Of a stretch of 64,000 nt of DNA, positions 1 through 64,000 are shown piece after piece. Source of the stretch: a virus. Under the pieces are notes generated by a model. The model had not been told where the DNA came from. It made no database searches and was given only the letters and a program-made list of their open reading frames with translations. How positions within the stretch are numbered: position 1 is the first letter of the stretch; every line of letters starts with the position of its first letter. The DNA lies in IMG/VR virus record IMGVR_UViG_3300026521_000527, positions 62,001 through 126,000 of that record. One strand, written 5' to 3'. The translations under genes were made by a program, and so were the position numbers.

Positions 1-69
1 AAAATCACAATACTCTTGAATATCTAAACCATAAATATCATCGTATGAAAATTCATTTGGTTTACTCAT
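1..69 (-). CDS. Partial CDS, N-terminus only
   Basis: An open frame starts with ATG at 67-69 and runs off the left edge; the visible protein starts MSKPNEFSYDDIYGLD. The start overlaps the stop of the upstream topoisomerase gene by 4 bases (ATGA type), the usual coupling in this genome. Only 23 residues are visible, too few to assign a family. Confidence 0.6.
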   Translation of the reverse strand, partial: MSKPNEFSYDDIYGLDIQEYCDF

Positions 70-1430
70 ATCAAACCTTTTTCTTTAAGTTCGTCCTGTA
101 CGAATTCTTTTATTTCAAGCAATTCAGTACAAAATAACTCTACTGGTTTTTGTCGTTTTTTTACTTTTAAAAGCTTTTTAAGTTCAGTGCTTTTTGAACG
201 AAATTCTTTTATTTTTTCTGGTGTCAAATTCCATATCCGCATATTTAAAAGATAATCGAAAGAACCATCAATCTCAAGAATTTCTTTTTCTTTTAAATCT
301 TTAATCAAATCTATTTTTTTCTTATTAACTATTATTTCACCAGAATTTACTAAATCAATAAAATGAATTCTATTTTCAAGAATAGTTAATTCTTCTTCAA
401 TCTTCATAATTTCATAATCAATTCTTTTTTGATACCAAGGGAGTCTTTGAGTCAAAAAGAACTCTAAATATTCTTCGGCTGTCTCAAATGTCATTATTGG
501 ATCGAAACTGGAGTTTGGGTAAATGAAAGTAAAATTCTCTTGAATTTTATCGCGGAGGCCTAATGTATTTATAATTTCTTCATCAGTTAAACTTTTAGGA
601 TTCTCAGTAAACCTAATATTGAAAAAGAACTCATTCTCAATACATCTTTCGGTAAATGATTTTATTATTCCCTTTTCTTGAAGCTTCTTTAATTTTTTAA
701 TATAAGATTCCCTAGTATAATTCGGAGGGATTTCAGTTACTTCAATTGAATTTCTTTTAGCTCTAGTAAAGCAACCGAGTATTTCATAAGAACCATTATT
801 TTCACCTTTAACTATTGAACCTTTAAAATAAGGAAAGGCTACCTCAATTTCAGACATATTTTGAGTTCTAAGGAACTCGATACTTGAATCTATAATTGAT
901 AATGGGTGTCTTGGTAAAAAACTACTCGCGAATCCATTCGCAATAGCTGAGTTTCCATTTATAAGCATTATTGGAATTATTGGTAAAAAATGTTCCGGTT
1001 CTATCTCAGCTCCCTCAAAATATTGAGGAGTCAAAAGAGGTTTATCTTCATTTCTAAAAATCAATCTGGCTGCATCACTAAAACGAGTATTGGTATATCT
1101 TGGTCCACCAGCAGTCTTATCAGTCCTTGTCCCAAAGTTACCTTCTTCTGTAAAAATATTTATATTATTGGTAGCAGATCTAGACATACTTTCAGATGTA
1201 TTAAATGCGCTTGCGTCACCATGCCTGTATTTCATTTTATTATATATTAATCCATATGTCTCAGCCGTCTTGAGCTTCCGAGACCTAGGAAGCTCACTAA
1301 GAACTTGAATTAATTTTCTTTGAGTATTCGCTAAGGTATCGAGAGCATGTGGGATTCTCTGAAGAACTTTATAAACTGAATAATTCGTGTAGCGATCTTC
1401 TAAGAAAGCTTTCAAATGATTATTTGACAT
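66..1430 (-). CDS. Type II DNA topoisomerase, GyrA/gp52-like cleavage subunit
   Basis: This is the DNA-cleaving and rejoining subunit of a type IIA topoisomerase, which relieves supercoils and unlinks DNA during phage replication. At 454 residues it is close to T4 gp52 (about 440) and much shorter than bacterial GyrA, so it lacks the GyrA C-terminal wrapping domain. Visible motifs are YRHGD near residue 68, GNFG near 97, and an Arg-Tyr pair at 111-112 within RYTNTRF, where the catalytic tyrosine is expected. The C-terminal third is Lys/Glu-rich and helical. The start has a good AAGGAG site, and the gene lies 20 bases after the ATPase subunit, so the two are co-transcribed. Confidence 0.93.
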   Translation of the reverse strand: MSNNHLKAFLEDRYTNYSVYKVLQRIPHALDTLANTQRKLIQVLSELPRSRKLKTAETYGLIYNKMKYRHGDASAFNTSESMSRSATNNINIFTEEGNFGTRTDKTAGGPRYTNTRFSDAARLIFRNEDKPLLTPQYFEGAEIEPEHFLPIIPIMLINGNSAIANGFASSFLPRHPLSIIDSSIEFLRTQNMSEIEVAFPYFKGSIVKGENNGSYEILGCFTRAKRNSIEVTEIPPNYTRESYIKKLKKLQEKGIIKSFTERCIENEFFFNIRFTENPKSLTDEEIINTLGLRDKIQENFTFIYPNSSFDPIMTFETAEEYLEFFLTQRLPWYQKRIDYEIMKIEEELTILENRIHFIDLVNSGEIIVNKKKIDLIKDLKEKEILEIDGSFDYLLNMRIWNLTPEKIKEFRSKSTELKKLLKVKKRQKPVELFCTELLEIKEFVQDELKEKGLI

Positions 1431-1450
1431 TTATTATAATCTCCTTATAT

Positions 1451-3343
1451 TTATATTAAATTGATGTCGAAATTATCTATTGCTGAAGAAATTTTTCGTT
1501 TTCTAAAAGCAATGTCATCACTCAACCAACCGATTAATTCAGCTATCTCTTCTTCAGTGTTTTCAGACTCTTTTAAATGCAATGGTTCTAATAATTCATC
1601 AAGAGTGTATCTTTTAAATAACTCTTTCCATTCCAACTTCTCTAGAGTACCAAGTCCTTTTTTATAGTCAAATATCAACCCAGCTTTTTTATTTTTCGCT
1701 TGGAATTCTTCCAGCTCTTGCATAGAGAATATAAAACTATGTATTTTTCCAATGCCAGAATAAACAGTAATTAATGGGGTGATGAATCTAAATACTTTAC
1801 CCTCGTATAAATATTTAGGAAAATATTTATAAATAAACCCGAGCACCAATCCTGCGATATGGTCTCCGTCTACATCCATATCAGTAGCTATAGCTATTGA
1901 ATCGTAAACTAGATTTTCATTATCATTTTTCGATAAATCCAATCCAAGAATTGTCGCCAGTTGTTTTATTTCAGCATTTGATAGAACTTTTTTACTATCT
2001 TTTATAACATTGAGAATTACACCCTTCAATGGGAAGAAACCATTTTCCGAACGTCCTATTCTAGATATAATTGAAGTAATTGCAGTATCTCCTTCAGCTA
2101 TGAATAATCTCTTTGGGTCATCAGTCGCTGGCCAGAATTTTTCAGGGAGATCTTGTTGCTTCGTCGCTTTCTTTAACGCTTTGCTTTCTTCAACAAGCAT
2201 CTTTGCTTTATATAAATCAGTAATTGGATCAATGATATTTTTATTTTTATAGACTCTGTTGATAAATAACAGGAACTTCTTTTTAATTTCTGGAGAATTG
2301 AAATCAAGATATCCTGTTATCTCAGCCTGGGTGTTCGTGAGGAATTCTTTCGTCTGTCCATCAAATTTAGCCCCAGGAAAATTCCTAAAAAAGATTACAC
2401 AAGACAATTTATTTTTTATGTCACCTGGCTTAATAGACTTAAATTTTCTAACTAGTTTTTCACGGAGAGCACCAGTTAATTGACGCACAAGAAATTCTAC
2501 ATGATTTCCACCTTTTTCTAACCATAAGCTATTAACATATGAATGAAATCTAAAATCGTTTGAGTCATTTGGAACACAAGCCATAAAGAAATCATCAGTG
2601 CTAAAAATTTCAAAAGTTTCATTAAATAATCCTATAAATTTTTTAGGATCGTATTTTACAACTCTATTATTAAATTTAAATCTAATCTCGGGATAGAGAA
2701 CACTGAGATTTATTATTCTTTGGTGTATTAGTGAAGTATGTAAATCGTCTATTTCTTTAAGCCCAAACCGTTCTAAATCCGGTTCGAAAAGAACTGCAGT
2801 TCCTTGTGTCTCAGTCTTGAGTTCAGTAATTGATGTTGAACTTAAGTTATCTTTGAACTCAACACGAAGTCTTTTTTCACCATCATCTGTTACACCAATA
2901 AATTTTTTACTGAATACAGTAGTTGCAAAAGATCCAATACCATTCATCCCAGCGGAGACTCTTTTATCATCATCTTCGAAATTTGAACCAGCTCTTGCTT
3001 GTCCCCAAGCTATTTCTGGAAGCCAATGACCACCTTCTTTTTTAACAGGGATCCCGTAACCATTATCTTGGACTTTAACTCTTTTTGGGGTTATATTGAT
3101 ATTAATTTCATTTGCAAATTTGAAGTTACTTTTTATGGCAACATCTATACTATTATCAATAATCTCATTAATAATCTTTACAAGGCCGGGAATGTATAAA
3201 TATTCTGTCCATTGAAAACAGGAACCTTTTAATAAAAAGGATTCCTGTTTAACTGTCTGCAAACTACCAATTATATTATGTCCTCTTATTAATAGCCAAT
3301 CTCTATCCGAGAGAACTTTTATATCATTTGAATTTTTACTCAT
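1451..3343 (-). CDS. Type II DNA topoisomerase, GyrB/gp39-like ATPase and TOPRIM subunit
   Basis: This is the ATP-driven subunit that partners the cleavage subunit immediately downstream. The GHKL ATPase motifs are EIIDN at 60-64, DNGYGIP at 93-99 and GMNGIGSF at 132-139. The TOPRIM metal site is visible as AEGDTA near 416-421 and DMDVDGDH near 488-495. At 630 residues it has a GyrB-like length with both modules in one chain, unlike T4, where the subunit is split between genes 39 and 60. The start is ATG with AAGGG upstream, 18 bases after the preceding gene. Confidence 0.94.
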   Translation of the reverse strand: MSKNSNDIKVLSDRDWLLIRGHNIIGSLQTVKQESFLLKGSCFQWTEYLYIPGLVKIINEIIDNSIDVAIKSNFKFANEININITPKRVKVQDNGYGIPVKKEGGHWLPEIAWGQARAGSNFEDDDKRVSAGMNGIGSFATTVFSKKFIGVTDDGEKRLRVEFKDNLSSTSITELKTETQGTAVLFEPDLERFGLKEIDDLHTSLIHQRIINLSVLYPEIRFKFNNRVVKYDPKKFIGLFNETFEIFSTDDFFMACVPNDSNDFRFHSYVNSLWLEKGGNHVEFLVRQLTGALREKLVRKFKSIKPGDIKNKLSCVIFFRNFPGAKFDGQTKEFLTNTQAEITGYLDFNSPEIKKKFLLFINRVYKNKNIIDPITDLYKAKMLVEESKALKKATKQQDLPEKFWPATDDPKRLFIAEGDTAITSIISRIGRSENGFFPLKGVILNVIKDSKKVLSNAEIKQLATILGLDLSKNDNENLVYDSIAIATDMDVDGDHIAGLVLGFIYKYFPKYLYEGKVFRFITPLITVYSGIGKIHSFIFSMQELEEFQAKNKKAGLIFDYKKGLGTLEKLEWKELFKRYTLDELLEPLHLKESENTEEEIAELIGWLSDDIAFRKRKISSAIDNFDINLI

Positions 3344-3361
3344 TCTTATCCCTTAAATTAT

Positions 3362-4867
3362 TTAAAGTCCATTGAAAATATCGTCTATTTCTTTTAAAAC
3401 AGTTACACCGTATTCTTTATTTAGGGTTTCTTTAATCTCAATGCGTTTTATTTTTTTTGGTGTCCAATTTAAAATCTTCTCGAAAGCATTTATAATAGAA
3501 ATAATGCCATGAGTATCATCAAATTCATAACCTCTATTTAAATATTTGGTGAGTCTGTATTTTAAAACTCTAGGAATTCTCCGCAATGCTACACTATTTG
3601 AAATTTGATTTAATAAATTATTTATTTTTTTATGAACCAGTTCTTCAGTTAGATCTTTAAATTCTGGATCTTTAAGATATTTTTCATTAAGTCTAAAAAT
3701 AGTTTTAACATCGGATACATATTTTAGAATGAATAATAAGTTACTCATGGTATTATACGATAGAGTTATTTTATTATAATCAAATTCCTCGTACGATTTT
3801 ATAAGCTCCTCAAATATTTTCTCACCACTTACTGAAGGTTGTGTTCTTAATGAAGAAAAATTATCTTTTGATCGAAAGATTTCAATCAGTTTTGGAGTAT
3901 TTAATGACGAATTTATCACGGATGATTTTATAAGCTTATTCATCAAATCATAATTATGAATTACTATAACCTCATTATATCTTCTTTCAAGAGCATCATC
4001 TTCCGAAGAAAGCCTATCAATGGATTCCAATGTTCTTGTATTTTTAAAGTATAAAAAACCTTTCAGAAAAAGAGCATTTACATGTGAAATATTTTTCGTT
4101 TTTGGATTATATACTAACCCGGCACCAAAAAAATCAAAATCAAGCATTATTTTTAAAATATGACTTGCTTTTTGAACTTGATTGATTTCATGCTGAGTAA
4201 AACTATAAAAATCACCAGATTCATTAATCATTGTGGTTATTATATTTAATTTAAAAAATAACGTCTGGATCATAAAAACACCCATAGAAAAAAGGTTGTT
4301 TGAAGAACTTCCCTCTTCATATAAATTATTCAAAGGATTTTGGGTAATTTTCATTCCGGGCTCTTCAAAACCATTATCGAAATTATCTGTCAATCCTAAA
4401 AGACAATCTGCTTTATTTTCTTTAAAATAACTTGATTCTTGAAATACTCTAGAATGATTTTTTAAATATCTTTCTATTAAATATCTCATCAGGTCGTGCT
4501 GGAAAATCATCTTTAAATTAAGAGGAGTTTCGCTTGTAAAAATATCTATATCTGGTGCAAAATCAACAAGATTTGCATTTGAATTGGATGCAAATACAAC
4601 TTTTTTTAGGCTATCAATATCATATAATTTATTGGTCTTTTTCATCCAAACTGAACCACCCACAATTAAACTTCGATTATATGAATTAAGAAAATTATAT
4701 AAAGTAGTATACCTTGATTTATATAATTTTGGAACAGTATCAATATCAAGAATAAACATCTTCGAAAAATTTTCCAGAGGATCTTGATAAAATTCTTCAG
4801 TTACTTCATCAAGTAATATATCTTGTCCCGTCTCGAGAGTAGCATCTACATCAGTTAAATTAACCAT
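3362..4867 (-). CDS. Unknown protein with nucleotidyltransferase-like motif
   Basis: I do not recognise this roughly 500-residue protein. Near the N-terminus a Val-Gly-Gly-Ser is followed about 35 residues later by APDIDIF. The spacing recalls the Gly-Ser and Asp-x-Asp signature of nucleotidyltransferase folds, but this is weak and no other supporting motif is seen. The rest is helical with many hydrophobic repeats. The frame is open to ATG at 4885, but that start has no ribosome site. ATG at 4867 is preceded by TGGAG at good spacing, so I prefer it. It sits between the topoisomerase and polymerase-palm genes. Confidence 0.7.
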   Translation of the reverse strand: MVNLTDVDATLETGQDILLDEVTEEFYQDPLENFSKMFILDIDTVPKLYKSRYTTLYNFLNSYNRSLIVGGSVWMKKTNKLYDIDSLKKVVFASNSNANLVDFAPDIDIFTSETPLNLKMIFQHDLMRYLIERYLKNHSRVFQESSYFKENKADCLLGLTDNFDNGFEEPGMKITQNPLNNLYEEGSSSNNLFSMGVFMIQTLFFKLNIITTMINESGDFYSFTQHEINQVQKASHILKIMLDFDFFGAGLVYNPKTKNISHVNALFLKGFLYFKNTRTLESIDRLSSEDDALERRYNEVIVIHNYDLMNKLIKSSVINSSLNTPKLIEIFRSKDNFSSLRTQPSVSGEKIFEELIKSYEEFDYNKITLSYNTMSNLLFILKYVSDVKTIFRLNEKYLKDPEFKDLTEELVHKKINNLLNQISNSVALRRIPRVLKYRLTKYLNRGYEFDDTHGIISIINAFEKILNWTPKKIKRIEIKETLNKEYGVTVLKEIDDIFNGL

Positions 4868-4886
4868 TTTTAATTTCTCCATCATG

Positions 4887-5135
4887 CTATTGAATTGATT
4901 CGTGATCTAATGTTTTTAATTCAGATTCAAGGCCAATTAAAATTTTATTTAATTCATCGACATCTAGAGTTCCGAATAACTCTTGAATCTGGTCTCTGTA
5001 TGGATTTATCTGCTCTTCGAGAATTATTAATTGCTTTTCAATTTGCTTTTTTTCCTCGAGCAATTTATTTAATTCATCTTTATAATGCTGAGCTTTTTGT
5101 CTAAGCTCGGAATCTGATATACTCTGTTGATTCAT
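4887..5135 (-). CDS. Small coiled-coil protein
   Basis: This 82-residue protein is dominated by Lys, Glu, Leu and Gln heptads between residues 10 and 60, so it is probably one long coiled coil. Its start, with AAGGAAGG upstream, lies inside the last 35 bases of the DNA polymerase palm gene, so the two are translationally coupled. It could be a small accessory or scaffold protein, but no family is recognised. Confidence 0.75.
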   Translation of the reverse strand: MNQQSISDSELRQKAQHYKDELNKLLEEKKQIEKQLIILEEQINPYRDQIQELFGTLDVDELNKILIGLESELKTLDHESIQ

Positions 5136-6396
5136 TATATTTTCCTTCCTTTATATCTTTATCAATTTTTGAAATAATTTCAGTACTAACTACTTGGAAT
5201 AATTTTATTCCGTAAATTTTTCCAGCTGTTGTTATTGAATTACCTATAATTGGTGAAGCAAATTGCCAAGTAATTAAACCATAAATACCATAAAGTGAGT
5301 TCAAAGTAACTTTAATTCCCTGCTGCATTGAATTAAATTGAGCTTCTCTTAGTGCAATAAATATTGGTATTTTTTCATGCGCATTTATTTTTTTATTTAT
5401 TTTATGAACTTCAAATTCAATTGTAGTTAGTGAAAAAAGACGTCCCTCTCTGGATTCAGTATCCTCAATCTCATTCAGGATTTGATTAGCCTGCCTTTCA
5501 CTTAAATATAAACCATTCTCTGGGTTTAAAAAGAACTCTTTAGTTTCTTCTGATAGTTTATTATACGCTGATAAAATAGCACCGAGCATTAGACTTCTGT
5601 TTTTAATTATTTTCCTATCATCTAATCCTATTTTAATTAATTCAACATCAAAAGCTAAATTTTCATCATGAAGATCATAAAGCACGCCATAAGGGTTAAC
5701 TATTTTGCGAGAAAATATTTCCCTCATTTCTTTAAGATTTAATTTTTTAAAACTAACTTTAGTTGAATTAAAATTCAGCATAATATAAATATATTTATTG
5801 CGATATTTTTGATCAAAATCATGATTGAAAAAAACATAATCTATTGTCGTTTGATTATATCCTCTATTTTGCGGGCTAACCCAAGTTACCAATTCAAGAA
5901 TTGGATAAAGATAACTTCTAAGTAAAAAATATGAAGTATCATCTTTAGGTTCAAAAATATCTTCTAGAGTTCCTTGGAACTCTAGAAGTTTTCTCAGAAG
6001 TGCTACATAATAATTTGAAGCAAATTCCAACATATCTGCTTTATTCTGTACTGTTTTTCTAGTAAAAAAATCTTTTAATGAACCTATTATAGCATTTGAA
6101 AATCCGGAACATGCTTGGTCAATAATTTCCGGATTATCCTTTTTCTTAGTAAGAACTGTGGCTATTAAATTTAACGTGCGATCAATAATCGCTGGTTCAT
6201 ATATTCTTGCGAATAAAGTATCATACCCAATATTTTGATGCATTAGACTAATTGGATATAGTGCATTAGCATCATTACTACTAACAACCATATCCGGTTC
6301 CAGTCCATAAATTCCAGGCACTGGTTGCTGAACATAAGCACCCTGCACTTTTAGATGCATCGCGAAATTTTTAATTTCTTCAATGGTAAATGCCAT
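5101..6396 (-). CDS. Family B DNA polymerase, palm/fingers piece (motifs A and B)
   Basis: This 431-residue protein carries the first half of a family B polymerase catalytic core. Residues 18-30 (QGAYVQQPVPG) match the segment that leads into the palm. Motif A is NDANALYPIS at 41-50, with Asp42 as the expected metal ligand. Motif B is KVTLNSLYG near 362-370, fitting Kx3NSxYG. The chain ends about 60 residues later, before motif C, which is in a separate gene at 27074-28054. The exonuclease domain is in a third gene at 24122-25162. There are no intein-like sequences at the ends, so the pieces probably assemble non-covalently. Confidence 0.9.
   Translation of the reverse strand: MAFTIEEIKNFAMHLKVQGAYVQQPVPGIYGLEPDMVVSSNDANALYPISLMHQNIGYDTLFARIYEPAIIDRTLNLIATVLTKKKDNPEIIDQACSGFSNAIIGSLKDFFTRKTVQNKADMLEFASNYYVALLRKLLEFQGTLEDIFEPKDDTSYFLLRSYLYPILELVTWVSPQNRGYNQTTIDYVFFNHDFDQKYRNKYIYIMLNFNSTKVSFKKLNLKEMREIFSRKIVNPYGVLYDLHDENLAFDVELIKIGLDDRKIIKNRSLMLGAILSAYNKLSEETKEFFLNPENGLYLSERQANQILNEIEDTESREGRLFSLTTIEFEVHKINKKINAHEKIPIFIALREAQFNSMQQGIKVTLNSLYGIYGLITWQFASPIIGNSITTAGKIYGIKLFQVVSTEIISKIDKDIKEGKYNESTEYIRFRA
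5961..5988. repeat. Intragenic perfect inverted repeat (13-bp arms)
   Basis: The arms CTTCTAGAGTTCC and GGAACTCTAGAAG are separated by TT, inside the polymerase palm gene. It is one of many long perfect inverted repeats within genes in this window, far longer than expected by chance. Confidence 0.85.
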
Positions 6397-6416
6397 TTTT
6401 AAAAACCGTTTCTATT

Positions 6417-7262
6417 TTAAAGTTTTTTCATATTTAGATAATATTTTCTCAGATTACCAAGTACTGGGGCAATTGATATATCATTTATATCTGTCGGACA
6501 ATCAATTTTATTAATCATCTTATAAAAATTATTCCTGATAAGGACCGCTTGTTTGACAAGAGTTTTTAATTCAGTAAAGTTATACGCTATACCAACTGCT
6601 TTATAGAACTCTCTGGTCTTTCCTGTCATTCTAATAACATCAATTTTAAATTTATTATCTTTGAATGTAATTCTTACATTTTTAATTAACGATTCTGGTT
6701 TACTACCACCAACTATTTTTTCTTTATAGTTCAATGACACTCTTGGGTTTAATTTAATAATGTCTCCCATAATATCTTCACGATATTCTAGTGCATCTTT
6801 TAGAGCCTTTTTAGCTTCAATTCTATTTCCGTATTCGAATTTAAATAATCTTGAATGGTGTACTCCATCTTTATTTCTTAACATCACTGTCCAATTAGCT
6901 GGACTATTCTCGTCTTTAACATATCTTGTTAAATATATCCCTCTGTAATCATTTTCAGTAATATCAATTCCATGATACATTAAAGCAATCTGTGTTGTTC
7001 CTGGTTTTGTCCCTGATCTCTTTAAAAATTTATACCAAAGATAAGCGTATTCCAATGCTTCCTCTGATGTATCAAAATCACAAACTTTGATAGTTTCATT
7101 AAAAGATTTTGAGTTCTTTGTAACTCTAACCAAGATTGTTTTGAATTCTGAGTCGATATATAAACCTCTTATTTTCGAAAGATCAATGCATGTTAAATTC
7201 AGTTCTCTTTGACTCAATGTTTCGATAAAATTTTGAAGATTGCTTTTTGTATAAGATGTCAT
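6417..7262 (-). CDS. Unknown protein with possible AP2-like DNA-binding segment
   Basis: This 281-residue protein is not assigned. A central segment (about 103-165) begins YRGIYLTRY, continues with WTVMLR, then FKFEYG, and ends EAKKALKDALEYRE. This strand-strand-strand-helix order resembles AP2-like DNA-binding domains found in phage proteins and homing endonucleases. A similar strand and helix pattern follows at about 190-250, so there may be two copies. The match is by pattern only. It begins a new unit after the folE hairpin, with AAAAGGA at the start. Confidence 0.65.
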   Translation of the reverse strand: MTSYTKSNLQNFIETLSQRELNLTCIDLSKIRGLYIDSEFKTILVRVTKNSKSFNETIKVCDFDTSEEALEYAYLWYKFLKRSGTKPGTTQIALMYHGIDITENDYRGIYLTRYVKDENSPANWTVMLRNKDGVHHSRLFKFEYGNRIEAKKALKDALEYREDIMGDIIKLNPRVSLNYKEKIVGGSKPESLIKNVRITFKDNKFKIDVIRMTGKTREFYKAVGIAYNFTELKTLVKQAVLIRNNFYKMINKIDCPTDINDISIAPVLGNLRKYYLNMKKL

Positions 7263-7339
7263 TTTATTTCCTTTTGATAATATATTTTGATGTTTTGGTA
7301 TTCAGCGTATTAAAATTATTAAAATTAATGAGAAAATCT

Positions 7340-7350
7340 GGGCACAGGAA
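7340..7350 (-). promoter_or_regulatory. Conserved motif next to hairpin (copy 1 of 5)
   Basis: The plus strand reads GGGCACAGGAA, directly next to the folE hairpin. Related copies lie at 19456, 31557, 49955 and 57469, always between a hairpin and the next gene start. The role is unknown. Confidence 0.4.
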
Positions 7351-7385
7351 ATCGGAGTGGTTGGCTTAAGCCAACCACTCCGATT
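7350..7385 (-). terminator. 36-base perfect palindrome after folE
   Basis: A perfect inverted repeat with 18-bp arms (AATCGGAGTGGTTGGCTT and its complement) lies just beyond the folE stop. In RNA it would form a very stable hairpin. There is no clear U-tract after it, so it may be a terminator of the phage polymerase or an mRNA-end stabiliser rather than a classical intrinsic terminator. Confidence 0.7.
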
Positions 7386-7396
7386 ATTTAAATTAT

Positions 7397-8407
7397 TTAA
7401 AGGTCTTTTCTAAACTCTTCATCATTATATAGTCCGCCGTATCTCTCAGATGTAAAACAACCATCTTTTGATTTAGCCCCTCTTATGCTTTCACATGTGT
7501 GGACTATATTATTTAAACGAACATAAACATTTTCTGTTCCAGCTGCCTCAGAAACCTTTTTATAAATTTCTTCAGTAAGTTCTTCTTGCAACCAACCTCT
7601 TTGTCCAACCCAATCAACTATTCTTTGTAATTTACTAATTCCAAGAACGTTATCTTCTGGAACATAAGAAATTATTGCATAAGCATCTTCTCTAAATGTT
7701 GATGAAAAAGGAGCAGCATGATGACTACAAACTGCAGTTAAATCAACACGTTTTGTAATTCTATGTTTGATTTTATTATTATTTGGAAATGTTGCCATTC
7801 TTGGAGGTTTGCTCCATCTCCCACTCATTAACTCTCTATCGTCTGTTGTTGATGCACCACACCACATTTTAGCAATTCTTTGGGCAGTTCCAATATTACC
7901 TGTTTCCAAATCGCTCATTACATTTGGATCACTGAGGTCAATTTTCATAGCTCTGAATGATTCCTCAATAAGTTTACCAGTTTTATATCTCATAATAAAA
8001 TGGGCTTCATCTGTCCATTTATAATCTTGCTCAAATATATTTTCATTTATTTTAAAAATAGGAGCCTGCTTATAAGTCTGCAGAGCTTTTGCAAATCCAA
8101 CCACCGTGTTAAATTTGCGATGATATGCCTCAAGTATCTCAAAGAATTCGATAACTTTAGGGTTCGGACTATCTGTTTCATAAAGTTCAATTACTTGATC
8201 TATGATCGGGTTCCCAAACTCAGTGTAATAACCTCTAGGTAAATATAATGTATAGGAATTATTTTTTTTATCGAACTCAATATTTTCCCAAGGTTTATAA
8301 AAATTATTTAATCTAATTTTTACATTATCAGATGATTCTATATGATCTTGGGTACAGATTCTATTTTCCTGTTTTTCAGGAAAATAGATTATTTCAGTAA
8401 CTTCCAT
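7397..8407 (-). CDS. folE: GTP cyclohydrolase I (FolE), long form
   Basis: FolE converts GTP to dihydroneopterin triphosphate, the first step toward preQ0 and other 7-deazaguanines. The C-terminal half carries the family signature: IGTAQRIAKM near 172-181, the zinc-site CSHH at 227-230, GISKLQRIV near 256-264, QEEL near 274, and HTCESIRG near 303-310 with the last zinc cysteine at 305. The usual CEHH is CSHH here. At 336 residues it is over 100 longer than typical FolE because of an N-terminal region of unknown role. With queD, queE, queC, Gat-QueC and the DpdA-like gene in this window it forms a DNA-modification pathway. The strong AAAGGA site supports the start. Confidence 0.93.
   Translation of the reverse strand: MEVTEIIYFPEKQENRICTQDHIESSDNVKIRLNNFYKPWENIEFDKKNNSYTLYLPRGYYTEFGNPIIDQVIELYETDSPNPKVIEFFEILEAYHRKFNTVVGFAKALQTYKQAPIFKINENIFEQDYKWTDEAHFIMRYKTGKLIEESFRAMKIDLSDPNVMSDLETGNIGTAQRIAKMWCGASTTDDRELMSGRWSKPPRMATFPNNNKIKHRITKRVDLTAVCSHHAAPFSSTFREDAYAIISYVPEDNVLGISKLQRIVDWVGQRGWLQEELTEEIYKKVSEAAGTENVYVRLNNIVHTCESIRGAKSKDGCFTSERYGGLYNDEEFRKDL
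8361..8387. repeat. Intragenic inverted repeat (11-bp arms)
   Basis: CTATTTTCCTG and CAGGAAAATAG flank a TTTTT loop within the first 20 codons of folE, so the hairpin could affect folE translation. Confidence 0.75.
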
Positions 8408-8418
8408 TTAAGTTTCCT

Positions 8419-8853
8419 TTACTCTGCTTCTGTTGCTTCTGTTGCTTCTGTTGCTTCTGTTGCTTCTGTTGCTTCTGTTGCTTCTGTTGCTTCTGTTGCT
8501 TCTGTTGCTTCTGTCGCAGCCATTAAAATTTCAATCACACTTTCAAGAACCTGTTTGCCTTCTTCTTCAGTATACTCATCTGGACCTGCAAAATCAAGTG
8601 TGCTTAGATTCTGGTTGTCGTCAAAATTTAATATAATTTCACAAGGGATTTGTGCATCCATGTGTAGTTTAGAAACAACATTGAATACCATAACATCTTT
8701 ATTATCCCTAGTTTCTTTTTGGGCAGCAATTATATAAACACCAGTTTTTTCCATAGCCTCCATTATTTCAGGATTCTCGATAAAAGGTGCAGACCCATCC
8801 ATTTGATAAGAATCCATCTCTACTTTATTTTCAACATTTTCAACATTTTCCAT
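8419..8853 (-). CDS. Unknown acidic protein with C-terminal Ala-Thr-Glu repeat
   Basis: This 144-residue protein ends in about ten Ala-Thr-Glu repeats encoded by a 9-base tandem repeat. The body (about 20-105) is a compact alpha/beta segment with no recognised family. The tail is acidic and probably unstructured. The gene lies 11 bases before folE in the same operon and has AAAAGGA at its start. The repeat number could easily change by slippage. Confidence 0.85.
   Translation of the reverse strand: MENVENVENKVEMDSYQMDGSAPFIENPEIMEAMEKTGVYIIAAQKETRDNKDVMVFNVVSKLHMDAQIPCEIILNFDDNQNLSTLDFAGPDEYTEEEGKQVLESVIEILMAATEATEATEATEATEATEATEATEATEATEAE
8427..8516. repeat. 9-base tandem repeat, ten units
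   Basis: The unit CTTCTGTTG (plus strand) occurs nine times exactly and once as CTTCTGTCG. It is in frame and encodes Ala-Thr-Glu repeats at the C-terminus of the gene at 8419-8853. Confidence 0.97.
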
Positions 8854-8864
8854 GATAATTCCTT

Positions 8865-9446
8865 TTAATTTAATTGTGCTTCTGGTGCAGTTAACATGCT
8901 ACCAATACCATGATTTCTATAGAAATCAAAATTCATCGTGCCGATAGCCAACACTTTCTGTACTTGTTCCAAATAACTACAAAAAGTTTCGATCTGAAAT
9001 AAAGACTCAATTTCAAATAATGTTTGATTTCCCTTATGTAAAATATTAAAAACTATTTTATCTTTATTAGGAAATCTAATGTATGCTGGTTTTTGATAAC
9101 CAGCATACTCCTCTAATGTACTCGATCCAATTAATATAAATGATGTATTCGAAGCATTTTCAATTATCTCCTTTCTAAGTTTAATTGACTGAATTAATTT
9201 TATAATATTTGCCAAATCCAATTCTATTGTCGGTTCATCTCTAAGATCCCGAGGAATTATATTTGGTGAAGATTGTTTGGAAAATCTCATGATTAGACGA
9301 CCGACTTCATATTGCAATTTAAAATTAATTATAAATTGACAACCCTCATCTGAATGGAATCCTTCAGTTGATCCATAAACTGGAAAATTACCGAAATGAA
9401 GATTACTTTTAAGAGTAATTTTTTGGGAGGTTTTAGATGAAGACAT
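8865..9446 (-). CDS. Unknown 193-residue protein
   Basis: No family is recognised. The N-terminus is Ser/Thr/Lys-rich, followed by a beta-rich region and an amphipathic helix near 160. It has no signal peptide or membrane segment. It follows the 44-residue gene with a 3-base gap and precedes the repeat-tailed gene by 11 bases, so all are probably co-transcribed with folE. A 10-11 bp hairpin lies inside it. Confidence 0.75.
   Translation of the reverse strand: MSSSKTSQKITLKSNLHFGNFPVYGSTEGFHSDEGCQFIINFKLQYEVGRLIMRFSKQSSPNIIPRDLRDEPTIELDLANIIKLIQSIKLRKEIIENASNTSFILIGSSTLEEYAGYQKPAYIRFPNKDKIVFNILHKGNQTLFEIESLFQIETFCSYLEQVQKVLAIGTMNFDFYRNHGIGSMLTAPEAQLN
9081..9108. repeat. Intragenic inverted repeat (11-bp arms)
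   Basis: GTATGCTGGTT and AACCAGCATAC are separated by six bases, inside the 193-residue gene. Confidence 0.75.
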
Positions 9447-9449
9447 AAT

Positions 9450-9584
9450 TTACTTCTTCATATTATTTAAAATCTTTGTCATTAGATGATGCCTGGCATC
9501 CATAAATGGGTTAATATATACCGGCCAGAGATGGGGTGCCAGTACTTTACTTAATTGGATTTTTTTAGTCTGATCTTGTTGCAT
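9450..9584 (-). CDS. Small protein, 44 residues
   Basis: A short frame starts at ATG 9582-9584 with a strong AAAGGAG seven bases upstream and ends in TAA at 9450-9452. It fills the only gap between the HNH protein gene, which it overlaps by 20 bases, and the 193-residue gene. The protein starts MQQDQTKKIQLSKVLAPHLW and has a basic, Met/His-rich C-terminus. Function is unknown. The ribosome site and exact packing make it a likely real gene. Confidence 0.7.
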   Translation of the reverse strand: MQQDQTKKIQLSKVLAPHLWPVYINPFMDARHHLMTKILNNMKK

Positions 9585-9990
9585 AGAACTCCTTTATAAG
9601 TTTTTTCTGTTTTTCATGTGCAACCGTTATTGCATCTAATACGTCTGGAACATGATCATGATATTTTTGATGACAATGTTTGCAAAGCACTATATAATCA
9701 ACTTCTCTTGCGAAATGTTTTTCCATAACCTCTTCAACAATTTGCAAATCAGTATATTCATATAAATCATCAAGATCAATATGTTTCTGAACGCATGTTT
9801 CAAAAATATCAAAGATTGTTAAAGGATGATGATGGGATTCTGGTTTAACATATTCGAAACTTTCTTTGCAGATAGGACATTCCTTTACTGGATATTTTGT
9901 AATTTTTTGCCAGCTCGCATAACTCATACTACCTCTTGCAATTTTTACTAAGTGTTTAATACATTTTACGAAAGATCTTTCATTAGTCAA
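9565..9990 (-). CDS. HNH-like zinc-binding protein, unusual start
   Basis: This 141-residue protein has CPIC (about 38-41), ESHHHP (about 51-56) and LCKHCHQKYH (about 101-110). This is the paired Cys-x2-Cys plus His-rich core of an HNH or zinc-finger nuclease-type fold. It may act on DNA in repair, packaging or homing. The start is unclear. The frame has no ATG before residue 22. A TTG lies at 9988-9990, but the only good ribosome site (AAGGAAG, near 10015) is placed for an ATT codon at 10006-10008, in frame. ATG at 9927 with GAGG is a third option. Confidence 0.75.
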   Translation of the reverse strand: MTNERSFVKCIKHLVKIARGSMSYASWQKITKYPVKECPICKESFEYVKPESHHHPLTIFDIFETCVQKHIDLDDLYEYTDLQIVEEVMEKHFAREVDYIVLCKHCHQKYHDHVPDVLDAITVAHEKQKKLIKEFYATRSD

Positions 9991-10025
9991 ATCGTAATTG
10001 TACCAAATATTACTTCCTTTTTTAT

Positions 10026-10874
10026 TTATCCCAAGTATCCTCCTTTTAAATTTATCTCTTTTTTATAAGCACTATTTAATGCGAATTTGAATTTAGTCAA
10101 AGTATTATGATCTGTTGTGATATATTCAATAAATTGATCTCCATCCTCCGAAAGAGACATTATGTAATCATTGTAAATTATTGATCTATTTTTACTAACA
10201 TAAAATTTAAATGAAAATCCTTTTCGGTAGTATCTTTTTTTATTTTCGACATCAATAAAAATAAAAAGAATTTCATTTGTCTTTTTTAGAACTTTTATAT
10301 CAAAAAGAGTTAATTCTAATTCATCAATTATTTCTTGATTTATCTCTTTTAAAAAAGTATTGTCCGATTTGTATTGCTTAAGAAGTTCTTGTTCTTTTAA
10401 ATCCTTTTCTTTTTCAGCAACTTCGAGTGCTTTAGTAACAATTTCTTTTCTATCTTTTGATTTAATATTTATTTTTTTATCAAGTGTTTGGCTTTGGATA
10501 TTTTTAGCCTCATGTATACTTAATGCAGCTTTTGAGTCAATTAACTGACAATCCCTTAACTTATGAAATTCTTCTAACTTATTATCTCGTTGAGGAAAAA
10601 ACTTCCAGGTGTTAAAACGAGAAGCGATTGGATTCCATTTTACCAATAACTGAATAGTTTTTATACTTTCAATTGGATCTGGAATATTAAATAGATCGTT
10701 AAAATATTTGCCGAAAATCCTTGTTAAGTGTGGACTGAACCAGAATTGTTCATGCAAATAAGGTACTATACCATTGAGTCTAGATTTATTAAAAATAAAA
10801 TCTTCTGGTATTTTAGCACCTGAAAAAATTAAGTTATTAACCTGACTAAAAGTAATCTGTTGTGACTTTTGCAT
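10026..10874 (-). CDS. Unknown 282-residue protein
   Basis: No family is recognised. The N-terminal 100 residues are mixed alpha/beta with many aromatics. Residues about 110-185 are Lys/Glu-rich and probably coiled coil. The C-terminal third is beta-rich. I chose ATG at 10872-10874 (AAAGGTC upstream) over the TTG one codon earlier. It is followed by the HNH gene and preceded, with a 12-base gap, by the nuclease-like gene. Confidence 0.75.
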   Translation of the reverse strand: MQKSQQITFSQVNNLIFSGAKIPEDFIFNKSRLNGIVPYLHEQFWFSPHLTRIFGKYFNDLFNIPDPIESIKTIQLLVKWNPIASRFNTWKFFPQRDNKLEEFHKLRDCQLIDSKAALSIHEAKNIQSQTLDKKINIKSKDRKEIVTKALEVAEKEKDLKEQELLKQYKSDNTFLKEINQEIIDELELTLFDIKVLKKTNEILFIFIDVENKKRYYRKGFSFKFYVSKNRSIIYNDYIMSLSEDGDQFIEYITTDHNTLTKFKFALNSAYKKEINLKGGYLG

Positions 10875-10886
10875 CAATGACCTTTA

Positions 10887-11531
10887 TCAACTACTTCCGT
10901 AGGTATATGATTTATTATATAATTCTTTAAATTTTTTAACCTCTTTGGAGTACGTAAAAAATTTATCCAGATTTACTGTCTTTGTCACTTTATCGAATTC
11001 ATAATGCCCTAAACAATAATCATTAATATATCTCGGCTCAAAATTAAACCCATAAGTTATTGAATCTCCTTGAATTGAAATCTCAGGATGAGTCTCTTTT
11101 AACTCTTTTAACACTTCTACCGGAATTACCCTAAATTTTACTACAACTTTGGTTTCATCATTAAATTTAACGATATCTGGATTTAATAAAATATAATAAT
11201 CTGCTTCAGTTACTGAAAGACCGGATGGTTTTTTCCTTGGGAGATTCCCAATAGAATTATCTTCTTTATATGTCTCAATAAAAATATTCTTAGATACAAA
11301 GCTTGATATTTTAATTTCCAATTTTGTATTATCAGATAATTGAACATCGAACTCTGGTGCAAATCCTAAAGAATAATACTTAGGTTGAATACCATTGTTT
11401 AATAATTGGCAAAATTTCTTCGAGACTAAAGTCTCAAAGAAATAATCCAAGTATTCTTTATCAGATCTTGTCCAATCAGAAAGAGTTCCAATATTTATTT
11501 TTTTATCTTGAGTCCAGTAGAACTCTTTCAT
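10887..11531 (-). CDS. Putative PD-(D/E)XK-fold nuclease
   Basis: The motif EFDVQLSDNTKLEIK fits the Asp-x(n)-Glu-x-Lys core of the restriction-endonuclease-like fold. A downstream segment with FIETYK and TEADYYILL fits the extra Glu and ADYY-type strand often seen in this group. It could be a phage repair, recombination or host-DNA-degrading enzyme; the target is not predictable. ATG at 11529-11531 makes a 4-base ATGA overlap with queD, so I prefer it. An upstream ATG at 11570 also has a GGAG site and would add 13 residues. Confidence 0.6.
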   Translation of the reverse strand: MKEFYWTQDKKINIGTLSDWTRSDKEYLDYFFETLVSKKFCQLLNNGIQPKYYSLGFAPEFDVQLSDNTKLEIKISSFVSKNIFIETYKEDNSIGNLPRKKPSGLSVTEADYYILLNPDIVKFNDETKVVVKFRVIPVEVLKELKETHPEISIQGDSITYGFNFEPRYINDYCLGHYEFDKVTKTVNLDKFFTYSKEVKKFKELYNKSYTYGSS

Positions 11532-12136
11532 TGCGCAAGAACCTTTACATGACTTTTCGGAGTCTCCCATAACTCAACTCCAGTTACTTTGACATGTTCA
11601 AGATCTTTTAATTTATTAGTAGCTATTCTTAGTAACCAGCCAGCAATATTTTCAGAAGTTGGTATAAAATCGACTAATACTATCCCTTCATATTTTTCTT
11701 TTACAGCTTTATCTTTTTCTTCATCGGACTGCAAATCAATACCTAATTTATTCAGATCTGGTATAAAATATTCATCTATTTTAAATACATTTTTTAACTC
11801 ATTATCCTCAAATAATCTTGGTAATTCATCTTGCAAAAGAGGATCATTTATGTCAAAAAGCATTTTGTGATCCAATACATCATCTATAAAATCTTTCATG
11901 AACCCAATCATTTTAAAGTCTAAAACCATTCCGGTATCTTTTATATTGTCACCTGGAATTGTCTCCTCGAGTAAAATCTTTGCTCTATAAGAATGCCCAT
12001 GAAGATGCCTACAAGCACAGCACGAATCTCCTCTATGAGTATATTTTGTATCAAGAGTTTGACTCCATACCCTATGTCCAGCTTCCCAGTGAAATTCTTT
12101 ATCGATGATTGTTTTTGTAGTTTGTATTCTTTGCAT
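11528..12136 (-). CDS. queD: 6-carboxytetrahydropterin synthase (QueD)
   Basis: QueD makes 6-carboxy-tetrahydropterin from the FolE product, the second step of 7-deazaguanine synthesis. Visible are FHWEAGH at 15-21, the catalytic Cys region CCACRHLHGH at 39-48 with zinc histidines, GMVLDF near 98, LDHKML near 118, PTSENIA near 161, and ETPKSH near 191. At 202 residues it is longer than most QueD proteins (about 120-140), with an insert between about 125 and 155. It has a strong AAAGGA site and is the first gene after a terminator-like palindrome. Confidence 0.93.
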   Translation of the reverse strand: MQRIQTTKTIIDKEFHWEAGHRVWSQTLDTKYTHRGDSCCACRHLHGHSYRAKILLEETIPGDNIKDTGMVLDFKMIGFMKDFIDDVLDHKMLFDINDPLLQDELPRLFEDNELKNVFKIDEYFIPDLNKLGIDLQSDEEKDKAVKEKYEGIVLVDFIPTSENIAGWLLRIATNKLKDLEHVKVTGVELWETPKSHVKVLAQ

Positions 12137-12163
12137 AATTTTCCTTTAGCTTTAACTATTTGC

Positions 12164-12180
12164 TTTAATATTTTTATATA
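12164..12180 (-). promoter_or_regulatory. Possible promoter variant before queD
   Basis: On the minus strand CAGTATATAAAAATA follows the palindrome and precedes queD. It resembles the stronger GTATATAAATA element seen at 35353, 47419 and 55754 but has two extra A's and lacks the upstream TTTAGAATAA box. Confidence 0.3.
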
Positions 12181-12189
12181 CTGTTTAAC

Positions 12190-12221
12190 TTGGACTAGAG
12201 TGATTAATCACTCTAGTCCAA
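12190..12221 (-). terminator. 32-base perfect palindrome
   Basis: TTGGACTAGAGTGA is followed by TTAA and its exact complement. It lies just after the 37-residue gene and before queD, so it probably ends the upstream transcript. Confidence 0.7.
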
Positions 12222-12228
12222 GGCTAGT

Positions 12229-12342
12229 TTAAAAATCTTTTATATTGATAAATTTAAAAACATTATGTTGGTTTCTGACTGACTCTTTCTTTTTTGATTT
12301 AATTTTAATTAATTTAAAAAATATTTTATTTATGAATTTCAT
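12229..12342 (-). CDS. Small basic protein, 37 residues
   Basis: The frame starts with ATG at 12340-12342 (AAGGAG four bases upstream) and overlaps the preceding stop by 4 bases in ATGA fashion. It ends with TAA at 12229, just before the palindrome. The peptide is rich in Lys, Ile and Phe and starts MKFINKIFFKLIKIK. It may be membrane- or nucleic-acid-associated; no family is known. Confidence 0.5.
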   Translation of the reverse strand: MKFINKIFFKLIKIKSKKKESVRNQHNVFKFINIKDF

Positions 12343-13214
12343 GTGTCTCCTTGTGTACTATTGAATTCATTTCGAAGTCTACCCGAAATATCAACAATTC
12401 TCCTAATTAAAGTAGTTGAATTAAGTATGCCCTTAACTGTATTGACATTCTTTTCCCTAAGTATTTTTTGCAGTTGATGATTGAATCTAGAAATTCTCGT
12501 AAGTCTAGAAACACTTGTAAAAAATTCATGAATCGAAACCCACCAAAGAAATTTTTCATCTTCGGTAAAATTAGGATTCACATGTGAGTTTTCAATCAAA
12601 TATCTCGAATTCCTAAGCAAATTTAAAATTCGATTATACATAAAAGACGATATTACTTCAGTAATTGCATCAACTGTATTCTCCACATTTTCAATCGGCT
12701 CTGTAAATTCTTTAGAAAAAAACTGAGTGAATTCGGCACTAAAAATTGTAATTCTTGCATCTATTCGGTTTGTCAAAATTTGCTCTAATGGGTATAATTT
12801 ACTTGGCCTTTTAAAATTCGGGCTCAGTACTATTAAACCATCTTCTATAAAAGTAACCAACCACTTATGATCTAACCTTAGTAAATTTGACTGCAATTTA
12901 TTTACAGTCATTATTTTCTTGCCATCGAAAAGCTCTTTATGTTGGTATATATTTTCAAAAACAGAATCCAGAATGAATTTAACATCTGCTTCATTTGGAC
13001 CTCCGTATTTGATTTTACCACATCTCCAAGGAGTTAAAACATCAGATAGAACTATCTTAAGCAGTTTTCTAAAAATTTGCGTATTGTATTTAGACTGAGC
13101 AGCTGATCTAAAAGCTATTTTTATTTTGAATTCATTATCTGAATAAAGTGCCTCAATAATCATATCAATTAGCTTATCTATTTCTACGCCACTTTCAGTT
13201 GCTATTCTACTCAT
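12339..13214 (-). CDS. Unknown protein, tandem paralogue B
   Basis: This 291-residue helical protein is a diverged copy of its upstream neighbour at 13207-14148. Both share a pattern near residue 30 (IKIAFRSAAQSKY here, IKMAFKKITSSKH there) followed by RKLLK or RKLFK. Both also have ELFDGKKIMT or HLFDSKKITT followed by NLL and a basic helix. The two genes overlap by 8 bases. No known family is recognised, and a structural or DNA-associated role is equally possible. Confidence 0.8.
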   Translation of the reverse strand: MSRIATESGVEIDKLIDMIIEALYSDNEFKIKIAFRSAAQSKYNTQIFRKLLKIVLSDVLTPWRCGKIKYGGPNEADVKFILDSVFENIYQHKELFDGKKIMTVNKLQSNLLRLDHKWLVTFIEDGLIVLSPNFKRPSKLYPLEQILTNRIDARITIFSAEFTQFFSKEFTEPIENVENTVDAITEVISSFMYNRILNLLRNSRYLIENSHVNPNFTEDEKFLWWVSIHEFFTSVSRLTRISRFNHQLQKILREKNVNTVKGILNSTTLIRRIVDISGRLRNEFNSTQGDT

Positions 13215-14148
13215 TCATATCCTTTTCTTTAAAACTTTTAAAATTCAAATCTTCTTTTGTATATTTTAACATTGATTCAGCAACTAGAGAATTCAATTCT
13301 ATTAAATTTTCTGTTAATGTTTCCGGGCTGTCTTTTATTGGACTTCGATCAATTAAAAAAGTAGTTCTAAATAACCGTTGAATTTTTTTATACCCCAAAA
13401 AATTATTTAAAAACTTCTGTCGATGTAAAAATATATGAGTACCGGCCTGTTTTTTTTCTAGGATCATTATATCTTTTGATAGATATATATCTCTAAAAAG
13501 TGATATATTTTCATTAGTATTATTTATAAAATTTAAAATAATATCTTTTACTTCATTGAATGTGTAAATTGCGTCTCTCCCAGTTGGTCCACCGAAATTA
13601 ATAAACCCAAAATCATAAAATATTTGATTTAGATTTGCAGCCATACCGCCGGTTGATGTTGCCAAATCATCTGTCTTTTTTGATCCACCATAAATTGAAA
13701 ACTTTTGGCTAATTTCGAGCAATCCACTATCAAGCATTTCTCTAAGAAGTTTATTATCAATAATCAATAAATTATTTCCTGGAGAGTCGAAAGTTGTAAT
13801 TTTTTTACTATCGAATAAATGTTTTCTGGAAAGAACTTCTGCAGCAATAGTATTTACAACTAATTGCTCATTTTTAAATTTTTCAATAGGCGTCCAAGTA
13901 TTTGGTAAATTATCAACTTGCGCATTTGAATTTACTACAAACTTTTTAAGAGCTTCTCTAATTGTCGTTCTTTTTAAAGTCAAAAGTTTAAAAAGTTTTC
14001 TAAGGATTTTTGTAGCGTGTTTTGACGAGGTAATCTTTTTAAAAGCCATTTTAATTCCAAGAACTTCACCTCTTAATAGTGAAGTTGATACTAAAAGAAG
14101 AAGTTCATCTTCAGTTGGCTCCATTGTTGATTGGCTAATTGTACTCAT
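13207..14148 (-). CDS. Unknown protein, tandem paralogue A
   Basis: This 313-residue protein is the longer copy of the tandem pair. It shares the N-terminal helical block and the LFDSKKITT block with the next gene, but has a Gly-rich insert near 165-185 (ATSTGGMAANLN) that the partner lacks. The C-terminus is Lys/Glu-rich. The pair sits directly downstream of the DpdA-like gene, with AAAGGA at the start. Confidence 0.8.
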   Translation of the reverse strand: MSTISQSTMEPTEDELLLLVSTSLLRGEVLGIKMAFKKITSSKHATKILRKLFKLLTLKRTTIREALKKFVVNSNAQVDNLPNTWTPIEKFKNEQLVVNTIAAEVLSRKHLFDSKKITTFDSPGNNLLIIDNKLLREMLDSGLLEISQKFSIYGGSKKTDDLATSTGGMAANLNQIFYDFGFINFGGPTGRDAIYTFNEVKDIILNFINNTNENISLFRDIYLSKDIMILEKKQAGTHIFLHRQKFLNNFLGYKKIQRLFRTTFLIDRSPIKDSPETLTENLIELNSLVAESMLKYTKEDLNFKSFKEKDMNE

Positions 14149-14166
14149 GTTTATCCTTTGATTAAT

Positions 14167-15390
14167 TTACTCTATAATTCCGTTTTTAATGCCAGATCCA
14201 TCATAATAAGATGAAATGATTTTTTTAACTTCATTATGAATTTCAAATGTTTCTGTTGCAACATCACTCTTTAAAATTTTTAGAAGACGTTTGATTAAAG
14301 TTAGATTATTAACCATTTCATTCGCTAGTCGACCTAGATTAAATACTGGACTATATCTTTTAAAGTCATCAGATGTCCAATTCATTAATTCTTCCAATTC
14401 GATATTGTCTACAAGTTCATCTGCGAAATGCATAACACTTTTTATATTCAATGAAATTATTTCGACAAATGTTTGATTTGAAACATTTCCTTGAATTAAC
14501 TCATTCTTGAATTCATTAATTTCGTCTTCTGTTAAACTATCAAACTCACTATGATGTTCAATCATTTTTGTCATTTCATTTAAATCATTTATCACATCAA
14601 ATGACATATCTGTTTTCAATACCATTGGTGTTTTATATTTTATCGGACTAAATCGAATAACCTCTGAACTATCCATAGTAATTTCTATATCAAAAAGTTT
14701 TTCGAGTATTCTTCCAGTAATTAAAGCAACTCTTGAACTCTGACCAAGCATATGTATATGTTTCGGTTTTATTCCTTTTTTCTGCAAATATGTCATTAAC
14801 CAGATTGTCATTGGCACGAAATGATTAAAATGAACTCTAGTTTCAGACTTTAATCCAACCAGGCCGCCGAATGAATACCTATCAAAATATTTATAACATT
14901 CGGTTGAATCCATTAATTGAAGCCAATCGTCGAGTAATTCTGGTGTCCTACTCTGAACGACAAAAATCTGTTTATCTCTAAGTTCAGAATATTTTTTATG
15001 CAATAAAATACTTTCAGTTATACTGTACTCATTGTACTTTAAAATTTTTGATTTATTAAACTTAGGATTATTTATATCCAGAGTAAAAATATAATCAATA
15101 TTGCCCCTAAATTTTTCAAGAATAAAATGATAAACATCAGTGTATTCTCTTAATCTTCTTTCTGTTATATGACCAGTAATTATCTGATATCCACCACTAT
15201 CCAAATATAATTTCATATTCGGTAATCGTTTGACTTCAATTTTATTCATCTGGCGGGCAATATCTTGTAAACTCCAACCACGAGCTGTGGTTGGTTCGGC
15301 TATCGAAACTAGATAATCATCAAAATGATGAACAACTGGTTTTATAGTTGATTCGGAAGGTGCGACACCAAGAACTGCAACATATTTCAT
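14167..15390 (-). CDS. dpdA: DpdA-like 7-deazaguanine DNA transglycosylase
   Basis: This is a tRNA-guanine-transglycosylase-fold protein. In phages with 7-deazaguanine genes this family (DpdA) exchanges guanine in DNA for the modified base. The hallmark YLDSGGYQ is at 62-69, and YSFGGLVGLKSE near 172-183 matches the later TGT substrate loop. LDINNPKF near 104 fits the core strand. At 407 residues it is in the DpdA range. FolE, QueD, QueE, QueC and Gat-QueC in the same window make DNA, not tRNA, the likely substrate, though a tRNA role cannot be excluded from sequence alone. Confidence 0.85.
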   Translation of the reverse strand: MKYVAVLGVAPSESTIKPVVHHFDDYLVSIAEPTTARGWSLQDIARQMNKIEVKRLPNMKLYLDSGGYQIITGHITERRLREYTDVYHFILEKFRGNIDYIFTLDINNPKFNKSKILKYNEYSITESILLHKKYSELRDKQIFVVQSRTPELLDDWLQLMDSTECYKYFDRYSFGGLVGLKSETRVHFNHFVPMTIWLMTYLQKKGIKPKHIHMLGQSSRVALITGRILEKLFDIEITMDSSEVIRFSPIKYKTPMVLKTDMSFDVINDLNEMTKMIEHHSEFDSLTEDEINEFKNELIQGNVSNQTFVEIISLNIKSVMHFADELVDNIELEELMNWTSDDFKRYSPVFNLGRLANEMVNNLTLIKRLLKILKSDVATETFEIHNEVKKIISSYYDGSGIKNGIIE

Positions 15391-15816
15391 TTAGATCCTT
15401 TCATTATCCCAAACTAAAGTTTTAATTTGAAATCTTTTTAAAATATTATTAAAAATATTATAGAACTCTCTATCAACACTTATCTCTATTATTTCCTCAT
15501 CAGAACCTCCGGATAAAATTTTTAAAGTTACTTTGTGTTCAAAAACAACCTTTACCGCAATTGATTTAATTATATCAATCGCTTGTTTTATTTCATCATC
15601 ATTTATAAGTACAGAAATATCTGTTTTTTCCCACGGCCATTTTTCTTCATTAATAAAAATCAAACCACCTTTTGAATATCCAAGAAATCCTTTTAATTCC
15701 TGAGTTGAATGTCTCTGTAGATTAAAATTTTTATCAACTATAAGAATATCATTAATTATAAAAGGAACTAGATTATTTTTTATAGTTCCTTGATCGCACT
15801 CTTTAAATTCTTGCAA
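15391..15816 (-). CDS. Unknown 141-residue protein, TTG start
   Basis: No family is recognised. It is an alpha/beta protein with alternating hydrophobic strands. The start is TTG at 15814-15816, with AAAAGGAG nine bases upstream and no better ATG. It abuts the DpdA-like gene with no gap, so it may be a coupled partner of that enzyme, but this rests on position only. Confidence 0.75.
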   Translation of the reverse strand: MQEFKECDQGTIKNNLVPFIINDILIVDKNFNLQRHSTQELKGFLGYSKGGLIFINEEKWPWEKTDISVLINDDEIKQAIDIIKSIAVKVVFEHKVTLKILSGGSDEEIIEISVDREFYNIFNNILKRFQIKTLVWDNERI

Positions 15817-15830
15817 ATATATTCTCCTTT

Positions 15831-17378
15831 TTATTTTACTAATAAACCTTCTTCAAGAGATATCTGAATACCTTGAACACCTTTTAATGGAATACCACCT
15901 TGTGTCATAATCCAAAAACTAAATACATTTTTAAAGATTTCAGCATTATACACCTGTTCGATATCACTATAGTTATCACTGAATGATAAATATGTAAATT
16001 TTAATTTAGGATGTTTTTCTTTAATATCGAGAATTGCATCAAAAACTTCTTTATGACTTGTACCTCCACAAGCAATCCTTTTTTGAATAAATTCAGAGAT
16101 ACTTAATTTATCATTCTTTTGGAATCTTTTAATTTCAGCAATTTTATGATCATGAATAATTATATCAACGAACACTGTTTTTTCAACAAGTTCATTAATT
16201 ACGAAATTTATTTTTTTAAGATCAGAATCAGACATTGAGCCACTTTGATCTATCGATATTATCGCAGCAAGATTATCCTCATAATAAATTCTACCAGGCA
16301 TTGGTGAAATATGTCTAAATTTAGATTTTAATTTCCCCCAGGTTTGATCACTCTTATTCGTATGGTGTCTTACTAAAGCCTGCAAGCTTCCTTTTAATAA
16401 ATGAAACCAGTCAACTGGAACTTCGTAATCAACACCAAGATCTCTAAGGGTTCCAGATGAACTGGAACCAGGTTCTCTTGTTTTATCTAAAAGATCTTTA
16501 TATGCCCTCTCAAGCATCTCTTTAGCCTCGTTATCAATGTTCTCACCGTTTGATCCATTTAAATCATCTTCATTTTCACCAAAATTCGGTTTTCCTTCAA
16601 GTTCAAGAAGGGTTGAAGTATTCCCCATAACTGTAATTTTCGTCATCGTACCTAAACCGTCTATTTTGGTACACTCGATTTCAGCATCTTTTAAAATACT
16701 TTCAAGAATTTCGACTTGTGATAATTTATTTGGAGATAAATTTTTATCGTAGAGTCCATTGAAGTTTTCATTATATAATGAAAACATATGACCTTGTCGC
16801 GCTTGTTCAATTAAGTAACCATTAATATAATAATCAAAAGCGTAATTAAGAATTTGATGCATGGCTTTTTCCGGAATATCAGGACGCACTCTTTTTATGA
16901 CTTTTTTATATTTAATATTTAAATAAAAATCATAATGTCTGTTCATAATATGTAGAGTTTCATGTAAATATATAAAAGCAACTTGCGCAGTAACTTTTTG
17001 ACTATATAGCGCAATTTTAAAAAAATCATCCCAGGATTCATCTTCTTTTTTAGATAATGTTATGTTTACAACTAACTCATTTGATTTATTTTTATCAGTT
17101 TCTGCTTTGATAAATCCACCAATCCTAAAATCATCATAATCAAAATTTTTATTTTGAGAAATATGTTTTGGGTTTTTTTCAAATGCTTCCTGCATCTGAG
17201 CAAGTTCTGCGTTTGAAGTCTCGTGAAATTCAAATTTCACTGGCATCAACATCAATAACTCAAGCAAATCTGGATTGCTTGAGTATGCTGATTTCATAAT
17301 AGGGACTGATTTTACCATCAGTCTACTAGTCATTGCGCTATATTTTTTAATTAATTTATATTGGTCTTCCGATATCAT
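15831..17378 (-). CDS. VWA-domain protein with N-terminal metallopeptidase-like motif
   Basis: An N-terminal region has LHETLHIMNRH (138-148), a zinc HExxH motif as in the putative metallopeptidase plus VWA family. The C-terminal von Willebrand A domain has the metal-site DQSGSMS at 377-383. A low-complexity linker rich in Asn, Gly and Ser lies near 262-312. The next gene upstream is a MoxR-type AAA ATPase. Such MoxR/VWA pairs act as ATP-driven chaperones or metal-insertion systems in bacteria and resemble the cobalt-chelatase-like genes of several large phages. The client is unknown. Confidence 0.85.
   Translation of the reverse strand: MISEDQYKLIKKYSAMTSRLMVKSVPIMKSAYSSNPDLLELLMLMPVKFEFHETSNAELAQMQEAFEKNPKHISQNKNFDYDDFRIGGFIKAETDKNKSNELVVNITLSKKEDESWDDFFKIALYSQKVTAQVAFIYLHETLHIMNRHYDFYLNIKYKKVIKRVRPDIPEKAMHQILNYAFDYYINGYLIEQARQGHMFSLYNENFNGLYDKNLSPNKLSQVEILESILKDAEIECTKIDGLGTMTKITVMGNTSTLLELEGKPNFGENEDDLNGSNGENIDNEAKEMLERAYKDLLDKTREPGSSSSGTLRDLGVDYEVPVDWFHLLKGSLQALVRHHTNKSDQTWGKLKSKFRHISPMPGRIYYEDNLAAIISIDQSGSMSDSDLKKINFVINELVEKTVFVDIIIHDHKIAEIKRFQKNDKLSISEFIQKRIACGGTSHKEVFDAILDIKEKHPKLKFTYLSFSDNYSDIEQVYNAEIFKNVFSFWIMTQGGIPLKGVQGIQISLEEGLLVK
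17258..17284. repeat. Intragenic inverted repeat (10-bp arms)
   Basis: ACTCAAGCAA and TTGCTTGAGT are separated by seven bases, inside the VWA gene. Confidence 0.65.
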
Positions 17379-17388
17379 TTTAAATCCT

Positions 17389-18576
17389 TTACATTAAATC
17401 AGTCATTGATGAGCAAATTAAATCAATAAGTTCATTGTCATCAGAATCCATTAATAAGGATGCGAGTTCCTCAACAGGTTCTTTTATTGGATGATCTTGA
17501 TTTTTATTAACCATTGTGTTTAAAATATTGTATTCATTAAGAAGAGTAGATACAAATGTTCTTTTATCTTTATTTGCATTGATTAAATCCAAAATAAATT
17601 TTGCATCTTTTTTAGTATTCATATACCTAATTACAAATCCTGTTAAAATTTGCTCTGTTAAATCATCACTAACTTCAAATACTTCACCTTTTTTTATCTT
17701 AGCGCTAAAATTATATTTTTGAAATAGCTTTGAGTGTTTTATAAACTCTCTTGTTGCTTCATCACCCACTCTAGATGCACTTGCAATCCTAGTCATTCTT
17801 AAGAACTCATCTTCATCTCTTGCATTTTCTTCAAGAACTTCCAAGAATGTACTTAACTCAGTCCACGATCTTGGAGATGGCGAAACGGTATCCATCTCAT
17901 TTGCACCTAATAATAAATTCATATTTGAATTATCTTTGGTAAATGATGCTATAAGTGGATGCAAAGTTGCTCCAATTTTATCATACCAATAATCTCTATC
18001 AAATTTAGCTGAATAAATACTCATTCTATCAAGGACTGCTTCATTAAATCCTTCAAAGCCAGCACTTGAACTTATATTCATAGCCGCAACCAAATAAGCC
18101 TTTTCGGGTAATCTAAAATTCTGAAGTGTTTTATTCTGGAAAAATTCAAATAAATACTTTTGAGTATACGGTTCAACTAGATGTAAATCATCTAAAAGAA
18201 TTATCAAACCATCTTTTCCATTTGCAAGAGCATGTTCAGTTTTAAGCATTATAATTCTTACAATATCAGACATTGTCCATTCAGTAACTTTGACTTCATC
18301 TAATTCAATTAATGAAATATCTTTATTGATTTTAATTTTATTAAAATCAGGAAGACCTGAGAACCATTCCATTGGTAGCGCACCAAGTGACATAATTAAA
18401 CAATCTGTATTCATTTCTTCAGCTAGAGCTTTTATTGAAGCACTTTTACCAATTCCTGGATCACCTGCAATTGCTGGTACTAGATTGCTTTTTTTACTAG
18501 CTTGCGCAATAATCTCAAAACGCATAAGCTCCATAACTTCTCTTAAAAAATAATTTTGCCCTTTAAATTGTGCCAT
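17389..18576 (-). CDS. MoxR-type AAA+ ATPase
   Basis: This 395-residue ATPase has Walker A GDPGIGKS at 38-45, Walker B LIILLDDLH near 124-132, and a sensor-1 AAMN near residue 163. The C-terminal lid is helical. It precedes the VWA/metallopeptidase gene by 10 bases, the typical MoxR-VWA gene order. It may remodel or load metal into a partner protein. It starts after an unusual cluster of three hairpins. Confidence 0.9.
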   Translation of the reverse strand: MAQFKGQNYFLREVMELMRFEIIAQASKKSNLVPAIAGDPGIGKSASIKALAEEMNTDCLIMSLGALPMEWFSGLPDFNKIKINKDISLIELDEVKVTEWTMSDIVRIIMLKTEHALANGKDGLIILLDDLHLVEPYTQKYLFEFFQNKTLQNFRLPEKAYLVAAMNISSSAGFEGFNEAVLDRMSIYSAKFDRDYWYDKIGATLHPLIASFTKDNSNMNLLLGANEMDTVSPSPRSWTELSTFLEVLEENARDEDEFLRMTRIASASRVGDEATREFIKHSKLFQKYNFSAKIKKGEVFEVSDDLTEQILTGFVIRYMNTKKDAKFILDLINANKDKRTFVSTLLNEYNILNTMVNKNQDHPIKEPVEELASLLMDSDDNELIDLICSSMTDLM

Positions 18577-18641
18577 TATATATTCCTTTTATTTTTTTGA
18601 TTTTAATTTTATTATAATAAGTTTATGGGTTGTAGTCTTTT

Positions 18642-18727
18642 CAAAGAGTTCGGAAATGATTAAAATCATTTCCCTTTATCTAGTCAATTAAAAATTGACT
18701 AGAGTTATGTTCCAACATAACTCTTTG
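18642..18727 (-). ncRNA. Branched three-hairpin region
   Basis: Read on the minus strand there are three adjacent perfect hairpins: AGAGTTATGTT with its complement (18701-18724), CTAGTCAATT with its complement (18680-18702), and GGAAATGATT with its complement (18652-18673). The outer ends CAAAGAGTT and AACTCTTTG (18719-18727 and 18642-18650) can pair with each other, but one overlaps the arm of the first hairpin, so two folds compete. It sits between the membrane-protein and MoxR genes. It may be a terminator cluster, a leader or a structured RNA. Confidence 0.6.
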
Positions 18728-18729
18728 AA

Positions 18730-18972
18730 TTAATTTTTATGTAGATCTTTTACAAAGACACCTTTATTCGATTTCCACCAGACTATTAGTCCAAAAATCA
18801 TCCCGATTGAAACCGTAATAATTCCAAAATAATCCTCTTGTTTTAATGCCAAAACTAACCACATACAATCAGCTATAAAGTATAAAAAAACTGATTTTAG
18901 TAAATCGCCTTTATTTAAAAAATAAGCACCTAGTATTAAAAATATTCCACCTATAGTAGCTGGCTCAATCAT
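18730..18972 (-). CDS. Small integral membrane protein
   Basis: This 80-residue protein has about three hydrophobic spans (roughly 5-17, 28-43 and 50-66) and a basic tail, so it is predicted to sit in the host inner membrane. The stretch GIITVSIGMIFGLIVWWKS is clearly membrane-spanning. No family is assigned; a holin or a transport-related role would be guesses. It overlaps the preceding gene by 4 bases. Confidence 0.75.
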   Translation of the reverse strand: MIEPATIGGIFLILGAYFLNKGDLLKSVFLYFIADCMWLVLALKQEDYFGIITVSIGMIFGLIVWWKSNKGVFVKDLHKN

Positions 18973-19436
18973 AGTGTTTTTTCCAACTCTAAAGTGTTTA
19001 ATGACCCTATAATGAAATCTAATTTTTCATCAATTGTTTTTTGACGCTGTTCTATTTTATCAATTTTAATATTTATTGATTCGATATCAGTTCTTGTCCT
19101 TGATAGATTGCCCATCTGTTCAGTAGCTATGCCTCGTAGATGTGCAATAGACCTATGCAAACTATCTAATGAATTATCAATTCTGGCTGGATTTAATTCG
19201 GATGTTCGTTGATAATAATCGGCTCTAGCTTGAGCTGATGACATTTCTTCACATAATCCACCCCACATATTCATATACCTTCTTGAATTATATTGATTAT
19301 TTATCATTTCATTGATATTGTCAAGAGTCACACTTGTAGTTTCTTCAGATTGATTATCTTCAGTTACTTGTGTTTCTTCAGATTGATTATAACCCAAATC
19401 ATCAAGTGTTATTGTATTGGCTGATAAACCTCTCAT
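18969..19436 (-). CDS. Unknown coiled-coil protein
   Basis: This 155-residue protein has Thr/Ser/Glu-rich N-terminal repeats (two copies of NQSEET) and a long heptad region in the C-terminal half (about 75-155), so it is probably a coiled-coil oligomer. I place the start at ATG 19434-19436, with AGGAG eight bases upstream. The longer frame to 19487 starts inside a hairpin and lacks a ribosome site. It could be a minor virion or scaffolding protein. Confidence 0.75.
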   Translation of the reverse strand: MRGLSANTITLDDLGYNQSEETQVTEDNQSEETTSVTLDNINEMINNQYNSRRYMNMWGGLCEEMSSAQARADYYQRTSELNPARIDNSLDSLHRSIAHLRGIATEQMGNLSRTRTDIESINIKIDKIEQRQKTIDEKLDFIIGSLNTLELEKTL

Positions 19437-19455
19437 ATTTTCTCCTATAAAAATT

Positions 19456-19467
19456 AAGCACAGAAGG
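19456..19467 (-). promoter_or_regulatory. Conserved motif next to hairpin (copy 2 of 5)
   Basis: The plus strand reads AAGCACAGAAGG, between the branched palindrome and the ribosome site of the coiled-coil gene, only 20 bases from that start. Confidence 0.4.
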
Positions 19468-19470
19468 TGC

Positions 19471-19557
19471 AGGCTATGTTGGTTCAAGATATGTTGGTTT
19501 ATAAACCAACATATCTTCCGAAGGAATAAAATTCCTTGTTATAAACCAACATAGCCT
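19471..19557 (-). terminator. Nested palindrome: outer stem enclosing two hairpins
   Basis: A 14-bp outer stem (AGGCTATGTTGGTT at 19471-19484 against 19544-19557) encloses a perfect 32-base palindrome at 19486-19517 and a 7-bp hairpin at 19521-19537. The inner and outer stems share ATGTTGGTT, so they can also pair with each other and interconvert. It starts immediately after the stop of the 189-residue gene. It may be a terminator or a structured intergenic RNA. Confidence 0.65.
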
Positions 19558-20127
19558 CTAAATTTTATTATTATTTTCTGCTTTAAATTTCGCTTTCTGT
19601 GTTTCATCAGCCAATGTTTTTAATTGACCGGCCAATCCTATCGCATGCCATTTTTCAAGAGCTAAAGTAATTTTAGCATTACCTTTATATGATAAAAATA
19701 TTTTAATTTTATTATTATTACCCATTGCTGCGCCGACGGAAACCTGTTTAGTTTGACCTTGGCCTGCTGCAGTTCCTGCAAATTTTGAACTATCAGTAAA
19801 TACCATAAAATCACATTTTTGATAAACAGCAGCTTGTATTAGTGCCTCACTAAGCGCATATAAATCACGGATACTTATTTTTTGAGTTTCTTTTCTTGAT
19901 TGATCATAAGTCCTTCCAGATGCTTTTGATTGATCAGGAACTCCAGGTACAAACATTAAAAAAGCATTCGCTGTAGGAAATTCTTTTGCTTTATCAATAA
20001 AACCAGTTGCTTCAAATAATTGAGTTGCTGGAAAATTAACTCTACCAACGACTTCAATTGAAGAAGCTTGTGGTGCTTGTGGTGCTTGTGGTGCTTGTGG
20101 TGCTTGTGGTGCTTGTGGTGTATTCAT
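19558..20127 (-). CDS. Unknown protein with N-terminal Pro-Gln-Ala repeat
   Basis: This 189-residue protein begins with a flexible Pro-Gln-Ala repeat (about residues 4-21) encoded by a 9-base tandem repeat. A folded region follows with a Lys/Gln/Gly-rich centre (for example AAGQGQTKQVS) and a strand-rich C-terminus ending in Lys/Asn. A nucleic-acid-binding or virion role is possible, but no motif decides. The start has a clear AGGAG site. Confidence 0.75.
   Translation of the reverse strand: MNTPQAPQAPQAPQAPQAPQASSIEVVGRVNFPATQLFEATGFIDKAKEFPTANAFLMFVPGVPDQSKASGRTYDQSRKETQKISIRDLYALSEALIQAAVYQKCDFMVFTDSSKFAGTAAGQGQTKQVSVGAAMGNNNKIKIFLSYKGNAKITLALEKWHAIGLAGQLKTLADETQKAKFKAENNNKI
20066..20119. 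repeat. 9-base tandem repeat, six units
   Basis: Six perfect GCTTGTGGT units (plus strand) encode the N-terminal Pro-Gln-Ala repeats of the gene at 19558-20127. Confidence 0.95.
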
Positions 20128-20139
20128 ATTAATCTCCTG

Positions 20140-20571
20140 TTAAAATAAATCATCAGCTGACACATCATCATCAACTGATAGTCCAAAATCATCTTGTGAT
20201 TCATCTTCAAACATTTCGCCAAGAACTGAGTGCCCAGTCACTTTACTCATATAAATTCTTGGCTTATCATCCTTAAATTTATCTATATATTTTTCTAAAT
20301 CCTCAAGGAACATTTCTTTTGATTCTTGTATTAATTTATCTCCTTCTATTGTATTTGGGATTGGTAGTGTTACATATTTATAATCTAATTTATCCGCCAT
20401 TTTATTGAGTAGACCAAGACTTGGTCTACTCTTTCGACCAAGCATAAAAAATCTATAACCCGAATAATTAGAAGGTAACCCAATATCTTTTAAGAATTTG
20501 GCACCGACTGGAATCTTTTCGAAAATTTTCTTTAATGAATGAAGAAAATGATCATCTATTATAATACTCAT
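20140..20571 (-). CDS. Unknown 143-residue protein with acidic tail
   Basis: No family is recognised. The N-terminal half is basic and mixed alpha/beta. Residues 115-143 are strongly acidic (EDESQDDFGLSVDDDVSADD) and probably disordered. It lies between the lysin gene and the Pro-Gln-Ala gene, with AAAAGG at the start. A 12-bp hairpin lies inside it. Confidence 0.75.
   Translation of the reverse strand: MSIIIDDHFLHSLKKIFEKIPVGAKFLKDIGLPSNYSGYRFFMLGRKSRPSLGLLNKMADKLDYKYVTLPIPNTIEGDKLIQESKEMFLEDLEKYIDKFKDDKPRIYMSKVTGHSVLGEMFEDESQDDFGLSVDDDVSADDLF
20407..20431. repeat. Intragenic inverted repeat (12-bp arms)
   Basis: GAGTAGACCAAG and CTTGGTCTACTC surround a single A, inside the 143-residue gene. 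Confidence 0.85.
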
Positions 20572-20588
20572 GTTTAACCTTTTAAAAT

Positions 20589-23210
20589 TTATACTTTATT
20601 AAATTCTGGATCTACACCTTTTGCTTGTAGAAATCTATCTAAATCTTTCACATAACTTTTTGCTCCAGTATAAGAATAATAATGCATATTTGCTCGCATG
20701 TTTTTTTCCCGAGATGATGAAACATTACCGTCGTCACTCGATTGTGACGCATGAATTATATCAAGTGCTCCTTTTGCGCCCTGTTGCCAAGCCATATACA
20801 CATTTCTTAAATTCGCAGGTAATCCATGATTATTTAGATATTTAATAATGTACTTTTCGCGTTCAGCGCACATTCTATCCTGATTCTCCGGAGTCCATAT
20901 TTCAGGACTATTTGGATCCAATCCAATTTTTTTAGCGTACTCGTTTGCAGTACCATCTAAAAATTGATACGCTCCTCTAGCACCTGTTGTTGGATTTATC
21001 GCTTCGTATCCTTCAGGAACATTACCCGCAAGTCCAGTTGATTCAACTTTAGCAATTTCCGCACAATAAACTCCAGCTGATATTTTATCTAGAGTTTTTG
21101 ATGAACCATTACCTTCAATTCTAAAAGCTCCAGCAAATTGCTTATCCCAATATGCTACACGATTACCTCCTTTACCAGTAGTGTATCTTTTTTCAATACT
21201 TGCTCCTTTACATGGATTTGATTTGGTACAAGAACTTGCTGGACGATATGGAGTAACTCTAGAACTACTTGCCATAACTTCAGTTTGACTTTTAGCAATC
21301 CCAACATGATGCACTCGATTAATATCAGCAGTTGTAGATAAAAATATAATATCTCCAGCTTGAACTTCATCATAATCTATTGGGGACGCATATCGTCTAC
21401 ACCAATCTGCTTGTGCCTGCGAACCTTTTGGAAAAGCATCTTTTGACATTCTCCCACCATATTTTTTTAAACCAGTTGCTAAACACACAGAGGTCATTAC
21501 AAAACCACTACAATCATACCATCCAGATTCAGCACCACCCCAAAGATATCTAAATCCTTTTTTAATTAAGGCTTCCGCTGTTTTAGCAATATCATTTGAT
21601 GTTCCTTTTATATTCAATTGCCCATTATAAGGAGAACCAGCACCATATATAACACCATTTATAGAAACACTTCCAGTTGATGGATTAATAGTTTCTATTA
21701 TATTATTCTTTAATTTGGATATCTGTTTAGAAATATCTAGAAGTATATTGGTATCTTGAGGTTCAACATTCTCAGTCATTAAGAACTCAATCTTAGCTTT
21801 ACATTTAAATGTTTTTTGATTATCTTCATTATTAGTCTCGCTTTCAAAGAATGAAATAGTTTCGACTACAGTTGGTGTGAAAACCCACTCAATTCTATAA
21901 GCAGGCCCTTTTCTAGCATTTTCAATAACAGTATTATCTTCACTAATAAATTTATCTTTAAAAAGGGCTTTTTTTATATCCAAATGTCCCCAGGCAATAT
22001 TATCCACTTCATAAGTTTCATAATTAGGGTTCATTTCATAATACTTTCTAAAATAACTTAATTGTTTAATTAAATCATTCTCAGATAAAAAAGAATATAT
22101 TCTTTTTACTTTTGGGTTAGGAATTTGCTTAACTTGTAGATGATCCCCACATGAAATATACTTTTCAGTGATTTTATTAATTGATGTTGAATCAATTATG
22201 GTTGGTACATTATCCGATGTCTGGACTAATTGAATTAAAGGATCTTTTGAATTAGATTCAAATTTTAATTTATCAAAATATGGTCTATCCTCTATTTTAC
22301 TGATTTTAAAATATCTAGCTTCGTCCAAATATGTTTGATGTCTAGGTCTAATCAAAGGTGTAAGAAATTTATCTTCTTCCCATGACCGAGGAATATAAAA
22401 ATCAGTTACAATTAGCTCTGTTGAGTTTTTTGAATTTAATGGCAAATCATCTTGAATCCAATTAAAAGGCGTAAGATATGGAGGGTAATTTTTAAAAAAT
22501 TCTTCTAGAATTTTAAAATTATTATCTGATTTAAATACATAACCGCTTGTTGGAATAGAGGTTGATATTGTTTTTAAATCGGTTGAACTATCATTCATGT
22601 AAATAAGATGAGTTGAGTTCGAACTCAACTCATCTGAATTTTCTATATAATCACCATAACCTTCGGTTCCCATTTTAGGAGATACTTTTGAACCATAATT
22701 AGTGTATGTTTCTAAAAATATTTGCTCTATGTGTCCGAGCAAAAATATACGTGGATTTGATTTACCATATTTAAGACTGGTTTGACTAGTAAACCCAAAA
22801 TTATTTTCAAGAAGCATTCTTCCAAGAGTCCAAGATATAAGTCTTAAGTTCACAGAGTATAAATTATTTCCACCAATTCTTTTCGTTTCAATTTTTCCCA
22901 TCTCCTCAATTTTAAAAACATTACTACTTGATGAAAGATTCGTGGTATCTGTATTGTCTTTTTCATGAATATAACCAGATGTTATTGTAATTGATATTGA
23001 ACACCCACCGGATGTAATTATATTTAACTGATCTATAGTTAATAATTTTAATTCTAGATATAGTTCAGTTTTATGAGATTCATAAGACTTTAAAACTCTA
23101 AGTTCATTGATGTTGTAATGAGTTAAATCAAACTCTTTTATTTGGCCATTTTCTTTTGAATCTATAACTTCATGAATCTTAATTTTCAGATCATTAAAAT
23201 AGGCTTGCAT
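20589..23210 (-). CDS. Large virion lysin: NlpC/P60 plus lytic transglycosylase-like domain
   Basis: The N-terminal 500 or so residues of this 873-residue protein are unassigned and probably structural. An NlpC/P60 cysteine peptidase-like domain starts near 550: WYDCSGF at 564-570 gives Cys567, QAGDIIF follows, and VHHVGIA near 633-639 supplies the histidine. A third domain (about 715-870) resembles a lytic transglycosylase or lysozyme, with EIAKVES near 718-724 and GARGAYQF near 743-750. Two peptidoglycan-cutting activities on one long chain suggest a tail-associated protein that opens the cell wall during infection. No signal peptide is visible. Confidence 0.85.
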   Translation of the reverse strand: MQAYFNDLKIKIHEVIDSKENGQIKEFDLTHYNINELRVLKSYESHKTELYLELKLLTIDQLNIITSGGCSISITITSGYIHEKDNTDTTNLSSSSNVFKIEEMGKIETKRIGGNNLYSVNLRLISWTLGRMLLENNFGFTSQTSLKYGKSNPRIFLLGHIEQIFLETYTNYGSKVSPKMGTEGYGDYIENSDELSSNSTHLIYMNDSSTDLKTISTSIPTSGYVFKSDNNFKILEEFFKNYPPYLTPFNWIQDDLPLNSKNSTELIVTDFYIPRSWEEDKFLTPLIRPRHQTYLDEARYFKISKIEDRPYFDKLKFESNSKDPLIQLVQTSDNVPTIIDSTSINKITEKYISCGDHLQVKQIPNPKVKRIYSFLSENDLIKQLSYFRKYYEMNPNYETYEVDNIAWGHLDIKKALFKDKFISEDNTVIENARKGPAYRIEWVFTPTVVETISFFESETNNEDNQKTFKCKAKIEFLMTENVEPQDTNILLDISKQISKLKNNIIETINPSTGSVSINGVIYGAGSPYNGQLNIKGTSNDIAKTAEALIKKGFRYLWGGAESGWYDCSGFVMTSVCLATGLKKYGGRMSKDAFPKGSQAQADWCRRYASPIDYDEVQAGDIIFLSTTADINRVHHVGIAKSQTEVMASSSRVTPYRPASSCTKSNPCKGASIEKRYTTGKGGNRVAYWDKQFAGAFRIEGNGSSKTLDKISAGVYCAEIAKVESTGLAGNVPEGYEAINPTTGARGAYQFLDGTANEYAKKIGLDPNSPEIWTPENQDRMCAEREKYIIKYLNNHGLPANLRNVYMAWQQGAKGALDIIHASQSSDDGNVSSSREKNMRANMHYYSYTGAKSYVKDLDRFLQAKGVDPEFNKV
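22607..22634. repeat. Intragenic 28-base perfect palindrome
   Basis: GATGAGTTGAGTTC is followed directly by its exact complement with no loop, inside the lysin gene. Confidence 0.9.
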
Positions 23211-23222
23211 ATTAATTCACCT

Positions 23223-24053
23223 TTAATCTAATTGTCTATCTATATGAATCCTAGGGCTGTATGTTATACCAAGTGATAGTGCTTTTCTGCTAGTTGCATC
23301 CATTGATTTTTTCCAAACGGTGCTATCTTTATCCAGAGGATCATTTGGTGTAAACGGCATTAAGATTATATTTTTTTTTGGAACATTTAATTCCTCAGTC
23401 AGATATTTTATAAACATCTGAGTAGTATTAAATGAAATTGATTCATCAGTGTAATCATAAATAAATTTATAGAATACATTATATTGACGAAGATATGAGT
23501 TTATATTATTAAAAACATTAAAGTACATAGCATTGACTTCAGCTTGAGTTAGTTGATCCTCATAACAACTGGTTGCGTTTATTTTTGGAGATATTGTTAA
23601 GGTTGGAGTTACTCCTAAATCATGAATAATTTCATTAAATGATTTTATTAAAGCCAAACAATTCTTTTCATCACTTAAAAGGTTTCCATTTGACTCAATT
23701 CCAAGGAATTCAAAATGTTTAAAATTTACCGAGTCTGCAGTTCTAAATATATCTGGAAACCACTCCATAAAATGTAATGGTTCACCACCAGTGATCGTTA
23801 ATCTCTCAGGAGATACTTTTTCAAGTTCTTTTGCCATATCGATCATCAATTTACGGTCATCAAATGCTTTATATTGAGGAGCATCACCCCATGAGAATTT
23901 AGTATCACAGAAAGAACAAGCTGCCGAATAACAACCAGCTAACCTTAAATATAAACTAGGCTCTCCTATTGAATTTCCTTCACCTTCTAATGAAATAAAC
24001 CACTGAGATATTTTTGGAGCAATTACTGACTGGTTAAAATTTAATTCTTTCAT
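23223..24053 (-). CDS. queE: 7-carboxy-7-deazaguanine synthase (QueE)
   Basis: QueE is the radical-SAM enzyme that rearranges 6-carboxy-tetrahydropterin to 7-carboxy-7-deazaguanine. FISLEGEGNSIGEPS near 19-33 and RLAGC just after fit the family, as does TITGGEPLHFMEW near 93-105. The cluster motif reads GCYSAACSFCDT, so the cysteines are spaced Cx4Cx2C rather than the usual Cx3Cx2C. The C-terminal segment with IILMPF is typical of QueE. At 276 residues it is normal to slightly long. It lies between a palindrome and the lysin gene, with a good ribosome site. Confidence 0.92.
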   Translation of the reverse strand: MKELNFNQSVIAPKISQWFISLEGEGNSIGEPSLYLRLAGCYSAACSFCDTKFSWGDAPQYKAFDDRKLMIDMAKELEKVSPERLTITGGEPLHFMEWFPDIFRTADSVNFKHFEFLGIESNGNLLSDEKNCLALIKSFNEIIHDLGVTPTLTISPKINATSCYEDQLTQAEVNAMYFNVFNNINSYLRQYNVFYKFIYDYTDESISFNTTQMFIKYLTEELNVPKKNIILMPFTPNDPLDKDSTVWKKSMDATSRKALSLGITYSPRIHIDRQLD

Positions 24054-24093
24054 ATTTTTCCTTTTATATTATTATTTAATTTATTTAAAAAAT

Positions 24094-24127
24094 GATTAAT
24101 GAGTGAGTCTAGACTCACTCATTAATC
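24094..24127 (-). terminator. 34-base perfect palindrome at the end of the exonuclease gene
   Basis: GATTAATGAGTGAGTCT is followed by its exact complement (17-bp arms) and includes the stop codon of the exonuclease gene. It separates that gene from queE. Confidence 0.7.
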
Positions 24128-25162
24128 CAATAAAGGAAAGAATATTTCCCTATTGAATTTTTTGACACGAGTTATTTTAGACTGTTTTGTATAAATTAAA
24201 TTATTTCTATAACTATACATTCTGCTTCTTCCAGAGACTGCCGCACTCATTGGACTTGTATTATATTTAGTCAACATCCAAACCTGCTCCATAAATTCTA
24301 ATTTTTCATCAATTTTAAATGTCAAAATAGTATCTAGAAGGTTGTATGTTAAAAATCGAACTATGTTGTTTATGTACTCATAATTCATATCCTCCAAATC
24401 CAATTTTGTAATTCCAAGTTCTTGCATTGCTACAGTACCCAATTTATAATTTGGTAATGATGAACCGAGACCGCTTCCACCTTGATCAACTGGTTTATAT
24501 AATTTTAATAGATCAATTAATAGATAATCCGGCCAATCATAATTATTATCTGAGAATTTATGAACCTCATTAAATTCAGAAATAAAACTATAAATGCTAT
24601 CGCCTGCTAATCTATGTCCTCTGTTTACAACATAAGGGTCATCAAAAATACTACTATTAAACCCAATAAGAAAAAGAGGATTATTACTCCGAGTATCTAA
24701 GAAGAACTCTTTTAAGAGTTCTTCTTCACTCTGAAATGTTCTAATTTCTAACTCCATTCCAGGAACTTCATAAACCGGATTTTCTTTAATTAATTCATTA
24801 TATAATTCTTGAACCCCAGTTTTTAATACACTTGCTTCTGTTATATTTGAATTATATGGTGTACAATAAATAATAGCTTTATTTAATAAGTTATTATACA
24901 CTGCAATTGAATTAACAGGATAGTCAACTCTTACCGCATCAGGAAATACCTCAGGATCATAATGAACCTCAATATCATAATATGACTTATTAAGTGTTTT
25001 TTTGACTGGATCGCTCTCCTTAAACTTAGTCATGAAATCTTGAAATTCACTCTCATCTGGGCTCAATTCTAGATTATAAAACTGGTGAAATTTTAATTCA
25101 CCAGTTTTAAGTGACTGCATCATCTTATAAAGATCGCCAGAATTTAATTTATATTTATCCAT
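24122..25162 (-). CDS. Family B DNA polymerase, 3'-5' exonuclease piece
   Basis: This 346-residue protein carries the proofreading exonuclease domain of a family B polymerase as a separate chain. Exo I is YYDIEV at 61-66 (Asp63, Glu65), Exo II is FNSSIFDD at 168-175 (Asn169, Asp174), and Exo III is YNLLD at 273-277. The chain ends before the palm, which is encoded at 5101-6396. The motif C and thumb piece is at 27074-28054, about 2 kb upstream in the same gene cluster. A free-standing exonuclease is possible, but the complementary polymerase pieces make a split enzyme more likely. Confidence 0.88.
   Translation of the reverse strand: MDKYKLNSGDLYKMMQSLKTGELKFHQFYNLELSPDESEFQDFMTKFKESDPVKKTLNKSYYDIEVHYDPEVFPDAVRVDYPVNSIAVYNNLLNKAIIYCTPYNSNITEASVLKTGVQELYNELIKENPVYEVPGMELEIRTFQSEEELLKEFFLDTRSNNPLFLIGFNSSIFDDPYVVNRGHRLAGDSIYSFISEFNEVHKFSDNNYDWPDYLLIDLLKLYKPVDQGGSGLGSSLPNYKLGTVAMQELGITKLDLEDMNYEYINNIVRFLTYNLLDTILTFKIDEKLEFMEQVWMLTKYNTSPMSAAVSGRSRMYSYRNNLIYTKQSKITRVKKFNREIFFPLLD
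24699..24726. repeat. Intragenic inverted repeat (13-bp arms)
   Basis: AAGAAGAACTCTT and AAGAGTTCTTCTT are separated by TT, inside the exonuclease gene. Confidence 0.85.
25078..25108. repeat. Intragenic inverted repeat (12-bp arms)
   Basis: AAAACTGGTGAA and TTCACCAGTTTT are separated by seven bases, near the start of the exonuclease gene. Confidence 0.75.
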
Positions 25163-25176
25163 TTATATAAACTCTT

Positions 25177-25986
25177 CTAGAATAATTTATTTTTTAATTG
25201 AGTTATTTTTGACTCAATTGAAGTTATTAAATCATTAATCTCGTCATCTTTCGTATTTTTAAATTCGTCCAGAATATTTGGATGAACTTTAAGTATATTT
25301 TTTAAGGTTTTGGTGTAGCTGTATGATTTGGGACTCTTTTGAGTGCTTTGTAACTCATCATAAGAATATTTATCAACCAACTCAATATATAAGTCTGATG
25401 GTATTTCAATATCCCCGACAATAATATGAGTAGCCAGTCCTCGTTGACACATTTCATAAGCACCGAAATATAAATCATTACCCGATAATATATTATTGAT
25501 CTCATCGGAAGTTAATTGTGGAACCAACTCGTCTATTATATCAAAAGTTAATTTATTATAATATTCAGTATATGAAGTAATCACTTGTCCTCTTCCAGAT
25601 ACAGTTGATTTATAATTATGAAACATTAATGTACTTGATTCATATATTACTCTTTTTTCTCCAATCATGAAGATATATGCTGCCGCGCTCATCGCCTCCG
25701 GATTAATTTTAGTAATTATTCTTGCACCAGTGTTTTGGAACTCATTTATCAATCTATATGCTTCATCCATATAACCCCCAGGCGAAGCAAGATTTAACTC
25801 AATTATATCTTTAGATTGTATTTCTTTAATATTTTTAATTATATTAAATAAACTAACTCTTGACCCCTCAAGCTCATGAATATAAAAGGAGTGAATTTTT
25901 ACATCATGATTTTGAATTAAGCCAATGTTATTTTGATTATAGCTATGAAAACACTCTTTATCAGAATATGTATCTTTTCTCGCCAT
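25177..25986 (-). CDS. ClpP-like serine protease (S14 family)
   Basis: This 269-residue protein has the ClpP fold signatures: LASPGGYMDEA near 66-76, the nucleophile segment AMSAAAYIFM with Ser100, and LMFHNYKS with His123. No transit or signal peptide is seen. The C-terminal 80 residues beyond the core are helical and basic. Phage ClpP-like enzymes can be head-maturation proteases or intracellular proteases, and no capsid gene is in view to decide. It lies between thyX and the polymerase exonuclease gene, with AAAGGA at the start. Confidence 0.88.
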   Translation of the reverse strand: MARKDTYSDKECFHSYNQNNIGLIQNHDVKIHSFYIHELEGSRVSLFNIIKNIKEIQSKDIIELNLASPGGYMDEAYRLINEFQNTGARIITKINPEAMSAAAYIFMIGEKRVIYESSTLMFHNYKSTVSGRGQVITSYTEYYNKLTFDIIDELVPQLTSDEINNILSGNDLYFGAYEMCQRGLATHIIVGDIEIPSDLYIELVDKYSYDELQSTQKSPKSYSYTKTLKNILKVHPNILDEFKNTKDDEINDLITSIESKITQLKNKLF

Positions 25987-25990
25987 ATTT

Positions 25991-26461
25991 TTAATCCTTT
26001 ATTAAATCTTGAATTGCTGACGCCAGATCTCTTATCTCCCATAAAGCATCTTTAGAAGTTCTAAGCTTAATAAAATTATCTAGTTTGTCGTGACTAATTG
26101 TCATAGTTAAAGTTGTTTTGTAACTCTCAGGTAAAGCGTATTTAATTTTATCATTGGATTTATTTTGAAGAATTAATTTTCTGACATTTTCGAGTGCCGA
26201 AATACTGGCTCGATCAATTTCAACATCTCCTGTCATAACTAGATATTTTTCAGCCCTGATAAAATCATCTGGTTTCTTTTTTTTAAATTTATCTTCCATC
26301 TTCAATTCTTTTAAAGTATATCTGGTTGATTTTACACTGAAGACAGCTTCATGCCTAACTATCTCTTGCAGACATCCTCTAGAAATACCCTCAATAAAAA
26401 AAGTGTAAAATCCAAAATTAGATGAGTCATCACCTATAAAATGTTTTAATGTTATTTTCAT
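25991..26461 (-). CDS. thyX: Flavin-dependent thymidylate synthase, C-terminal piece
   Basis: This piece carries the ThyX signature as EIVRHEAVFSVKSTRY (33-48), fitting RHRxxSxxxxSxRY with His-Glu replacing His-Arg. Later SYKTT and IKLRTSKDALWEIRDLA match the ThyX C-terminal substrate region. The N-terminal part of ThyX is encoded by the next gene upstream. I place the start at ATG 26459-26461, one base after the TAG of that gene and with GAGGGAG upstream. The longer frame to 26497 lacks a ribosome site. ThyX makes dTMP from dUMP using folate and FADH2. Confidence 0.9.
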   Translation of the reverse strand: MKITLKHFIGDDSSNFGFYTFFIEGISRGCLQEIVRHEAVFSVKSTRYTLKELKMEDKFKKKKPDDFIRAEKYLVMTGDVEIDRASISALENVRKLILQNKSNDKIKYALPESYKTTLTMTISHDKLDNFIKLRTSKDALWEIRDLASAIQDLIKD

Positions 26462-26462
26462 T

Positions 26463-27053
26463 CTATTCTCCCTCAAAATATTCTTTATATAATTCATCTA
26501 TTTTCTTTTCGATTGGAAACACACCAACTTTACCAAATAATATTACAGTACCATCAACAACTTCTATTTTTTTATCATTTGAGTCAGTAATAACTCCACT
26601 TTCATAAAAATTATATTTATTTCCTTCTATGTCAATTATTTTTTTATTTATCAATAATTGAATAATTTCAGAATAATCATATAAATCTACAATTAAATCC
26701 CCTAAAATTTTTTTATTTTGGTATAATGTTCTTGCATTTATGACACCAACTTTCGTCGATTGATTATAAAAACTATACTGATCGGTTTTTAAGAACTCAA
26801 TTATACTTTTTTGAGCTGCATTAATAGATGGGTTATTATATGAACTATCTATATTTAATTTAAAAATTATATTCAGATGAGCAAGTATAGAGAAATGTTT
26901 AAATTTTTTACCAACTCTTACAATGAGTTTTTTATCACTCTCTCCTATGGTATCACATACAGAATCAGATTTTGAAAAACTATCCCAACATGTTCTTGTG
27001 GCATTAGCCGCAACAATCAAAGGTGTCTCTTTTAATAGTGTAAAATTTTTCAT
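26463..27053 (-). CDS. thyX: Flavin-dependent thymidylate synthase, N-terminal piece plus unknown domain
   Basis: Residues 9-67 match the ThyX N-terminus: VAANATRTCWDSF at 14-26, then GESDKKLIVRVGKKF, and HFSILAHLNIIFKLN near 53-67, where the family has an His-x-Ser-x-x-Glu-His-like stretch. After this the chain departs from ThyX for about 125 residues of unknown alpha/beta sequence (70-196) instead of continuing to the RH signature, which is in the next gene. The usual Glu-His of that stretch reads Ala-His here. Together the two genes would rebuild one ThyX with a large insertion at the junction. Confidence 0.8.
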   Translation of the reverse strand: MKNFTLLKETPLIVAANATRTCWDSFSKSDSVCDTIGESDKKLIVRVGKKFKHFSILAHLNIIFKLNIDSSYNNPSINAAQKSIIEFLKTDQYSFYNQSTKVGVINARTLYQNKKILGDLIVDLYDYSEIIQLLINKKIIDIEGNKYNFYESGVITDSNDKKIEVVDGTVILFGKVGVFPIEKKIDELYKEYFEGE

Positions 27054-27073
27054 CTATTTCCTTTTTATTTTTA

Positions 27074-28054
27074 TTATGAATTACGATGCGACATAAACTC
27101 AATATTATTTCGCCTAGTTTCATCAGAAAATATCTTTTGAAACTGATCAATTTTTTTATCAAGATTAAATTCTATAATTGACTTTAAATCAAATTTAATA
27201 TCGATTTCTTTAAAAACCTCGAAAACATTTTTAATTTCATCATCGGTCATATCTACTGGGAATGAAATTGTTTTTAATTTATGATTAATATCCTCCTTTT
27301 GAATTTGGTATTTAGTCTTACTTGGATGTTCGTCATAATACTGCAATAATCTTGATGGGTTTATAATTAACTGAACTTGAAATAAACTCTCACCTGGCCG
27401 CAAAACATCCCTAAATAAATAATTATAGAGCATCGCACCAATTACTTGTGGAGGTACCTGTTTGTATTTATTATTAGACCATTTTTTCGGTATACCAAAG
27501 TCAGTAAAATGTTTCTGTTGAACTGATTTTATAATTCTATTTAAGTATTTTTTATAAATTCTTCCATATATCTCTTTATAAAGAGTATCTTCATCCTGAA
27601 TTGATAAATCAAGGAGTACTTTTTTATAAATTTCAGTCAATAAATCAAAAACTATTCGAGTACTATCAGACTTAAGAATTTGACCACCTGTTTTCTTAAG
27701 AGCTAAATTTTCAAATAATTTTCCTTCATCATACATCTTTGCCATTCCGTAATTTTTTTTAGTATTATACATTGCCCGTGCGGCGATAATCTCACTCTTA
27801 AAAAACATATGATTATATTTTGGATTAACATTACCAAATTTTTCGACGGTTTCTGTAAAAATATCCCGATATATTTTATTAATATCCTCGGCCATATCCA
27901 GACAAAATTTTACGGTCCTATTTAAATCATCCAATTTATTAAATGGTATTTTAGACTGGGAGTAAGATGAATCTGTATCCCCATATAAAGACCATTCACT
28001 GAAGTCAATTGTTTCAATAAACCCAGGTTGTATTAAGTTATTTAAAACATTCAA
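27074..28054 (-). CDS. Family B DNA polymerase, motif C and thumb piece, TTG start
   Basis: This 326-residue protein begins just before motif C: SLYGDTDSS at 22-30 with the catalytic Asp pair (Asp26, Asp28). The following Lys-rich region (KKNYGMAKMYDEG near 98-110 and KKTGGQ near 120) matches the KxY and KKR area of family B polymerases, and the rest fits a thumb domain. It lacks motifs A and B, which are in the gene at 5101-6396. The start is TTG at 28052-28054, with GAGGAG six bases upstream; no in-frame ATG precedes motif C. Confidence 0.9.
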   Translation of the reverse strand: MNVLNNLIQPGFIETIDFSEWSLYGDTDSSYSQSKIPFNKLDDLNRTVKFCLDMAEDINKIYRDIFTETVEKFGNVNPKYNHMFFKSEIIAARAMYNTKKNYGMAKMYDEGKLFENLALKKTGGQILKSDSTRIVFDLLTEIYKKVLLDLSIQDEDTLYKEIYGRIYKKYLNRIIKSVQQKHFTDFGIPKKWSNNKYKQVPPQVIGAMLYNYLFRDVLRPGESLFQVQLIINPSRLLQYYDEHPSKTKYQIQKEDINHKLKTISFPVDMTDDEIKNVFEVFKEIDIKFDLKSIIEFNLDKKIDQFQKIFSDETRRNNIEFMSHRNS

Positions 28055-30512
28055 TAATTTCTCCTCGAATACTATTTTTTAGTATTAATTTAATACCATG
28101 AATTAAGTTATTTAATTCATCATTTATATATCCATCTTTAAATGAATCCATATTTTTGATATTTTTAATAGAATCAACTGGAATCGATCTATTTAATATT
28201 CTAATACAGTTTGAAGTATTTACATTATATCTATACTCTTCTAGAATATTTGGGCAGCCGATTGTTCGAGAGGTTTTAAAGAGATTATCAGATATAAATC
28301 TTTTGAATTCATTATCTGGTAGAGTTCTTTGGAACTCAATTAGCCAAAAATCTAAAATTGATTGATATACTAAATTATTTAACTTTTCATATAGACTATT
28401 ATTATCTGTAAATTTCGTAAATTCATTGACCTCCTGTTTTTGGATTAGGTTGAGTTCCGAAGAACTCAACCTTAATAAATTTTTTGGAAGAGTTAGCCTA
28501 TTGCTGTTGGATAATTTTAATAAGTTTTGAATGGTGTTTTCTGGATCGAAAACACCATTCACATCATACGATAGTATGAAATCTCTTGCCACTAATATAG
28601 ACGAATCATAGTCATCTATTATTTCCTTAAATTCATTCTGAATGGATAACGGCAATGTAAAAAAATTAAAATTATAAAATATATTGCCTAAAATATTGGA
28701 TAACTCACAACCATACTTATTTAAAAAATCATAGGATATCAGTTTATTAATAAACTCATCTCGATTGGAATTAATAAATTCGTCAAGTAATTGTGGTTTA
28801 ATTTTCATAGTTCTATAGTCACCAGCATTCAAAAATATAATATTTTTTGAATAGTTGTCCTCAATTATTTTTTTAATTAAAGCAAATTCTTTCATAAAAT
28901 CATCTTGTTTGTATTTTATAGAATTCATTAAATATTTATTATCTGAATACCTAATAACAACCAAGTCATTGGTATTTATTTTAATTTTATCGTTTTGAAC
29001 ATCATCTATTTTTATTTGACTGACCTGTTTTAAATCATCGTCTAAAATAACATTAAAACCAGATTTTTTTAGGAATCTATAGACAAGATGAATCATTAAG
29101 TTATTCTTCGAGCTAAAAATAACAACAGCTTCTGAATTCTGATTAGCCAATTTTTTAATATTTTTTGATACACGATTGAGTTCTTTTTGACTCAAAAGCA
29201 CAATAATTTTTTGATTTTTAAGATGATGCCATAACATCGTATCAATAAATCGCCCCAAGGTTTCTACATCATTTGAATATAATTTTATGAATCGATTTCC
29301 ATTAAGTAAATGCCTGCAATAACTATATTCATCATTGAGCATTTTAGACAAGATTCTAATAAAATGATTCTTATTGAATACATTCAATGTGTCTAAAATA
29401 TTATCCGATAGTTTAGTAATATTTTGCAGGAATGTTCTATCAGATATTTTGGAAAATTTATTAGAAATGTTCTCATATAAGAAAACAAGTCTATCGAATG
29501 ATTTTTCATAAGGACATTGAGTCATAAATAAATCAATATTTTCCTTCAAATAATTATCCAATTCATCAATATATTCATCAATTCCTTTAGAATAACCATC
29601 GTCAGTAAACTCGATTTCTCTGAAATTGAATTTATTGAAAATGTAATTTTCATTTGCCCAGATATTATCAAAAAGTTTTATATATTGTGCATCTATTTTA
29701 TTTTCAATTCTAGAGTTCAAAAAAAACATATTCTCTGATTCTGGTTGGACAAAGACTTCAAATCTATTTTGCAAGATTGCCCGATGAGTAATCTCTCTAA
29801 TATTATTATAACCACCACAGAATTGATTTATATTAATTTCGAATTCAATATCTTCCGAATTTATAAAATTTAATAACCGATCATAGAATTCATACCCAGA
29901 TATATCATAAATTTTGAAATTTTCTGGCAATTCAAAATATTCAAAATATGATTTAAATAATAATAGATAATATAATTGATTATCTTCAAAATCGTCAAAA
30001 AAAGAATCTGAATTTTGAATTATATCCACATGCGTGCGCTGAAACATTTTTGATTCAATGTAAAGAAAACCAGGACTATGAAAATTATCAGTTATTGTAT
30101 CACTATTTGATTGAATGAATAAATTAATTTTATTATTCGATATTGAAATTTCAGTGAATTTTTTTTCTTGCGAATCCATTGCGTAAAAATTAATATTACT
30201 TGAATACACCAAAGTATTCAAAAGATCAATTAAATCACTTTCTAATGATTGATCTAATACCTCATCAATTAAATTTTGAAGATTAAAATAAAATACGGGT
30301 AATTTCAAAATTAACTGATTTTTAGTAATTTTAATTTCTAATTGATCATCTTTGAATATTTTGGATGCAATTTTAAATATCCTCATGAATAAAAAATCAT
30401 TATTTTGGATATATTTTCCAGGCTCAATTGATTTAGAAAAATACCCACAAAACATATTATTATTATCAACTTGTGGTTGAAATTTATAAGGGAATGATCC
30501 AATTTTTTTCAT
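28038..30512 (-). CDS. Large unknown protein
   Basis: This 824-residue protein is not recognised. It is rich in Asn, Ile, Leu and Phe with mixed helices and strands. A stretch near 440-520 with IIVLLSQKEL, AVVIFSSKNN and VILDDD has the look of an alpha/beta Rossmann-like core but no P-loop. It has no signal peptide and overlaps the polymerase thumb gene by 17 bases, so it is translated with it. A replication or transcription accessory role is possible from position alone. Confidence 0.8.
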   Translation of the reverse strand: MKKIGSFPYKFQPQVDNNNMFCGYFSKSIEPGKYIQNNDFLFMRIFKIASKIFKDDQLEIKITKNQLILKLPVFYFNLQNLIDEVLDQSLESDLIDLLNTLVYSSNINFYAMDSQEKKFTEISISNNKINLFIQSNSDTITDNFHSPGFLYIESKMFQRTHVDIIQNSDSFFDDFEDNQLYYLLLFKSYFEYFELPENFKIYDISGYEFYDRLLNFINSEDIEFEININQFCGGYNNIREITHRAILQNRFEVFVQPESENMFFLNSRIENKIDAQYIKLFDNIWANENYIFNKFNFREIEFTDDGYSKGIDEYIDELDNYLKENIDLFMTQCPYEKSFDRLVFLYENISNKFSKISDRTFLQNITKLSDNILDTLNVFNKNHFIRILSKMLNDEYSYCRHLLNGNRFIKLYSNDVETLGRFIDTMLWHHLKNQKIIVLLSQKELNRVSKNIKKLANQNSEAVVIFSSKNNLMIHLVYRFLKKSGFNVILDDDLKQVSQIKIDDVQNDKIKINTNDLVVIRYSDNKYLMNSIKYKQDDFMKEFALIKKIIEDNYSKNIIFLNAGDYRTMKIKPQLLDEFINSNRDEFINKLISYDFLNKYGCELSNILGNIFYNFNFFTLPLSIQNEFKEIIDDYDSSILVARDFILSYDVNGVFDPENTIQNLLKLSNSNRLTLPKNLLRLSSSELNLIQKQEVNEFTKFTDNNSLYEKLNNLVYQSILDFWLIEFQRTLPDNEFKRFISDNLFKTSRTIGCPNILEEYRYNVNTSNCIRILNRSIPVDSIKNIKNMDSFKDGYINDELNNLIHGIKLILKNSIRGEIIECFK
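28447..28472. repeat. Intragenic inverted repeat (11-bp arms)
   Basis: AGGTTGAGTTC and GAACTCAACCT are separated by CGAA, inside the 824-residue gene. The tetraloop stem shares GAGTTC with several other copies. Confidence 0.75.
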
Positions 30513-30536
30513 TTAAATCCTTTTAATTATTAAACT

Positions 30537-31514
30537 TTAAACGATATTTTGATTATTATATGAAATTAAAAAATCATAATCATTTTTGTATAGATTCATA
30601 TATACATCCAGAGATGTAATCATTTTTTTTGGAATACTAACGCTAAAAATATTTTTAGGATTGCAATGCATATTATTACTCGAATGATTTTTTGATAAAA
30701 TTCTAGCTAGCTCATAAGATATGTCATTAAAATTTTTCCAATATTCATGACCACTAGGTGTACTACCCCATATCATATAATTATCAACGATTGAATGCAT
30801 TCTAATTAAAATTAAATCATTTTTAATTTTATGTCTGGCGACTTGATATATAAGAGAATCATCTCTTATTAAGTTATATTTTTTTTCATAATAAATTACA
30901 ACCTCATGATAGAATTTATAAGCTGCTTTTTTATAAAAAGAAAATTTTTCCATACTCTCACTATCAAATACTTGATCTTTTTTTCCAAGATAATTTAAAA
31001 TATCCATTACCAATTCTTCTGGTTGTTGGAAGATAGCTAATAATTTTATAAATGGAATTCCAGGTTTAAGAAACATATTATCAAAATTCATCCTGAGATT
31101 ATAACAAGAGCTTAATAATTCAATCTTTAATCCATATTCATATAAAATATTAATGGGATTACATCTAACTCCAAAAAAACGATATTTTTTTGAATATTCA
31201 ATGAACTCGAAAAATTTAGACATAATTTCAAACCAAGTGTCAATTTTTGTATCATAATCAATATCAGAATTATATATTAATCTGATCTTTATTTTTAAAT
31301 CATGAGACATCGTATTTTTAAAATCTTGCCATGCATCGATAACACCGTAATATGACATAATTAAATCAATAGTTGTGTAATTGAAGTTTTCATTATCATC
31401 AGATTCAACTGATAATTGCTGATTTTGCTCAATAGTATGAAATAATAGCTCAAAATTTTTTTGACTAATTTCAATATACTTTTCAGAATCTTTATTATTT
31501 ATAATAGATTTCAT
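30537..31514 (-). CDS. Unknown 325-residue protein
   Basis: No family is recognised. The protein is largely helical and rich in Tyr, Asn and Lys. It follows the Gat-QueC palindrome and starts a new unit together with the 824-residue protein. There are no membrane spans, signal peptide or obvious catalytic motif. The start has a good AAAGGA site. Confidence 0.75.
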   Translation of the reverse strand: MKSIINNKDSEKYIEISQKNFELLFHTIEQNQQLSVESDDNENFNYTTIDLIMSYYGVIDAWQDFKNTMSHDLKIKIRLIYNSDIDYDTKIDTWFEIMSKFFEFIEYSKKYRFFGVRCNPINILYEYGLKIELLSSCYNLRMNFDNMFLKPGIPFIKLLAIFQQPEELVMDILNYLGKKDQVFDSESMEKFSFYKKAAYKFYHEVVIYYEKKYNLIRDDSLIYQVARHKIKNDLILIRMHSIVDNYMIWGSTPSGHEYWKNFNDISYELARILSKNHSSNNMHCNPKNIFSVSIPKKMITSLDVYMNLYKNDYDFLISYNNQNIV

Positions 31515-31556
31515 TTTTTTCCTTTAATGTTTTTAAAAAATATAGTAATAAAAAAT

Positions 31557-31568
31557 AAGTACAGAAGG
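31557..31568 (-). promoter_or_regulatory. Conserved motif next to hairpin (copy 3 of 5)
   Basis: The plus strand reads AAGTACAGAAGG, between the Gat-QueC palindrome and the start of the 325-residue gene. Confidence 0.4.
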
Positions 31569-31571
31569 GTC

Positions 31572-31607
31572 TTGCTTCGAGTGATGTTTAAACATCACTC
31601 GAAGCAA
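31572..31607 (-). terminator. 36-base perfect palindrome at the end of Gat-QueC
   Basis: TTGCTTCGAGTGATGTTT is followed by its exact complement (18-bp arms), overlapping the last codons and stop of Gat-QueC. It probably forms the end of that transcript. Confidence 0.7.
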
Positions 31608-32931
31608 TTGCTTCTTGTCTTAGTATACATGATCCACATTTGCCACAAGGTTCTCCATTTTTTGGAAAATAGCAACTAAATGAAATATCGAGGATTTCAT
31701 TTAGTATCTCATCACCAAATTCTTCTCTAAATGATTTAATCATATTTGTCTTTGTCAATCCAAAATAAGGTGAGATAACTCTATATCCTCCTGTAATTTT
31801 AAAATCTTTCCCACCAAATTTTACGACGGTTGATATAGCTTCCAACCAACCTTCACTATTATCCATAAAAACCATACCCTCGGATAAATTTAATCCAAAA
31901 AGAATATCTACATTTTTTAGATTCATTGATTCAGCAAGAGCCGCTAAATCTATAGCAAATTGACTATTTCTATATGGAACATAAGCTATTGGTGATTCCG
32001 TTTCGGATTTATCACCGATTGCATTTTTATTAGCTATTTTTGGCAACTGAGCATCAGTAATTTTAAAATAGTGCTTAAAGAATTTTTTAGCATTAATAAT
32101 ATTTACTTCAGCTCCTGGATAAATTCTCCTTTTGAAATCTTCAATTGCTTTGAGTTCTTTTGAACTCGCGCGAGTTCCCCAATCAAAATAATTTAAAATT
32201 ACTCTTCGATAATGAGTTGATAATAATTTATACGTTGATAACGATATATCCATTCCGCCGGAAAAAGCAACCATTAAAGTTCTTTGATTTGAATCTTTTT
32301 GACTTTTCTTTTCAAAGAGTTCAAAAGAACTGGTTCCCAAAATATTTTCAAAAATAACATTATCGAATTTATCCTTGATTACATTTCTTACCCATACTTT
32401 TAGTCCATGTTCAATAAACTTGAACATGTAATCAATTTTATCCAAATATATTATACTGAAGGAACCTTCAGCTTCATCTAGATTTGATAACTCTTGTAAG
32501 ATATCTGTATCTATCTTTATTTTAGTGTTATATTTTTCAGCTAATTTTTCAGCATTATAAACAGTCCCATGAACTGAAAAAATAATATCATCAAAATTGC
32601 AGGAAGTATATGGCTGTAATATATTTGGATATCCAATTTCCATTTCAGGTTCTTGTCGAGAGAAAATCATAAAATTGTATTTTTTTTCAGGATTGTATCC
32701 TTCAACAACTGCTTTTAAATTTTGCTCAAAAGCATATAATACTTCATCAATTGTATTTCCGGTAAATATAGTGTGCTTTTTATTGTCACTATCCGCGACT
32801 AACATTGATGTGTAATCATGTTTCCCATTCTGGGAGCCTTTTATTTTCAAATAGTTTTTTAAATATTTTTTAGCTTCTGGATTGTCAACAACAGTTGACC
32901 CTTTTGCAGTAAAAGATATTATTTGACACAT
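31588..32931 (-). CDS. Gat-QueC: class II glutamine amidotransferase fused to QueC
   Basis: This 447-residue protein has an N-terminal glutamine amidotransferase with Cys2 as the expected nucleophile (MCQII), HGTVYNAE near 121, and EAEGSFSIIYLD near 153-164. The C-terminal half is QueC-like: SGGMDIS loop at 224-230, VPYRNSQFA later, and a zinc site C420, C429, C432, C435. In phages such fusions are linked to amidated 7-deazaguanine in DNA (ADG or archaeosine type). The normal QueC SGGxDS reads SGGMDI here. A separate QueC is also present at 49215-49931. The upstream neighbour overlaps nothing and has a 3-base gap. Confidence 0.88.
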   Translation of the reverse strand: MCQIISFTAKGSTVVDNPEAKKYLKNYLKIKGSQNGKHDYTSMLVADSDNKKHTIFTGNTIDEVLYAFEQNLKAVVEGYNPEKKYNFMIFSRQEPEMEIGYPNILQPYTSCNFDDIIFSVHGTVYNAEKLAEKYNTKIKIDTDILQELSNLDEAEGSFSIIYLDKIDYMFKFIEHGLKVWVRNVIKDKFDNVIFENILGTSSFELFEKKSQKDSNQRTLMVAFSGGMDISLSTYKLLSTHYRRVILNYFDWGTRASSKELKAIEDFKRRIYPGAEVNIINAKKFFKHYFKITDAQLPKIANKNAIGDKSETESPIAYVPYRNSQFAIDLAALAESMNLKNVDILFGLNLSEGMVFMDNSEGWLEAISTVVKFGGKDFKITGGYRVISPYFGLTKTNMIKSFREEFGDEILNEILDISFSCYFPKNGEPCGKCGSCILRQEAIASSDV

Positions 32932-32934
32932 TTT

Positions 32935-33870
32935 TTAGTCCTTTTCCTTTGATTTATTAATATAATCAACGATAAAATTTTTAAAATCATTTAGATCATC
33001 ATAAGAAAATATTTGATTTCTTGGTGAGCCACCGATGGCTAATTTTCCCCCAGCGTCTTTTCCAAAAAATATATTTAAAGGTTCTATTACTCCTTGCAAT
33101 CCAAACACGGAAATAGCAATTTCATCATTTCGACAACTTAAAGTTATGGCTCCAGTAGTCTGATGTAATTGGATTATTATATCTGCCTTTTTTCCATTAA
33201 TCTCATATGCTGTTGTAAGTTTAAATGGTGCGGAGTATATAAAAATACCTAAATCCCCAAGAGACAATTCATCAATAATATATTTTTCTGCCTGTTCTTG
33301 TTGGGCATCAAGCCATTGATAAACTTCCGCCATTTTTTCATCAGGTATTTTTTCAAGTTTAAGAATATCAGAAATTCTAAGTAGTAATTTTTTAACTTCC
33401 TTGGTAACATCTTTTAAAGAATAACCATTATCGTGTATAATCCATGAGTTTACTAAATACCCAAGATATAAATATTTATCATGAATATTTGACGGTAATT
33501 CTCTTACATAATCTATTGTATTATGGATACCATAATTATCACAATATGCAATAATATTTGCAATAAAAAAATTTTCTCGAGTAGGTTTTATCCATTTCCC
33601 AGCCCATAACATACCAAAAATAGTATCTAAATCAATATGAGATACAATAAATTTATTATAACTTTTTTTATTTTTAAAAAGTGTATATGAGGCGGATGGA
33701 GGAATATTGTATTGGATTGGAAAATGATGATTTAAACATATTTCAACACCATCATAAGACTCATCCAATTTTTTATCACCATACTCTGTTTCAATTGCAA
33801 CAATATTGCTTTTGAGGGATTTTGATGCTGCTATAGCAGCATCAAAATCCTTAGCCAGTAATACTCTCAT
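32935..33870 (-). CDS. Unknown protein, possibly DHH-phosphoesterase-like
   Basis: This 311-residue protein has HHFP near residue 48, SHIDLDTIFGM near 77-87 and a late GGSPRNQIF near 280. The order of a His pair, an Asp-rich strand and a Gly-Gly motif recalls DHH/DHHA1 phosphoesterases, but the key DHH is absent, so this is tentative. I place the start at ATG 33868-33870. The longer frame begins with TTG inside the neighbour. The first codons overlap a 15-bp hairpin and the stop of the upstream gene. It lies 3 bases before Gat-QueC, so a link to base modification is possible. Confidence 0.65.
   Translation of the reverse strand: MRVLLAKDFDAAIAASKSLKSNIVAIETEYGDKKLDESYDGVEICLNHHFPIQYNIPPSASYTLFKNKKSYNKFIVSHIDLDTIFGMLWAGKWIKPTRENFFIANIIAYCDNYGIHNTIDYVRELPSNIHDKYLYLGYLVNSWIIHDNGYSLKDVTKEVKKLLLRISDILKLEKIPDEKMAEVYQWLDAQQEQAEKYIIDELSLGDLGIFIYSAPFKLTTAYEINGKKADIIIQLHQTTGAITLSCRNDEIAISVFGLQGVIEPLNIFFGKDAGGKLAIGGSPRNQIFSYDDLNDFKNFIVDYINKSKEKD
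33817..33850. repeat. 34-base perfect palindrome at a gene junction
   Basis: GGATTTTGATGCTGC, TATA and the exact complement lie inside the 5' end of the gene at 32935-33870 and begin directly after the stop of the upstream gene. It could end the upstream message while reducing translation of the downstream one. Confidence 0.85.
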
Positions 33871-35248
33871 CTTGAAACTCTTGCTGTTGAGTGAGGATTT
33901 GAGCGGCCTCCTCAATTTTTAATACAGCTTTTGCAATTGCCTCCAAAAGAGGATGTTCAAATCCTTCTTGATTTGCAATGTACTGGATGTATTTCATCAC
34001 ACTATACCAATTTGGATTTAGCTCAAGAAGTAAATCTTCAGTTGGGATATCCGAAGTTATTCTTTTGCATGTTCTTGTAGTAGTTTGCAACCCACCATTT
34101 TTAAGTTCTTCCCAATTTATGGTGGTATTTTCAAATACTGTTGCCATATCCATTTCAACATCTGATTCAATGACATTACAATCATCAAAATGATTAAACT
34201 TAACCAGATTTTCTTCTGGATAAGTTTCTGTATCACTTGAATGCACCACATAGAAATATGGCCAAGTTATGTAAACGGCTGTCAAAGTTACATTGTCATT
34301 TGAAATGACATATGCTTTTTCTGGTTGTAGTTCGATATTTGAAGTTGAACTTAATAGTTCAACTTTATCGGACAATGTTTTAATAAGTATCGTTAGATTT
34401 AAATCGACTACAACTTTATGACCATGCTCATCAACAGCATTTTGAATATATTTTGATACAACCTCAGTAAAACCAGTACTAAAAAGAGTCTCAATAACTT
34501 CTCTGGTCACTTGATTATTTGGAATCGCTAAATAATTTGATAGATTATTATCATTAAGATTTTCATCTGTCGATGTTTCAACTATATGTTGAAACATCGA
34601 AGTTGTTATTTCACGAACTGGTGTTGGGACACCGATTGTATCTGCAGCTGGTGTATCTGCAGCTTGTGTTTGTACCTCAGCTTGTGTTTCTGCATCTTGT
34701 GTTTGTACCTCAGCTGGTGTATCTGCAGCTTGTGTTTGTACCTCAGCTGGTGTATCTGCAGCTTGTGTTTGTACCTCAGCTGGTGTATCTGCAGCTTGTG
34801 TTTGTACCTCAGCTGGTGCTTCTTCAACAGCTTGAACCCTCTGCTGAGGCAAGTGATGTCTAATAATATTATCTAACGAGTTAATAATATTATCAAAAGA
34901 AGTGTCACCAGTAATTTGAGCTGCAGCAATATCTTGTGGTGATACATCAGCAACCAAGCTCTCTTCGAATTCACGAATTCTCGCAGCTATTGTCCCAGGA
35001 GCAAGCAATTCAAAAACTTGAATTGTACTCAATGCTTGTATAGGTATCGCTACTACCGGAGCCAATTCAGGGATTGTCATTTCCCCATCTATATATTGAA
35101 TTTTCTGTGAAAATTCAATCATCTGGTCTGTAAAACGTGTACAGACCCCATCAAAGTTTACAAAAGTTTGAGTGCCATTCGGCATTCTAAATGAACCTTC
35201 TATAGAAACCTCTGAATTTATGTCCAACGTTAATTGTTGCTGTTGCAT
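33851..35248 (-). CDS. Unknown protein with an 11-residue tandem repeat
   Basis: This 465-residue protein has a folded N-terminal domain (1-140), then four to five imperfect TPAEVQTQAAD repeats (about 146-205), and a C-terminal domain of about 250 residues. The repeat is acidic/Gln-rich and probably a flexible linker. No family is recognised. It has its own strong promoter-like element and leader hairpin upstream, which suggests an abundant product, possibly structural. The start has AAAGGAG. Confidence 0.85.
   Translation of the reverse strand: MQQQQLTLDINSEVSIEGSFRMPNGTQTFVNFDGVCTRFTDQMIEFSQKIQYIDGEMTIPELAPVVAIPIQALSTIQVFELLAPGTIAARIREFEESLVADVSPQDIAAAQITGDTSFDNIINSLDNIIRHHLPQQRVQAVEEAPAEVQTQAADTPAEVQTQAADTPAEVQTQAADTPAEVQTQDAETQAEVQTQAADTPAADTIGVPTPVREITTSMFQHIVETSTDENLNDNNLSNYLAIPNNQVTREVIETLFSTGFTEVVSKYIQNAVDEHGHKVVVDLNLTILIKTLSDKVELLSSTSNIELQPEKAYVISNDNVTLTAVYITWPYFYVVHSSDTETYPEENLVKFNHFDDCNVIESDVEMDMATVFENTTINWEELKNGGLQTTTRTCKRITSDIPTEDLLLELNPNWYSVMKYIQYIANQEGFEHPLLEAIAKAVLKIEEAAQILTQQQEFQDESITG
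34571..34601. repeat. Intragenic inverted repeat (13-bp arms)
   Basis: TCGATGTTTCAAC and GTTGAAACATCGA are separated by TATAT, inside the repeat-containing gene. Confidence 0.85.
34637..34827. repeat. 33-base coding minisatellite
   Basis: Several near-identical 33-base units encode the TPAEVQTQAAD repeats of the 465-residue protein. The units carry scattered substitutions (for example QDAETQ). The edges are approximate. Confidence 0.9.
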
Positions 35249-35316
35249 GAAATCTCCTTTAATTTTTTTGATTCTTTTTATTCTAATTATTTGAATATTT
35301 CAAATAAAATAAAAAG

Positions 35317-35350
35317 ATAGTGAGAGCAATCATGCTTGTGCTCTCACTAT
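35317..35350 (-). promoter_or_regulatory. Leader hairpin downstream of promoter
   Basis: ATAGTGAGAGCA and TGCTCTCACTAT form a 12-bp stem with a ten-base loop, between the promoter-like element and the 465-residue gene. It would be at the 5' end of the transcript and may protect it or be a terminator for read-through from the RNA polymerase gene. Confidence 0.6.
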
Positions 35351-35352
35351 AA

Positions 35353-35383
35353 TTATTTATATACTTAATTGATTTATTCTAAA
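35353..35383 (-). promoter_or_regulatory. Putative phage promoter, copy A
   Basis: On the minus strand TTTAGAATAA (35374-35383) is followed after 9 bases by GTATATAAATAA (35353-35364). The same pair recurs at 47419-47448 and 55754-55785 with 9-10 base spacing. The second box contains TATAAATA, like the T4 late promoter. Confidence 0.65.
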
Positions 35384-35400
35384 CTTAGATTTAAAATATA

Positions 35401-37374
35401 TTAATCATTAAACTCCATACCAATTAATTTTAATGCAGTGTTCACAGCACGTTTTGTCAGTGAACTATATTTTGGATTTAAATCATATCCACCGTCGGTT
35501 ACATATCTAAGAATAAATGTTTCTTTTTCTGTTACAGTGCTATCTGACTTAATTGTATACAACTCTTTTAACATACCATTCTTCTCTTTATGAGCTAAAA
35601 GCGCAGCTAGTGTTTGCCAACTGATATGTTGCCCACCTTGCTTTTTTCTACCTCTTGCCGGCTGCCCAGTGATTTTACTATAGCTATTTGCAAAAGATAC
35701 TGAAGTGTATTTGCTATAACTAGTATGATGTAATTTTAACCAGTAGTTTGATCCAATAAATCCTTTAATAGTTTTCGAGTACACCTGATCACCAAATACT
35801 CTATTTTTATAATGCCATTTATCTCTCAACCATTTTATTAAATCTTCTGAAATTTCAACTTCTTCTTTGCCCATAAATATACCGAAATACGAACCATATT
35901 TATCAAGAAATTCATCAAAAAATTCTTTATATTTTAATTTATTAAAATTACTAGAATATAAAAAGAAACCATTCTTTTTAACATCCTCTAAAAAATCTTC
36001 AAAGAGTTCTTTTTGACTCAAAAGCTCTTGAACTTTTTTGTAATAATCCTCATCTATTTTTTTAATGTAATGTTCATTTATAAACATTACTCTTTCTCTA
36101 ATAGCTTCTTGATCTTCTACTTTAGATTCAACATCTTCTATGATCTTGCTCAATCCAAGTTCAAAAACACTCCCCCAATTATTTCTACCAAATATACCAA
36201 GAGGATTAAAAATTGCATCAACACCAGCAGGCATTAATTCATCCGGAATAATCATAGAAATTACACCTTTACCTGCATATAAATTAGTGAATTTATCACC
36301 TCGAGTACTTCCAACGGTAATTGCTATATCGACTTCCAGTAAAAAATCAACTTCAGTAGGATCCAAACCGAATTCGTCTTTCAATTTAGTATCAAAAGAC
36401 TTTGGAAATTTATCAACACCATAATAACTAGAATATATTTCTTCTGTTAATTTTAAATTTTCTTCATCACTTAATCCTATCGATTTAAACGTCTCTTGTA
36501 ATTGATTTTTAAATACGATATTATTATTATAAAAAGTCTCAATCTCTCGAATAAGTCCTGGTGTATAAATATATTCTTGATCGAGTTCTACAAAACTCTT
36601 CTTATTATTTTTATGAACTTTGACTGATTGTATATTACCACCAAGAATACCTTTTATATTTTTGGTAAAAAATAAAGATTCTTGTGAACTTAAGTTTTGT
36701 ATTTCAGACACAAAGTGTTCACTGGTATCTATATTAAAAAATTTTATATATTCTTCAATATCCATCACTTGTCCAGGCGAGAAGAAATATTGATCCATCC
36801 CGTTCCTTAGATATTTCCATTTCTTAGTCACCGGAATAAATAATTTTTGAGAGTATGAAATTTGAGCTCGTCTAGCAAATGATTCAGATACGACTAAAGC
36901 ATCATCCGAAGTATATCCAAAAAAGCTACTAAATAATATTTTGGTCCTGTATCCTATTCTAGGCATCTTTGATTCCGGATTCATATTAGTATAATCAAAA
37001 AGAAGTTCTCCTTTTTTAATTGGCCCAACTGGTGCGATATATTTTACACCGAGTGAAAGGTTAACCATTTTTTTAAATTTCGGGACATGTTTAGATACCA
37101 GTTTTTTTAAACTGGTATAATAAATAATAATAGTCTCTCTGCTTGAAAGAATTACATAACCATCATCTTGGGCAATTTGACTAAAAGGAGAATCAACTTC
37201 AGATATACCTAAATAATTTTTGTCAATTATAAATGGTGTTTCTGTTAAATTACTAACACATGCTTGCGTCTGCTGTTTACTTGACATATTTAACCTTGAC
37301 GCTTCCACCGAGTTCGCAAACGATGTAAATGTTTCAATTTGAGGACTAAATAAAACTAAATTCTTTTTTTCCAT
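35401..37374 (-). CDS. RNA polymerase beta subunit, C-terminal piece
   Basis: This 657-residue protein is the catalytic C-terminal half of a phage multisubunit RNA polymerase beta subunit. MPRIGYRTKI and GYTSDDALVVSESF near 137-166 match the conserved WxGYNxEDAIxISE region. GDKFTNLYAGKGVIS at 359-373 carries the two active-site lysines (361 and 369), and FNPLGIFGRNN follows. WLKLHHTSYSKY and KKQGGQHISWQTLAALLAH match the C-terminal clamp-contact region. The N-terminal half is encoded at 40737-41906. The split agrees with phiKZ- and AR9-type polymerases. Confidence 0.93.
   Translation of the reverse strand: MEKKNLVLFSPQIETFTSFANSVEASRLNMSSKQQTQACVSNLTETPFIIDKNYLGISEVDSPFSQIAQDDGYVILSSRETIIIYYTSLKKLVSKHVPKFKKMVNLSLGVKYIAPVGPIKKGELLFDYTNMNPESKMPRIGYRTKILFSSFFGYTSDDALVVSESFARRAQISYSQKLFIPVTKKWKYLRNGMDQYFFSPGQVMDIEEYIKFFNIDTSEHFVSEIQNLSSQESLFFTKNIKGILGGNIQSVKVHKNNKKSFVELDQEYIYTPGLIREIETFYNNNIVFKNQLQETFKSIGLSDEENLKLTEEIYSSYYGVDKFPKSFDTKLKDEFGLDPTEVDFLLEVDIAITVGSTRGDKFTNLYAGKGVISMIIPDELMPAGVDAIFNPLGIFGRNNWGSVFELGLSKIIEDVESKVEDQEAIRERVMFINEHYIKKIDEDYYKKVQELLSQKELFEDFLEDVKKNGFFLYSSNFNKLKYKEFFDEFLDKYGSYFGIFMGKEEVEISEDLIKWLRDKWHYKNRVFGDQVYSKTIKGFIGSNYWLKLHHTSYSKYTSVSFANSYSKITGQPARGRKKQGGQHISWQTLAALLAHKEKNGMLKELYTIKSDSTVTEKETFILRYVTDGGYDLNPKYSSLTKRAVNTALKLIGMEFND
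37095..37118. repeat. Intragenic inverted repeat (10-bp arms)
   Basis: ATACCAGTTT and AAACTGGTAT surround TTTT, inside the RNA polymerase beta C-terminal gene. Confidence 0.65.
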
Positions 37375-37384
37375 TGTGTTCCTT

Positions 37385-38875
37385 TTATTCTAAAGTGGTT
37401 TTCAACGCACCAGCATCAATTTCAAGAATTTCCTTAAAACTATTCGCTTCGGTTTTATCATAGCGAATACCATCAAATCTTGGATGCAATAAACTTGGAT
37501 ACCCATCCTTATTATAGCTAATACCATTGCATACAACCGAAATTATTTGCCCTAATCTTTCTTCTTTATGTGTCCAACCATATTCTCTTTCTTTTTCATC
37601 AAGACCAGGAGCTTTCGTTTTTATTTTTGAACAACTTGATTCAACAATATATGCACCCAAAGTATTCTCATATTTAGTACCAGGATCACCTTGTCTAAAA
37701 CCAGTTATTTTTAACTCAACTGATATCTCATGTTTGAGTTTAATTTGATATACTGGTTTGCCAGATTTCCATTGACCCGTTCTTGATTTAACTATAGTTC
37801 CTTCACCACCTCTTTTTTTAATCTCAATAAAATGCTTTTTCGCTTCTTCAATTGATGTAATTATTTTAGTATGGACTGGTTTAAAAAAAGAGTTGTTTTT
37901 CAATAGCCGTCTAACTAACTGGAATCTTTTTTTATACGGACTATCCGAAAACCCATTACGAAATTCGTCTTTATTTATCACATCCCAACACACAAAGTAA
38001 ATTCTAGACTTTAAGTCAAAATAATCATATTCCTCGGAGATCCTTTTAAACTCTCTAATTTTTTGATATTTTTGACCTTCTGCAACCTTTTTCTCAATTT
38101 TTGAAATACTATTCAAAAGACCATTTGATGTGTATCTATCAATTCCAGAAATTAATACTTCCGAATTAAATACAACATCATCGAGTCCAAAAGCACTCAT
38201 CTTCTTTAAAATTTTATTTATATTTTTATATTGATCTGCTGTCAAAGAACCTAGATAAATAGGCTTCATATCCCTAGTCAATAATCTTAAGGTTCTGCCT
38301 TTAACATCAAGAAAACCATTTGAATACATTCCATCCATTTTTTCTTGACTATAAAGAATATTATTTTCTTTTTTAAAAAGATTATCTAATTTTTTAACAC
38401 TGTATGGAATTGCTCCCATATAATGTTTATCCAAAACCAGATTTGGTACAGCTGCATTTATTTTCTTATACTGCATGCCAATTTTTAAATCCTTTTTAAG
38501 AAGATCTATGATTAAATATCTATGTTTATTTGGGACTCGAGATAACAACTCTTCGAGAAAATATTTTGCTGCATGTCCGCGCAGCTTTTTATGGATTAAA
38601 TTGAGTTCTAAATCACTCAAAGCTTCATATAAAGATAAGCTCTCTTTAGAATTAAAATCTTGAATTTCAAGGGTATCTAAAGTTTTTTGACCAAGATTAA
38701 AAATAACATCTGGATTATAAACCATTTGAAAATATTTTTGAAATACTATTTTTTTATCAGTGGTTTTATCAGTGGTCGAGATATCTTTAAAAAATTCAGA
38801 TAATATATTTATCTTTTTAAGAGTACTTGATTCATTTTTTAACTCAGTTATTAAATAATCTAATTCGGTATACAT
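37385..38875 (-). CDS. ATP-dependent DNA ligase
   Basis: This 496-residue protein seals nicks in DNA during replication. The nucleotidyltransferase core has YSQEKMDGMYS (175-185) with Lys179 as the likely adenylated lysine (KxDG). FNSEVLISG follows near residue 237, GGEGTIVKSRTG fits motif IV, and YQIKLKHEISVEL fits motif V. The N-terminal helical domain (1-150) is like that of T4 gp30. It lies between the RNA polymerase beta C-terminal piece and an unknown gene, with AAAGGAG at the start. Confidence 0.92.
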   Translation of the reverse strand: MYTELDYLITELKNESSTLKKINILSEFFKDISTTDKTTDKKIVFQKYFQMVYNPDVIFNLGQKTLDTLEIQDFNSKESLSLYEALSDLELNLIHKKLRGHAAKYFLEELLSRVPNKHRYLIIDLLKKDLKIGMQYKKINAAVPNLVLDKHYMGAIPYSVKKLDNLFKKENNILYSQEKMDGMYSNGFLDVKGRTLRLLTRDMKPIYLGSLTADQYKNINKILKKMSAFGLDDVVFNSEVLISGIDRYTSNGLLNSISKIEKKVAEGQKYQKIREFKRISEEYDYFDLKSRIYFVCWDVINKDEFRNGFSDSPYKKRFQLVRRLLKNNSFFKPVHTKIITSIEEAKKHFIEIKKRGGEGTIVKSRTGQWKSGKPVYQIKLKHEISVELKITGFRQGDPGTKYENTLGAYIVESSCSKIKTKAPGLDEKEREYGWTHKEERLGQIISVVCNGISYNKDGYPSLLHPRFDGIRYDKTEANSFKEILEIDAGALKTTLE

Positions 38876-38890
38876 TAGTCTCCTTTAAAA

Positions 38891-39376
38891 TTAATATCCA
38901 AAATCTAATTCATTATATGAATAATCCTCAGAATTCCACAAAGAAGATTCAAAATCGCCTTCAAATACATTACCATCAGGATCATAATAATATAAACCAA
39001 CTGGAATAAATTTTTCAACATCTCCATATTTATCATCAAAAAAATAATGTTCTAATATTAAAGTATTTGCTCTACCAAATATAATATATGAATCAGTCGT
39101 CCAATCATCAACTATATCAAAATATTCGGCCGCCTGCCCAATATTGAAAACAAGATTATTTTCAATAACATCCTTCGCATTGAAGATCTTCTCCTCAATA
39201 AAAACATCACCAGATGTGTTCAGAATTGCAAATCTTACTAAAATTTCATCACAATATGGTTCGGAAATGAGGTAGGCATCCGGATCATTTTTTAATGGAA
39301 TAAAATTCCAACTACTATCCCTAATTGATTCTTGTAAAATTTCTAAATTATTTAATGATTGCATCTTTTTACTCAT
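38891..39376 (-). CDS. Unknown acidic 161-residue protein
   Basis: No family is recognised. It is acidic, rich in Tyr, Asp and Phe, with alternating strands and no membrane segment. The end of the BCS1-like gene overlaps its start by 4 bases, so they are translated together. The start has GAGGAG. Confidence 0.75.
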   Translation of the reverse strand: MSKKMQSLNNLEILQESIRDSSWNFIPLKNDPDAYLISEPYCDEILVRFAILNTSGDVFIEEKIFNAKDVIENNLVFNIGQAAEYFDIVDDWTTDSYIIFGRANTLILEHYFFDDKYGDVEKFIPVGLYYYDPDGNVFEGDFESSLWNSEDYSYNELDFGY

Positions 39377-40671
39377 TTTAACTCCTCAGTATATTTATTA
39401 ATTATGTATTCAATTGATTCATCGTTTAATAAATCAGATTGGATATCTGATGGAACCACTTTTGATTTCATTTTTCTTTGACTCAAATCAATCTCTTGTC
39501 CTGTAAACTTATAAACCATTTTCTCTAAACCTTCTTTAACCATATAACCTATTTCGATTTTTAAATCAATTCGTCCTTTTCTCAAAAGCGCGTCATCCAA
39601 CTCATCTAAGTTATTGGTAGTCGTAATTAATACACGCCCATGTGGACTTTTAACACCATCCATAATTTTTAATAATTCTGAAAGTGTACTAAGACTCGAA
39701 CCACCAGCCGCATCTTTTTGAATACCAGTTAACTCTTGCCCTTCATTAACTTTAAGTTCATTAAGTGCCGGTTCTTGATTTTCATTATTTTTAAACTTTT
39801 GGAAATCAAGTTGACGTTTCTTAGCACCAAGTGTATCAATTTCCTCTAATAATATTACACCATCACTTGTATCTACATTCAAATGATGAGCAAAATTTGC
39901 TAAATAAAAATCTCTATTTAAATAACTCGCAATTGTTTTCGCTATTGAGGTTTTCCCAGTTCCCGGAGGCCCATAAAGCAATATTCCAAAGTGGTATGGA
40001 ATATCTAAATCAATATACCTTTCTTCCTGTTCTATGAAACCATCAAGAGCATTTTTTATAAGATCAATTTTTTCCTGTTCAATATAAATTGTATCAAAAG
40101 ACCTCTTATATATTTGCCCAATAATCCTACTAGCATTACTTTCTATTTCATGGACCCATATTTTATTTGGATCAGTGTGTTCGTTAATTGCTTCATGAAG
40201 TAGATTATCAAAAAATTTATGACTTCTTCCGAGGATAGTCAGACGCATCTCTTTTAAAATACCTGTCTGGATTTTTTCAGATTTTACATTTATCAGACAG
40301 AATTTCTTATTCAATTTAAATATCTGTGTACCATTCCCTATTGATTTTCCACCCTGAATGTTCGATTTCCAAAAACCACTATTAAAATTTATTATTCTTG
40401 ATTTTTTATCTAGATTATTTCCATCTTTATTTAAAATTTTTTCAACTTGATAATAAATACGATTATCATCTGTGATAATTAAAGTAGTCGTTAAATGTTT
40501 TTTTAAAAATCTAATAAATCTTCCTGGAAGTTCTCTAGCTAAATAAAGACCGGTACTTCCAACGCCAGTTAAAATTAGACCGGTCGCAAATTCATTCCCA
40601 CCTGTAATTAAATCTATATAGTTATTCACTGATTGGAATATACTCGTTAAAAACCCAACTTCATCTTGCAT
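39373..40671 (-). CDS. BCS1-like AAA+ ATPase with N-terminal membrane segment
   Basis: A single hydrophobic segment near 28-45 is followed by a BCS1-type domain and a C-terminal AAA core: Walker A YGPPGTGKTS at 233-242, Walker B GVILLEEID, sensor ITTTNN, and an arginine-finger region near RKGRID. BCS1 proteins are membrane-anchored translocases or chaperones known from mitochondria, some bacteria and viruses. The phage client is unknown; remodelling a membrane-linked complex during infection is an inference. An Asn/Lys/Gln-rich insert lies in the AAA core near residue 290. Confidence 0.88.
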   Translation of the reverse strand: MQDEVGFLTSIFQSVNNYIDLITGGNEFATGLILTGVGSTGLYLARELPGRFIRFLKKHLTTTLIITDDNRIYYQVEKILNKDGNNLDKKSRIINFNSGFWKSNIQGGKSIGNGTQIFKLNKKFCLINVKSEKIQTGILKEMRLTILGRSHKFFDNLLHEAINEHTDPNKIWVHEIESNASRIIGQIYKRSFDTIYIEQEKIDLIKNALDGFIEQEERYIDLDIPYHFGILLYGPPGTGKTSIAKTIASYLNRDFYLANFAHHLNVDTSDGVILLEEIDTLGAKKRQLDFQKFKNNENQEPALNELKVNEGQELTGIQKDAAGGSSLSTLSELLKIMDGVKSPHGRVLITTTNNLDELDDALLRKGRIDLKIEIGYMVKEGLEKMVYKFTGQEIDLSQRKMKSKVVPSDIQSDLLNDESIEYIINKYTEELK

Positions 40672-40695
40672 TTTTTTCCTTTAATGTTTTTAATC

Positions 40696-40731
40696 TGGAG
40701 TTCAGAGGCACTCCAGTGCCTCTGAACTCCA
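40696..40731 (-). terminator. Long hairpin after the beta N-terminal gene
   Basis: TGGAGTTCAGAGGCAC, loop TCCA and the exact complement (16-bp arms) lie just after the beta N-terminal gene and before the BCS1-like gene. Confidence 0.7.
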
Positions 40732-40736
40732 CAATC

Positions 40737-41906
40737 TTAGAATTTTATTTTACCGTACTTATTAATTAAAGTGGTAGAAGTAAAAACTAAATTTGACCCC
40801 ATATTTTGAGGGGAAACTGTAATTGGACAAATTCTTCCAAAACTTGATTTATCATTTCTTTGCCAACTTTTTGGCAATCTCCCTTGCTTAATAATTTGAA
40901 TATCTTGGGATACCTTATTTATCAAAGGAAGTGCGAAAGGTAAACTTATATCATAAAGTTGCCCTCGATGTAATAATTTATTAAATCCAGTTGTCATGAC
41001 GGCATATTCATTTAACGTCGGTAAAAAGTTCTGACCTTTTTTATCAACGATTCCATAAAGTAATCTAATATACATTTCAAGTAAAGGTCTAATTAAATAT
41101 TCAGTTAATACAACACGACGATTATGCAAATCAGCCATATCAATAATAGTCTTATCAACATAATACTCTATTACCTTTTTAATAATATCAAAAAGATTGT
41201 CGACACTATAATAATCGTTGAAGATTTCACGATAGTAATCCAATAATAAATATCTATCCATCCAAGCAGGAACATCAATGTCATTAAAATTTTCCCATTT
41301 ATAAAAATCAAGAAACCCTTTGACAAATTTTCTTTGATCTTCCCTAGTAAATTTAAGCTTGCTGATTAACCCAAGTTCTTTTAACTCATGAAGATAATCT
41401 GGATCATTTTGAAAAAATACTCTAAAAAATACATCCATACTTACCTGTTTTGATCTAAAATGAACTGAACCTTTTTGAAAATCAAAAGTAAAATTATAAA
41501 CAGCATTCAAATTAATAAAAATTTTATCTTTACCATCATCCTCATTAAATATCCTATCGATTGGCGCTTTTTCCAGGAATAGTAATGGAACATAAGTACT
41601 ACCATTTAAGATGAAATAATTATTATCAATAAGCGCCGGGATTAAAGCCGTGGTTTCATTTGAGAAATCTCCATGCTTCTGTTTAATAATAACTCGATCA
41701 TAATAATTAGCTGAGTCGGCTAAGTATTGACTTGTAGATCTTTCCCAATCTATTGAATATTCAAAAGACTCATCAATTTCTTTAATATTACTGTACATAT
41801 TCGCTAATAAAGATCTAGATTTCATTAAGTCAACTTTTCTAAAATCTTTAATATGCATATAATTATCCGTCGTTAAGTCTCGTGAAGAGAAATGTATAGA
41901 ATTCAT
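40737..41906 (-). CDS. RNA polymerase beta subunit, N-terminal piece
   Basis: This 389-residue protein is the N-terminal half of the split beta subunit. The late segment SSFGRICPITVSPQNMGSNL matches the conserved GRICPIETPEGxNIGLI. DLHNRRVVLTEYLIRPLLEM matches the upstream HLGNRRVRxVGEL region. The C-terminal half is at 35401-37374, so DNA ligase, the BCS1-like gene and a small gene separate the halves. I place the start at ATG 41904-41906 with AAAGGA upstream, one codon inside the frame. The gene overlaps its neighbour by about 44 bases. Confidence 0.92.
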   Translation of the reverse strand: MNSIHFSSRDLTTDNYMHIKDFRKVDLMKSRSLLANMYSNIKEIDESFEYSIDWERSTSQYLADSANYYDRVIIKQKHGDFSNETTALIPALIDNNYFILNGSTYVPLLFLEKAPIDRIFNEDDGKDKIFINLNAVYNFTFDFQKGSVHFRSKQVSMDVFFRVFFQNDPDYLHELKELGLISKLKFTREDQRKFVKGFLDFYKWENFNDIDVPAWMDRYLLLDYYREIFNDYYSVDNLFDIIKKVIEYYVDKTIIDMADLHNRRVVLTEYLIRPLLEMYIRLLYGIVDKKGQNFLPTLNEYAVMTTGFNKLLHRGQLYDISLPFALPLINKVSQDIQIIKQGRLPKSWQRNDKSSFGRICPITVSPQNMGSNLVFTSTTLINKYGKIKF

Positions 41907-42381
41907 CAATATCCTTTATTAAAAAGTCGGCTCCAGCTTGAGCTGCAAATAATTTCAATTTTATAAAGTATTCTTTACCAAACGCTGTATATTCTTTCAA
42001 TATATCTTCCGAAGACATCTTCCTTTCAGAGTCTAAACTACTATCAACTGATTTAATAAAATCTTTAATAGTTATTACTGTAAAAATATCTTTATTTTTA
42101 AATTCTTTTGGAATATTATAAAGTTCTAAAAAATCATCAGAAAAATCACCATTGATTTTTTCAGGATTATCTACAATTATTTTTAAATTCTTTTTCCGGA
42201 ATTTTAAAAAATTATACAGTTTTAAAATAATTTCGCGATCACAAACAATCTTTGTCATTGTCCCAATATTAAACGTATTTTCGTAATCCCCATCAAGTTC
42301 ATCCACATCCATAACGGATCTCGAATTGATAAATAGACGGAGAGTATTGGAACTATTTATTTCAATCGAATTCTTAATCAT
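41863..42381 (-). CDS. Unknown 172-residue protein
   Basis: No family is recognised. It is an alpha/beta protein with an acidic C-terminus. It is sandwiched between the beta' C-terminal and beta N-terminal polymerase genes and overlaps both neighbours, so it could be a polymerase accessory factor. That is inference from position only. Confidence 0.75.
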   Translation of the reverse strand: MIKNSIEINSSNTLRLFINSRSVMDVDELDGDYENTFNIGTMTKIVCDREIILKLYNFLKFRKKNLKIIVDNPEKINGDFSDDFLELYNIPKEFKNKDIFTVITIKDFIKSVDSSLDSERKMSSEDILKEYTAFGKEYFIKLKLFAAQAGADFLIKDIDEFYTFLFTRLNDG

Positions 42382-42613
42382 CCAAAGTCTCCGAATTTGG
42401 TAATGACTTTTTCAGAATATACTGATAGAATTCATCAATTTCTGATTGAAGAAAATTAACCCTCGCTCTTTTTATAATAGTAGTTTTATTCCAATGAAGT
42501 TTAATTATATTCTCTGGATAAAGCTTAGATATTTTAGTGGGTATTTTAGATTGATCAACATATTCAATATCTACTTGATAAATTGAATCATTTATAAATT
42601 TCGAGTAGATCAT
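42374..42613 (-). CDS. Unknown 79-residue protein
   Basis: This small basic protein (MIYSKFINDS at the start) has no recognised family. I prefer ATG at 42611-42613, with GGAG ten bases upstream, over the ATG at 42637, which lacks a ribosome site. It overlaps the end of the beta' C-terminal gene and the start of the next gene, so it belongs to the polymerase operon. Confidence 0.65.
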   Translation of the reverse strand: MIYSKFINDSIYQVDIEYVDQSKIPTKISKLYPENIIKLHWNKTTIIKRARVNFLQSEIDEFYQYILKKSLPNSETLDD

Positions 42614-44561
42614 GATACATGTGCTCCACTGATACATCAGTTGATTTTGTATAAATTTTACTAATAGCTCTATTACTAAAATTATAAAAAATACTTAATT
42701 TTGGATCTAGCATTTCTATAATATTTTTTAAAGCGATTTGTCTAGTCGGTTCCTTATCACTATATCTATAAAGAACATCATCTTCATCATAATATAAAAG
42801 ACTTATAATAAGTTCTAGATAAACACTTAAAATATCATTTTGCTCTATAACAACTGATAATTTATCATATAAAACAGAAGGGTCTATTAAAGCAGCTCCA
42901 TCTCTATTTTTATCAATTAAAGATGTAATTGAGTTTAATGTTTTAACTGAATCATCATTAAAAGGTTGATTAATTACATTAAATATTAGAGTTATTTTGG
43001 ACTCTTCTTTAGAAATATCTATTTCAATATCATCATCTGTATAAATATTTTTTAAATAATTTAATATATATTCTAATTGATCTTCAAGAGTTCCAATTGA
43101 CTCATTTTCTTTTTCCAAAATAATTTCTTTCTCTGAAAATTTAGCTTCTCTTAAAATACTTAGAAGTTTTTTATCCTCAGTTGCAATAAAAGCTCCACCA
43201 AAATGGTGAGTCCTAAGAACGGATTGTATAATACCCTCAGATAATCCTGATCCAATAATTGCCCCTAAGTTTACACTATCCGGTATCTTTGAACCAAAAC
43301 ATTTTTTACAGATTTTATATCCACTATGTTTACATGTAATTGGACTCCTTATTAAGATATCTAGACCAATCAGAGATTCATCATTAATATCTATTTTTTC
43401 TTCCTGTCCAGTAGAGTCATTAAACCACCATCTATGATTTAAAAGCTCAAGGATTGTTTTATTCTTAATATTTATTTTAAAATACTTATCAGTTCCGCAA
43501 TCTTCAAGATCTTTATCCAGTTTTAAAATACCCGTGGTGAAGAAGAATTTTCTTTGTAGTTCGCCTCCTTTTGGAATTGCTTCCTGTCTTTGAGCCAGCG
43601 CCAATCTAGCGCTATCTCCTGTCATAAAATACTCTTCTTCCGTTAAACCATCAAGTAAAGAATTTTCAATATTTGCTTTAAACGCTTTTCCATAGATATC
43701 CGTAGGAATACCAGTATTCGATGCAGCCTTCAGTAATTGAACCGATTTTAATCTTGCCCCACTATTGAATACAAGATTCAATATATTATTGGGATCTTCT
43801 TCCACTGTATTTTTAACCTTTTCAAAAAGTATTAAATTTTGATGAAACGCTAAAAATGGTTCTTCTTTAAATAAACTACTTCGTATATCATCTATTTCTT
43901 TATTACCAACTGCAAAATCTTTCAAATCGAAAGAAGGATTGCAGTGTGTTATAACTGTACTGCATTCTAAAAGAAATTTATCAAACTCATGTATATTCAA
44001 CCAGAAGTCAAACTCAATGCCTCTTGAATTTAAATCTTGAACTATAGCCCAAAATCTCTCAGTTAACTTTAAAAGATTTTTTTTATTTAGAACGCCATCT
44101 TTTTCAATTTCGTAGAATGGCTCACCGAGCAATTCCACAGAATTTTCCAATTCACCGAATAAAGAAATATGGATTAACCATTCAATATAAGAAAGAGTTC
44201 TATTGAACTCTTTGATGTGAAATTGTCTACCAGGTTCTGATTCAACCAAATTAATATCAGCAACTAGTTCATCTAATGTATTTAATTCAACTATTTCTCT
44301 ATCTGGGAATTGAGCTAGATTTTCTTTTGCTCGCAAAGTTAACATAAAAGCACTATAAATTGATTCATGTTCATAGTCAATTAATAATTTATCCATGTGC
44401 TCAAATTCAATAAGATTTTTCACAAAGGCGTACTTAAAATCAGCTCGTGCTTGTTTTGAATGCATAGCGGCTGCAATAACATTATCACCATCATGATCAC
44501 TATTATCAAATTGTGACATTAAATTTGATTTCTCAATTACTTGATTGCTTCCTATAATCAT
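42588..44561 (-). CDS. RNA polymerase beta' subunit, C-terminal piece (catalytic)
   Basis: This 657-residue protein begins just before the catalytic loop: NSDHDGD at 20-26, matching NADFDGD and keeping all three metal-binding aspartates (22, 24, 26) with Phe to His. Later, ICKKCFGSK and NLGAIIGSGLSEGIIQSVLR then THHFGGA match the conserved zinc and bridge-helix to trigger-loop region of beta'. The N-terminal piece is at 45456-46787. The break between the PTLHR region and the Asp loop is the type of split seen in phiKZ-like phages. Confidence 0.93.
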   Translation of the reverse strand: MIIGSNQVIEKSNLMSQFDNSDHDGDNVIAAAMHSKQARADFKYAFVKNLIEFEHMDKLLIDYEHESIYSAFMLTLRAKENLAQFPDREIVELNTLDELVADINLVESEPGRQFHIKEFNRTLSYIEWLIHISLFGELENSVELLGEPFYEIEKDGVLNKKNLLKLTERFWAIVQDLNSRGIEFDFWLNIHEFDKFLLECSTVITHCNPSFDLKDFAVGNKEIDDIRSSLFKEEPFLAFHQNLILFEKVKNTVEEDPNNILNLVFNSGARLKSVQLLKAASNTGIPTDIYGKAFKANIENSLLDGLTEEEYFMTGDSARLALAQRQEAIPKGGELQRKFFFTTGILKLDKDLEDCGTDKYFKINIKNKTILELLNHRWWFNDSTGQEEKIDINDESLIGLDILIRSPITCKHSGYKICKKCFGSKIPDSVNLGAIIGSGLSEGIIQSVLRTHHFGGAFIATEDKKLLSILREAKFSEKEIILEKENESIGTLEDQLEYILNYLKNIYTDDDIEIDISKEESKITLIFNVINQPFNDDSVKTLNSITSLIDKNRDGAALIDPSVLYDKLSVVIEQNDILSVYLELIISLLYYDEDDVLYRYSDKEPTRQIALKNIIEMLDPKLSIFYNFSNRAISKIYTKSTDVSVEHMYHDLLEIYK

Positions 44562-44605
44562 ACATTTCCTTTTATTTTTTTAATAAATTATAATGATCTA
44601 CAATT

Positions 44606-44640
44606 AAGTATTTAATGAGCAAAAAGCTCATTAAATACTT
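44606..44640 (-). terminator. Hairpin at the end of the 185-residue gene
   Basis: AAGTATTTAATGAGC, loop AAAAA and the exact complement (15-bp arms) overlap the last codons and stop of the gene at 44612. This may partly uncouple it from the beta' C-terminal gene. Confidence 0.65.
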
Positions 44641-45169
44641 CAATATTATATTTCTTTTGAATATCAAGAACCACATTTGGAATAACTGTCGTAACATTAT
44701 TTATCTTTTTATTGGATTCAATATATATATTAATATGCTCCATCAATGTTGATAAATTATAAAGACTATTGAATATTGGATTCCTATTATTTAAAAATGC
44801 AGCAAATCCTACAAAAGCTTGCAAGCCAGCATAATTAAAATCAGCCGGCTTTAATTCAAAATCAGGAAAATATTCAAAGAAAGGTAATTTTATATCTCCT
44901 ACAAAATCTTCAATATCTGCATTTGAAACACCGATATAAAAAGGTATTAAAAACAATCTATATTTTTTTCTCTTTAATTCAGTCTGCATTTTAAATTCTT
45001 CAATTAGTCTATCAACATTCTGATAAGTTTCTTTATCTATATATACAAAAGCTAAATCTGATATTGTGACCACTTTAGAATCTATATCTGATTCAACTTC
45101 GAGTGCTTTTGAAACATTTTCAGTAATATCTAAAAAATCATTATAAGTCATATTTCTCCTTAAATCCAC
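44612..45169 (-). CDS. Unknown 185-residue protein
   Basis: No family is recognised. It is helical with a Lys/Arg-rich middle and lies between the two beta' pieces with good ribosome sites on both sides. An RNA polymerase accessory or promoter-recognition role is possible from position only; no DNA-binding motif is seen. Confidence 0.75.
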   Translation of the reverse strand: MDLRRNMTYNDFLDITENVSKALEVESDIDSKVVTISDLAFVYIDKETYQNVDRLIEEFKMQTELKRKKYRLFLIPFYIGVSNADIEDFVGDIKLPFFEYFPDFELKPADFNYAGLQAFVGFAAFLNNRNPIFNSLYNLSTLMEHINIYIESNKKINNVTTVIPNVVLDIQKKYNIEVFNELFAH

Positions 45170-45171
45170 AG

Positions 45172-45453
45172 TTATAGAACTATTTTTAAAATGCGCCTAT
45201 TAAAATCATTATAAGCATAATCTAATTTTGGGTTAATTTCATATAGTAAATCAAAAAGATGTTTTGTGGCAATAACATTATTATAAATTACTTTCCCATC
45301 TGTACCACTAATTAAAGGAACAGATCTATTTAGATTAATAACTCGTTTGTCACCGATCTTTAAAAAAGACCCTGTGGATGTATTCTCAAATTCAGTTGGG
45401 TATTTTTCACTAGGTAAATGAAATCCACCTCCTCCATAAAAAACTATATGCAT
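45172..45453 (-). CDS. Unknown 93-residue protein
   Basis: A small beta-rich protein with GGGGFH near residue 7 and a basic C-terminus. It lies directly downstream of the beta' N-terminal gene with a 2-base gap and has GGAGGA at its start. No family is recognised. Confidence 0.75.
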   Translation of the reverse strand: MHIVFYGGGGFHLPSEKYPTEFENTSTGSFLKIGDKRVINLNRSVPLISGTDGKVIYNNVIATKHLFDLLYEINPKLDYAYNDFNRRILKIVL

Positions 45454-45455
45454 TT

Positions 45456-46787
45456 CTATTCCTCCAAATCATTTAAAAAATCATCAATTATTTCTTCATC
45501 ATTTACTTCTGGATTCAGTTCTATATTGCCATCATCCTCCTCATAATTTAATTTATCGTCAATTAATTTTAAAATATCATTATCATCAAAAACATTGGCT
45601 AAAACATATCCTCCTATATTATATCGCCATAATGTTGGTTGCCTCTCAACTAAGAGTTTAAATTCACTGATGTGTTTTTCTAAAAACTCTTGGAAATCTT
45701 CATCACGAATATTTATTTGGAAATCTTTATCGAATGATTTATAAATATATTGAATAAAATCAACTATTGAGATATTATTATCATTTATCGGATTATCTTG
45801 ATATTTAGTATATAAATAATGCAATAATTCCGGAAGAAATAATTTTTTTACTGACGAAACATGAAGCCCGATTTGATATGGCCTGAGAGCTGGATTAGGC
45901 ACTAAAACCGATCTTTGTGAAAACTCTACTGTTTTTCCAGTCAAGGCTTCTCGAATATAACTCTCTTTTTTTTGAAAATTAAATTCAAGTATTACTTCAT
46001 AAATTTCATCAACAGTCTGTTGGTATTTATAAACGGTATACCCGAAAAAATCTGGGTTTGCTTTAAATAATTGATCGGACATATTTATATTTTTAGCCTT
46101 ATTTTTAAGAATTTGGCTATAACTTTTGGTAATTGGATGGGGTAAAATTTTGGTAGGAGAGATTTTTATAATTTGACGACTACTTGGTGGAACCACCAAA
46201 ACATAATCTAAAAATATATAATCCAAGAATTTTGGATTTACAACTAAAGTTTCAAATGAAGCCTGATAGCTTGGATGGGTTCTTAGGAACTCAAAGAGTG
46301 ATTTTAAACTAACTATATCATAAACTGGTTGCTCAATTCTTCTTTCATTTGCTTTCATTCTAGATTCTTTTACCAATCTATGTTTTTCAAGACTAAAGAA
46401 ATAAGGAGCCTCTTTATTATTCTGGTAATCTTTTTTATTTAGTAGACTTTTTATAGCGACTTGTCCAAAAAACTGTTGCAAAACATTTTTGAAATTTGGG
46501 TTAACTACATAAATTCCATCTGGAAATTCTATTTTTGCAAATGTTGTTGTCCTATTATCTGTGGTACCGCAAAGAACATGACACTCTTCACAATACAATC
46601 CAGCGTTTTTCTTTCCAAATAGTTTATTGCATTGGCACCTAAATTTCTTAATTGGGCCAAATATTTGCTCAGAATATAAACCATCCGGATGAAAAACCTC
46701 TTGTTTCACACTGGTATATATTTTTGGACTAGTTATGTCAACTAACTGATCTGAATTTTCATAAATTTTAAAATTTAAATCTAACAT
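45456..46787 (-). CDS. RNA polymerase beta' subunit, N-terminal piece
   Basis: This 443-residue protein carries the beta' N-terminal region: DGLYSEQIFGPIKKF at 35-49, a zinc site C51, C53, C66, C69, and GKTVEFSQRSVLVPNPALRP near 282-301 matching the GRSVI region. The end reads VERQPTLWRYNIG, matching NRxPTLHR, and the gene stops before the catalytic Asp loop, which starts the gene at 42588-44561. The tail is acidic. It is the first polymerase piece in the transcript direction and follows a small zinc-binding gene. Confidence 0.93.
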   Translation of the reverse strand: MLDLNFKIYENSDQLVDITSPKIYTSVKQEVFHPDGLYSEQIFGPIKKFRCQCNKLFGKKNAGLYCEECHVLCGTTDNRTTTFAKIEFPDGIYVVNPNFKNVLQQFFGQVAIKSLLNKKDYQNNKEAPYFFSLEKHRLVKESRMKANERRIEQPVYDIVSLKSLFEFLRTHPSYQASFETLVVNPKFLDYIFLDYVLVVPPSSRQIIKISPTKILPHPITKSYSQILKNKAKNINMSDQLFKANPDFFGYTVYKYQQTVDEIYEVILEFNFQKKESYIREALTGKTVEFSQRSVLVPNPALRPYQIGLHVSSVKKLFLPELLHYLYTKYQDNPINDNNISIVDFIQYIYKSFDKDFQINIRDEDFQEFLEKHISEFKLLVERQPTLWRYNIGGYVLANVFDDNDILKLIDDKLNYEEDDGNIELNPEVNDEEIIDDFLNDLEE

Positions 46788-47173
46788 TAGATTCCTTTCT
46801 CAATAGCATATCTAAGGCAAACATTTATATGCTTACAGCTTCTAACAGTGCATGTTGGGTTAGTCTCCTTCGGAGGTTCTAATACAAAATCAGGTTGTGT
46901 CAAAAGGGCACCGTGTTGATCGAAGCAATATGCTAATCTGTACCTAAAGTCTAAACAACTACAATAAACCTTAATTTTACTACTTGGTGTAATTTTTGGC
47001 GTATTTGATTCGATCTTTACGACATACATGCTTGGTTGTATATCTGTAGTCGATTTTTTACTAATTAAACTGAATTGTTTTATATAAGGGCGATTTATAA
47101 CTTTTATAACTTTTATAGTATTATCTTGTGATCTAAGTATACTACTTACTGTAATTGATGATTGGGTTGCCAT
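46787..47173 (-). CDS. Small SWIM-like zinc-binding protein
   Basis: This 128-residue protein has a Cys/His pattern: VYCSCLDFRYRLAYC near 73-87, then CTVRSCKHINVC near 109-120. A CxC followed by Cys-x-His resembles SWIM-type zinc fingers, which bind nucleic acid or protein. I place the start at ATG 47171-47173, with AAAGGA upstream. The longer frame starts in an AT-rich leader. It overlaps the beta' N-terminal gene by one base, so it may be a transcription-related factor or simply co-transcribed. Confidence 0.75.
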   Translation of the reverse strand: MATQSSITVSSILRSQDNTIKVIKVINRPYIKQFSLISKKSTTDIQPSMYVVKIESNTPKITPSSKIKVYCSCLDFRYRLAYCFDQHGALLTQPDFVLEPPKETNPTCTVRSCKHINVCLRYAIEKGI

Positions 47174-47218
47174 TTTTGTCCTTTGAAAAAAATAAAATAA
47201 AATAAAAAAATTGGACAA

Positions 47219-47406
47219 TAGGAACCCCGTCCCTCTCAGGCCAGTGAACTATCCAAGTACTACCGATTTCAGTTTATCCTGAACCATTTCCATATTTCTT
47301 ATACTTCTTTTGATTCAGGGACCTACTCACGATAGGACCCGATACCACACCACCATCCAGATGACGAGGATCCGTCCACGATTAGTACCCTCCGATATCT
47401 AACCGC
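47219..47406 (-). ncRNA. GC-rich structured intergenic region, probable RNA
   Basis: About 188 bases are near 47% G+C, against roughly 30% elsewhere, and have no supported ORF. On the minus strand there are local hairpins: GGGTCCTA with TAGGTCCC (one mismatch), TTCAG with CTGAA, and short pairs near GGCC. It lies directly downstream of promoter copy B and upstream of the SWIM-like and beta' genes. It is probably a structured RNA or leader. It does not match a tRNA, and I see no RNase P, tmRNA or group I intron core. Confidence 0.55.
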
Positions 47407-47418
47407 TTCTAATAATAG

Positions 47419-47448
47419 TATTTATATACTTCGAGAAGTTATTCTAAA
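47419..47448 (-). promoter_or_regulatory. Putative phage promoter, copy B
   Basis: On the minus strand TTTAGAATAA (47439-47448) is followed after 9 bases by GTATATAAATA (47419-47429). It overlaps the end of the clamp-loader gene and reads into the GC-rich structured region. Confidence 0.65.
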
Positions 47449-48455
47449 CTATAAATTCCACCCCCTTTCGCTTCAAATATATTTTCAAGTATCTGAGCAA
47501 ACATTGTTAAAAAATGCAAAGTCTTAAATCTTTTTAACTCCAAATCTTGATAAAATTCTTGAATTGTTTTTTGATGTAATAGATTCAAATCCGAATCAAT
47601 CAATCCTTTAAATATATAATCAAAATTTAAATGCAGATCTGATTTAAAAACTTTTAAAATGTACTCATAATAAGTGAAAAAATGCTGATCATTTTTTGCA
47701 TCCTTAATAATATCAAGTTCTAATCCGACACCCAATGTCTCAAAATATTTTATCAGGTACACAGCATAATTTATTACGTTATCCTCAGTATCAGATACAC
47801 CAATAAAACTGTTAATTATACTTGGATCAAATATTCCAGATACTGATGCAAGTTCCAAATTATTTATAATATCTCGAAGACCTTTAGTTTTAAAAGAACT
47901 TACGAATTTTTTAAGATCTTCTAGATGGTATTTTATTTTTTCAGAATCTAGAATAAATTTTACTCTTTCGAATATCTTATTTTCATCAAGATCTGTAAAA
48001 TGTATTTTGGTATTAAATCTAGTCAGGAGGGCCGAATCCATTTTTTCAGGATTATTCGTCGTTGCTAAAAAAGCAGTCGTCGCTTGATATTTTTCTAATA
48101 ACCCATCTTTCAAGACAACTTGAGCCTGAGCACTTAGTCTATCAATTTCTTCGATTTTAACTATTTTCTGTTTACTACTTGCTGCACGCTGCTGCAACCA
48201 TCTAGCTAATTCATCAACGGAATCAATTTTTCGATCCAAGATAAAGATATCTACTCTATTTTTTACAATGCGATTAATTAGAACTTCATTAATGGTTGTC
48301 TTTCCAAGTCCAGCAGCACCATAACTTAAAATATTACCATTAATAAATTCATTATTATAAAAAGTTCTAATAACTTTTTCTATATTTTCATTTGGAAAAA
48401 TAACTTCATCAATTGATCTGGGGCGATATTTTTCAAACCACGCTTTAAACATCAT
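47439..48455 (-). CDS. Clamp-loader AAA+ ATPase (gp44/RFC small-like)
   Basis: This ATPase opens a sliding clamp and loads it on DNA. KAWFEKYRPRSIDEV at 4-18 is the RFC-box start. Walker A is GAAGLGKTT at 46-54, Walker B-like KIVKIEEIDRL follows, then the ATTNN sensor and LLTRF, fitting the SRC-like arginine motif. The C-terminal helices fit the collar domain. At 338 residues it matches T4 gp44 and archaeal small RFC subunits. It overlaps the preceding gene by 4 bases. A possible clamp gene lies upstream at 50001-50873. Confidence 0.92.
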   Translation of the reverse strand: MMFKAWFEKYRPRSIDEVIFPNENIEKVIRTFYNNEFINGNILSYGAAGLGKTTINEVLINRIVKNRVDIFILDRKIDSVDELARWLQQRAASSKQKIVKIEEIDRLSAQAQVVLKDGLLEKYQATTAFLATTNNPEKMDSALLTRFNTKIHFTDLDENKIFERVKFILDSEKIKYHLEDLKKFVSSFKTKGLRDIINNLELASVSGIFDPSIINSFIGVSDTEDNVINYAVYLIKYFETLGVGLELDIIKDAKNDQHFFTYYEYILKVFKSDLHLNFDYIFKGLIDSDLNLLHQKTIQEFYQDLELKRFKTLHFLTMFAQILENIFEAKGGGIYSLE

Positions 48456-49204
48456 AAAAATCCAATATCTTTAGATAGTATATTCATAATATTATTATTG
48501 GCTAATATACAGACACCTTGCACGATATCTTTATTTTTCCTTAAAATATCCATCATTTTTCTTAATTCACTTCTGTTAGTGTTTAAGCTTTTAAAATATA
48601 ATTCGGCATTATGATAATCATAATAACCTTCATTAAATATATTTTTTATCCAAGCTTTTTGTAGATAATGTATTGAGATACGATGATAATTGTCATTTGA
48701 TTGAGAATTATTAATCAAAAAATCCCGAGTTCTTTTGGTTGATTCTCCCAAATGTGTAACAACTTTAAAAATTTTTAAATTAGATACATCTTTTGCGGCA
48801 AATATAAATTCAAAATCAATTTTAATTTCTCCAGGATATTCCCTTTCAAAAGATATTCTAAGTTTATAATCATTATTAAAATGATTTTTTTCTTGGCGTG
48901 TCGTTTTAACTACATCGAAAGAAATTTTTCTTTCAAATTCGCTTTTTTTCATATCATAAACCATCTGTTCAAATAGAGGATTATCAATATATCCATTTTC
49001 TAAAATCTCAGAAATTATCCATTCGAATTTTAATATATGATCAGGTTGTCTAATGTTGCAACTTATATTTTTTTGAATACCTTTTGTAAATAAGATTGTC
49101 GATAGAAAATTAAGAGCATCATTTTGAATACAATTATCTCCATTTATATGACGAAAAACCAGATTATACTGAGTCAATTTTCCACGAAATAATGATTTAG
49201 CCAT
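48452..49204 (-). CDS. Unknown 250-residue protein
   Basis: No family is recognised. It has mixed alpha/beta structure with basic stretches. It is coupled to the clamp-loader gene by a 4-base overlap and sits next to queC. A second clamp-loader subunit (gp62-like) is conceivable from position, but there is no sequence support. The start has AAGGA. Confidence 0.75.
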   Translation of the reverse strand: MAKSLFRGKLTQYNLVFRHINGDNCIQNDALNFLSTILFTKGIQKNISCNIRQPDHILKFEWIISEILENGYIDNPLFEQMVYDMKKSEFERKISFDVVKTTRQEKNHFNNDYKLRISFEREYPGEIKIDFEFIFAAKDVSNLKIFKVVTHLGESTKRTRDFLINNSQSNDNYHRISIHYLQKAWIKNIFNEGYYDYHNAELYFKSLNTNRSELRKMMDILRKNKDIVQGVCILANNNIMNILSKDIGFL

Positions 49205-49214
49205 TAAAAGATCC

Positions 49215-49931
49215 TTATATTTTAAATTGATAATTATTTATTTTATTTTCGAGAAGTGTACCTTCCGCAGCTTTTTTGCGTTCAAGACATGCCTCGCATT
49301 TTAAACAAGGCGCAAATAAATTATCTTTCTGGTTGGGATTATAACATGTCCATGTTTTCTGCCAAGGCACTTTTAACTCAATACCAACCTCAACAATTTC
49401 TTTTTTATAATTATCGACAAATGGTGTATATAATTCAATAGATTTGCAATCATTTAATTCAAGAAGACTATTTAATCTCTTGACGAATTCTGGAGAAATA
49501 TCCCAATAATCCCTATCATATATTGAGTGCTTATGAACCCCAAGTCCAATTTTAATTTCATCCACATTCATATAGAAAGAGGTAATTTCTCCAACGACAC
49601 CAGAAATTATCGAAAATAATAAATTTCTTGACGGTGTATAATATTCCATCGAAGTTTCTTTATTTATAATACCAGAGTCTCTCAATGATGAATATATTAA
49701 TCCATTTTGATTATAAATTGCATTAGTATCAATTTCAATAAAATCCAGAACTCTATTACCGAAGGTGTTTTTCATTTCCGTGAAAATGTTTCTAAAACAC
49801 TCTTTTTCAATAATGTTTAATTGTCCATAATCTATATTTATTGGTAAAATTGTAAATCCATCTTCAATTGCTTTATATGCAAGTGTTGTTGAATCCAAAC
49901 CTCCACTCATTGAAACTACACATAATTTCAT
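49215..49931 (-). CDS. queC: 7-cyano-7-deazaguanine synthase (QueC)
   Basis: QueC turns 7-carboxy-7-deazaguanine into preQ0 using ammonia and ATP. The ATP loop is SMSGGLDSTTL at 7-17, DYGQ is near 34, and SRNLLFSI fits the substrate region. The C-terminal zinc site reads CYNP, then APCLKCEACLERKKAAEG. At 238 residues it is full length. It coexists with the Gat-QueC fusion at 31588-32931, so the phage has both the plain and the amidotransferase-linked version. Confidence 0.93.
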   Translation of the reverse strand: MKLCVVSMSGGLDSTTLAYKAIEDGFTILPINIDYGQLNIIEKECFRNIFTEMKNTFGNRVLDFIEIDTNAIYNQNGLIYSSLRDSGIINKETSMEYYTPSRNLLFSIISGVVGEITSFYMNVDEIKIGLGVHKHSIYDRDYWDISPEFVKRLNSLLELNDCKSIELYTPFVDNYKKEIVEVGIELKVPWQKTWTCYNPNQKDNLFAPCLKCEACLERKKAAEGTLLENKINNYQFKI

Positions 49932-49954
49932 ATATTTCCTTTATTATTTTGATT

Positions 49955-49966
49955 GGGCACGGAAGG
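49955..49966 (-). promoter_or_regulatory. Conserved motif next to hairpin (copy 4 of 5)
   Basis: The plus strand reads GGGCACGGAAGG, between the hairpin at 49964 and the queC start. Confidence 0.4.
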
Positions 49967-49996
49967 GGATAGGGTGCATAGTGCACCCTATCCCCT
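49964..49996 (-). terminator. Hairpin after the possible clamp gene
   Basis: AGGGGATAGGGTGCA, loop TAG and the exact complement (15-bp arms) lie just after the stop at 50001 and before queC. Confidence 0.7.
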
Positions 49997-50000
49997 AATA

Positions 50001-50873
50001 TTATAAACTAAATGTATCGAAATCACCCATAGGTGATATCTTTTCACTGTATTCTATACTCGCTATCCCAACCATAGATACAGTTTTTATCCAAAATTCA
50101 TTGGACTCATTTTTCCAAAGCTCAAAAGAAAGTTCTTCGATTTTAGCAATTGGAAATGGATTAAATACTTTATATTGAGTAACCTCACCTTCGAAAGAAT
50201 TAAAAGTATGTTTAAAAGTTTCTTTATCAGTACTTATTGAATTAATTTTAAAAGCCCCTTCATTTTCAACTATATCTAGAATAAAGAATTGACTTTCTGC
50301 ATTTTTTTCAGATGTTTGAATGACCGCAACAACCTCTGGATGTACCTCAAAGCTATATATTTTTTGACCAAGATTAGGACGAGTAATTCTTGGCGCTGTT
50401 GTTTGATCAGGTTGAGGTAAAGCAACAGTATCCTTTGGAACCCCATCAACTAAACTTGAAATCAAATATCTATGTTGAGTATTATCTTGCACAAAGACAA
50501 CTTCATCACCACCAGTCACAAGTCTAAGCATCTTAATATTAAATTTTGGATCTATTATATCAAAATTATTTTCACCAAATAGTGTACTCATATCTGAGTA
50601 TAAAAAACCACCACCAGATATTGAACTCAGTTTCCCATTTTCAATTGAAATTATATCAGTCTTTGCCATATTTGCTGAAAGTGTTGCAAGAATTTTTGTA
50701 AATCCACCATAGGCCGATGATTTAATCCTACCTATAATTCTTTGATTTTCAGCATCCTGTACTTCAAAATCATCTTTAAGTTCTTCCCTTTCAGCAACTG
50801 TTACTGGAGCAGGCTCTATTTCATGAACCTGTCCTATGCCATCAAAATTTTCAATATCTGTTGTCATTTCCAT
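50001..50873 (-). CDS. Possible sliding clamp
   Basis: This 290-residue protein has an acidic N-terminus (about 1-40), then a strand-helix pattern ILATLSANMAKTDIISIENG, followed by DPKFNIKMLRLVTGGDEVVF. This order recalls the first domain of gp45/PCNA-type clamps, and the later strands fit a second domain. The similarity is by eye only. It lies next to the clamp-loader and queC genes. The start at ATG 50871-50873 has AAAGGA. A virion or unknown role remains possible. Confidence 0.45.
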   Translation of the reverse strand: MEMTTDIENFDGIGQVHEIEPAPVTVAEREELKDDFEVQDAENQRIIGRIKSSAYGGFTKILATLSANMAKTDIISIENGKLSSISGGGFLYSDMSTLFGENNFDIIDPKFNIKMLRLVTGGDEVVFVQDNTQHRYLISSLVDGVPKDTVALPQPDQTTAPRITRPNLGQKIYSFEVHPEVVAVIQTSEKNAESQFFILDIVENEGAFKINSISTDKETFKHTFNSFEGEVTQYKVFNPFPIAKIEELSFELWKNESNEFWIKTVSMVGIASIEYSEKISPMGDFDTFSL

Positions 50874-50914
50874 ATTAATCCTTTATATTTTATTTTTCGC
50901 ACAATTATATAATA

Positions 50915-51304
50915 TTATTTTTCAGAAGCATCGGCTGCCTCTATTTCGGCAGCCTTGCGTTTAAGTTGCTCTTCAACACTTTCATATTCTTCTAATCTTT
51001 TTACAGTATCATCTAAATAATCAAAATAGGCTTCTATGATTTCACGAGGAGGATATTCATGAATAACAACAACATGATTTTCTTTAAAATCAATCTCTGG
51101 TAAAAAATTCATGGTGTATACAAAATCAAAAGGCATTAATCCAATACTCCCAGACTCCGGATTTAAAGTCATTAACGCAGGTAACGACATATTATAGCTA
51201 CCATCTTCCCTTTGAAAGACTTCACCAATAACCATTTCACCAGTCACGAGTTTTAAAATTTTTAATATTGCTTCATTTTCATCATGTGTTTTAATTTCTT
51301 GCAT
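50915..51304 (-). CDS. Unknown 129-residue protein, possibly Sm-like
   Basis: Residues about 15-70 (KLVTGEMVIGEV, LPALMTLNPESG, IGLMPF) follow a beta-barrel-like order as in LSm-type domains of some phages. The last 40 residues are a charged helix with Ala/Glu repeats. No decisive motif is seen. It stands between the possible clamp gene and a small TTG-start gene. Confidence 0.7.
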   Translation of the reverse strand: MQEIKTHDENEAILKILKLVTGEMVIGEVFQREDGSYNMSLPALMTLNPESGSIGLMPFDFVYTMNFLPEIDFKENHVVVIHEYPPREIIEAYFDYLDDTVKRLEEYESVEEQLKRKAAEIEAADASEK

Positions 51305-51333
51305 TATTTTCCTTCATTTTTATAAAATATATT

Positions 51334-51648
51334 TTAGTAATTCATATGAATTACATTATTATTGATGGTAAAAGAAACTGTTGGGATATTCGCGATTGGA
51401 TCTTTTACCCTCTCTCTAATTATCACAGGCATTGCTCTAAAATACAATTGTCTCACAAATGAAAGTATATTTGAGTCCTGAATTGGATAATTATTTTTAA
51501 TTTCATCTATTGATATTTTTTCATTGATAAAAATATTCTCAGCGTCCGAAGCAGTGACCAATTGTTTATTATTTATTTTAACTGATTGTAAATTTTTACC
51601 AAACTGAATAATCATTTCAATAGTTTCGTCTTTTGAAAGATTCCTCAA
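51334..51648 (-). CDS. Unknown 104-residue protein, TTG start
   Basis: No family is recognised. The protein is basic and alpha/beta. The start is TTG at 51646-51648, with AAAGGAG six bases upstream and no suitable ATG. It is followed by a gap of about 30 bases and then the Sm-like gene. Confidence 0.7.
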   Translation of the reverse strand: MRNLSKDETIEMIIQFGKNLQSVKINNKQLVTASDAENIFINEKISIDEIKNNYPIQDSNILSFVRQLYFRAMPVIIRERVKDPIANIPTVSFTINNNVIHMNY

Positions 51649-51666
51649 GAACTTCTCCTTTATAAC

Positions 51667-52149
51667 TTATATTGTGCGTGTAATAGTAAAACTATTTTTA
51701 ACTGTTGGTTTAATGCCAGCAATAATATCATTTTCCAACTTGCGAATGAAAGCATAAATTAAATCATCTGTCTTTATTCGAATATTTTTAATTTCTTTAG
51801 TTTCTGAGTTCATAATATCAAGAGATATTTCAGAACTTGATGCATGAACATCAGTCATTCTAATAATAAAATATTTTTCAAATGCATTTGATTTTGGTGC
51901 TTTATTTGAATTTACTAAAGCAATTACTGGCTTCATCCCAATGGATTCATCCAATTTTTCAATAAAATTTGATGAATAAATTAATTTTAATATCTCATCA
52001 TCAACTGAATACCAATCAATGGTTTCGTAACAATTTTCTGTCTTTTTAATTTTGAATGTCCAAGTCTTTTGCTCGACACGGCATTTAAGATACTTTCTCA
52101 GTGATTTGAATAGTTTCTTATCAGCTTTTGTAAGTTTAATGTTTTTCAT
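51667..52149 (-). CDS. Duplicated unknown protein, short form copy 1
   Basis: This 160-residue protein has an N-terminal helix LTKADKKLFKSLRKYLKC and a C-terminal block YAFIRKLENDIIAGIKPT that are nearly identical to the next gene (52216-52701), while the middle is strongly diverged. The same N- and C-terminal patterns appear more weakly in the larger proteins at 52720 and 54118. It may be a basic nucleic-acid-binding or virion protein; no known family is recognised. Confidence 0.85.
   Translation of the reverse strand: MKNIKLTKADKKLFKSLRKYLKCRVEQKTWTFKIKKTENCYETIDWYSVDDEILKLIYSSNFIEKLDESIGMKPVIALVNSNKAPKSNAFEKYFIIRMTDVHASSSEISLDIMNSETKEIKNIRIKTDDLIYAFIRKLENDIIAGIKPTVKNSFTITRTI
51688..51757. 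repeat. 70-base direct repeat, copy 1 (C-terminal block)
   Basis: It matches 52243-52312 at 69 of 70 positions. It encodes the conserved C-terminal end of both short-form paralogues. Confidence 0.95.
52070..52140. repeat. 71-base direct repeat, copy 1 (N-terminal block)
   Basis: It is identical to 52613-52683 and encodes the shared N-terminal helix. The ribosome-site leader next to it (52141-52163) is also identical to 52692-52714. Confidence 0.95.
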
Positions 52150-52189
52150 AATCTTCCTTTAAAAATAAAATAAAATAAAAATAAAATAA

Positions 52190-52217
52190 AAATAAAACCC
52201 CAAGAGGGGTTTTATTT
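52190..52217 (-). terminator. Intrinsic terminator
   Basis: On the minus strand a 12-bp AT/GC stem (AATAAAACCCC against GGGGTTTTATT) with a four-base loop is followed by a long T-rich stretch. It lies right after the stop at 52216 and is the clearest classical terminator in the window. Confidence 0.8.
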
Positions 52218-52701
52218 ATTGTGGTAGTGCAAAGACAATAGCAAAACTATTTTTAACTGTTGGTTTAATGCCAGCAATAATATCATTTTCCAACTTACGA
52301 ATGAAAGCATAAGCTAGATTTTCAATCGGAATTTTAATTTTGAATGGTTTATCATTGCTATCCTTTCCGGATGATACAATTATAGATAACTGTTTTGATT
52401 TTTTATGTATTTTTACAACTTCTAAAATCAATACTTTCTTAAATACATTTGGCTCCTTTTGTGATTTTAATACAATATAAGGTTTGGGGAAATTTGCATC
52501 AAATAAATTCTCTTTAATAAAAGAAGATTCATAGATGCAATTGATAACTTCATTATCAATTGCAGAGTCTTCAACTATTTTTCCATCTTTTAATTTAAAA
52601 GAGACTATACCCTGCTCGACACGGCATTTAAGATACTTTCTCAGTGATTTGAATAGTTTCTTATCAGCTTTTGTAAGTTTAATAAAATCATTGTTTTTCA
52701 T
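52216..52701 (-). CDS. Duplicated unknown protein, short form copy 2
   Basis: This 161-residue paralogue shares identical N-terminal DNA and a near-identical C-terminal block with 51667-52149. Its central 85 residues differ almost completely and it ends ALPQ. The pattern of conserved ends and a divergent middle suggests recent sequence exchange. Function is unknown. Confidence 0.85.
   Translation of the reverse strand: MKNNDFIKLTKADKKLFKSLRKYLKCRVEQGIVSFKLKDGKIVEDSAIDNEVINCIYESSFIKENLFDANFPKPYIVLKSQKEPNVFKKVLILEVVKIHKKSKQLSIIVSSGKDSNDKPFKIKIPIENLAYAFIRKLENDIIAGIKPTVKNSFAIVFALPQ
52243..52312. repeat. 70-base direct repeat, copy 2
   Basis: Partner of 51688-51757, with one mismatch. Confidence 0.95.
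52613..52683. repeat. 71-base direct repeat, copy 2
   Basis: Partner of 52070-52140, identical. Confidence 0.95.
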
Positions 52702-52719
52702 AATCTTCCTTTAAAGTTT

Positions 52720-54033
52720 TTATTTAATTATATTTTTTAATCCGTCCATTATGTCATTAACAACTTCAGTTAAAACATCTTCAGTTTCCTTTTTTTTTAC
52801 GATGAACATTGGATTATCTGATTCTCCAGTAATGAGTTCCATTTCGACAAATCTTATAACATCCAGCGCGAATTCTTTAGGAGTTAATCTAAATTTTTCA
52901 ACACCTCTTTTTGATGTTTCAATAGAACCAACCATTGTTCCAGTTGATTGATCTAGATCAACATCAATAATTTTTGCACGAAGGAAAACTTCTACACCTT
53001 CATCAGTTTTATGTTTTTTAGCGATCAATCCGACGAAATTATTGCTATGTTTATAAGATGTATGTATCGCACTACAAATTTTTGCAAATAATGTCTGGTC
53101 AAATTCAATTCCGGTATCTTTTATTTTTCCTTTTTTAGAAATTTTAAAAGTCCCTTTTTTATTATCAACCATTTTTTTGATTTCTGGGACTATTTCAGAC
53201 ATAACCTCTTTGACAAAAACTGAAACAGCCATATCATCTTTAATCGTATCTGGCTCTGGCATTTTACCTAAATCTTTTTTAAGATTTGGGATAAGTTTAT
53301 CAGATATAGTTTTTATCATTTGCTCATGATTATTATCCGGCTCGATGATATTTTTAACAACACAATGAATTTTTAATGCTTTTGCGTGCATAAATTCATC
53401 GTTGGTCATAACTATAATCCTACCTTCAGTTGGGCAGAAGATCTCAACTCTATTTTCATCTACACTGTAATCTACAATAATCATTGTGGAAACTGCAACT
53501 TGGTCATTTTTTATTTCAACTGCAAGTTTTAATGAGTCACCAACTTTAACCTGACTTGAGGTAAGTTCTTTTGTAACTTCAACTAACTCTTTTGGTAAAT
53601 CAGTTGGATCTTTTGGAAAATTTTCCCAAAAATCTTCTGGATTATCAAGGACTAAGAGTTTAAAATCATCTTTAAATTCAGTTGTTCTGAAATATTCAGT
53701 CCACTTCATGATATGTGCATAGACTGCATGTGATATTTTATCTTTCATCCCAATTAACTTTTCCTTCACATTGGCTGACATTTTAACATTACCTTTTTTA
53801 GTAAGTTTAAATGTTGTTTTACAGATAAATACTGGAATCATATCTGGTATATCAATTTCACTCGTATGTAATGGAAAAACTGTTTCTACAGTTAGTGAAC
53901 CACCAGCAGCAACTAAAGCTTTCTTTAGATTTTTGAATCTTTTTTTAGCTTTATTTATATTCACATCATCTGGTGAAAATGTAAGTCCTAATCTTTCAGC
54001 GTCGTGTCTTTTAATAGTTATAATCTTATCCAT
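52720..54033 (-). CDS. Duplicated unknown protein, long form copy 1
   Basis: This 437-residue protein is a diverged copy of the next gene upstream (54118-55308). Both have FKNLKK near 33, a VEIFCPTEGRII or IEVFCPTDATII block near 195, the identical FKISKKGKIK, and a C-terminal IRFVEMELI or VRYIEMEFL helix. The last block resembles the AFIRKLENDIIAG of the short forms, so all four genes are probably one family. It is Lys/Asp-rich without membrane spans. No known family is recognised. Confidence 0.8.
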   Translation of the reverse strand: MDKIITIKRHDAERLGLTFSPDDVNINKAKKRFKNLKKALVAAGGSLTVETVFPLHTSEIDIPDMIPVFICKTTFKLTKKGNVKMSANVKEKLIGMKDKISHAVYAHIMKWTEYFRTTEFKDDFKLLVLDNPEDFWENFPKDPTDLPKELVEVTKELTSSQVKVGDSLKLAVEIKNDQVAVSTMIIVDYSVDENRVEIFCPTEGRIIVMTNDEFMHAKALKIHCVVKNIIEPDNNHEQMIKTISDKLIPNLKKDLGKMPEPDTIKDDMAVSVFVKEVMSEIVPEIKKMVDNKKGTFKISKKGKIKDTGIEFDQTLFAKICSAIHTSYKHSNNFVGLIAKKHKTDEGVEVFLRAKIIDVDLDQSTGTMVGSIETSKRGVEKFRLTPKEFALDVIRFVEMELITGESDNPMFIVKKKETEDVLTEVVNDIMDGLKNIIK

Positions 54034-54083
54034 TTTTTGCTCCTTTTAATGTCTAAAGTTTATTAAAAATTTAAAATAATTTT

Positions 54084-54116
54084 TGGATGGCTCTTCAGAC
54101 TCTGAAGAGCCATCCA
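54084..54116 (-). terminator. Hairpin after the long-form copy 2
   Basis: TGGATGGCTCTTCAGA, a single C and the exact complement (16-bp arms) lie just after the stop at 54118 and before the copy 1 gene. Confidence 0.7.
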
Positions 54117-54117
54117 C

Positions 54118-55308
54118 CTAAACTAGAGAATATTCGATAAATCTAATATCTTTAACCTTTGATAAAAACTCCATCTCAATATATCTTACGAGAGACATTA
54201 CAAAATCATTATTTGTCATCACAAAGGACTCATTGTTATTTTTAATACCAGACACAGCATTATTTTCAAAAGATAATTTTGATAGTTTTACACAATTAAA
54301 TGTTTTATTATCCTTTGATTTTTCAGCGATAAATACACTAGCTCCAACAACATCACTGCTTGTTTTGGCAATTGAAAAAACACTTGCCAAAAGATTGGTA
54401 TTTGGCTCCCATATGTATTTTATTTTTCCTTTTTTAGAAATTTTAAAAGTTGGGTTTTTGTCAATAACTCTTACAACCTCTGATATAACCTCAGATTCGA
54501 TTTTTTTTAGGCTTGGGATTTTATCAGCCTGTGTTGCATCTGGCGACAATTTTGAATCTTTAGTTAGGTTAAAGCCTAATTTTTTTATGATAGATTTCAA
54601 AGCTTCGTCAGAATCTGACGAAGCTTTAACCAAATCGTTAACCATTAAATGTTTATTTAATAGGACTGCATGGATGAACTCATTTTTATCGAACTTGATT
54701 ATTGTCGCATCTGTCGGACAGAATACTTCAATCTGATTTTTTTTATCTTTGATTTTATATATAATAACATCAAAAGAAACTAAAATCCCATTTCCAATAT
54801 CCGCTGCAATTTTTATCCGGTTTCCTATATCATCCGATGTGTATTTTTTAAGTTCAATCATTTTTAATTCCTCTGGAATATCTTCAACTCTCTTTGGAAA
54901 GTTGTCATATAATTCATTGTATAACTCATTACTCACTTCAATTTTTTTGAAAGTGTTTTCTAAATAACCAGTTCTTAGAAAAGTCGTCCAGCTGATCAAA
55001 TTGCCAAAAAGTTGCTCGGTTAACACACCTACACTAAGTTCTGAATCATTAGCATAAATCTCATAAATTAATTCATCTTTTTTTTTGGTAATTGTCATCT
55101 TACCTAAAATAACAGTTACCATTTCTTCAGATTCTTTATAAAATGGCAGGCAAATTTCAATATCTAAGATATTGTCCTTAACTCTTTTAAGAATTTTTTT
55201 TAGGTTTTTAAAACCATCTCTTGATTCTTGATTACATTCGAATTGAATAGTAGTTGGGCTCAAACCATTTTGAATTGCTACATCAAGAGGTATTTTAATT
55301 ACTTGCAT
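54118..55308 (-). CDS. Duplicated unknown protein, long form copy 2
   Basis: This 396-residue paralogue of the 52720 gene keeps FKNLKKILKR near 33, the FCPTD block and FKISKKGKIK, but lacks about 40 C-terminal residues present in the other copy. It is the first gene of the duplicated cluster in the transcription direction and has AAAGGA at the start. Confidence 0.8.
   Translation of the reverse strand: MQVIKIPLDVAIQNGLSPTTIQFECNQESRDGFKNLKKILKRVKDNILDIEICLPFYKESEEMVTVILGKMTITKKKDELIYEIYANDSELSVGVLTEQLFGNLISWTTFLRTGYLENTFKKIEVSNELYNELYDNFPKRVEDIPEELKMIELKKYTSDDIGNRIKIAADIGNGILVSFDVIIYKIKDKKNQIEVFCPTDATIIKFDKNEFIHAVLLNKHLMVNDLVKASSDSDEALKSIIKKLGFNLTKDSKLSPDATQADKIPSLKKIESEVISEVVRVIDKNPTFKISKKGKIKYIWEPNTNLLASVFSIAKTSSDVVGASVFIAEKSKDNKTFNCVKLSKLSFENNAVSGIKNNNESFVMTNNDFVMSLVRYIEMEFLSKVKDIRFIEYSLV
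54599..54627. repeat. Intragenic inverted repeat (14-bp arms)
   Basis: AAAGCTTCGTCAGA, a single A and the exact complement lie inside the long-form copy 2 gene. Confidence 0.85.
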
Positions 55309-55392
55309 CTTTTTCCTTTAATTTTTTTAATCTTATTTTATTTAATCATATACTACATATTACCTTATTTTTTTAATAAATAAAAAAAATTT

Positions 55393-55434
55393 GGGGATGT
55401 CTACATGAAACTAAGTTCATGCAAATCCCCGGAT
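55393..55434 (-). terminator. Imperfect hairpin with T-rich tail
   Basis: On the minus strand GGGGAT...CATGAA pairs with TTCATG...ATCCCC with internal mismatches, followed by a run of eight T's. It lies after the 60-residue gene and probably terminates its transcript. The remainder of the 55309-55488 gap holds a short TG/TA-type repeat (55441-55462) and no ORF. Confidence 0.65.
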
Positions 55435-55488
55435 ATTAATGTAATGTATGTGTGTATGTATGTGTCGAAATTAGAATTCTAGTCTAGA

Positions 55489-55671
55489 TTAGAATCCTGA
55501 TTTCGCTCTCCCTTGAATGCTTTGGCCGCTTTGGCGTGTAATCGTTACACCACCAGCTGATGGTGCTGAAGCTTGAGCTCCACTACCAGTTGGTGCACCA
55601 GATGTTGCTGCTTGTGCTCCTGTAGCTGCTGTTGCTGCCGCGATCATATCTTGCATATTTACACTTGCCAT
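55489..55671 (-). CDS. 60-residue Ala/Ser/Gly-rich protein
   Basis: This small protein starts MASVNMQDMIAAATAATGAQ and is low in aromatic and charged residues, so it is probably flexible. Its coding DNA is clearly more GC-rich than its neighbours, near 50% by eye. I place the start at ATG 55669-55671, with AAAGGA upstream. The longer frame to 55728 lies in the hairpin. It is a single-gene unit with its own promoter-like element, leader hairpin and terminator, which suggests high expression, for example as an abundant virion or DNA-associated protein. No family is recognised. Confidence 0.75.
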   Translation of the reverse strand: MASVNMQDMIAAATAATGAQAATSGAPTGSGAQASAPSAGGVTITRQSGQSIQGRAKSGF

Positions 55672-55690
55672 GTAATATCCTTTAAAAAAA

Positions 55691-55749
55691 ATTAGACGGA
55701 AGAGTTGATTTCTTAGCAAAAAAATCAACAGATAACTCTTCCGTCTAAT
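55691..55749 (-). promoter_or_regulatory. Leader hairpin before the 60-residue gene
   Basis: A 16-bp outer stem (ATTAGACGGAAGAGTT, 55691-55706, against 55734-55749) encloses a short inner TTGATTT hairpin. It lies between promoter copy C and the gene, so it would form the 5' end of the mRNA. Confidence 0.65.
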
Positions 55750-55753
55750 AATA

Positions 55754-55785
55754 TTATTTATATACTATCCGAAAGTTATTCTAAA
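55754..55785 (-). promoter_or_regulatory. Putative phage promoter, copy C
   Basis: On the minus strand TTTAGAATAA (55776-55785) is followed after 10 bases by GTATATAAATAA (55754-55765). Confidence 0.65.
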
Positions 55786-55801
55786 ATATATTTTGATAGT
55801 T

Positions 55802-57439
55802 TTATTCGATTGAAACTATATTAAGCATTAATTTTCTACTGGATCCAAAAGTATCTTCACCTAGCTTAAAATATATAGAATATTCTTTATTAATCTCAGG
55901 TACTTCCGATGTAAAAAACTTCATCGCTTTGAACTTAATTAATTTATTTTTATCGGATAACTCCAAACTAAGATGATTTTTACCTTTACCTATTAATTTG
56001 GCTTTTGTAATTATTGCTTCTGTTCTGAAAATTGGTCTCTCATAATCTTTTCCAAAAGGTTCAAACATTTTCAATGAATCATACAATGAAATATCTAGAT
56101 AATTGAACGGAATAAACCCTATTGATTTTATATCGGATTTAAACATTTCCTTGGGAATTCTTGCGCTTTTATCTAGTAATTCTTTATAAAAATTATCAAA
56201 ATTTTCTAAAGTTACCGTTATCCCCAAAGCCTGTTTATGTCCACCAACTTGCTTAACGTATTTATTATCTCTAAGAATTTCAAGTATATTGATTTTTCCA
56301 GCGGTTCGTCCACTACCAGAATACTCTTGGGTATCCGGATTAAAATTAAAAACTATTGCTGGCTTATTATATTTCTCTACAAGTTTTGATGCAACAATTC
56401 CTGCTACACTTTTATATTCTTTATGAAATCTTCCAGGAATAATTATAAAATCTTTATCAAAATATTGTCTGTAATGTTTTTCAACGTATTCAAATAAATC
56501 ATTTTGAATTTTTTTGCGTGTATCATTGACCTGTTTTAAATAATTGAACCACTCTAAACTTTTTTCCTCAGTTTCTTGAATCATAAATAGGGCACCGTGA
56601 TCTGCCTTTGTAATTCTTTGAGTAGCATTTATCATCGGAGTTAGATTAAAAGCAATGTCCTCGGCCGTTGGGGAATCGGATACAAACTTTCTAAATGTTT
56701 TAAAATAAATTCTTTCAATTGAGTTCTTTTGAACTCCAGTGGTTAAACTTTTTACCACAAATCTATTTAGATGTCTATCAATAGGCATCACATCACTTAT
56801 TGTAGTTAATCCTAATTCAGGTAAGAATTCATTAAATAAATTAACATTTAATCCAAGACGTTCACAAATTGCCTTTAAAAAAAACCACAATACAAACGTT
56901 CCACTAATATCTTTATATTTAAAATTGTCTCCAGGTATGTGTGGATCGACTATTGCTGGTGTATCAGGTAACCCCAATTCTAAATCTGGTTGATGGTGAT
57001 CTGTAATTATAACATTCGCTCCCATTTCACGAGCTTTCCTAGTTGCATCAACACTTGTAATTCCATTATCTGCAGTTATGTATAAACTAACATCTTCAGT
57101 TACATGCGATGGTAAAAATCCATAACCTTGCTTTCTATCAGTTATTATAAACTCAACATATTGATACTTAAAATGTTTTAAAAAGAAATTCCAAAAAAGT
57201 GTATAAGTTCCTAATCCATCACAATCACTATCACATATGCATTTTATTTTCTTATTATTACTAATTGCTTCGACAAAATAATCAACAGCTATTTGCATAT
57301 TCTTTAAATCAAAAGGATCTGGGAATTGATCCAATGATTCAATCTGATCTGGGTGTAATTTATTTTTTAAAATTTCTTCAATATCATCAATTGAATTAAT
57401 TATTATTTCTTTTTCTTTTTGCGTAGTATTATTGTCCAT
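55802..57439 (-). CDS. recJ: RecJ-like single-stranded DNA exonuclease
   Basis: This 545-residue protein has the RecJ/DHH catalytic motifs: CDSDCDGLG (69-77), TADNG near 122-126, and TDHHQPD near 146-152. The DHHA1 region has GSGRTAGK and GGHKQALG, and the C-terminal domain is a beta barrel as in RecJ. It degrades single-stranded DNA 5' to 3' and probably serves recombination, repair or host DNA breakdown. The length matches bacterial RecJ. Confidence 0.93.
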   Translation of the reverse strand: MDNNTTQKEKEIIINSIDDIEEILKNKLHPDQIESLDQFPDPFDLKNMQIAVDYFVEAISNNKKIKCICDSDCDGLGTYTLFWNFFLKHFKYQYVEFIITDRKQGYGFLPSHVTEDVSLYITADNGITSVDATRKAREMGANVIITDHHQPDLELGLPDTPAIVDPHIPGDNFKYKDISGTFVLWFFLKAICERLGLNVNLFNEFLPELGLTTISDVMPIDRHLNRFVVKSLTTGVQKNSIERIYFKTFRKFVSDSPTAEDIAFNLTPMINATQRITKADHGALFMIQETEEKSLEWFNYLKQVNDTRKKIQNDLFEYVEKHYRQYFDKDFIIIPGRFHKEYKSVAGIVASKLVEKYNKPAIVFNFNPDTQEYSGSGRTAGKINILEILRDNKYVKQVGGHKQALGITVTLENFDNFYKELLDKSARIPKEMFKSDIKSIGFIPFNYLDISLYDSLKMFEPFGKDYERPIFRTEAIITKAKLIGKGKNHLSLELSDKNKLIKFKAMKFFTSEVPEINKEYSIYFKLGEDTFGSSRKLMLNIVSIE

Positions 57440-57468
57440 CTTTATTATTTTCCTTAATGATAAATTTT

Positions 57469-57480
57469 AAGCACAGGAGG
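57469..57480 (-). promoter_or_regulatory. Conserved motif next to hairpin (copy 5 of 5)
   Basis: The plus strand reads AAGCACAGGAGG, between the hairpin at 57483 and the recJ start. Confidence 0.4.
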
Positions 57481-57482
57481 GT

Positions 57483-57513
57483 TAGAGTGTTGTGGCTTAG
57501 CCACAACACTCTA
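57483..57513 (-). terminator. Hairpin at the end of the 168-residue gene
   Basis: TAGAGTGTTGTGGCT, a single T and the exact complement (15-bp arms) overlap the stop codon at 57511. Confidence 0.7.
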
Positions 57514-58017
57514 TTCAAATAAATTACTTACCGGATGGAAACTATGATAATTTTTACAATTAACACAATAAGTTAATCCATCTTTATAATACTGTTCAGA
57601 TTCTGAAATCCCATGTCTAGGATTATCTGGAATTTTATTACCATCATCGTCTTCAGTATATCTTTGACTTTCTTCAAGCTCTTCAGTTTTTCCTTCAATT
57701 ACTTCCTGATAACTAAATTTATTTCTTAAAGGATATGGTGAATTAATATCGATTATGTATCCACATTTACCATAATATAAATTCTCAATCCCGTCTATAG
57801 AATCATTATCTAATAATTTAATAGGGAACCTTTCATTATAAATTCTATTTTCTGGTAAAGTAACGGTGATATTCATATCTGATGTTTTAAAATCAATAAG
57901 CGCAACTCTTTTATTAGCAACTGCTTTATATTTATAAAGAACTTGTTGATTAAGTTTTTCTTTATTTAAACCTAATGTTTCTAATATTGAATCCAAATCT
58001 TTAAATACTGCTGTCAA
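57511..58017 (-). CDS. Unknown 168-residue protein with C-terminal Cys pair, TTG start
   Basis: No family is recognised. The C-terminus has YCVNCKNYHSFH, a Cys-x2-Cys with nearby histidines that could bind one zinc. The middle is acidic. The start is TTG at 58015-58017, with AAGGAG five bases upstream. It overlaps nothing and precedes recJ. Confidence 0.7.
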   Translation of the reverse strand: MTAVFKDLDSILETLGLNKEKLNQQVLYKYKAVANKRVALIDFKTSDMNITVTLPENRIYNERFPIKLLDNDSIDGIENLYYGKCGYIIDINSPYPLRNKFSYQEVIEGKTEELEESQRYTEDDDGNKIPDNPRHGISESEQYYKDGLTYCVNCKNYHSFHPVSNLFE

Positions 58018-58026
58018 TTTAACTCC

Positions 58027-58710
58027 TTATATATTTTCTGGGTCGACTTCGTTATATTTTTCCAATAATGCTAAGAATTTTTCCATATCTGTATTTGATA
58101 TAATTTCTTTAAAAATGCCAAGAAAATAATTTCTTTTCTTTATATGATCATCTAGTAAATTTACACTTGATTCAACTAATGTTTTCTTTGCGACTTTTTC
58201 AAAAGCAGCCAATGTTGTCACAAAATTATCAACTCTATTTATCTCATCATCAATTATATCTAAAATATCTATCCGTAGTTGAATTAACCCGTTAATATTA
58301 TCATCTTTTAATTCTAATAAATAATCGTTAAGATCATCATACCCCTTATTTTTCAAAAATTGTTTAAGTATCTGAAATGGAAAAAAGAACATGATAAAAT
58401 TTATAAATTTTTTTAAAAAAAGAATTTTCTCATCTGGGTTTGCAAAATATCTGACCAAATCATCATATTCGATATCAATATAATATTCATCCAAATTCTG
58501 AAGCCAAGGTTCAAATGCTGCTTTATACCACCATTCAAACTCACCTTGGGTCATATTATCAATATCATCTTCGAATAGATAATAATTAAAATTTTTAATA
58601 TCAAAATCTCTAAGATATTTTAATTCATGAACCATTAAAATTGCTTCATCTTCAGTTGGTTTTTCCAAACCAACTGAATTAATTCCCTCATTATCCATAT
58701 AAAAAACCAT
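58027..58710 (-). CDS. Unknown 227-residue protein
   Basis: No family is recognised. It is rich in Asp, Glu, Asn and aromatics and is helical. A hydrophobic stretch near 110 (FINFIMFFFPFQIL) may touch a membrane. It is preceded by a possible promoter variant at 58728-58748, and a 12-bp hairpin lies near its start. Confidence 0.75.
   Translation of the reverse strand: MVFYMDNEGINSVGLEKPTEDEAILMVHELKYLRDFDIKNFNYYLFEDDIDNMTQGEFEWWYKAAFEPWLQNLDEYYIDIEYDDLVRYFANPDEKILFLKKFINFIMFFFPFQILKQFLKNKGYDDLNDYLLELKDDNINGLIQLRIDILDIIDDEINRVDNFVTTLAAFEKVAKKTLVESSVNLLDDHIKKRNYFLGIFKEIISNTDMEKFLALLEKYNEVDPENI
58651..58678. repeat. Intragenic inverted repeat (12-bp arms)
   Basis: TTCAGTTGGTTT and AAACCAACTGAA surround TTCC, near the start of the 227-residue gene. 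Confidence 0.75.
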
Positions 58711-58727
58711 CTTTATCCTTTTTAGTA

Positions 58728-58748
58728 TTATTTATATAGAAGTCTAAA
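58728..58748 (-). promoter_or_regulatory. Possible promoter variant
   Basis: On the minus strand TATATAAATAA is preceded closely by TTTAGA. The spacing is about ten bases shorter than in copies A-C, so this may be a variant or a chance match. Confidence 0.35.
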
Positions 58749-58763
58749 CCAACTCTATATTAA

Positions 58764-59255
58764 TTATTTCATCTCTTTCTTAAGAATTTTTATCCAAGTA
58801 TCATATGCTTGATATTTTTTAAAGAAATTATAAAAAGCTTTCGCGTTAAATTCTTTTTCTGTCTTATTAAAATAATGTTCCTCGATAAAATCAAAATAAA
58901 CTTCACATAAATCCTCAACATATAAAGAAGATTCATTATCTGGTCCATAAATTAAATTATACAATTTAGGATAATCTTTATATTTATTTTTTAAATGCAT
59001 GAGATTTTTCTTGAGTCCTAAAATACTCTTTTGACTAATAAGGCCTTCAAGAAGCATGAATTCAAAACAGAATCCAGCAGCAATTGTATCCCAAATTACA
59101 TCATCTGGTTGTTTTTTTGAGTCAGGTCTAAACGATGTCTTGCAATCATCATCAGACGTTTCGGCAATCATTTTTTTCTCATTTACCTTAAGCTTAATAT
59201 TATTTCTTCTTTTTTCTATAATATCATCTATCTTTTTAATTAAACCTTTTAACAT
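58764..59255 (-). CDS. Unknown 163-residue protein
   Basis: No family is recognised. It is basic and helical, with Lys-rich stretches in its first 40 residues and no metal or catalytic motif. It overlaps the endonuclease VII-like gene by 7 bases, with GGAGGA at its start. Confidence 0.75.
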   Translation of the reverse strand: MLKGLIKKIDDIIEKRRNNIKLKVNEKKMIAETSDDDCKTSFRPDSKKQPDDVIWDTIAAGFCFEFMLLEGLISQKSILGLKKNLMHLKNKYKDYPKLYNLIYGPDNESSLYVEDLCEVYFDFIEEHYFNKTEKEFNAKAFYNFFKKYQAYDTWIKILKKEMK

Positions 59256-60142
59256 AATTCCTCCAAATTTATTAATTTATCTTTTTTATTATTATCTGTA
59301 ATATATTTATTTACTTCTCGACAGAGTTCTAAAACACTCTCCGAGATGAACCTCGGTCGTTTTGGTAATTTCTTTCGTCCAGGATATATTTTAAAATAAA
59401 ATTTTATAATCTTATTCCAATCACGAGTGCCCAGTTTTTTCTTTTTTGGCAACTCAGTGCTATGAATAATTCTAGTTTGATTTTCAAGATGGTTAGCCAT
59501 TCTTCGTAAAACATCAGGCAACTCTTCATTCGAAATTCCATGACGACCAGCATTATTTTCTGATCTGGCTATAAATGTATTGCATTGAGAACAACATACA
59601 TTTCTAATAAATCCAGTACCTTTAACTTTTTTAGTATGCATGTGGTCTAATACTGGTTGTTTTATAATGTTATTACATATTGGACACCTTGGATTTAATT
59701 CCATAAAACTATCCCTTAGTGTAGATATTGCTTTTGTCTTCGCACCCCAAATATGCTCCCAATGATACAATTCCCCTTTAAAAGAAAATCCACTAACACC
59801 TCCAAATTTAGCCAATTTTTTATTATAGAATCTATAACTATCTTCATTAATATATGTATCAATTAAATAAATATGAAACTCTTTTAAATACTTTTTTACA
59901 TAAGGTATGAGTTCTTTTGAACTCATACCTATGAAATTTACGAAATGTATCTCAGTTAATTTATGTATTAATAATAATTCAACATTTCTTTTGCTAAAAT
60001 CCATTGAGTTTAATATATCCATTGATGATAGATTAATATACGAACAATAATGACATTTAGAATATTCATCTTGGTTTGGTGATATATAGAAATCTCCGTG
60101 AATTTCACACGTCCGTTGTTCGAAAGCCCAACTGTTATTCAT
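59249..60142 (-). CDS. Endonuclease VII-like HNH nuclease with extra zinc finger
   Basis: Residues 153-197 fit the endonuclease VII family: CPIC, LDHMH (165-169), VCCSQCN (182-188) and ENN, with the catalytic His/Asn and two zinc Cys pairs. The N-terminus adds another finger: C12, H15, C30, C33. Endonuclease VII resolves branched DNA and helps packaging in T4. At 297 residues it is longer than T4 gp49 (157). A homing-endonuclease role is also possible because similar folds occur there. Confidence 0.8.
   Translation of the reverse strand: MNNSWAFEQRTCEIHGDFYISPNQDEYSKCHYCSYINLSSMDILNSMDFSKRNVELLLIHKLTEIHFVNFIGMSSKELIPYVKKYLKEFHIYLIDTYINEDSYRFYNKKLAKFGGVSGFSFKGELYHWEHIWGAKTKAISTLRDSFMELNPRCPICNNIIKQPVLDHMHTKKVKGTGFIRNVCCSQCNTFIARSENNAGRHGISNEELPDVLRRMANHLENQTRIIHSTELPKKKKLGTRDWNKIIKFYFKIYPGRKKLPKRPRFISESVLELCREVNKYITDNNKKDKLINLEELC
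59903..59930. repeat. Intragenic inverted repeat (12-bp arms)
   Basis: AGGTATGAGTTC and GAACTCATACCT surround TTTT, inside the endonuclease VII-like gene. Confidence 0.75.
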
Positions 60143-60632
60143 GATTATTTTCCTTAAAATATGGTTTCATATCAAGGTCAACAATTACTTCCTTTGAGTT
60201 CCAAATGAACCAAACAACTTTTTTATTTTTTTTATCAACAAGAGCTAAATTCTTATTGTGTTTAAAAAATGGAGTGTATCTATCTAAAATATTTTTAATA
60301 TCTTTATCAGAAATAATTCTCTCTTTCTTTAATGCGTCAAGATATGTTTTAAAATGATCAAGATAATTTTTAAGATTCAATATAGTATTCTTTTCTGACT
60401 CAAGGAAAGTTGGATTATATTTTTTTAAAAATTCTTTGACATTTGAATTGCTTTGTAATAAATCATATTCGAGTTCTAAATGACTCTTTACTTTATGAGG
60501 AGCCGATTTTTTCTTCGGCTCCTCCTTAAAAAATACTTTTATATTCTTCTGCATATTCGAAGTATATTTCTTTAAAAGATCTAATATTTTACCTTCCGTT
60601 AGTATTTCAATTCTATGATAATCTAGGCTCAA
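60135..60632 (-). CDS. Unknown 165-residue protein, TTG start
   Basis: No family is recognised. It is Lys-rich and helical, with a charged middle. The start is TTG at 60630-60632 with AGGAG upstream; it overlaps the RNA polymerase beta gene by about 20 bases. It could be a small nucleic-acid-binding partner, but only its basic composition supports that. Confidence 0.7.
   Translation of the reverse strand: MSLDYHRIEILTEGKILDLLKKYTSNMQKNIKVFFKEEPKKKSAPHKVKSHLELEYDLLQSNSNVKEFLKKYNPTFLESEKNTILNLKNYLDHFKTYLDALKKERIISDKDIKNILDRYTPFFKHNKNLALVDKKNKKVVWFIWNSKEVIVDLDMKPYFKENNHE
60497..60524. repeat. Intragenic inverted repeat (10-bp arms)
   Basis: GAGGAGCCGA and TCGGCTCCTC are separated by eight bases, inside the 165-residue gene. 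Unusually GC-rich for this genome. Confidence 0.65.
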
Positions 60633-63600
60633 TTATTGCTCCTATAAAATAAGCTTCAATCAATTGTTTAGTTTTTGATTGTTGCGAATCAACTTTAATA
60701 TCACTTGTTACCGGCATCTGTCCTGTCTTAAGAATTGAATTCATTAGTTTTCTAGAACTTTCTTGATTATCTGATCTCATACCATGAAGCTCTTTAATCA
60801 AATGTCCTGGTTTTCTTGTACTCAAAGAGAATAAATCATATATTCCTATCTTAATTGCACCATTACCAACTTTGGTACCACTTCTTCCTTGACCTGTAGT
60901 AAATTGTCTTTTTACCTTTAAGCTACCTCTAGTTGAACTCATAATTTTTGGAAAGTGCTCCAAATAATAAATTTGAAGGATTCCTACCGGGACTGGTCTG
61001 TCAGTATAAATATCTTCTTCAGGAATATAAACTTTCTCATCAAGTGGGATTCCTAATATTTTGGCAGCCTCTTCGATATTTTTAATTGTCATTTTATTCT
61101 TATGAGGAGGAACCAGTAATGGAAATGCAGGTCTATTTAAAGGATCCGATTGATTAACATATTTTATAATTTCTGGTGTACTTTTACTGTCGAAGAAACC
61201 CATAACTTCATTAATTAAAAATTGGTCCGGACTTGCATCCATTGCACCAAATACACTTAAAATTAAACTTCTAGCTTTATCAATTTGCTTGGTTCCGATT
61301 AACTCTTTTACTTTTTTATTTAGATAATATACAACCTTACCACTATATAAATTTAAAATAATACTTGGGTTTTTTCTCGAAATAATTGAAACTGGAGTTG
61401 GAATGAACTCAATATCCAATTTAGTGTCTAAAGATTTTGGATCCTTTCCCTTTGGAATCATATATTGGATTGTACCTTTTCCTCCGGTTCCACCTAGAGT
61501 AAATTTACTACCTGATCTAATTTCATTTCGTCCTTCTATATAAACCTCAATTACAGCACCCTCAAATTCATGTCCATTAACCTTATGTCCACCGACAACC
61601 AACATCTGAGAATTCTCAACATTAGATGTACAATCTGCATATCGTTTATGATTATGTTTATATAATTCACATTCTTTTAACTTCTCACGAATGTTTTTTG
61701 TAATTGAGTTCCATTTCTCGAGCACTTTCTTATCGATATTTTTATCATTTACTCTAATAATAATATCTTTAATTACACCACCCATTGAACGATAAATAAC
61801 ATTATTTCCAGAGAACTCGACTCCAGTTAATACAGTTTCACCTGAATCTGAATCATCGTTATAATCTTCAAGATTGAAATTACTATCTTTATAATACGAA
61901 CATAATATATCTCCTGGCTTCGTGTTTCGCCCAACGGTTAAAAAATCTTCTTTTATTTTGGCACCAGTTGGAATAAGAATTGTAATTTTTTCGTGAATTT
62001 TATTAGTAAATTTATCTGTTAACTTACTAGAAACAACCCAACCATCTTCATAATTCATTCCACGATATGACATTAAAGCAACAACTAGGTTCTTCCCTGG
62101 AGACATCTTTCCTGTTTTTAAACTATTGGTTGCAGCCAATACATCACCTTTAAAAACTTTCTGCCCTTCTTTAACCATAACATTATACTTAAGAGGCATG
62201 TAAATTCCACGCTTGGTCCTTGACCTCTTCTCTTTAATATTGTATCTGATTAATTCTCCGTCTTTCCCAATAATATTAATGTACTCTTTATCAATTGATT
62301 TTACTCGACCGTCCATTTTCGCTTTGATTGCGAATCGATCAGATACTAAATGAGGAACTATTGATTCAAATCCAGTTTGCACAAGAGGTTCATCTGGATT
62401 ATCTAATTGGACAAATTGGCTAAATTGTTGGTTACCCATAACTCTACGAGTTGTATCATCGTACTCATAAAAAGGCAATAGACTCTCAGTCGCAGATAAA
62501 TTTTCGAATGGATTTCTATCATTAGTAAAAGATTTAATTTGAATTGACCCAAATCTATCTTTAATTGTTGCTTTATTAGTCAGTGTTTGGTTTAATCCAA
62601 TTCCACCATATTCATTGGTGGTTGTCGCAGCCACCGTTCCGAAATATGATCTATTTAAATCTCTCTTTGGTAAAGTGACCTGTTCCTTTTTCATATTACC
62701 AATACCAGTTTTTGTAATCTTAGATGAAAGTAATAGTTCTTCAAGTGGATTTGTCGATTGTGTAAATTGAAACATACCACTACTCATCATCTCCTGAGTA
62801 ATAAAATATGGATGAAGTTCTAACATGGCGTCGTAACCACTTCCACTATTCTTAACTCTTTTTAATTTAGCTAAAGCTTTCTGAAGCATTTTATAACCAG
62901 CGTGAGAAATAGCCTCGGACATACGAATTCTTTGGGTACTTAAATCTTCGATTATTTCAACATCGGAGTTCAATAATAATTTTGGAACGTATTTTCCAAA
63001 AAGATCATAAATATCTGTTGGTATATTATACGTTTTTAAAATTTTTGAAGTGGTGTTATCAATAAAACTCTCAGTTGCTTCTCTTGTCTTTTTAACATAT
63101 CGCCCATCACTACCTTTTAATTCAAAAAATGGATTATAAAGATCAGGATCATTTAGTTTTTTCTTAGTGGTTGGAAAAACCATAGATGCCCCAATACGAA
63201 GACCATTGATAAAATATTCCTCAGTTAAAGACGTTGAAAAAATTGCAAGATATTTTATTTTGGTATCATCTATTTTTAAATTTAAAGCAGCGTCTTTATT
63301 TCTAACTTTGGCATATTGATATTTAATTCCAAGAAAATCTAGAGTATTAAGTAACCCTTTATTCATTATAAAAAAATGAATCAGTGCTATTTCTTTAGCT
63401 TGCATTCTTAGGCCAAAATAAGGTTTAGAAGATTTTGATTTCAAATCAATTCTTGAATTTATATGCTCCTTCGCGAAATTATTCCAAAGGTTCATTATGA
63501 ACTCAGTTATATGCTCTTTTGGAAAATGATTCTCATCTCCCTCTTTGGTTTTATAATGAACATCTTCTGATGTTGGTGAAATATAAGCATATTCAATTAA

Positions 63601-63990
63601 TTCCCTATTTTTATATAATTTATAAAACTTGAATTTTTTAGGACCATCTTCAAAAGGATTCTTTTCAACAGCATCCTTATAATTTAATTCATATATAAGT
63701 CCATCAGAGACCATCTCAACATCAAAAAATATATCATTAGGTACTGATTTTGGAATATTATATTTTTCTTTAAAGAAGTCAATTTCATCTTTCGTATAAT
63801 TATTAGATGATTTAATTTTTTTCAAACCCTCGAGTTTCTTTTTGAAATTTATAAGAATATCACCTTGATTTTTTTGCTCTGTAATCCCATGACTTTTCAA
63901 TGTTATAGCTGATGTTGAATAGTGAGTATACACACGAACTATATTCGGTTTAACCTTAATAACTGGTTTTGGGAAAAATTGATTTGTCAT
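60613..63990 (-). CDS. Second RNA polymerase beta subunit, unsplit
   Basis: This 1125-residue protein is a near full-length beta subunit. LNRSYFGTVAATTTNEYGG matches the N-terminal GRICPIETPEG region. DEPLVQTGFE and LMSYRGMNYEDGW (near 643) match the central region. GSKFTLGGTGGKG near 827-837 keeps both catalytic lysines. TTGQGRSGTKVGNGAIKIG matches the GGQRFGEME region. It is distinct from the split beta at 35401-41906, so the phage has two polymerases. The second one's beta' is not in this window. By analogy with phiKZ/AR9 phages, one may be packaged in the virion. Its ribosome site is outside or absent in the 10 visible upstream bases. Confidence 0.9.
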   Translation of the reverse strand: MTNQFFPKPVIKVKPNIVRVYTHYSTSAITLKSHGITEQKNQGDILINFKKKLEGLKKIKSSNNYTKDEIDFFKEKYNIPKSVPNDIFFDVEMVSDGLIYELNYKDAVEKNPFEDGPKKFKFYKLYKNRELIEYAYISPTSEDVHYKTKEGDENHFPKEHITEFIMNLWNNFAKEHINSRIDLKSKSSKPYFGLRMQAKEIALIHFFIMNKGLLNTLDFLGIKYQYAKVRNKDAALNLKIDDTKIKYLAIFSTSLTEEYFINGLRIGASMVFPTTKKKLNDPDLYNPFFELKGSDGRYVKKTREATESFIDNTTSKILKTYNIPTDIYDLFGKYVPKLLLNSDVEIIEDLSTQRIRMSEAISHAGYKMLQKALAKLKRVKNSGSGYDAMLELHPYFITQEMMSSGMFQFTQSTNPLEELLLSSKITKTGIGNMKKEQVTLPKRDLNRSYFGTVAATTTNEYGGIGLNQTLTNKATIKDRFGSIQIKSFTNDRNPFENLSATESLLPFYEYDDTTRRVMGNQQFSQFVQLDNPDEPLVQTGFESIVPHLVSDRFAIKAKMDGRVKSIDKEYINIIGKDGELIRYNIKEKRSRTKRGIYMPLKYNVMVKEGQKVFKGDVLAATNSLKTGKMSPGKNLVVALMSYRGMNYEDGWVVSSKLTDKFTNKIHEKITILIPTGAKIKEDFLTVGRNTKPGDILCSYYKDSNFNLEDYNDDSDSGETVLTGVEFSGNNVIYRSMGGVIKDIIIRVNDKNIDKKVLEKWNSITKNIREKLKECELYKHNHKRYADCTSNVENSQMLVVGGHKVNGHEFEGAVIEVYIEGRNEIRSGSKFTLGGTGGKGTIQYMIPKGKDPKSLDTKLDIEFIPTPVSIISRKNPSIILNLYSGKVVYYLNKKVKELIGTKQIDKARSLILSVFGAMDASPDQFLINEVMGFFDSKSTPEIIKYVNQSDPLNRPAFPLLVPPHKNKMTIKNIEEAAKILGIPLDEKVYIPEEDIYTDRPVPVGILQIYYLEHFPKIMSSTRGSLKVKRQFTTGQGRSGTKVGNGAIKIGIYDLFSLSTRKPGHLIKELHGMRSDNQESSRKLMNSILKTGQMPVTSDIKVDSQQSKTKQLIEAYFIGAIIEPRLS

Positions 63991-64000
63991 AATATAATTT

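What the first reader, a model, noticed from the sequence alone, without database searches (positions are those of the whole stretch)
5101..28054. Family B DNA polymerase split into three separate, reordered genes
Exonuclease motifs (DIE, Nx3FD, Yx3D) are in one protein (24122-25162), motifs A and B in another (5101-6396), and motif C plus thumb in a third (27074-28054). So the two catalytic aspartates lie on different chains, and the genes are about 20 kb apart and not in domain order. No intein-like ends are visible. Split family B enzymes are known (Methanothermobacter, some T4-like phages), but a three-way split is unusual.
Basis: partly seen in the sequence, partly recalled or inferred. 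Interest (0 to 1): 0.85.

Follow-up and report, generated by a model that had tools for sequence, protein, structure and literature searches.

The report
Phage DNA polymerase in three genes
A large bacterial virus and its relatives encode their DNA-copying enzyme as three separate genes instead of one, and the three protein pieces most likely fit together without being joined, which makes it the most divided enzyme of its class that we could find.

Summary
Three window genes encode consecutive, non-overlapping thirds of one family B polymerase: exonuclease (24122-25162), motifs A and B with the fingers (5101-6396), and motif C plus thumb (27074-28054). They tile one phage PolB profile and map onto RB69 gp43 with every catalytic residue present; the cuts fall near RB69 residues 375 and 605-620. 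The record (136.9 kb, probably part of a jumbo phage) has no other family B, A or Pol III match. It is no accident: the same genes with the same borders occur in divergent relatives (four other records hold all three; about nine more hold separate exo and motif-C genes), with invariant catalytic residues and strong purifying selection where measurable. No intein or Rfam intron lies at the cuts. Best reading: a non-covalent three-chain replicative polymerase. Two-chain PolB is known (phage 25 43A/43B; AR9 gp132/gp152, which also separates the two catalytic aspartates), so this is a new variant of a known kind. Unexpected addition: in four relatives the motif-C gene is broken again, inside the catalytic motif (DTD|S), by a split intein, so in two records the enzyme spans four genes. 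Assembly and activity are inferred, not shown.

The parts
24122..25162 (-). Exonuclease chain (346 aa) of the split family B polymerase
   Evidence: PF03104 7e-13, phrog_262 99-349; alignment to RB69
24968..24976 (-). Exo motif I, D63-I-E65 (RB69 D114/E116)
24641..24658 (-). Exo motif II, N169...F-D174 (RB69 N217/D222)
24332..24346 (-). Exo motif III, Y273-N...D277 (RB69 D327)
5101..6396 (-). Palm-part-1 and fingers chain with motifs A and B (431 aa)
   Evidence: PF00136 3.6e-8, phrog_262 380-549; conserved in G001, G002, G007, G009, G010
6253..6273 (-). Motif A, D42-ANALY-P48 (RB69 D411)
5287..5313 (-). Motif B, K362-VTLNSLY-G370 (RB69 K560, N564)
27074..28054 (-). Palm-part-2 and thumb chain with motif C (326 aa, TTG start after a GAGGAG site)
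   Evidence: phrog_262 574-767 and phrog_1918; model matched to RB69 gp43, E=4e-7; start context
27968..27985 (-). Motif C, Y24-G-D-T-D-S29 (RB69 D621/D623)

Best explanation
This is the phage's replicative family B DNA polymerase, made as three separate chains that assemble without covalent joining into one T4/RB69-like enzyme. Chain 1 is the proofreading exonuclease, chain 2 brings motif A, the fingers and motif B, chain 3 brings motif C and the thumb. The palm is completed only when chains 2 and 3 meet, each bringing part of the catalytic aspartate set, so neither should polymerise alone. The cuts fall at loop or domain borders. The arrangement is ancestral to a lineage of jumbo phages that carry their own multisubunit RNA polymerase, and probably arose by gene breakage and rearrangement. 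Shown here: the genes, their domain content, catalytic residues, conserved borders, purifying selection on exo and C genes, and absence of a detected second polymerase, intein or intron at the borders. Inferred: assembly, activity and the route of origin.
For: Exactly three profile hits that tile PolB in each of four phages. Alignment to T4/RB69 gp43 with all catalytic residues. All three genes in one record in the window, G001 (281 kb), G002 (273 kb), G009 (227 kb) and G010 (92 kb). Separate exo and C genes in about nine more contigs. Active-site residues invariant at 33-59% identity. dN/dS 0.03-0.07 for C and exo in the closest four records. No PF00476 or PF07733 match in the own record or four relatives. 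No intein model matches the pieces of the window, G001 or G002, although the same models ring in four relatives at another site; no Rfam intron. C chain alone models like RB69 palm/thumb. Precedent: 43A and 43B of phage 25 co-purify and have polymerase activity (PMC2988022, citing Petrov 2010).
Against: No complex could be modelled; no expression or biochemical data. The A+B chain alone modelled poorly (pLDDT 68; residues 1-59 and 366-408 below 50) and has no significant fold match, so its fold rests on sequence. The own record is probably about half of the genome. Polymerase families other than B, A and Pol III were not searched and a very divergent phiKZ-type enzyme could be missed. G007 (181 kb, linear) has the A+B gene but no exo match. 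For A+B, selection could be measured only on distant pairs with near-saturated synonymous change.
Confidence: 0.8

Rival explanations
1. Two-chain polymerase core (A+B with C) plus an exonuclease that works mostly as a free-standing or exchangeable nuclease, rather than a fixed three-chain enzyme.
For: The exo|A cut lies at a real domain border; exonuclease can be separate from the polymerase in other phages (S-B05 has its exo part in another gene). G007 shows A+B but no exo match in 181 kb.
Against: Exo gene is next to or near the C gene in nearly all relatives, keeps all catalytic residues, and co-varies with C (r=0.955 over 14 records, though shared descent alone gives this).
Confidence: 0.12
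2. The pieces are rejoined into one polypeptide by trans-splicing of RNA or protein.
For: Relatives L076, L078, L079, L080 do use a split intein within the C gene; Nanoarchaeum PolB is rejoined by a split intein (from memory).
Against: No intein-model match in the three pieces of the window, G001 or G002; the ends beyond the conserved core are only about 5-30 aa, too short for intein halves; no Rfam intron; each gene has its own start and stop in all relatives.
Confidence: 0.03
3. The pieces are decayed remnants and another polymerase (host, or phage-encoded in the unseen half) copies the genome.
For: The record is incomplete; polymerase families beyond B, A and Pol III were not searched.
Against: Conserved open frames, borders and catalytic residues over a divergent lineage; dN/dS 0.03-0.07; no other family A, B or Pol III match in relatives of 181-281 kb.
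Confidence: 0.04
4. Assembly or sequencing artefact.
For: Metagenomic contig; thyX in the window is also broken.
Against: Same three genes at the same borders in independent contigs, on opposite strands in G002.
Confidence: 0.01

Closest known systems
Split gp43 (43A/43B) of T4-like Aeromonas phages 25 and 44RR
   Same: T4-type family B polymerase from separate genes; 43A and 43B of phage 25 reported to co-purify and be active (PMC2988022)
   Different: Two chains from genes separated by an insert; here three chains, one gene far away
AR9/PBS1 PolB, gp132 + gp152
   Same: Jumbo phage with its own RNA polymerases; two genes about 15 kb apart; motif A and motif C on different chains (PMC5312081)
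   Different: Single cut, between motifs A and B; here cuts are exo|A and B|C. AR9 proteins fall in PHROGs 3011 and 2927
PHROG 2062 + 1918 two-piece PolB (seen here in L047)
   Same: Two-chain T4-type PolB
   Different: Cut between motifs A and B
Cyanophage S-B05 PolB
   Same: Exonuclease part lies in a different place from the polymerase gene
   Different: Cut inside the exonuclease domain; palm, fingers and thumb stay in one 626-aa chain
PolB with split intein in Pseudomonas jumbo phage MIJ3, and the Aes123 PolB1 intein
   Same: Split intein in PolB with a free endonuclease gene between; the C-terminal block (GNNILVHNS) resembles that in relatives L076 and L079 (PMC6892783, PMC11923092)
   Different: Rejoined by splicing; the window's own cuts carry no intein
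Split PolB of Nanoarchaeum equitans and Methanothermobacter (from memory, not tested)
   Same: Cellular PolB in two genes
   Different: Two pieces; Nanoarchaeum's are rejoined by an intein

Membership tests
Family B DNA polymerase, T4 gp43 type | Three exonuclease motifs with their acidic residues | tested here: met
Family B DNA polymerase, T4 gp43 type | Motifs A, B and C with catalytic residues (RB69 D411, K560, N564, D621, D623) | tested here: met
Family B DNA polymerase, T4 gp43 type | Profile match across exo, palm, fingers and thumb | tested here: met
   phrog_262 positions 99-349, 377-549 and 574-767; Pfam for two of the three pieces
Family B DNA polymerase, T4 gp43 type | Full N-terminal domain (RB69 1-108) | tested here: not met
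   Only 62 aa precede exo motif I; so it is a family B polymerase related to gp43, not a complete gp43-type domain set
Family B DNA polymerase, T4 gp43 type | Polymerase and exonuclease activity | not testable with these tools
   needs biochemistry
Two-chain split PolB, AR9 or PHROG 2062/1918 type | Single cut, between motifs A and B | tested here: not met
   Two cuts, exo|A and B|C; A and B share a chain
Fractured gene with split intein | Intein halves at the cut | tested here: not met
   No intein match in window, G001, G002 pieces; met only at motif C in L076, L078, L079, L080
Non-covalent multi-chain enzyme | Stable complex of the three chains | not testable with these tools
   no multi-chain prediction or biochemistry available

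The most novel reading that the evidence does not exclude
A three-subunit family B replicase in which proofreading is a separable subunit and the catalytic centre forms only when two further chains meet, so that the phage can set fidelity or timing by subunit supply; in some relatives a fourth gene and a protein-splicing step inside the catalytic motif add a further switch.
Probability: 0.15. Interest if true: 0.85.

Novelty: new variant of a known kind. Interest (0 to 1): 0.62.

Why it matters
It would be the most divided family B polymerase we could find described, kept that way across a diverse phage lineage. It makes testable how an active site can be assembled from separate chains, offers natural cut points for split-polymerase engineering, and, with L046 (exo and A+B still fused) and the split-intein relatives, offers stages from which the order of gene breakage can be worked out.

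Tried and rejected
Scans of viral contigs with each single window piece found no relative; relatives came only through the RNA polymerase beta gene and then through alignments. A scan of genome contigs found none, so there is no host hint. Fold searches with the A+B model gave no significant match in PDB or BFVD: inconclusive, not evidence against. PDB sequence search was uninformative for the C piece. Intein, intron and artefact readings were tested and set aside. The moraphage lineage (PMC12619734) was considered as the source lineage and set aside because it is reported to lack RNA polymerase genes. Literature searches found no three-way split PolB, in an open-access library only; the original papers on AR9 and on fractured genes are not held.

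Full report
OBSERVATION. The window is bases 62001-126000 of a 136,864-base linear IMG/VR record. The exo piece matches PF03104 (7e-13), the A+B piece PF00136 (3.6e-8); the C piece has no Pfam match but matches phrog_262 and phrog_1918. On phrog_262, a full-length phage PolB profile, the pieces take positions 99-349, 380-549 and 574-767. In the own record and three relatives that profile rings in exactly three places each, tiling it. Aligned as a concatenation (for alignment only) with T4, RB69, Phynn and Cygsa01 gp43, the pieces carry all catalytic residues, and the cuts fall at about RB69 375/376 and between about 605 and 620. Distances need a correction: C and exo are 1.9 kb apart, A+B lies 17.7 kb beyond exo.

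IS IT AN ACCIDENT? No. With the RNA polymerase beta gene as a bridge, eight related contigs of up to 281 kb were found, which also suggests that the own record is about half of a jumbo phage genome. Searching those records with each piece, and scanning with alignments, gave complete separate A+B genes in G001, G002, G007, G009 and G010 (and one cut by the contig end in L045), separate C genes in 13 contigs and separate exo genes in 14, at 33-59% identity to the window. Records with all three: G001, G002, G009, G010. In ten contigs the C gene is directly upstream of the exo gene, in others one or two genes lie between (thyX and a Clp-like gene in G001, as in the window). The A+B gene lies elsewhere, and in G002 on the opposite strand. 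Catalytic residues are invariant. In the four closest records dN/dS is 0.03-0.07 for both C and exo. For A+B only distant pairs exist (0.17 for G007-G010, dS above 1), so that figure is rough. Pairwise distances of C and exo correlate at r=0.955 over 14 records, A+B with exo at 0.91 and with C at 0.69 over five; common descent alone would give such values, so this is weak evidence of interaction.

IS THERE ANOTHER POLYMERASE? None was detected. The own record has one PF00136 and one PF03104 place, no PF00476 and no PF07733; four relatives of 181-281 kb have no PF00476 or PF07733 either. Other polymerase families were not searched, and a very divergent phiKZ-type enzyme is not excluded. The window also holds RNA polymerase beta and beta-prime pieces, a type II topoisomerase, a DNA ligase, a clamp-loader-like AAA gene and RecJ, so a phage-run replication system is plausible.

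HOW IT MOST LIKELY WORKS. No intein model matches the pieces of the window, G001 or G002, and Rfam gives no intron, so three chains are expected. The C piece modelled alone reaches pLDDT 83 and matches RB69 gp43 (E=4e-7), with motif C itself in a low-confidence stretch. The A+B piece modelled alone is confident over most of residues 60-365 (the fingers region) but below 50 in both palm segments, with no significant fold match. This fits a palm that is completed only when the two chains meet, but shallow alignments (7 and 14 rows) could also cause it. Assembly is therefore an inference, with the active two-chain 43A/43B enzyme of phage 25 as the biochemical precedent (PMC2988022).

A FURTHER BREAK IN RELATIVES. 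In L076, L078, L079 and L080 the C gene is broken inside motif C: the first ORF continues after YxDTD into an intein N-half, and the second begins with an intein C-half ending in HN before the S of the motif (TIGR01445 and TIGR01443, PF14890; some N-half scores are at or just under the curated cut-off). An ORF of 392 or 373 aa lies between in L076 and L078 (both phrog_22677, function unknown), a 61-aa remnant in L080, and none in L079. G009 (L080) and G010 (L078) also carry the separate A+B gene, so their polymerase spans four genes. A split PolB with split intein is known from phage MIJ3 (PMC6892783). L046, a more distant phage, has exo and A+B fused in an 837-aa ORF with an in-frame mini-intein near motif A and stops after motif B; its 70-kb contig has no C part. 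On this single example the B|C cut would be older than the exo|A cut.

KNOWN OR NEW. Two-chain PolB is known, and AR9 already separates motif A from motif C, so that feature is not new. Three chains with cuts at exo|A and B|C do not have PHROG families of their own, and were not seen among the INPHARED matches (not all records were inspected) or in the open-access papers searched. Verdict: a new variant of a known kind, well supported as a genomic fact, with assembly and activity untested.

Noticed in passing
window 25991-27053: ThyX lies in two overlapping genes: 26463-27053 matches Thy1 profile 3-64 followed by about 130 unrelated residues, 25991-26497 matches 59-186. Relative G001 has one intact 262-aa ThyX at the same place (L068:7285-8073).
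   Followed up: partly
L076:460-3050, L078:4348-6885, L079:5278-6882, L080:5300-6885: Split intein inside the catalytic motif C of PolB, with an ORF of phrog_22677 between the halves in two of the four and a remnant in a third.
   Followed up: partly
L046:1817-4330: Exo and A+B parts fused in one ORF with an in-frame mini-intein near motif A; no C part in the 70-kb contig.
   Followed up: partly
window 5101-6396: The region between motifs A and B is about 170 aa longer than in RB69 and conserved in close relatives; no known domain found.
   Followed up: partly
window 6417-7262: Gene directly upstream of A+B that by eye resembles AP2-like DNA-binding repeats; no Pfam match. G001 has a 295-aa gene at the same place (L040:5021-5908).
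   Followed up: no
window 27074-28054, C-terminal end: Conserved KLxxFxKLF-like tail in the C chains, reminiscent of the clamp-binding tail of gp43; not tested.
   Followed up: no
G007 (L028, L041): 181-kb record with an A+B gene and a cut C-gene end at the contig edge but no exo match; the record may be incomplete.
   Followed up: no
L019: The RNA polymerase beta match of G001 is spread over 4.8 kb instead of 3.4 kb, with an extra 281-aa ORF (2288-3133) inside.
   Followed up: no
window 8425-8514, 20066-20120, 34636-34818: Tandem repeats of 9, 9 and 33 bases, the first two perfect, inside coding regions, giving EAT, APQ and TPAEVQTQAAD repeats.
   Followed up: no
window 7397-8407, 11528-12136, 31588-32931: GTP cyclohydrolase I, PTPS/QueD-type and QueC-type genes, with QueE-like (23223-24053) and second QueC-like (49215-49931) genes by eye: a preQ0-type pathway, perhaps for DNA modification.
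   Followed up: no

Follow-up and report, generated by a model that had tools for sequence, protein, structure and literature searches.

Why a virus that encodes a stand-alone QueC should also carry Gat-QueC is the question raised by the 64,000-nt stretch of DNA analysed here (hereinafter the window; positions 62001-126000 of a 136,864-b virus record). Gat-QueC takes QueC's place in described phages (PMC6884629), where the choice between the two decides whether dPreQ0 or dG+ is made. The initial annotation had listed FolE, QueD, QueE, QueC, Gat-QueC and a DpdA-like enzyme as all present and scattered through the window, and this holds: the six pathway genes are intact ORFs, all on the minus strand, spread over ~42 kb within 7397-49931. 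FolE, QueD, QueE, QueC and the QueC domain of Gat-QueC are each assigned by curated models, and on this sequence evidence the six genes make up a complete predicted phage-encoded kit for a 7-deazaguanine base in DNA:

7397..8407, minus strand: FolE, GTP cyclohydrolase I (PF01227, E=3e-24; phrog_2197, 8e-35)
11528..12136, minus strand: QueD, 6-carboxytetrahydropterin synthase (PF01242, E=5e-24; phrog_2389, 1e-32)
14167..15390, minus strand: DpdA-like DNA guanine transglycosylase, 407 aa, divergent (phrog_887, E=1.5e-3)
23223..24053, minus strand: QueE, 7-carboxy-7-deazaguanine synthase, radical SAM (phrog_2076, E=1e-25; several NCBIfam QueE models)
31588..32931, minus strand: Gat-QueC, a fusion protein whose N-terminal class-II glutaminase domain precedes a QueC domain (PF06508, E=5e-23)
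32317..32931, minus strand: glutaminase (Gat) domain of Gat-QueC, about residues 1-205 (by alignment with the Gat-QueCs of 9g, Vid5, MiCath and PhiXhv-15)
31603..32277, minus strand: QueC domain of Gat-QueC, residues 219-443 (PF06508; P-loop SGGMDI, four Zn cysteines intact)
49215..49931, minus strand: stand-alone QueC, predicted preQ0 synthase, 238 aa (PF06508, E=1.5e-35)

The enzymes of the early steps have orthologues in relatives of the record. FolE (336 aa; orthologues in G001 and G002) has its catalytic domain at about residues 170-335, behind a long N-terminal extension, and keeps the zinc/catalytic residues CSHH and HTC. QueD has orthologues in G001, G002 and G007, and QueE in G001, G002, G003, G004 and G008; the QueE cluster motif is CX4CX2C in the window clade and CX3CX2C in phage 9g. 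The third Cys of the L074 QueE (9172-9933) is preceded by an unusually long spacing. An ORF at 10887-11570, which overlaps QueD by 43 bases and is a neighbour of QueD in G001 too (31% identity), resembles a PD-(D/E)xK nuclease, by eye only. The ORF directly upstream of Gat-QueC (32935-33915) is conserved, but in G002 it lies apart from Gat-QueC, and it was dropped as a pathway member.

The identity of the DpdA-like protein is the weakest of the six assignments and is proposed from motifs and profiles. On its own, the window protein matches only phrog_887 (queuine tRNA-ribosyltransferase), which is matched by 13 of 16 members of the wider family with a best E of 2.4e-7. The catalytic motifs of the TGT superfamily (DSG, LD, GG, HxxG, DS) are present, and DSGG-Q, LD, GG-V, H-LG and DS are invariant throughout the DpdA-like family. 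When the family profile is compared with an alignment of known phage DpdAs (hhalign Prob 91, E=1e-6, residues 53-248), the invariant residues DS, LD, N, H-G and DS pair one-to-one between the two alignments. A profile of the family recovered no transglycosylase from PDB sequences, and tblastn of the window protein against 50,697 phage records gave no match. Orthologues are found in G001, G002, G003 and G009, and the genes are linked to preQ0 biosynthesis genes, the distant members each lying near a QueE-like gene. In a second phage group, whose records span 113-277 kb and include L055, L056, L058 and L063, distant DpdA-like genes lie near QueE; the QueC of three members has no zinc cysteines at its C-terminus, and in L056 two DpdA-like genes stand in tandem.

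The presence of a DpdA-like gene argues against the highly improbable view that the pathway raises the supply of queuosine or preQ0 for host tRNA and modifies no DNA. Some phages do carry preQ0 genes without DpdA, and one tRNA gene, tRNA-Asn(GTT), occurs in the relative G001, but the 136.9-kb record itself contains no tRNA genes, PF01702 TGT is found in none of 13 records (controls 14/14), and QueF is absent from the record and from all relatives searched (controls positive). These three absences make host tRNA modification, which the initial annotation had put forward as the counter-explanation, unlikely and leave it unsupported.

Relatives as large as 272-281 kb make it probable that the record is a piece of a jumbo phage; the group is known from metagenomes alone. 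These relatives, the 272- and 281-kb records included, were located with an RNA polymerase beta subunit query; relatives of DpdA and Gat-QueC in viral contigs were recovered by alignment queries and the RNA polymerase query, single-sequence scans of the viral contigs for them giving no matches. Other genes of the record code for parts of a multisubunit RNA polymerase, a family-B DNA polymerase, a clamp loader, ThyX and an ATP-dependent ligase, as well as topoisomerase II-like proteins recognised by eye. A 24-kb stretch has no DNA-level match among the 50,697 phage records, and the window gives no match to Rfam. Gat-QueC of this type and the same split polymerase piece recur on two contigs assigned by binning to a Cloacimonadota genome, which we take as only a hint of the host.

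Some features of the genome stand apart from the pathway. The family-B DNA polymerase is divided into three separate, scrambled ORFs (5101-6396, 24122-25162 and 27074-28054) that hold palm/fingers, exonuclease and a C-terminal part with YGDTDS; G001 has a counterpart of each and G002 of two, the palm piece is separate in the two MAG contigs too, and no intein was seen by eye. RNA polymerase beta/beta' regions are divided among ORFs 60613-63990, 35401-37374, 45456-46787 and 42588-44561. Tandem low-complexity peptide repeats (EAT, APQ, QTQAADTPAEV) occur within ORFs at 8419-8853, 19558-20127 and 33851-35248.

The pairing of the two QueC forms extends well beyond the window. QueC of the window clade is found in five records (G000, together with G001, G002, G009 and G010, which hold the orthologues of the window QueC), and all five carry the clade Gat-QueC; four of them also have the DpdA-like gene, the exception being G010, a 41-kb fragment. 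In this fragment (G010/L074), QueE, Gat-QueC and QueC are consecutive but for one small intervening ORF, and a QueD-like gene is found ~7 kb away. The order FolE, QueD, DpdA, QueE, Gat-QueC, QueC is common to G000 and G001; in G002 it is rearranged, with all six genes still there. Independent relatives hold the same gene set, mostly at ~40-65% protein identity, so the combination is more than chance. In the tree, the Gat-QueC domains, 9g included, form one clade (100/100) and all QueCs form another (100/100), so the pair is old and not the product of a recent duplication.

Among the reference phages, the QueC query matched 234 places in 232 records and the 9g Gat-QueC query 263 places in 260 records, and no clean case of the two together was found in that collection. 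Two records had a second place for the QueC query. One, Vibrio phage V07, an apparent case of both enzymes, was set aside as a 349-kb record that is marked UNVERIFIED and looks chimeric. The other, Vibrio phage 1.081.O, has two QueC-like places, and the gene before one of them, which was checked, is no glutaminase. The literature covered, a limited survey, likewise describes no phage with both QueC and Gat-QueC. The parts are of known kinds; what is new is how they are combined, together with the lost P-loop Ser of Gat-QueC and the divergence of the DpdA.

The stand-alone QueC carries the full preQ0 synthase signature, comprising the SGGxDS P-loop, Y35, R99, Y131, Y189 and the Zn CxxCxxC block, and K165 and C188-Y189 of the E. 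coli signature are likewise kept. Mutagenesis of E. coli QueC in 2026 found Y35, R99, Y131 and Y189 to be essential, the alanine mutants being dead (PMC13329287). The window protein deviates from the E. coli enzyme at H39 (N), V96 (T), P132 (W) and C134 (I). All clade QueCs keep the P-loop Ser, Y35, R99, Y131, K165, Y189 and the zinc cysteines, and their changes fall at less tested positions (YWDI for YPDC; TP or FP for VP). It is conceivable that such changes mark one of the two paralogues as repurposed, toward a 7-amido (ADG) product or toward Cap9/QatC-like protein deazaguanylation, given that the QueC fold has been co-opted several times (PMC13329287) and that Campylobacter phages with full dADG replacement carry a QueC (PMC8306585). 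We consider this improbable: the four residues at which an alanine substitution inactivates the E. coli enzyme are all retained, and KVP40, of the same genus-level group as nt-1, has a similar YWDC.

Gat-QueC has orthologues in nine further virus records and two MAG contigs, and aligns with phage 9g Gat-QueC at an hhalign Prob of 99.2. Its Gat half matches no library model and has Ntn-glutaminase landmarks in common with the 9g enzyme, namely the MC start (Cys as residue 2), RxxPExE, VH-GTI and VD(T/S). In Ntn glutaminases the Asn of VHNGT forms the Asn-Gly oxyanion hole. This Asn is absent throughout the clade, which has VHGT instead of VHNGT(I), so glutamine use by the clade Gat-QueCs is not assured. 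The label Gat-QueC is assigned here by architecture and tree, not by proven bifunctionality. In the Xanthomonas phage PhiXhv-15 (L003, 11269-14503), the genes after Gat-QueC carry the annotations LmbE-type deacetylase and glycosyltransferase and may serve a further base modification.

The QueC half of Gat-QueC differs from that of 9g at the ATP loop. The P-loop is not intact, reading SGGMDI versus SGGxDS in 9g, and its Ser is replaced by Ile or Val in all five records with both enzymes; Y35 has become Trp in three of the five. Ser and Y35 are both intact in the Gat-QueCs of 9g, Vid5, MiCath and PhiXhv-15, and also in those of G003, G004, G005 and G011, possibly incomplete records in which stand-alone QueC was not found. 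The Gat-QueC of G008 has Ile at the P-loop, and no QueC was found in its 74-kb fragment. Within the clade, P-loop loss goes with QueC presence at a Fisher p of ~0.05, a value that ignores kinship. The correlation is a hint only, because the Ser-type members of the jumbo group form one clade by shared ancestry, and absence of QueC from relatives is weak evidence, since all of them may be incomplete.

These residues bear on whether QueC is simply redundant. The 9g Gat-QueC yields dG+ even when E. coli lacks queC, and must therefore perform both steps (PMC6884629); the mere presence of Gat-QueC thus does not imply that preQ0 must come from another enzyme. Were the window enzyme fully bifunctional in the same way, as its retained zinc cysteines, R99 and Y189 (kept clade-wide) would allow, QueC would merely boost preQ0 for a large genome. 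We judge this quite unlikely, because in each of the five records with both enzymes Gat-QueC lacks the P-loop Ser, in three of them it has Trp for Y35 as well, and both genes are retained across deep divergence.

Our preferred reading, held with moderate confidence, is instead that the last pathway steps are divided between two ancient paralogues, QueC and Gat-QueC. Substrates would flow from GTP to 7-carboxy-7-deazaguanine (CDG) through FolE, QueD and QueE, and from CDG to preQ0 by the stand-alone QueC, with ATP and ammonia. DpdA would then swap guanine in DNA for preQ0, and Gat-QueC would transfer ammonia from glutamine onto the nitrile to give archaeosine (dG+), which may protect the phage DNA from restriction. 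Amidination would follow insertion, most likely taking place on DNA, given the instability of archaeosine as a free base (PMC5485725). The jumbo-phage Gat-QueC would have lost some or all of the CDG-to-preQ0 activity that the 9g enzyme retains, which would account for the retention of QueC. The assays of nitrile amidination by QueF-L contained no ATP (PMC5485725), which suggests that a Gat-QueC confined to amidination would need no intact ATP loop. Rather more tentatively, Gat-QueC may be a dedicated ATP-independent archaeosine synthase that acts on preQ0 in DNA and is obligately paired with a separate QueC.

The initial annotation had read the two QueC forms as pointing to either two modified bases or a two-step route. 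Those alternatives were rightly framed, and the two-step route is the better supported, because QueC keeps the preQ0-synthase residues and Gat-QueC lacks the P-loop Ser in dual records. If Gat-QueC converted preQ0 only partially, dPreQ0 and dG+ would coexist as a mixed, broader restriction shield, much as Vibrio phage nt-1 carries dPreQ0, dADG and dG+ together (PMC6884629), and both window enzymes are present and look intact overall. This we regard as unlikely: the search of the record yielded a single DpdA-like gene, which disfavours two modified bases, and when Gat-QueC and DpdA of 9g are co-expressed in E. coli, dG+ far exceeds dPreQ0. The annotation's link of Gat-QueC to an amidated base needs one correction, the known product of Gat-QueC with DpdA being the amidine archaeosine (dG+) and no amide (PMC6884629).

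Three described systems come closest. Enterobacteria phage 9g (FolE, QueD, QueE, Gat-QueC, DpdA; dG+) goes through the same enzyme steps with a Gat-QueC of like architecture; its DpdA with Gat-QueC gives dG+ and its DpdA alone dPreQ0, as tested in E. coli (PMC6884629). The described 9g pathway has no separate QueC and its genes are clustered, whereas the window adds QueC, spreads its genes over 42 kb, lacks the P-loop Ser in Gat-QueC and has a very divergent DpdA. Escherichia phage CAjan (FolE, QueD, QueE, QueC, DpdA; dPreQ0) combines a stand-alone QueC with DpdA, as in the window, but has no amidotransferase, and where the window QueC reads YWDI and TPxRN, the CAjan protein shows the canonical YPDC and VPxRN. 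The Vibrio phage nt-1/KVP40 group (QueC with ArcS, DpdA2) resembles the window in coupling a preQ0 route to a separate archaeosine step, although the amidinating enzyme of nt-1 is reported as ArcS and not Gat-QueC (PMC6884629). In KVP40, QueC has YWDC, and the protein encoded two genes upstream shares the DSGG-Q and HMLG...DSS motifs with the window DpdA-like protein.

The window adds a divergent, putative DpdA family of jumbo phages, of a kind that sequence searches of reference phages miss. If the proposed division is true, the two-step reaction of a single 9g-like enzyme is split between two enzymes in these phages. The group bears on whether archaeosine is completed as the free base or on DNA, a question left open by earlier work (PMC6884629), and, having both proteins with complementary active-site changes, it offers a way to ask which residues serve the preQ0 step and which serve amidination.

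Follow-up and report, generated by a model that had tools for sequence, protein, structure and literature searches.

The window analyzed here, a stretch of 64,000 nucleotides, corresponds to bases 62001-126000 of a 136,864-base IMG/VR virus record (IMGVR_UViG_3300026521_000527). Its GC content is 29.3%, and almost every long ORF lies on the minus strand. Genes detected in the window include those for split RNA polymerase subunits beta and beta', a clamp loader and a queC-like protein (beta and queC were identified by eye). Split beta and beta' genes also occur in phiKZ and AR9, which are jumbo phages with multisubunit RNA polymerases. Among isolates, Rhizobium phages RHph and Vibrio phage Va2 came closest, yet the N-terminal part of beta' was only 23-25% identical to their counterparts. 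Two small ORFs separate the halves of the beta' gene, which is split immediately ahead of its catalytic motif, DHDGD (42588-46787, minus strand). Short tandem peptide repeats (TEA, APQ) were observed in two phage proteins encoded at 8419-8853 and 19558-20127 on the same strand.

Between the clamp loader gene and the gene for a SWIM-like zinc-finger protein lies a GC-rich stretch, 47219-47406. A first-pass annotation made from the sequence alone had described it as a structured region directly behind a minus-strand promoter, leading into zinc-finger and beta' genes, and had proposed two identities for it, an RNA encoded by the phage or a leader that regulates the RNA polymerase operon. Both downstream genes were indeed found in these positions (Table 1). 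The GC content of the stretch is 47.3%, and the coordinates given for the GC-rich part proved nearly exact, the likely RNA being slightly longer (~47413-47206). Only four islands with at least 43% GC over 188 nt occur in the window; two of the others (20850-21045 and 34560-35091) are inside ORFs, and the last (55409-55731) holds a small Ala-rich ORF. The best isolate-phage relative of the zinc-finger protein sits among virion genes of Listeria phage LIS04.

Table 1. Features of the locus (window coordinates)
Feature	Position	Strand	Basis and details
Clamp loader ATPase, upstream neighbor of the RNA	47439..48455	-	phrog_168, E 5.2e-36
Phage promoter TTTAGAATAACTTCTCGAAGTATATAAATA (-35-like TTTAGAATAA, -10 TATAAATA)	47419..47448	-	Recurring phage motif
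Structured RNA, ~205 nt (candidate)	~47206..47413	-	Fold z -3.18/-3.80 and covariation with L011; both ends predicted (5' end ~47413 from the spacing behind TATAAATA, 3' end within the U-tract)
5' hairpin with GGAG loop	47378..47406; loop 47393-47390	-	MFE fold; loop identical in L011; 4 of 6 consensus pairs doubly changed (helices 1, 2)
Long irregular rod	47213..47377	-	MFE fold; five consensus helices (3-7), in which 18 of 36 consensus pairs are doubly changed
AGUAG in the main internal loop	47323..47327	-	Identical in L011, alignment columns 84-88
UGGCCUGAG in the rod's descending strand	47235..47243	-	Longest word identical in both homologues, columns 168-176
U-rich tract directly behind the rod, terminator-like	47186..47210	-	Terminator scan, sequence
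SWIM-like zinc-finger protein, 128 aa	46787..47173	-	Likely start ATG at 47173; Shine-Dalgarno AAAGGA 47184-47179
RNA polymerase beta' N-terminal part	45456..46787	-	Pfam RNA_pol_Rpb1_2, E 1.2e-8

The promoter and its family

The promoter-like element noticed upstream of the stretch belongs to a recurring family, as the pattern TTTAGAATAA-N12-TATAAATA was found at six distinct sites in the phage record when relaxed and at five when strict, all on the minus strand and with none in the control. The record of a related phage, L011 (G001), contains 14 distinct sites on one strand only, again with a control of 0 (overlapping rows for one site were counted once in these counts). A homologous RNA in L011, discussed below, is preceded by the same kind of promoter. 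Two promoters of this class in the L011 record (L112 and L133) lead straight into tRNA genes, which suggests that the class also serves stable RNAs.

T4 late promoters share with the window promoter an identical 8-base -10 element, TATAAATA; to our knowledge they have no -35 element, whereas the copies found here have a second element, TTTAGAATAA or a close variant, 12-13 bases upstream. The same 8-base sequence is named as a T4 late promoter in PMC3014915. The late motifs described for phiKZ (TATG at the start site) and AR9 (AACA-N6) are both unlike the window motif (PMC7598289).

Several leaders behind other copies of the promoter were also observed. A second copy in the window (55785-55470, minus strand) is followed by a long 5' hairpin with T8 and then by an Ala-rich ORF of ~60 aa, MASVNMQDMIAAATAATG..., which ends ahead of a strong terminator hairpin and likely encodes a highly expressed small protein. 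In the L011 record, a promoter of the same family precedes a GC-rich structured leader (0.45 GC, no Rfam match) of a gene starting MKTVTTATHPGIFHPDELFA (L119, 1500-1310, minus strand), and five promoters (L115, L117, L127, L129 and L131), all ahead of different genes, are followed by one and the same two-hairpin leader, GTAGGAAACAACAG...GGCGCTTAAGCGCC. Three intergenic hairpin regions of the window (19465, 31566 and 57480, minus strand) carry CCTYCTGTRCTTA, one copy having 1 mismatch to the pattern; when up to 2 mismatches were allowed, 5 matches were found versus 2.2 expected, which is only suggestive.

Fold, covariation and comparison with known RNAs

The annotation had called the region structured, and folding supported this on the transcribed minus strand. 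A 218-nt segment had a fold z of -3.18, with 1 of 200 dinucleotide shuffles equally stable, and its 192-nt core had a z of -3.80, with none of 300 shuffles as stable. The plus strand was not better folded than its shuffles (z 0.02; core +0.82). The MFE of the core, -64.9, was below those of all 333 consecutive 192-nt windows of the minus strand. In the predicted structure, the basal stem of the rod consists of GGAC/GUCC and CCUCGUC/GACGGGG and closes beside the U-tract, and the internal loop comprises 10 by 11 unpaired consensus columns with stems on either side. Because the island is GC-rich and partly palindromic while the genome around it is AT-rich, the stretch might instead function as DNA, for example as an origin of replication or a site for packaging. 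However, its fold is strand-specific (core z -3.80 vs +0.82), 13 of the 62 pairs in the window MFE fold are G-U, which fits RNA and would not form in DNA, and a phage promoter lies directly before it. We regard a DNA element as very unlikely.

Comparison with relatives provided further evidence. A beta' scan of viral contigs showed three close phages among the best 80 of 112 relatives, namely L011 (62% identity), L013 (50%) and L012 (48%). L011 has a GC-rich structured stretch (z -10.0) in the same place, ahead of the same SWIM-like zinc-finger gene. In a MAFFT alignment, the window and L011 RNAs are gap-free over 188 columns with 40% identity, and their RNAalifold consensus contains 42 pairs, all of which are kept in both RNAs. 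The consensus energy was -32.95, compared with -9.95 +/- 3.40 for 500 column shuffles, none of which was as low. When one sequence was shifted by 1 to 6 bases, the consensus energy was only -8 to -16; when partners were slid by 1-3 columns, pairing fell from 100% to 34-46%; and when the 3' letters were dealt out anew, the observed pair counts were attained in 0 of 500 trials.

The compensatory changes at the same columns, with both sides changed in 22 of the 42 pairs and 0 of 500 shuffles reaching this, come from two sequences, and the consensus structure was derived from the same two. Comparison of the independent MFE folds of the two RNAs escapes this circularity: 32 pairs were identical and 61 of 62 agreed to within one column, whereas 1000 shuffled partners shared on average 0.24 identical pairs and never more than 12. 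The covariation with a related phage that the annotation had named as a check is thus present, and on this comparative evidence the window and L011 RNAs are judged to be a conserved structured RNA. Its shape was kept despite 60% sequence change, which implies that the RNA must matter to the phage.

Consistent with the earlier remark that the region has no supported ORF, stops were found in all three sense frames of both homologues. A short leader peptide was nevertheless considered, with a GUG start behind GGAGG and an end at the conserved UAG. In the window, this 18-codon frame has two adjacent Trp codons, and the UAG falls in the same column in L011. However, L011 has no ATG, GTG or TTG at a useful place in that frame, and the differences by phase (53, 70 and 55%) show no codon-like pattern and are explained by compensatory pairing. 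The peptide was therefore rejected as extremely improbable.

The search against RNA family models proposed in the annotation was run with Rfam 15. No family matched at gathering score in the window, L011 or L012, and relaxed searches gave only matches below gathering. ARAGORN found no tRNA or tmRNA genes at the window, L011 and L012 loci, so this identity was rejected. A CsrB/RsmZ-type sponge was also rejected, since there was no GGA excess (8 in the window, 6 in L011 and 7 in L012, versus 5.1, 5.9 and 5.1 expected; P 0.10, 0.57 and 0.22).

The RNA resembles 6S RNA in having ~200 nt and a rod with a central internal loop. It differs from 6S RNA (RF00013) by its extra 5' hairpin and by the absence of an Rfam match, the 6S covariance model not appearing in the Rfam lists even at relaxed thresholds. 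Similarly, the put leader RNAs of HK022 are structured RNAs located right behind a phage promoter; these are shorter, two-stem RNAs that suppress termination, whereas the window RNA, compared by description only, itself ends in a terminator-like element. Conceivably, the window RNA is a 6S-like or put-like RNA that binds RNA polymerase in trans and contributes to a changeover of transcription between the enzymes of host and phage. The rod with its 10 by 11 loop and the adjoining phage beta' gene would suit such a role, but the lack of a 6S match and the looser neighborhood with beta' in L011 and L012 argue against it, and we consider it quite unlikely. In both of these phages, the zinc-finger and beta' genes are separated by other ORFs. 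In L011, two related ORFs (5755-7733) are inserted there; both contain repeats of a zinc-finger-like module, have a C-terminal part in common and resemble mobile-element or homing-type genes.

T4 RNA C and RNA D are phage small RNAs of unknown role according to PMC3014915; they lie in the T4 tRNA region and were compared with the window RNA by description only. No paper on the present RNA was found in the literature searches, and the terms 'noncoding RNA', 'small RNA', 'sRNA' and 'structured RNA' are absent from the text of a 2026 jumbo-phage review (PMC13282480). As no Rfam family fits and no matching literature was found, we refer to it, as far as these searches reach, as a phage structured RNA or leader of an undescribed family.

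The 3' end, distribution among relatives and possible role

In the window, the U-tract behind the rod precedes the zinc-finger gene's Shine-Dalgarno sequence and ATG start. The terminator scan of the window gave one site, with 6 pairs, versus 0.6 +/- 0.9 expected by chance, and this terminator is weak, with a 4-bp base and a UAUU bulge. The L012 RNA has a 13-pair closing stem followed by U7. In L011, AGGGGGUAGGCGUCGC can pair in two ways, within the rod base or as part of a hairpin of 19 bp (-38.7); the 3' arm of this hairpin can in turn form a second one (-11.7) before U5. A terminator-like RNA end thus appears in all three phages, given the window U-tract, the L012 stem with U7 and the L011 hairpins before a U-tract, even though the window scan was not above chance. 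The order of stem, U-tract and Shine-Dalgarno sequence resembles that of intrinsic terminators and attenuators, except that the window stem forms the foot of a conserved rod of 165 nt.

The alternative pairings of AGGGGGUAGGCGUCGC in L011 raise the possibility of a regulated attenuator, riboswitch-like or controlled by a protein, in which the lower stem of the rod and a competing hairpin would decide between termination and read-through into the zinc-finger and beta' genes. However, the 19-bp hairpin wins outright in the L011 equilibrium fold, no such alternative pairing is seen in the window, neither a ligand nor a controlling protein is known, and no Rfam riboswitch matched. We consider an attenuator of this kind rather unlikely.

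The most likely reading, to which we give about an even chance, is that this is a phage-encoded structured RNA with its own promoter, which mostly ends at the U-tract as a stable ~205-nt RNA and whose read-through feeds the zinc-finger and beta' genes. Transcription would proceed on the minus strand toward lower coordinates, starting from the phage promoter, and the RNA would fold into the 5' hairpin and the 165-nt irregular rod. The basal stem of the rod, abutting the U-tract, should act as an intrinsic terminator, where most transcripts would stop and accumulate as the stable RNA. A read-through minority would serve as mRNA of the zinc-finger gene and then of RNA polymerase beta', and termination at the U-tract would thereby throttle the dose of the genes behind. 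Points against this explanation are that the window terminator is weak, that homologues are few and that most relatives lack the RNA.

The distribution was assessed in ten phages with the zinc-finger gene (window, L011, L012, L097, L096, L098, L099, L100, L101 and L102). A long GC-rich structured stretch precedes this gene in three of them (window, L011 and L012). Six have no RNA there, the gap to the upstream ORF being at most 97 nt, with one overlapping, and the L099 sequence, which ends 130 nt upstream of the gene, is uninformative in this respect. The zinc-finger gene can therefore be expressed without the RNA, as these six relatives have none before the same gene. A covariance model built from the two homologues (R1, window and L011) matched in two of eight phage records, namely those of the window and L011, and had no match at 23 loci behind other promoters. 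Homology of the L012 RNA to the window RNA was not supported (R1 score 1.6 bits). As R1 found nothing significant there, the corresponding place in L012 holds either a version that has diverged too far or another RNA altogether.

Relatives were sought by alignment scans with beta', the zinc-finger protein, the beta' N part and the clamp loader. The single-protein clamp-loader scan and a scan of genome contigs yielded no relatives. In viral contigs, the promoter pattern gave 0 stretches, the zinc-finger motif matched only in the L011 and L012 records, and AGTAG-N70-90-TGGCCTGAGRGGG gave 5 stretches, of which R1 confirmed only the one in the L011 record. By blastn against 50,697 phage records, the window RNA had only short chance-like matches, the L011 RNA none, and the L012 RNA 28-29-nt matches.

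Of the two possibilities raised by the annotation, a phage-encoded RNA is the one favored by these data, given the conserved pairing in L011 and the lack of a coding explanation. That it heads an RNA polymerase operon is no more than a possibility, given that the zinc-finger protein has its best isolate-phage relative among LIS04 virion genes, that other ORFs stand between its gene and beta' in L011 and L012, and that six relatives have the same zinc-finger and beta' genes but no such RNA.

In the L012 record (G002), promoters form a separate family, TTTAGAACT-N-GATATATAAATA, with 8 sites and a control of 0. Most of these promoters lead straight into different GC-rich folded stretches (8 units, z -4.8 to -10.3; L154 and L155 run into ORFs, and L157 and L159 are near-copies). 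The window RNA might be nothing but the 5' untranslated part of the zinc-finger mRNA, with no separate RNA accumulating; hairpins at the 5' terminus shield phage mRNAs against decay. A hairpin right behind the promoter is common in the clade: besides the L012 units, the records of the window and L011 together have 20 sites, and at 11 of these the first 70 nt behind the promoter had z <= -2. On the other hand, folding at the remaining 9 sites was not clearly above chance, a 30-nt hairpin would be enough, as at other promoters of this genome, and protection alone would hardly call for an architecture of 192 nt that persists although 60% of the sequence has changed. The genome's other promoters have much shorter leaders, and a simple 5' stabilizer might therefore do the same job. 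We consider a purely protective leader unlikely.

Annotation of phage genomes covers almost only proteins and tRNAs. We provide a covariance model and exact coordinates for an RNA beside a phage-encoded RNA polymerase gene, and the data point to a wider habit of the clade, in which folded RNAs are placed directly behind phage promoters. A more speculative extension, which we consider distinctly unlikely, is that this uncultured jumbo phage clade carries genome-wide 'RNA cassettes', with phage promoters each firing into a different folded RNA closed by a stem and a U-tract (~5 in the L012 record). The window/L011 RNA would then be a conserved trans-acting member, for example one that acts on RNA polymerase and times the switch to the phage multisubunit polymerase.

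The promoter units were delimited by a simple T-run rule, which set the ends too early for some (L120, L125 and L132). Neither Rfam nor ARAGORN matched the L012 units examined. Folded units closed by a stem and a T-run in the L012 record are L152/L148 (53545), L156/L146 (174908), and L157, L158 and L159 (215711-216596). One of the L012 units forms a cloverleaf-like ring of three hairpins, and two have UUCG loops.
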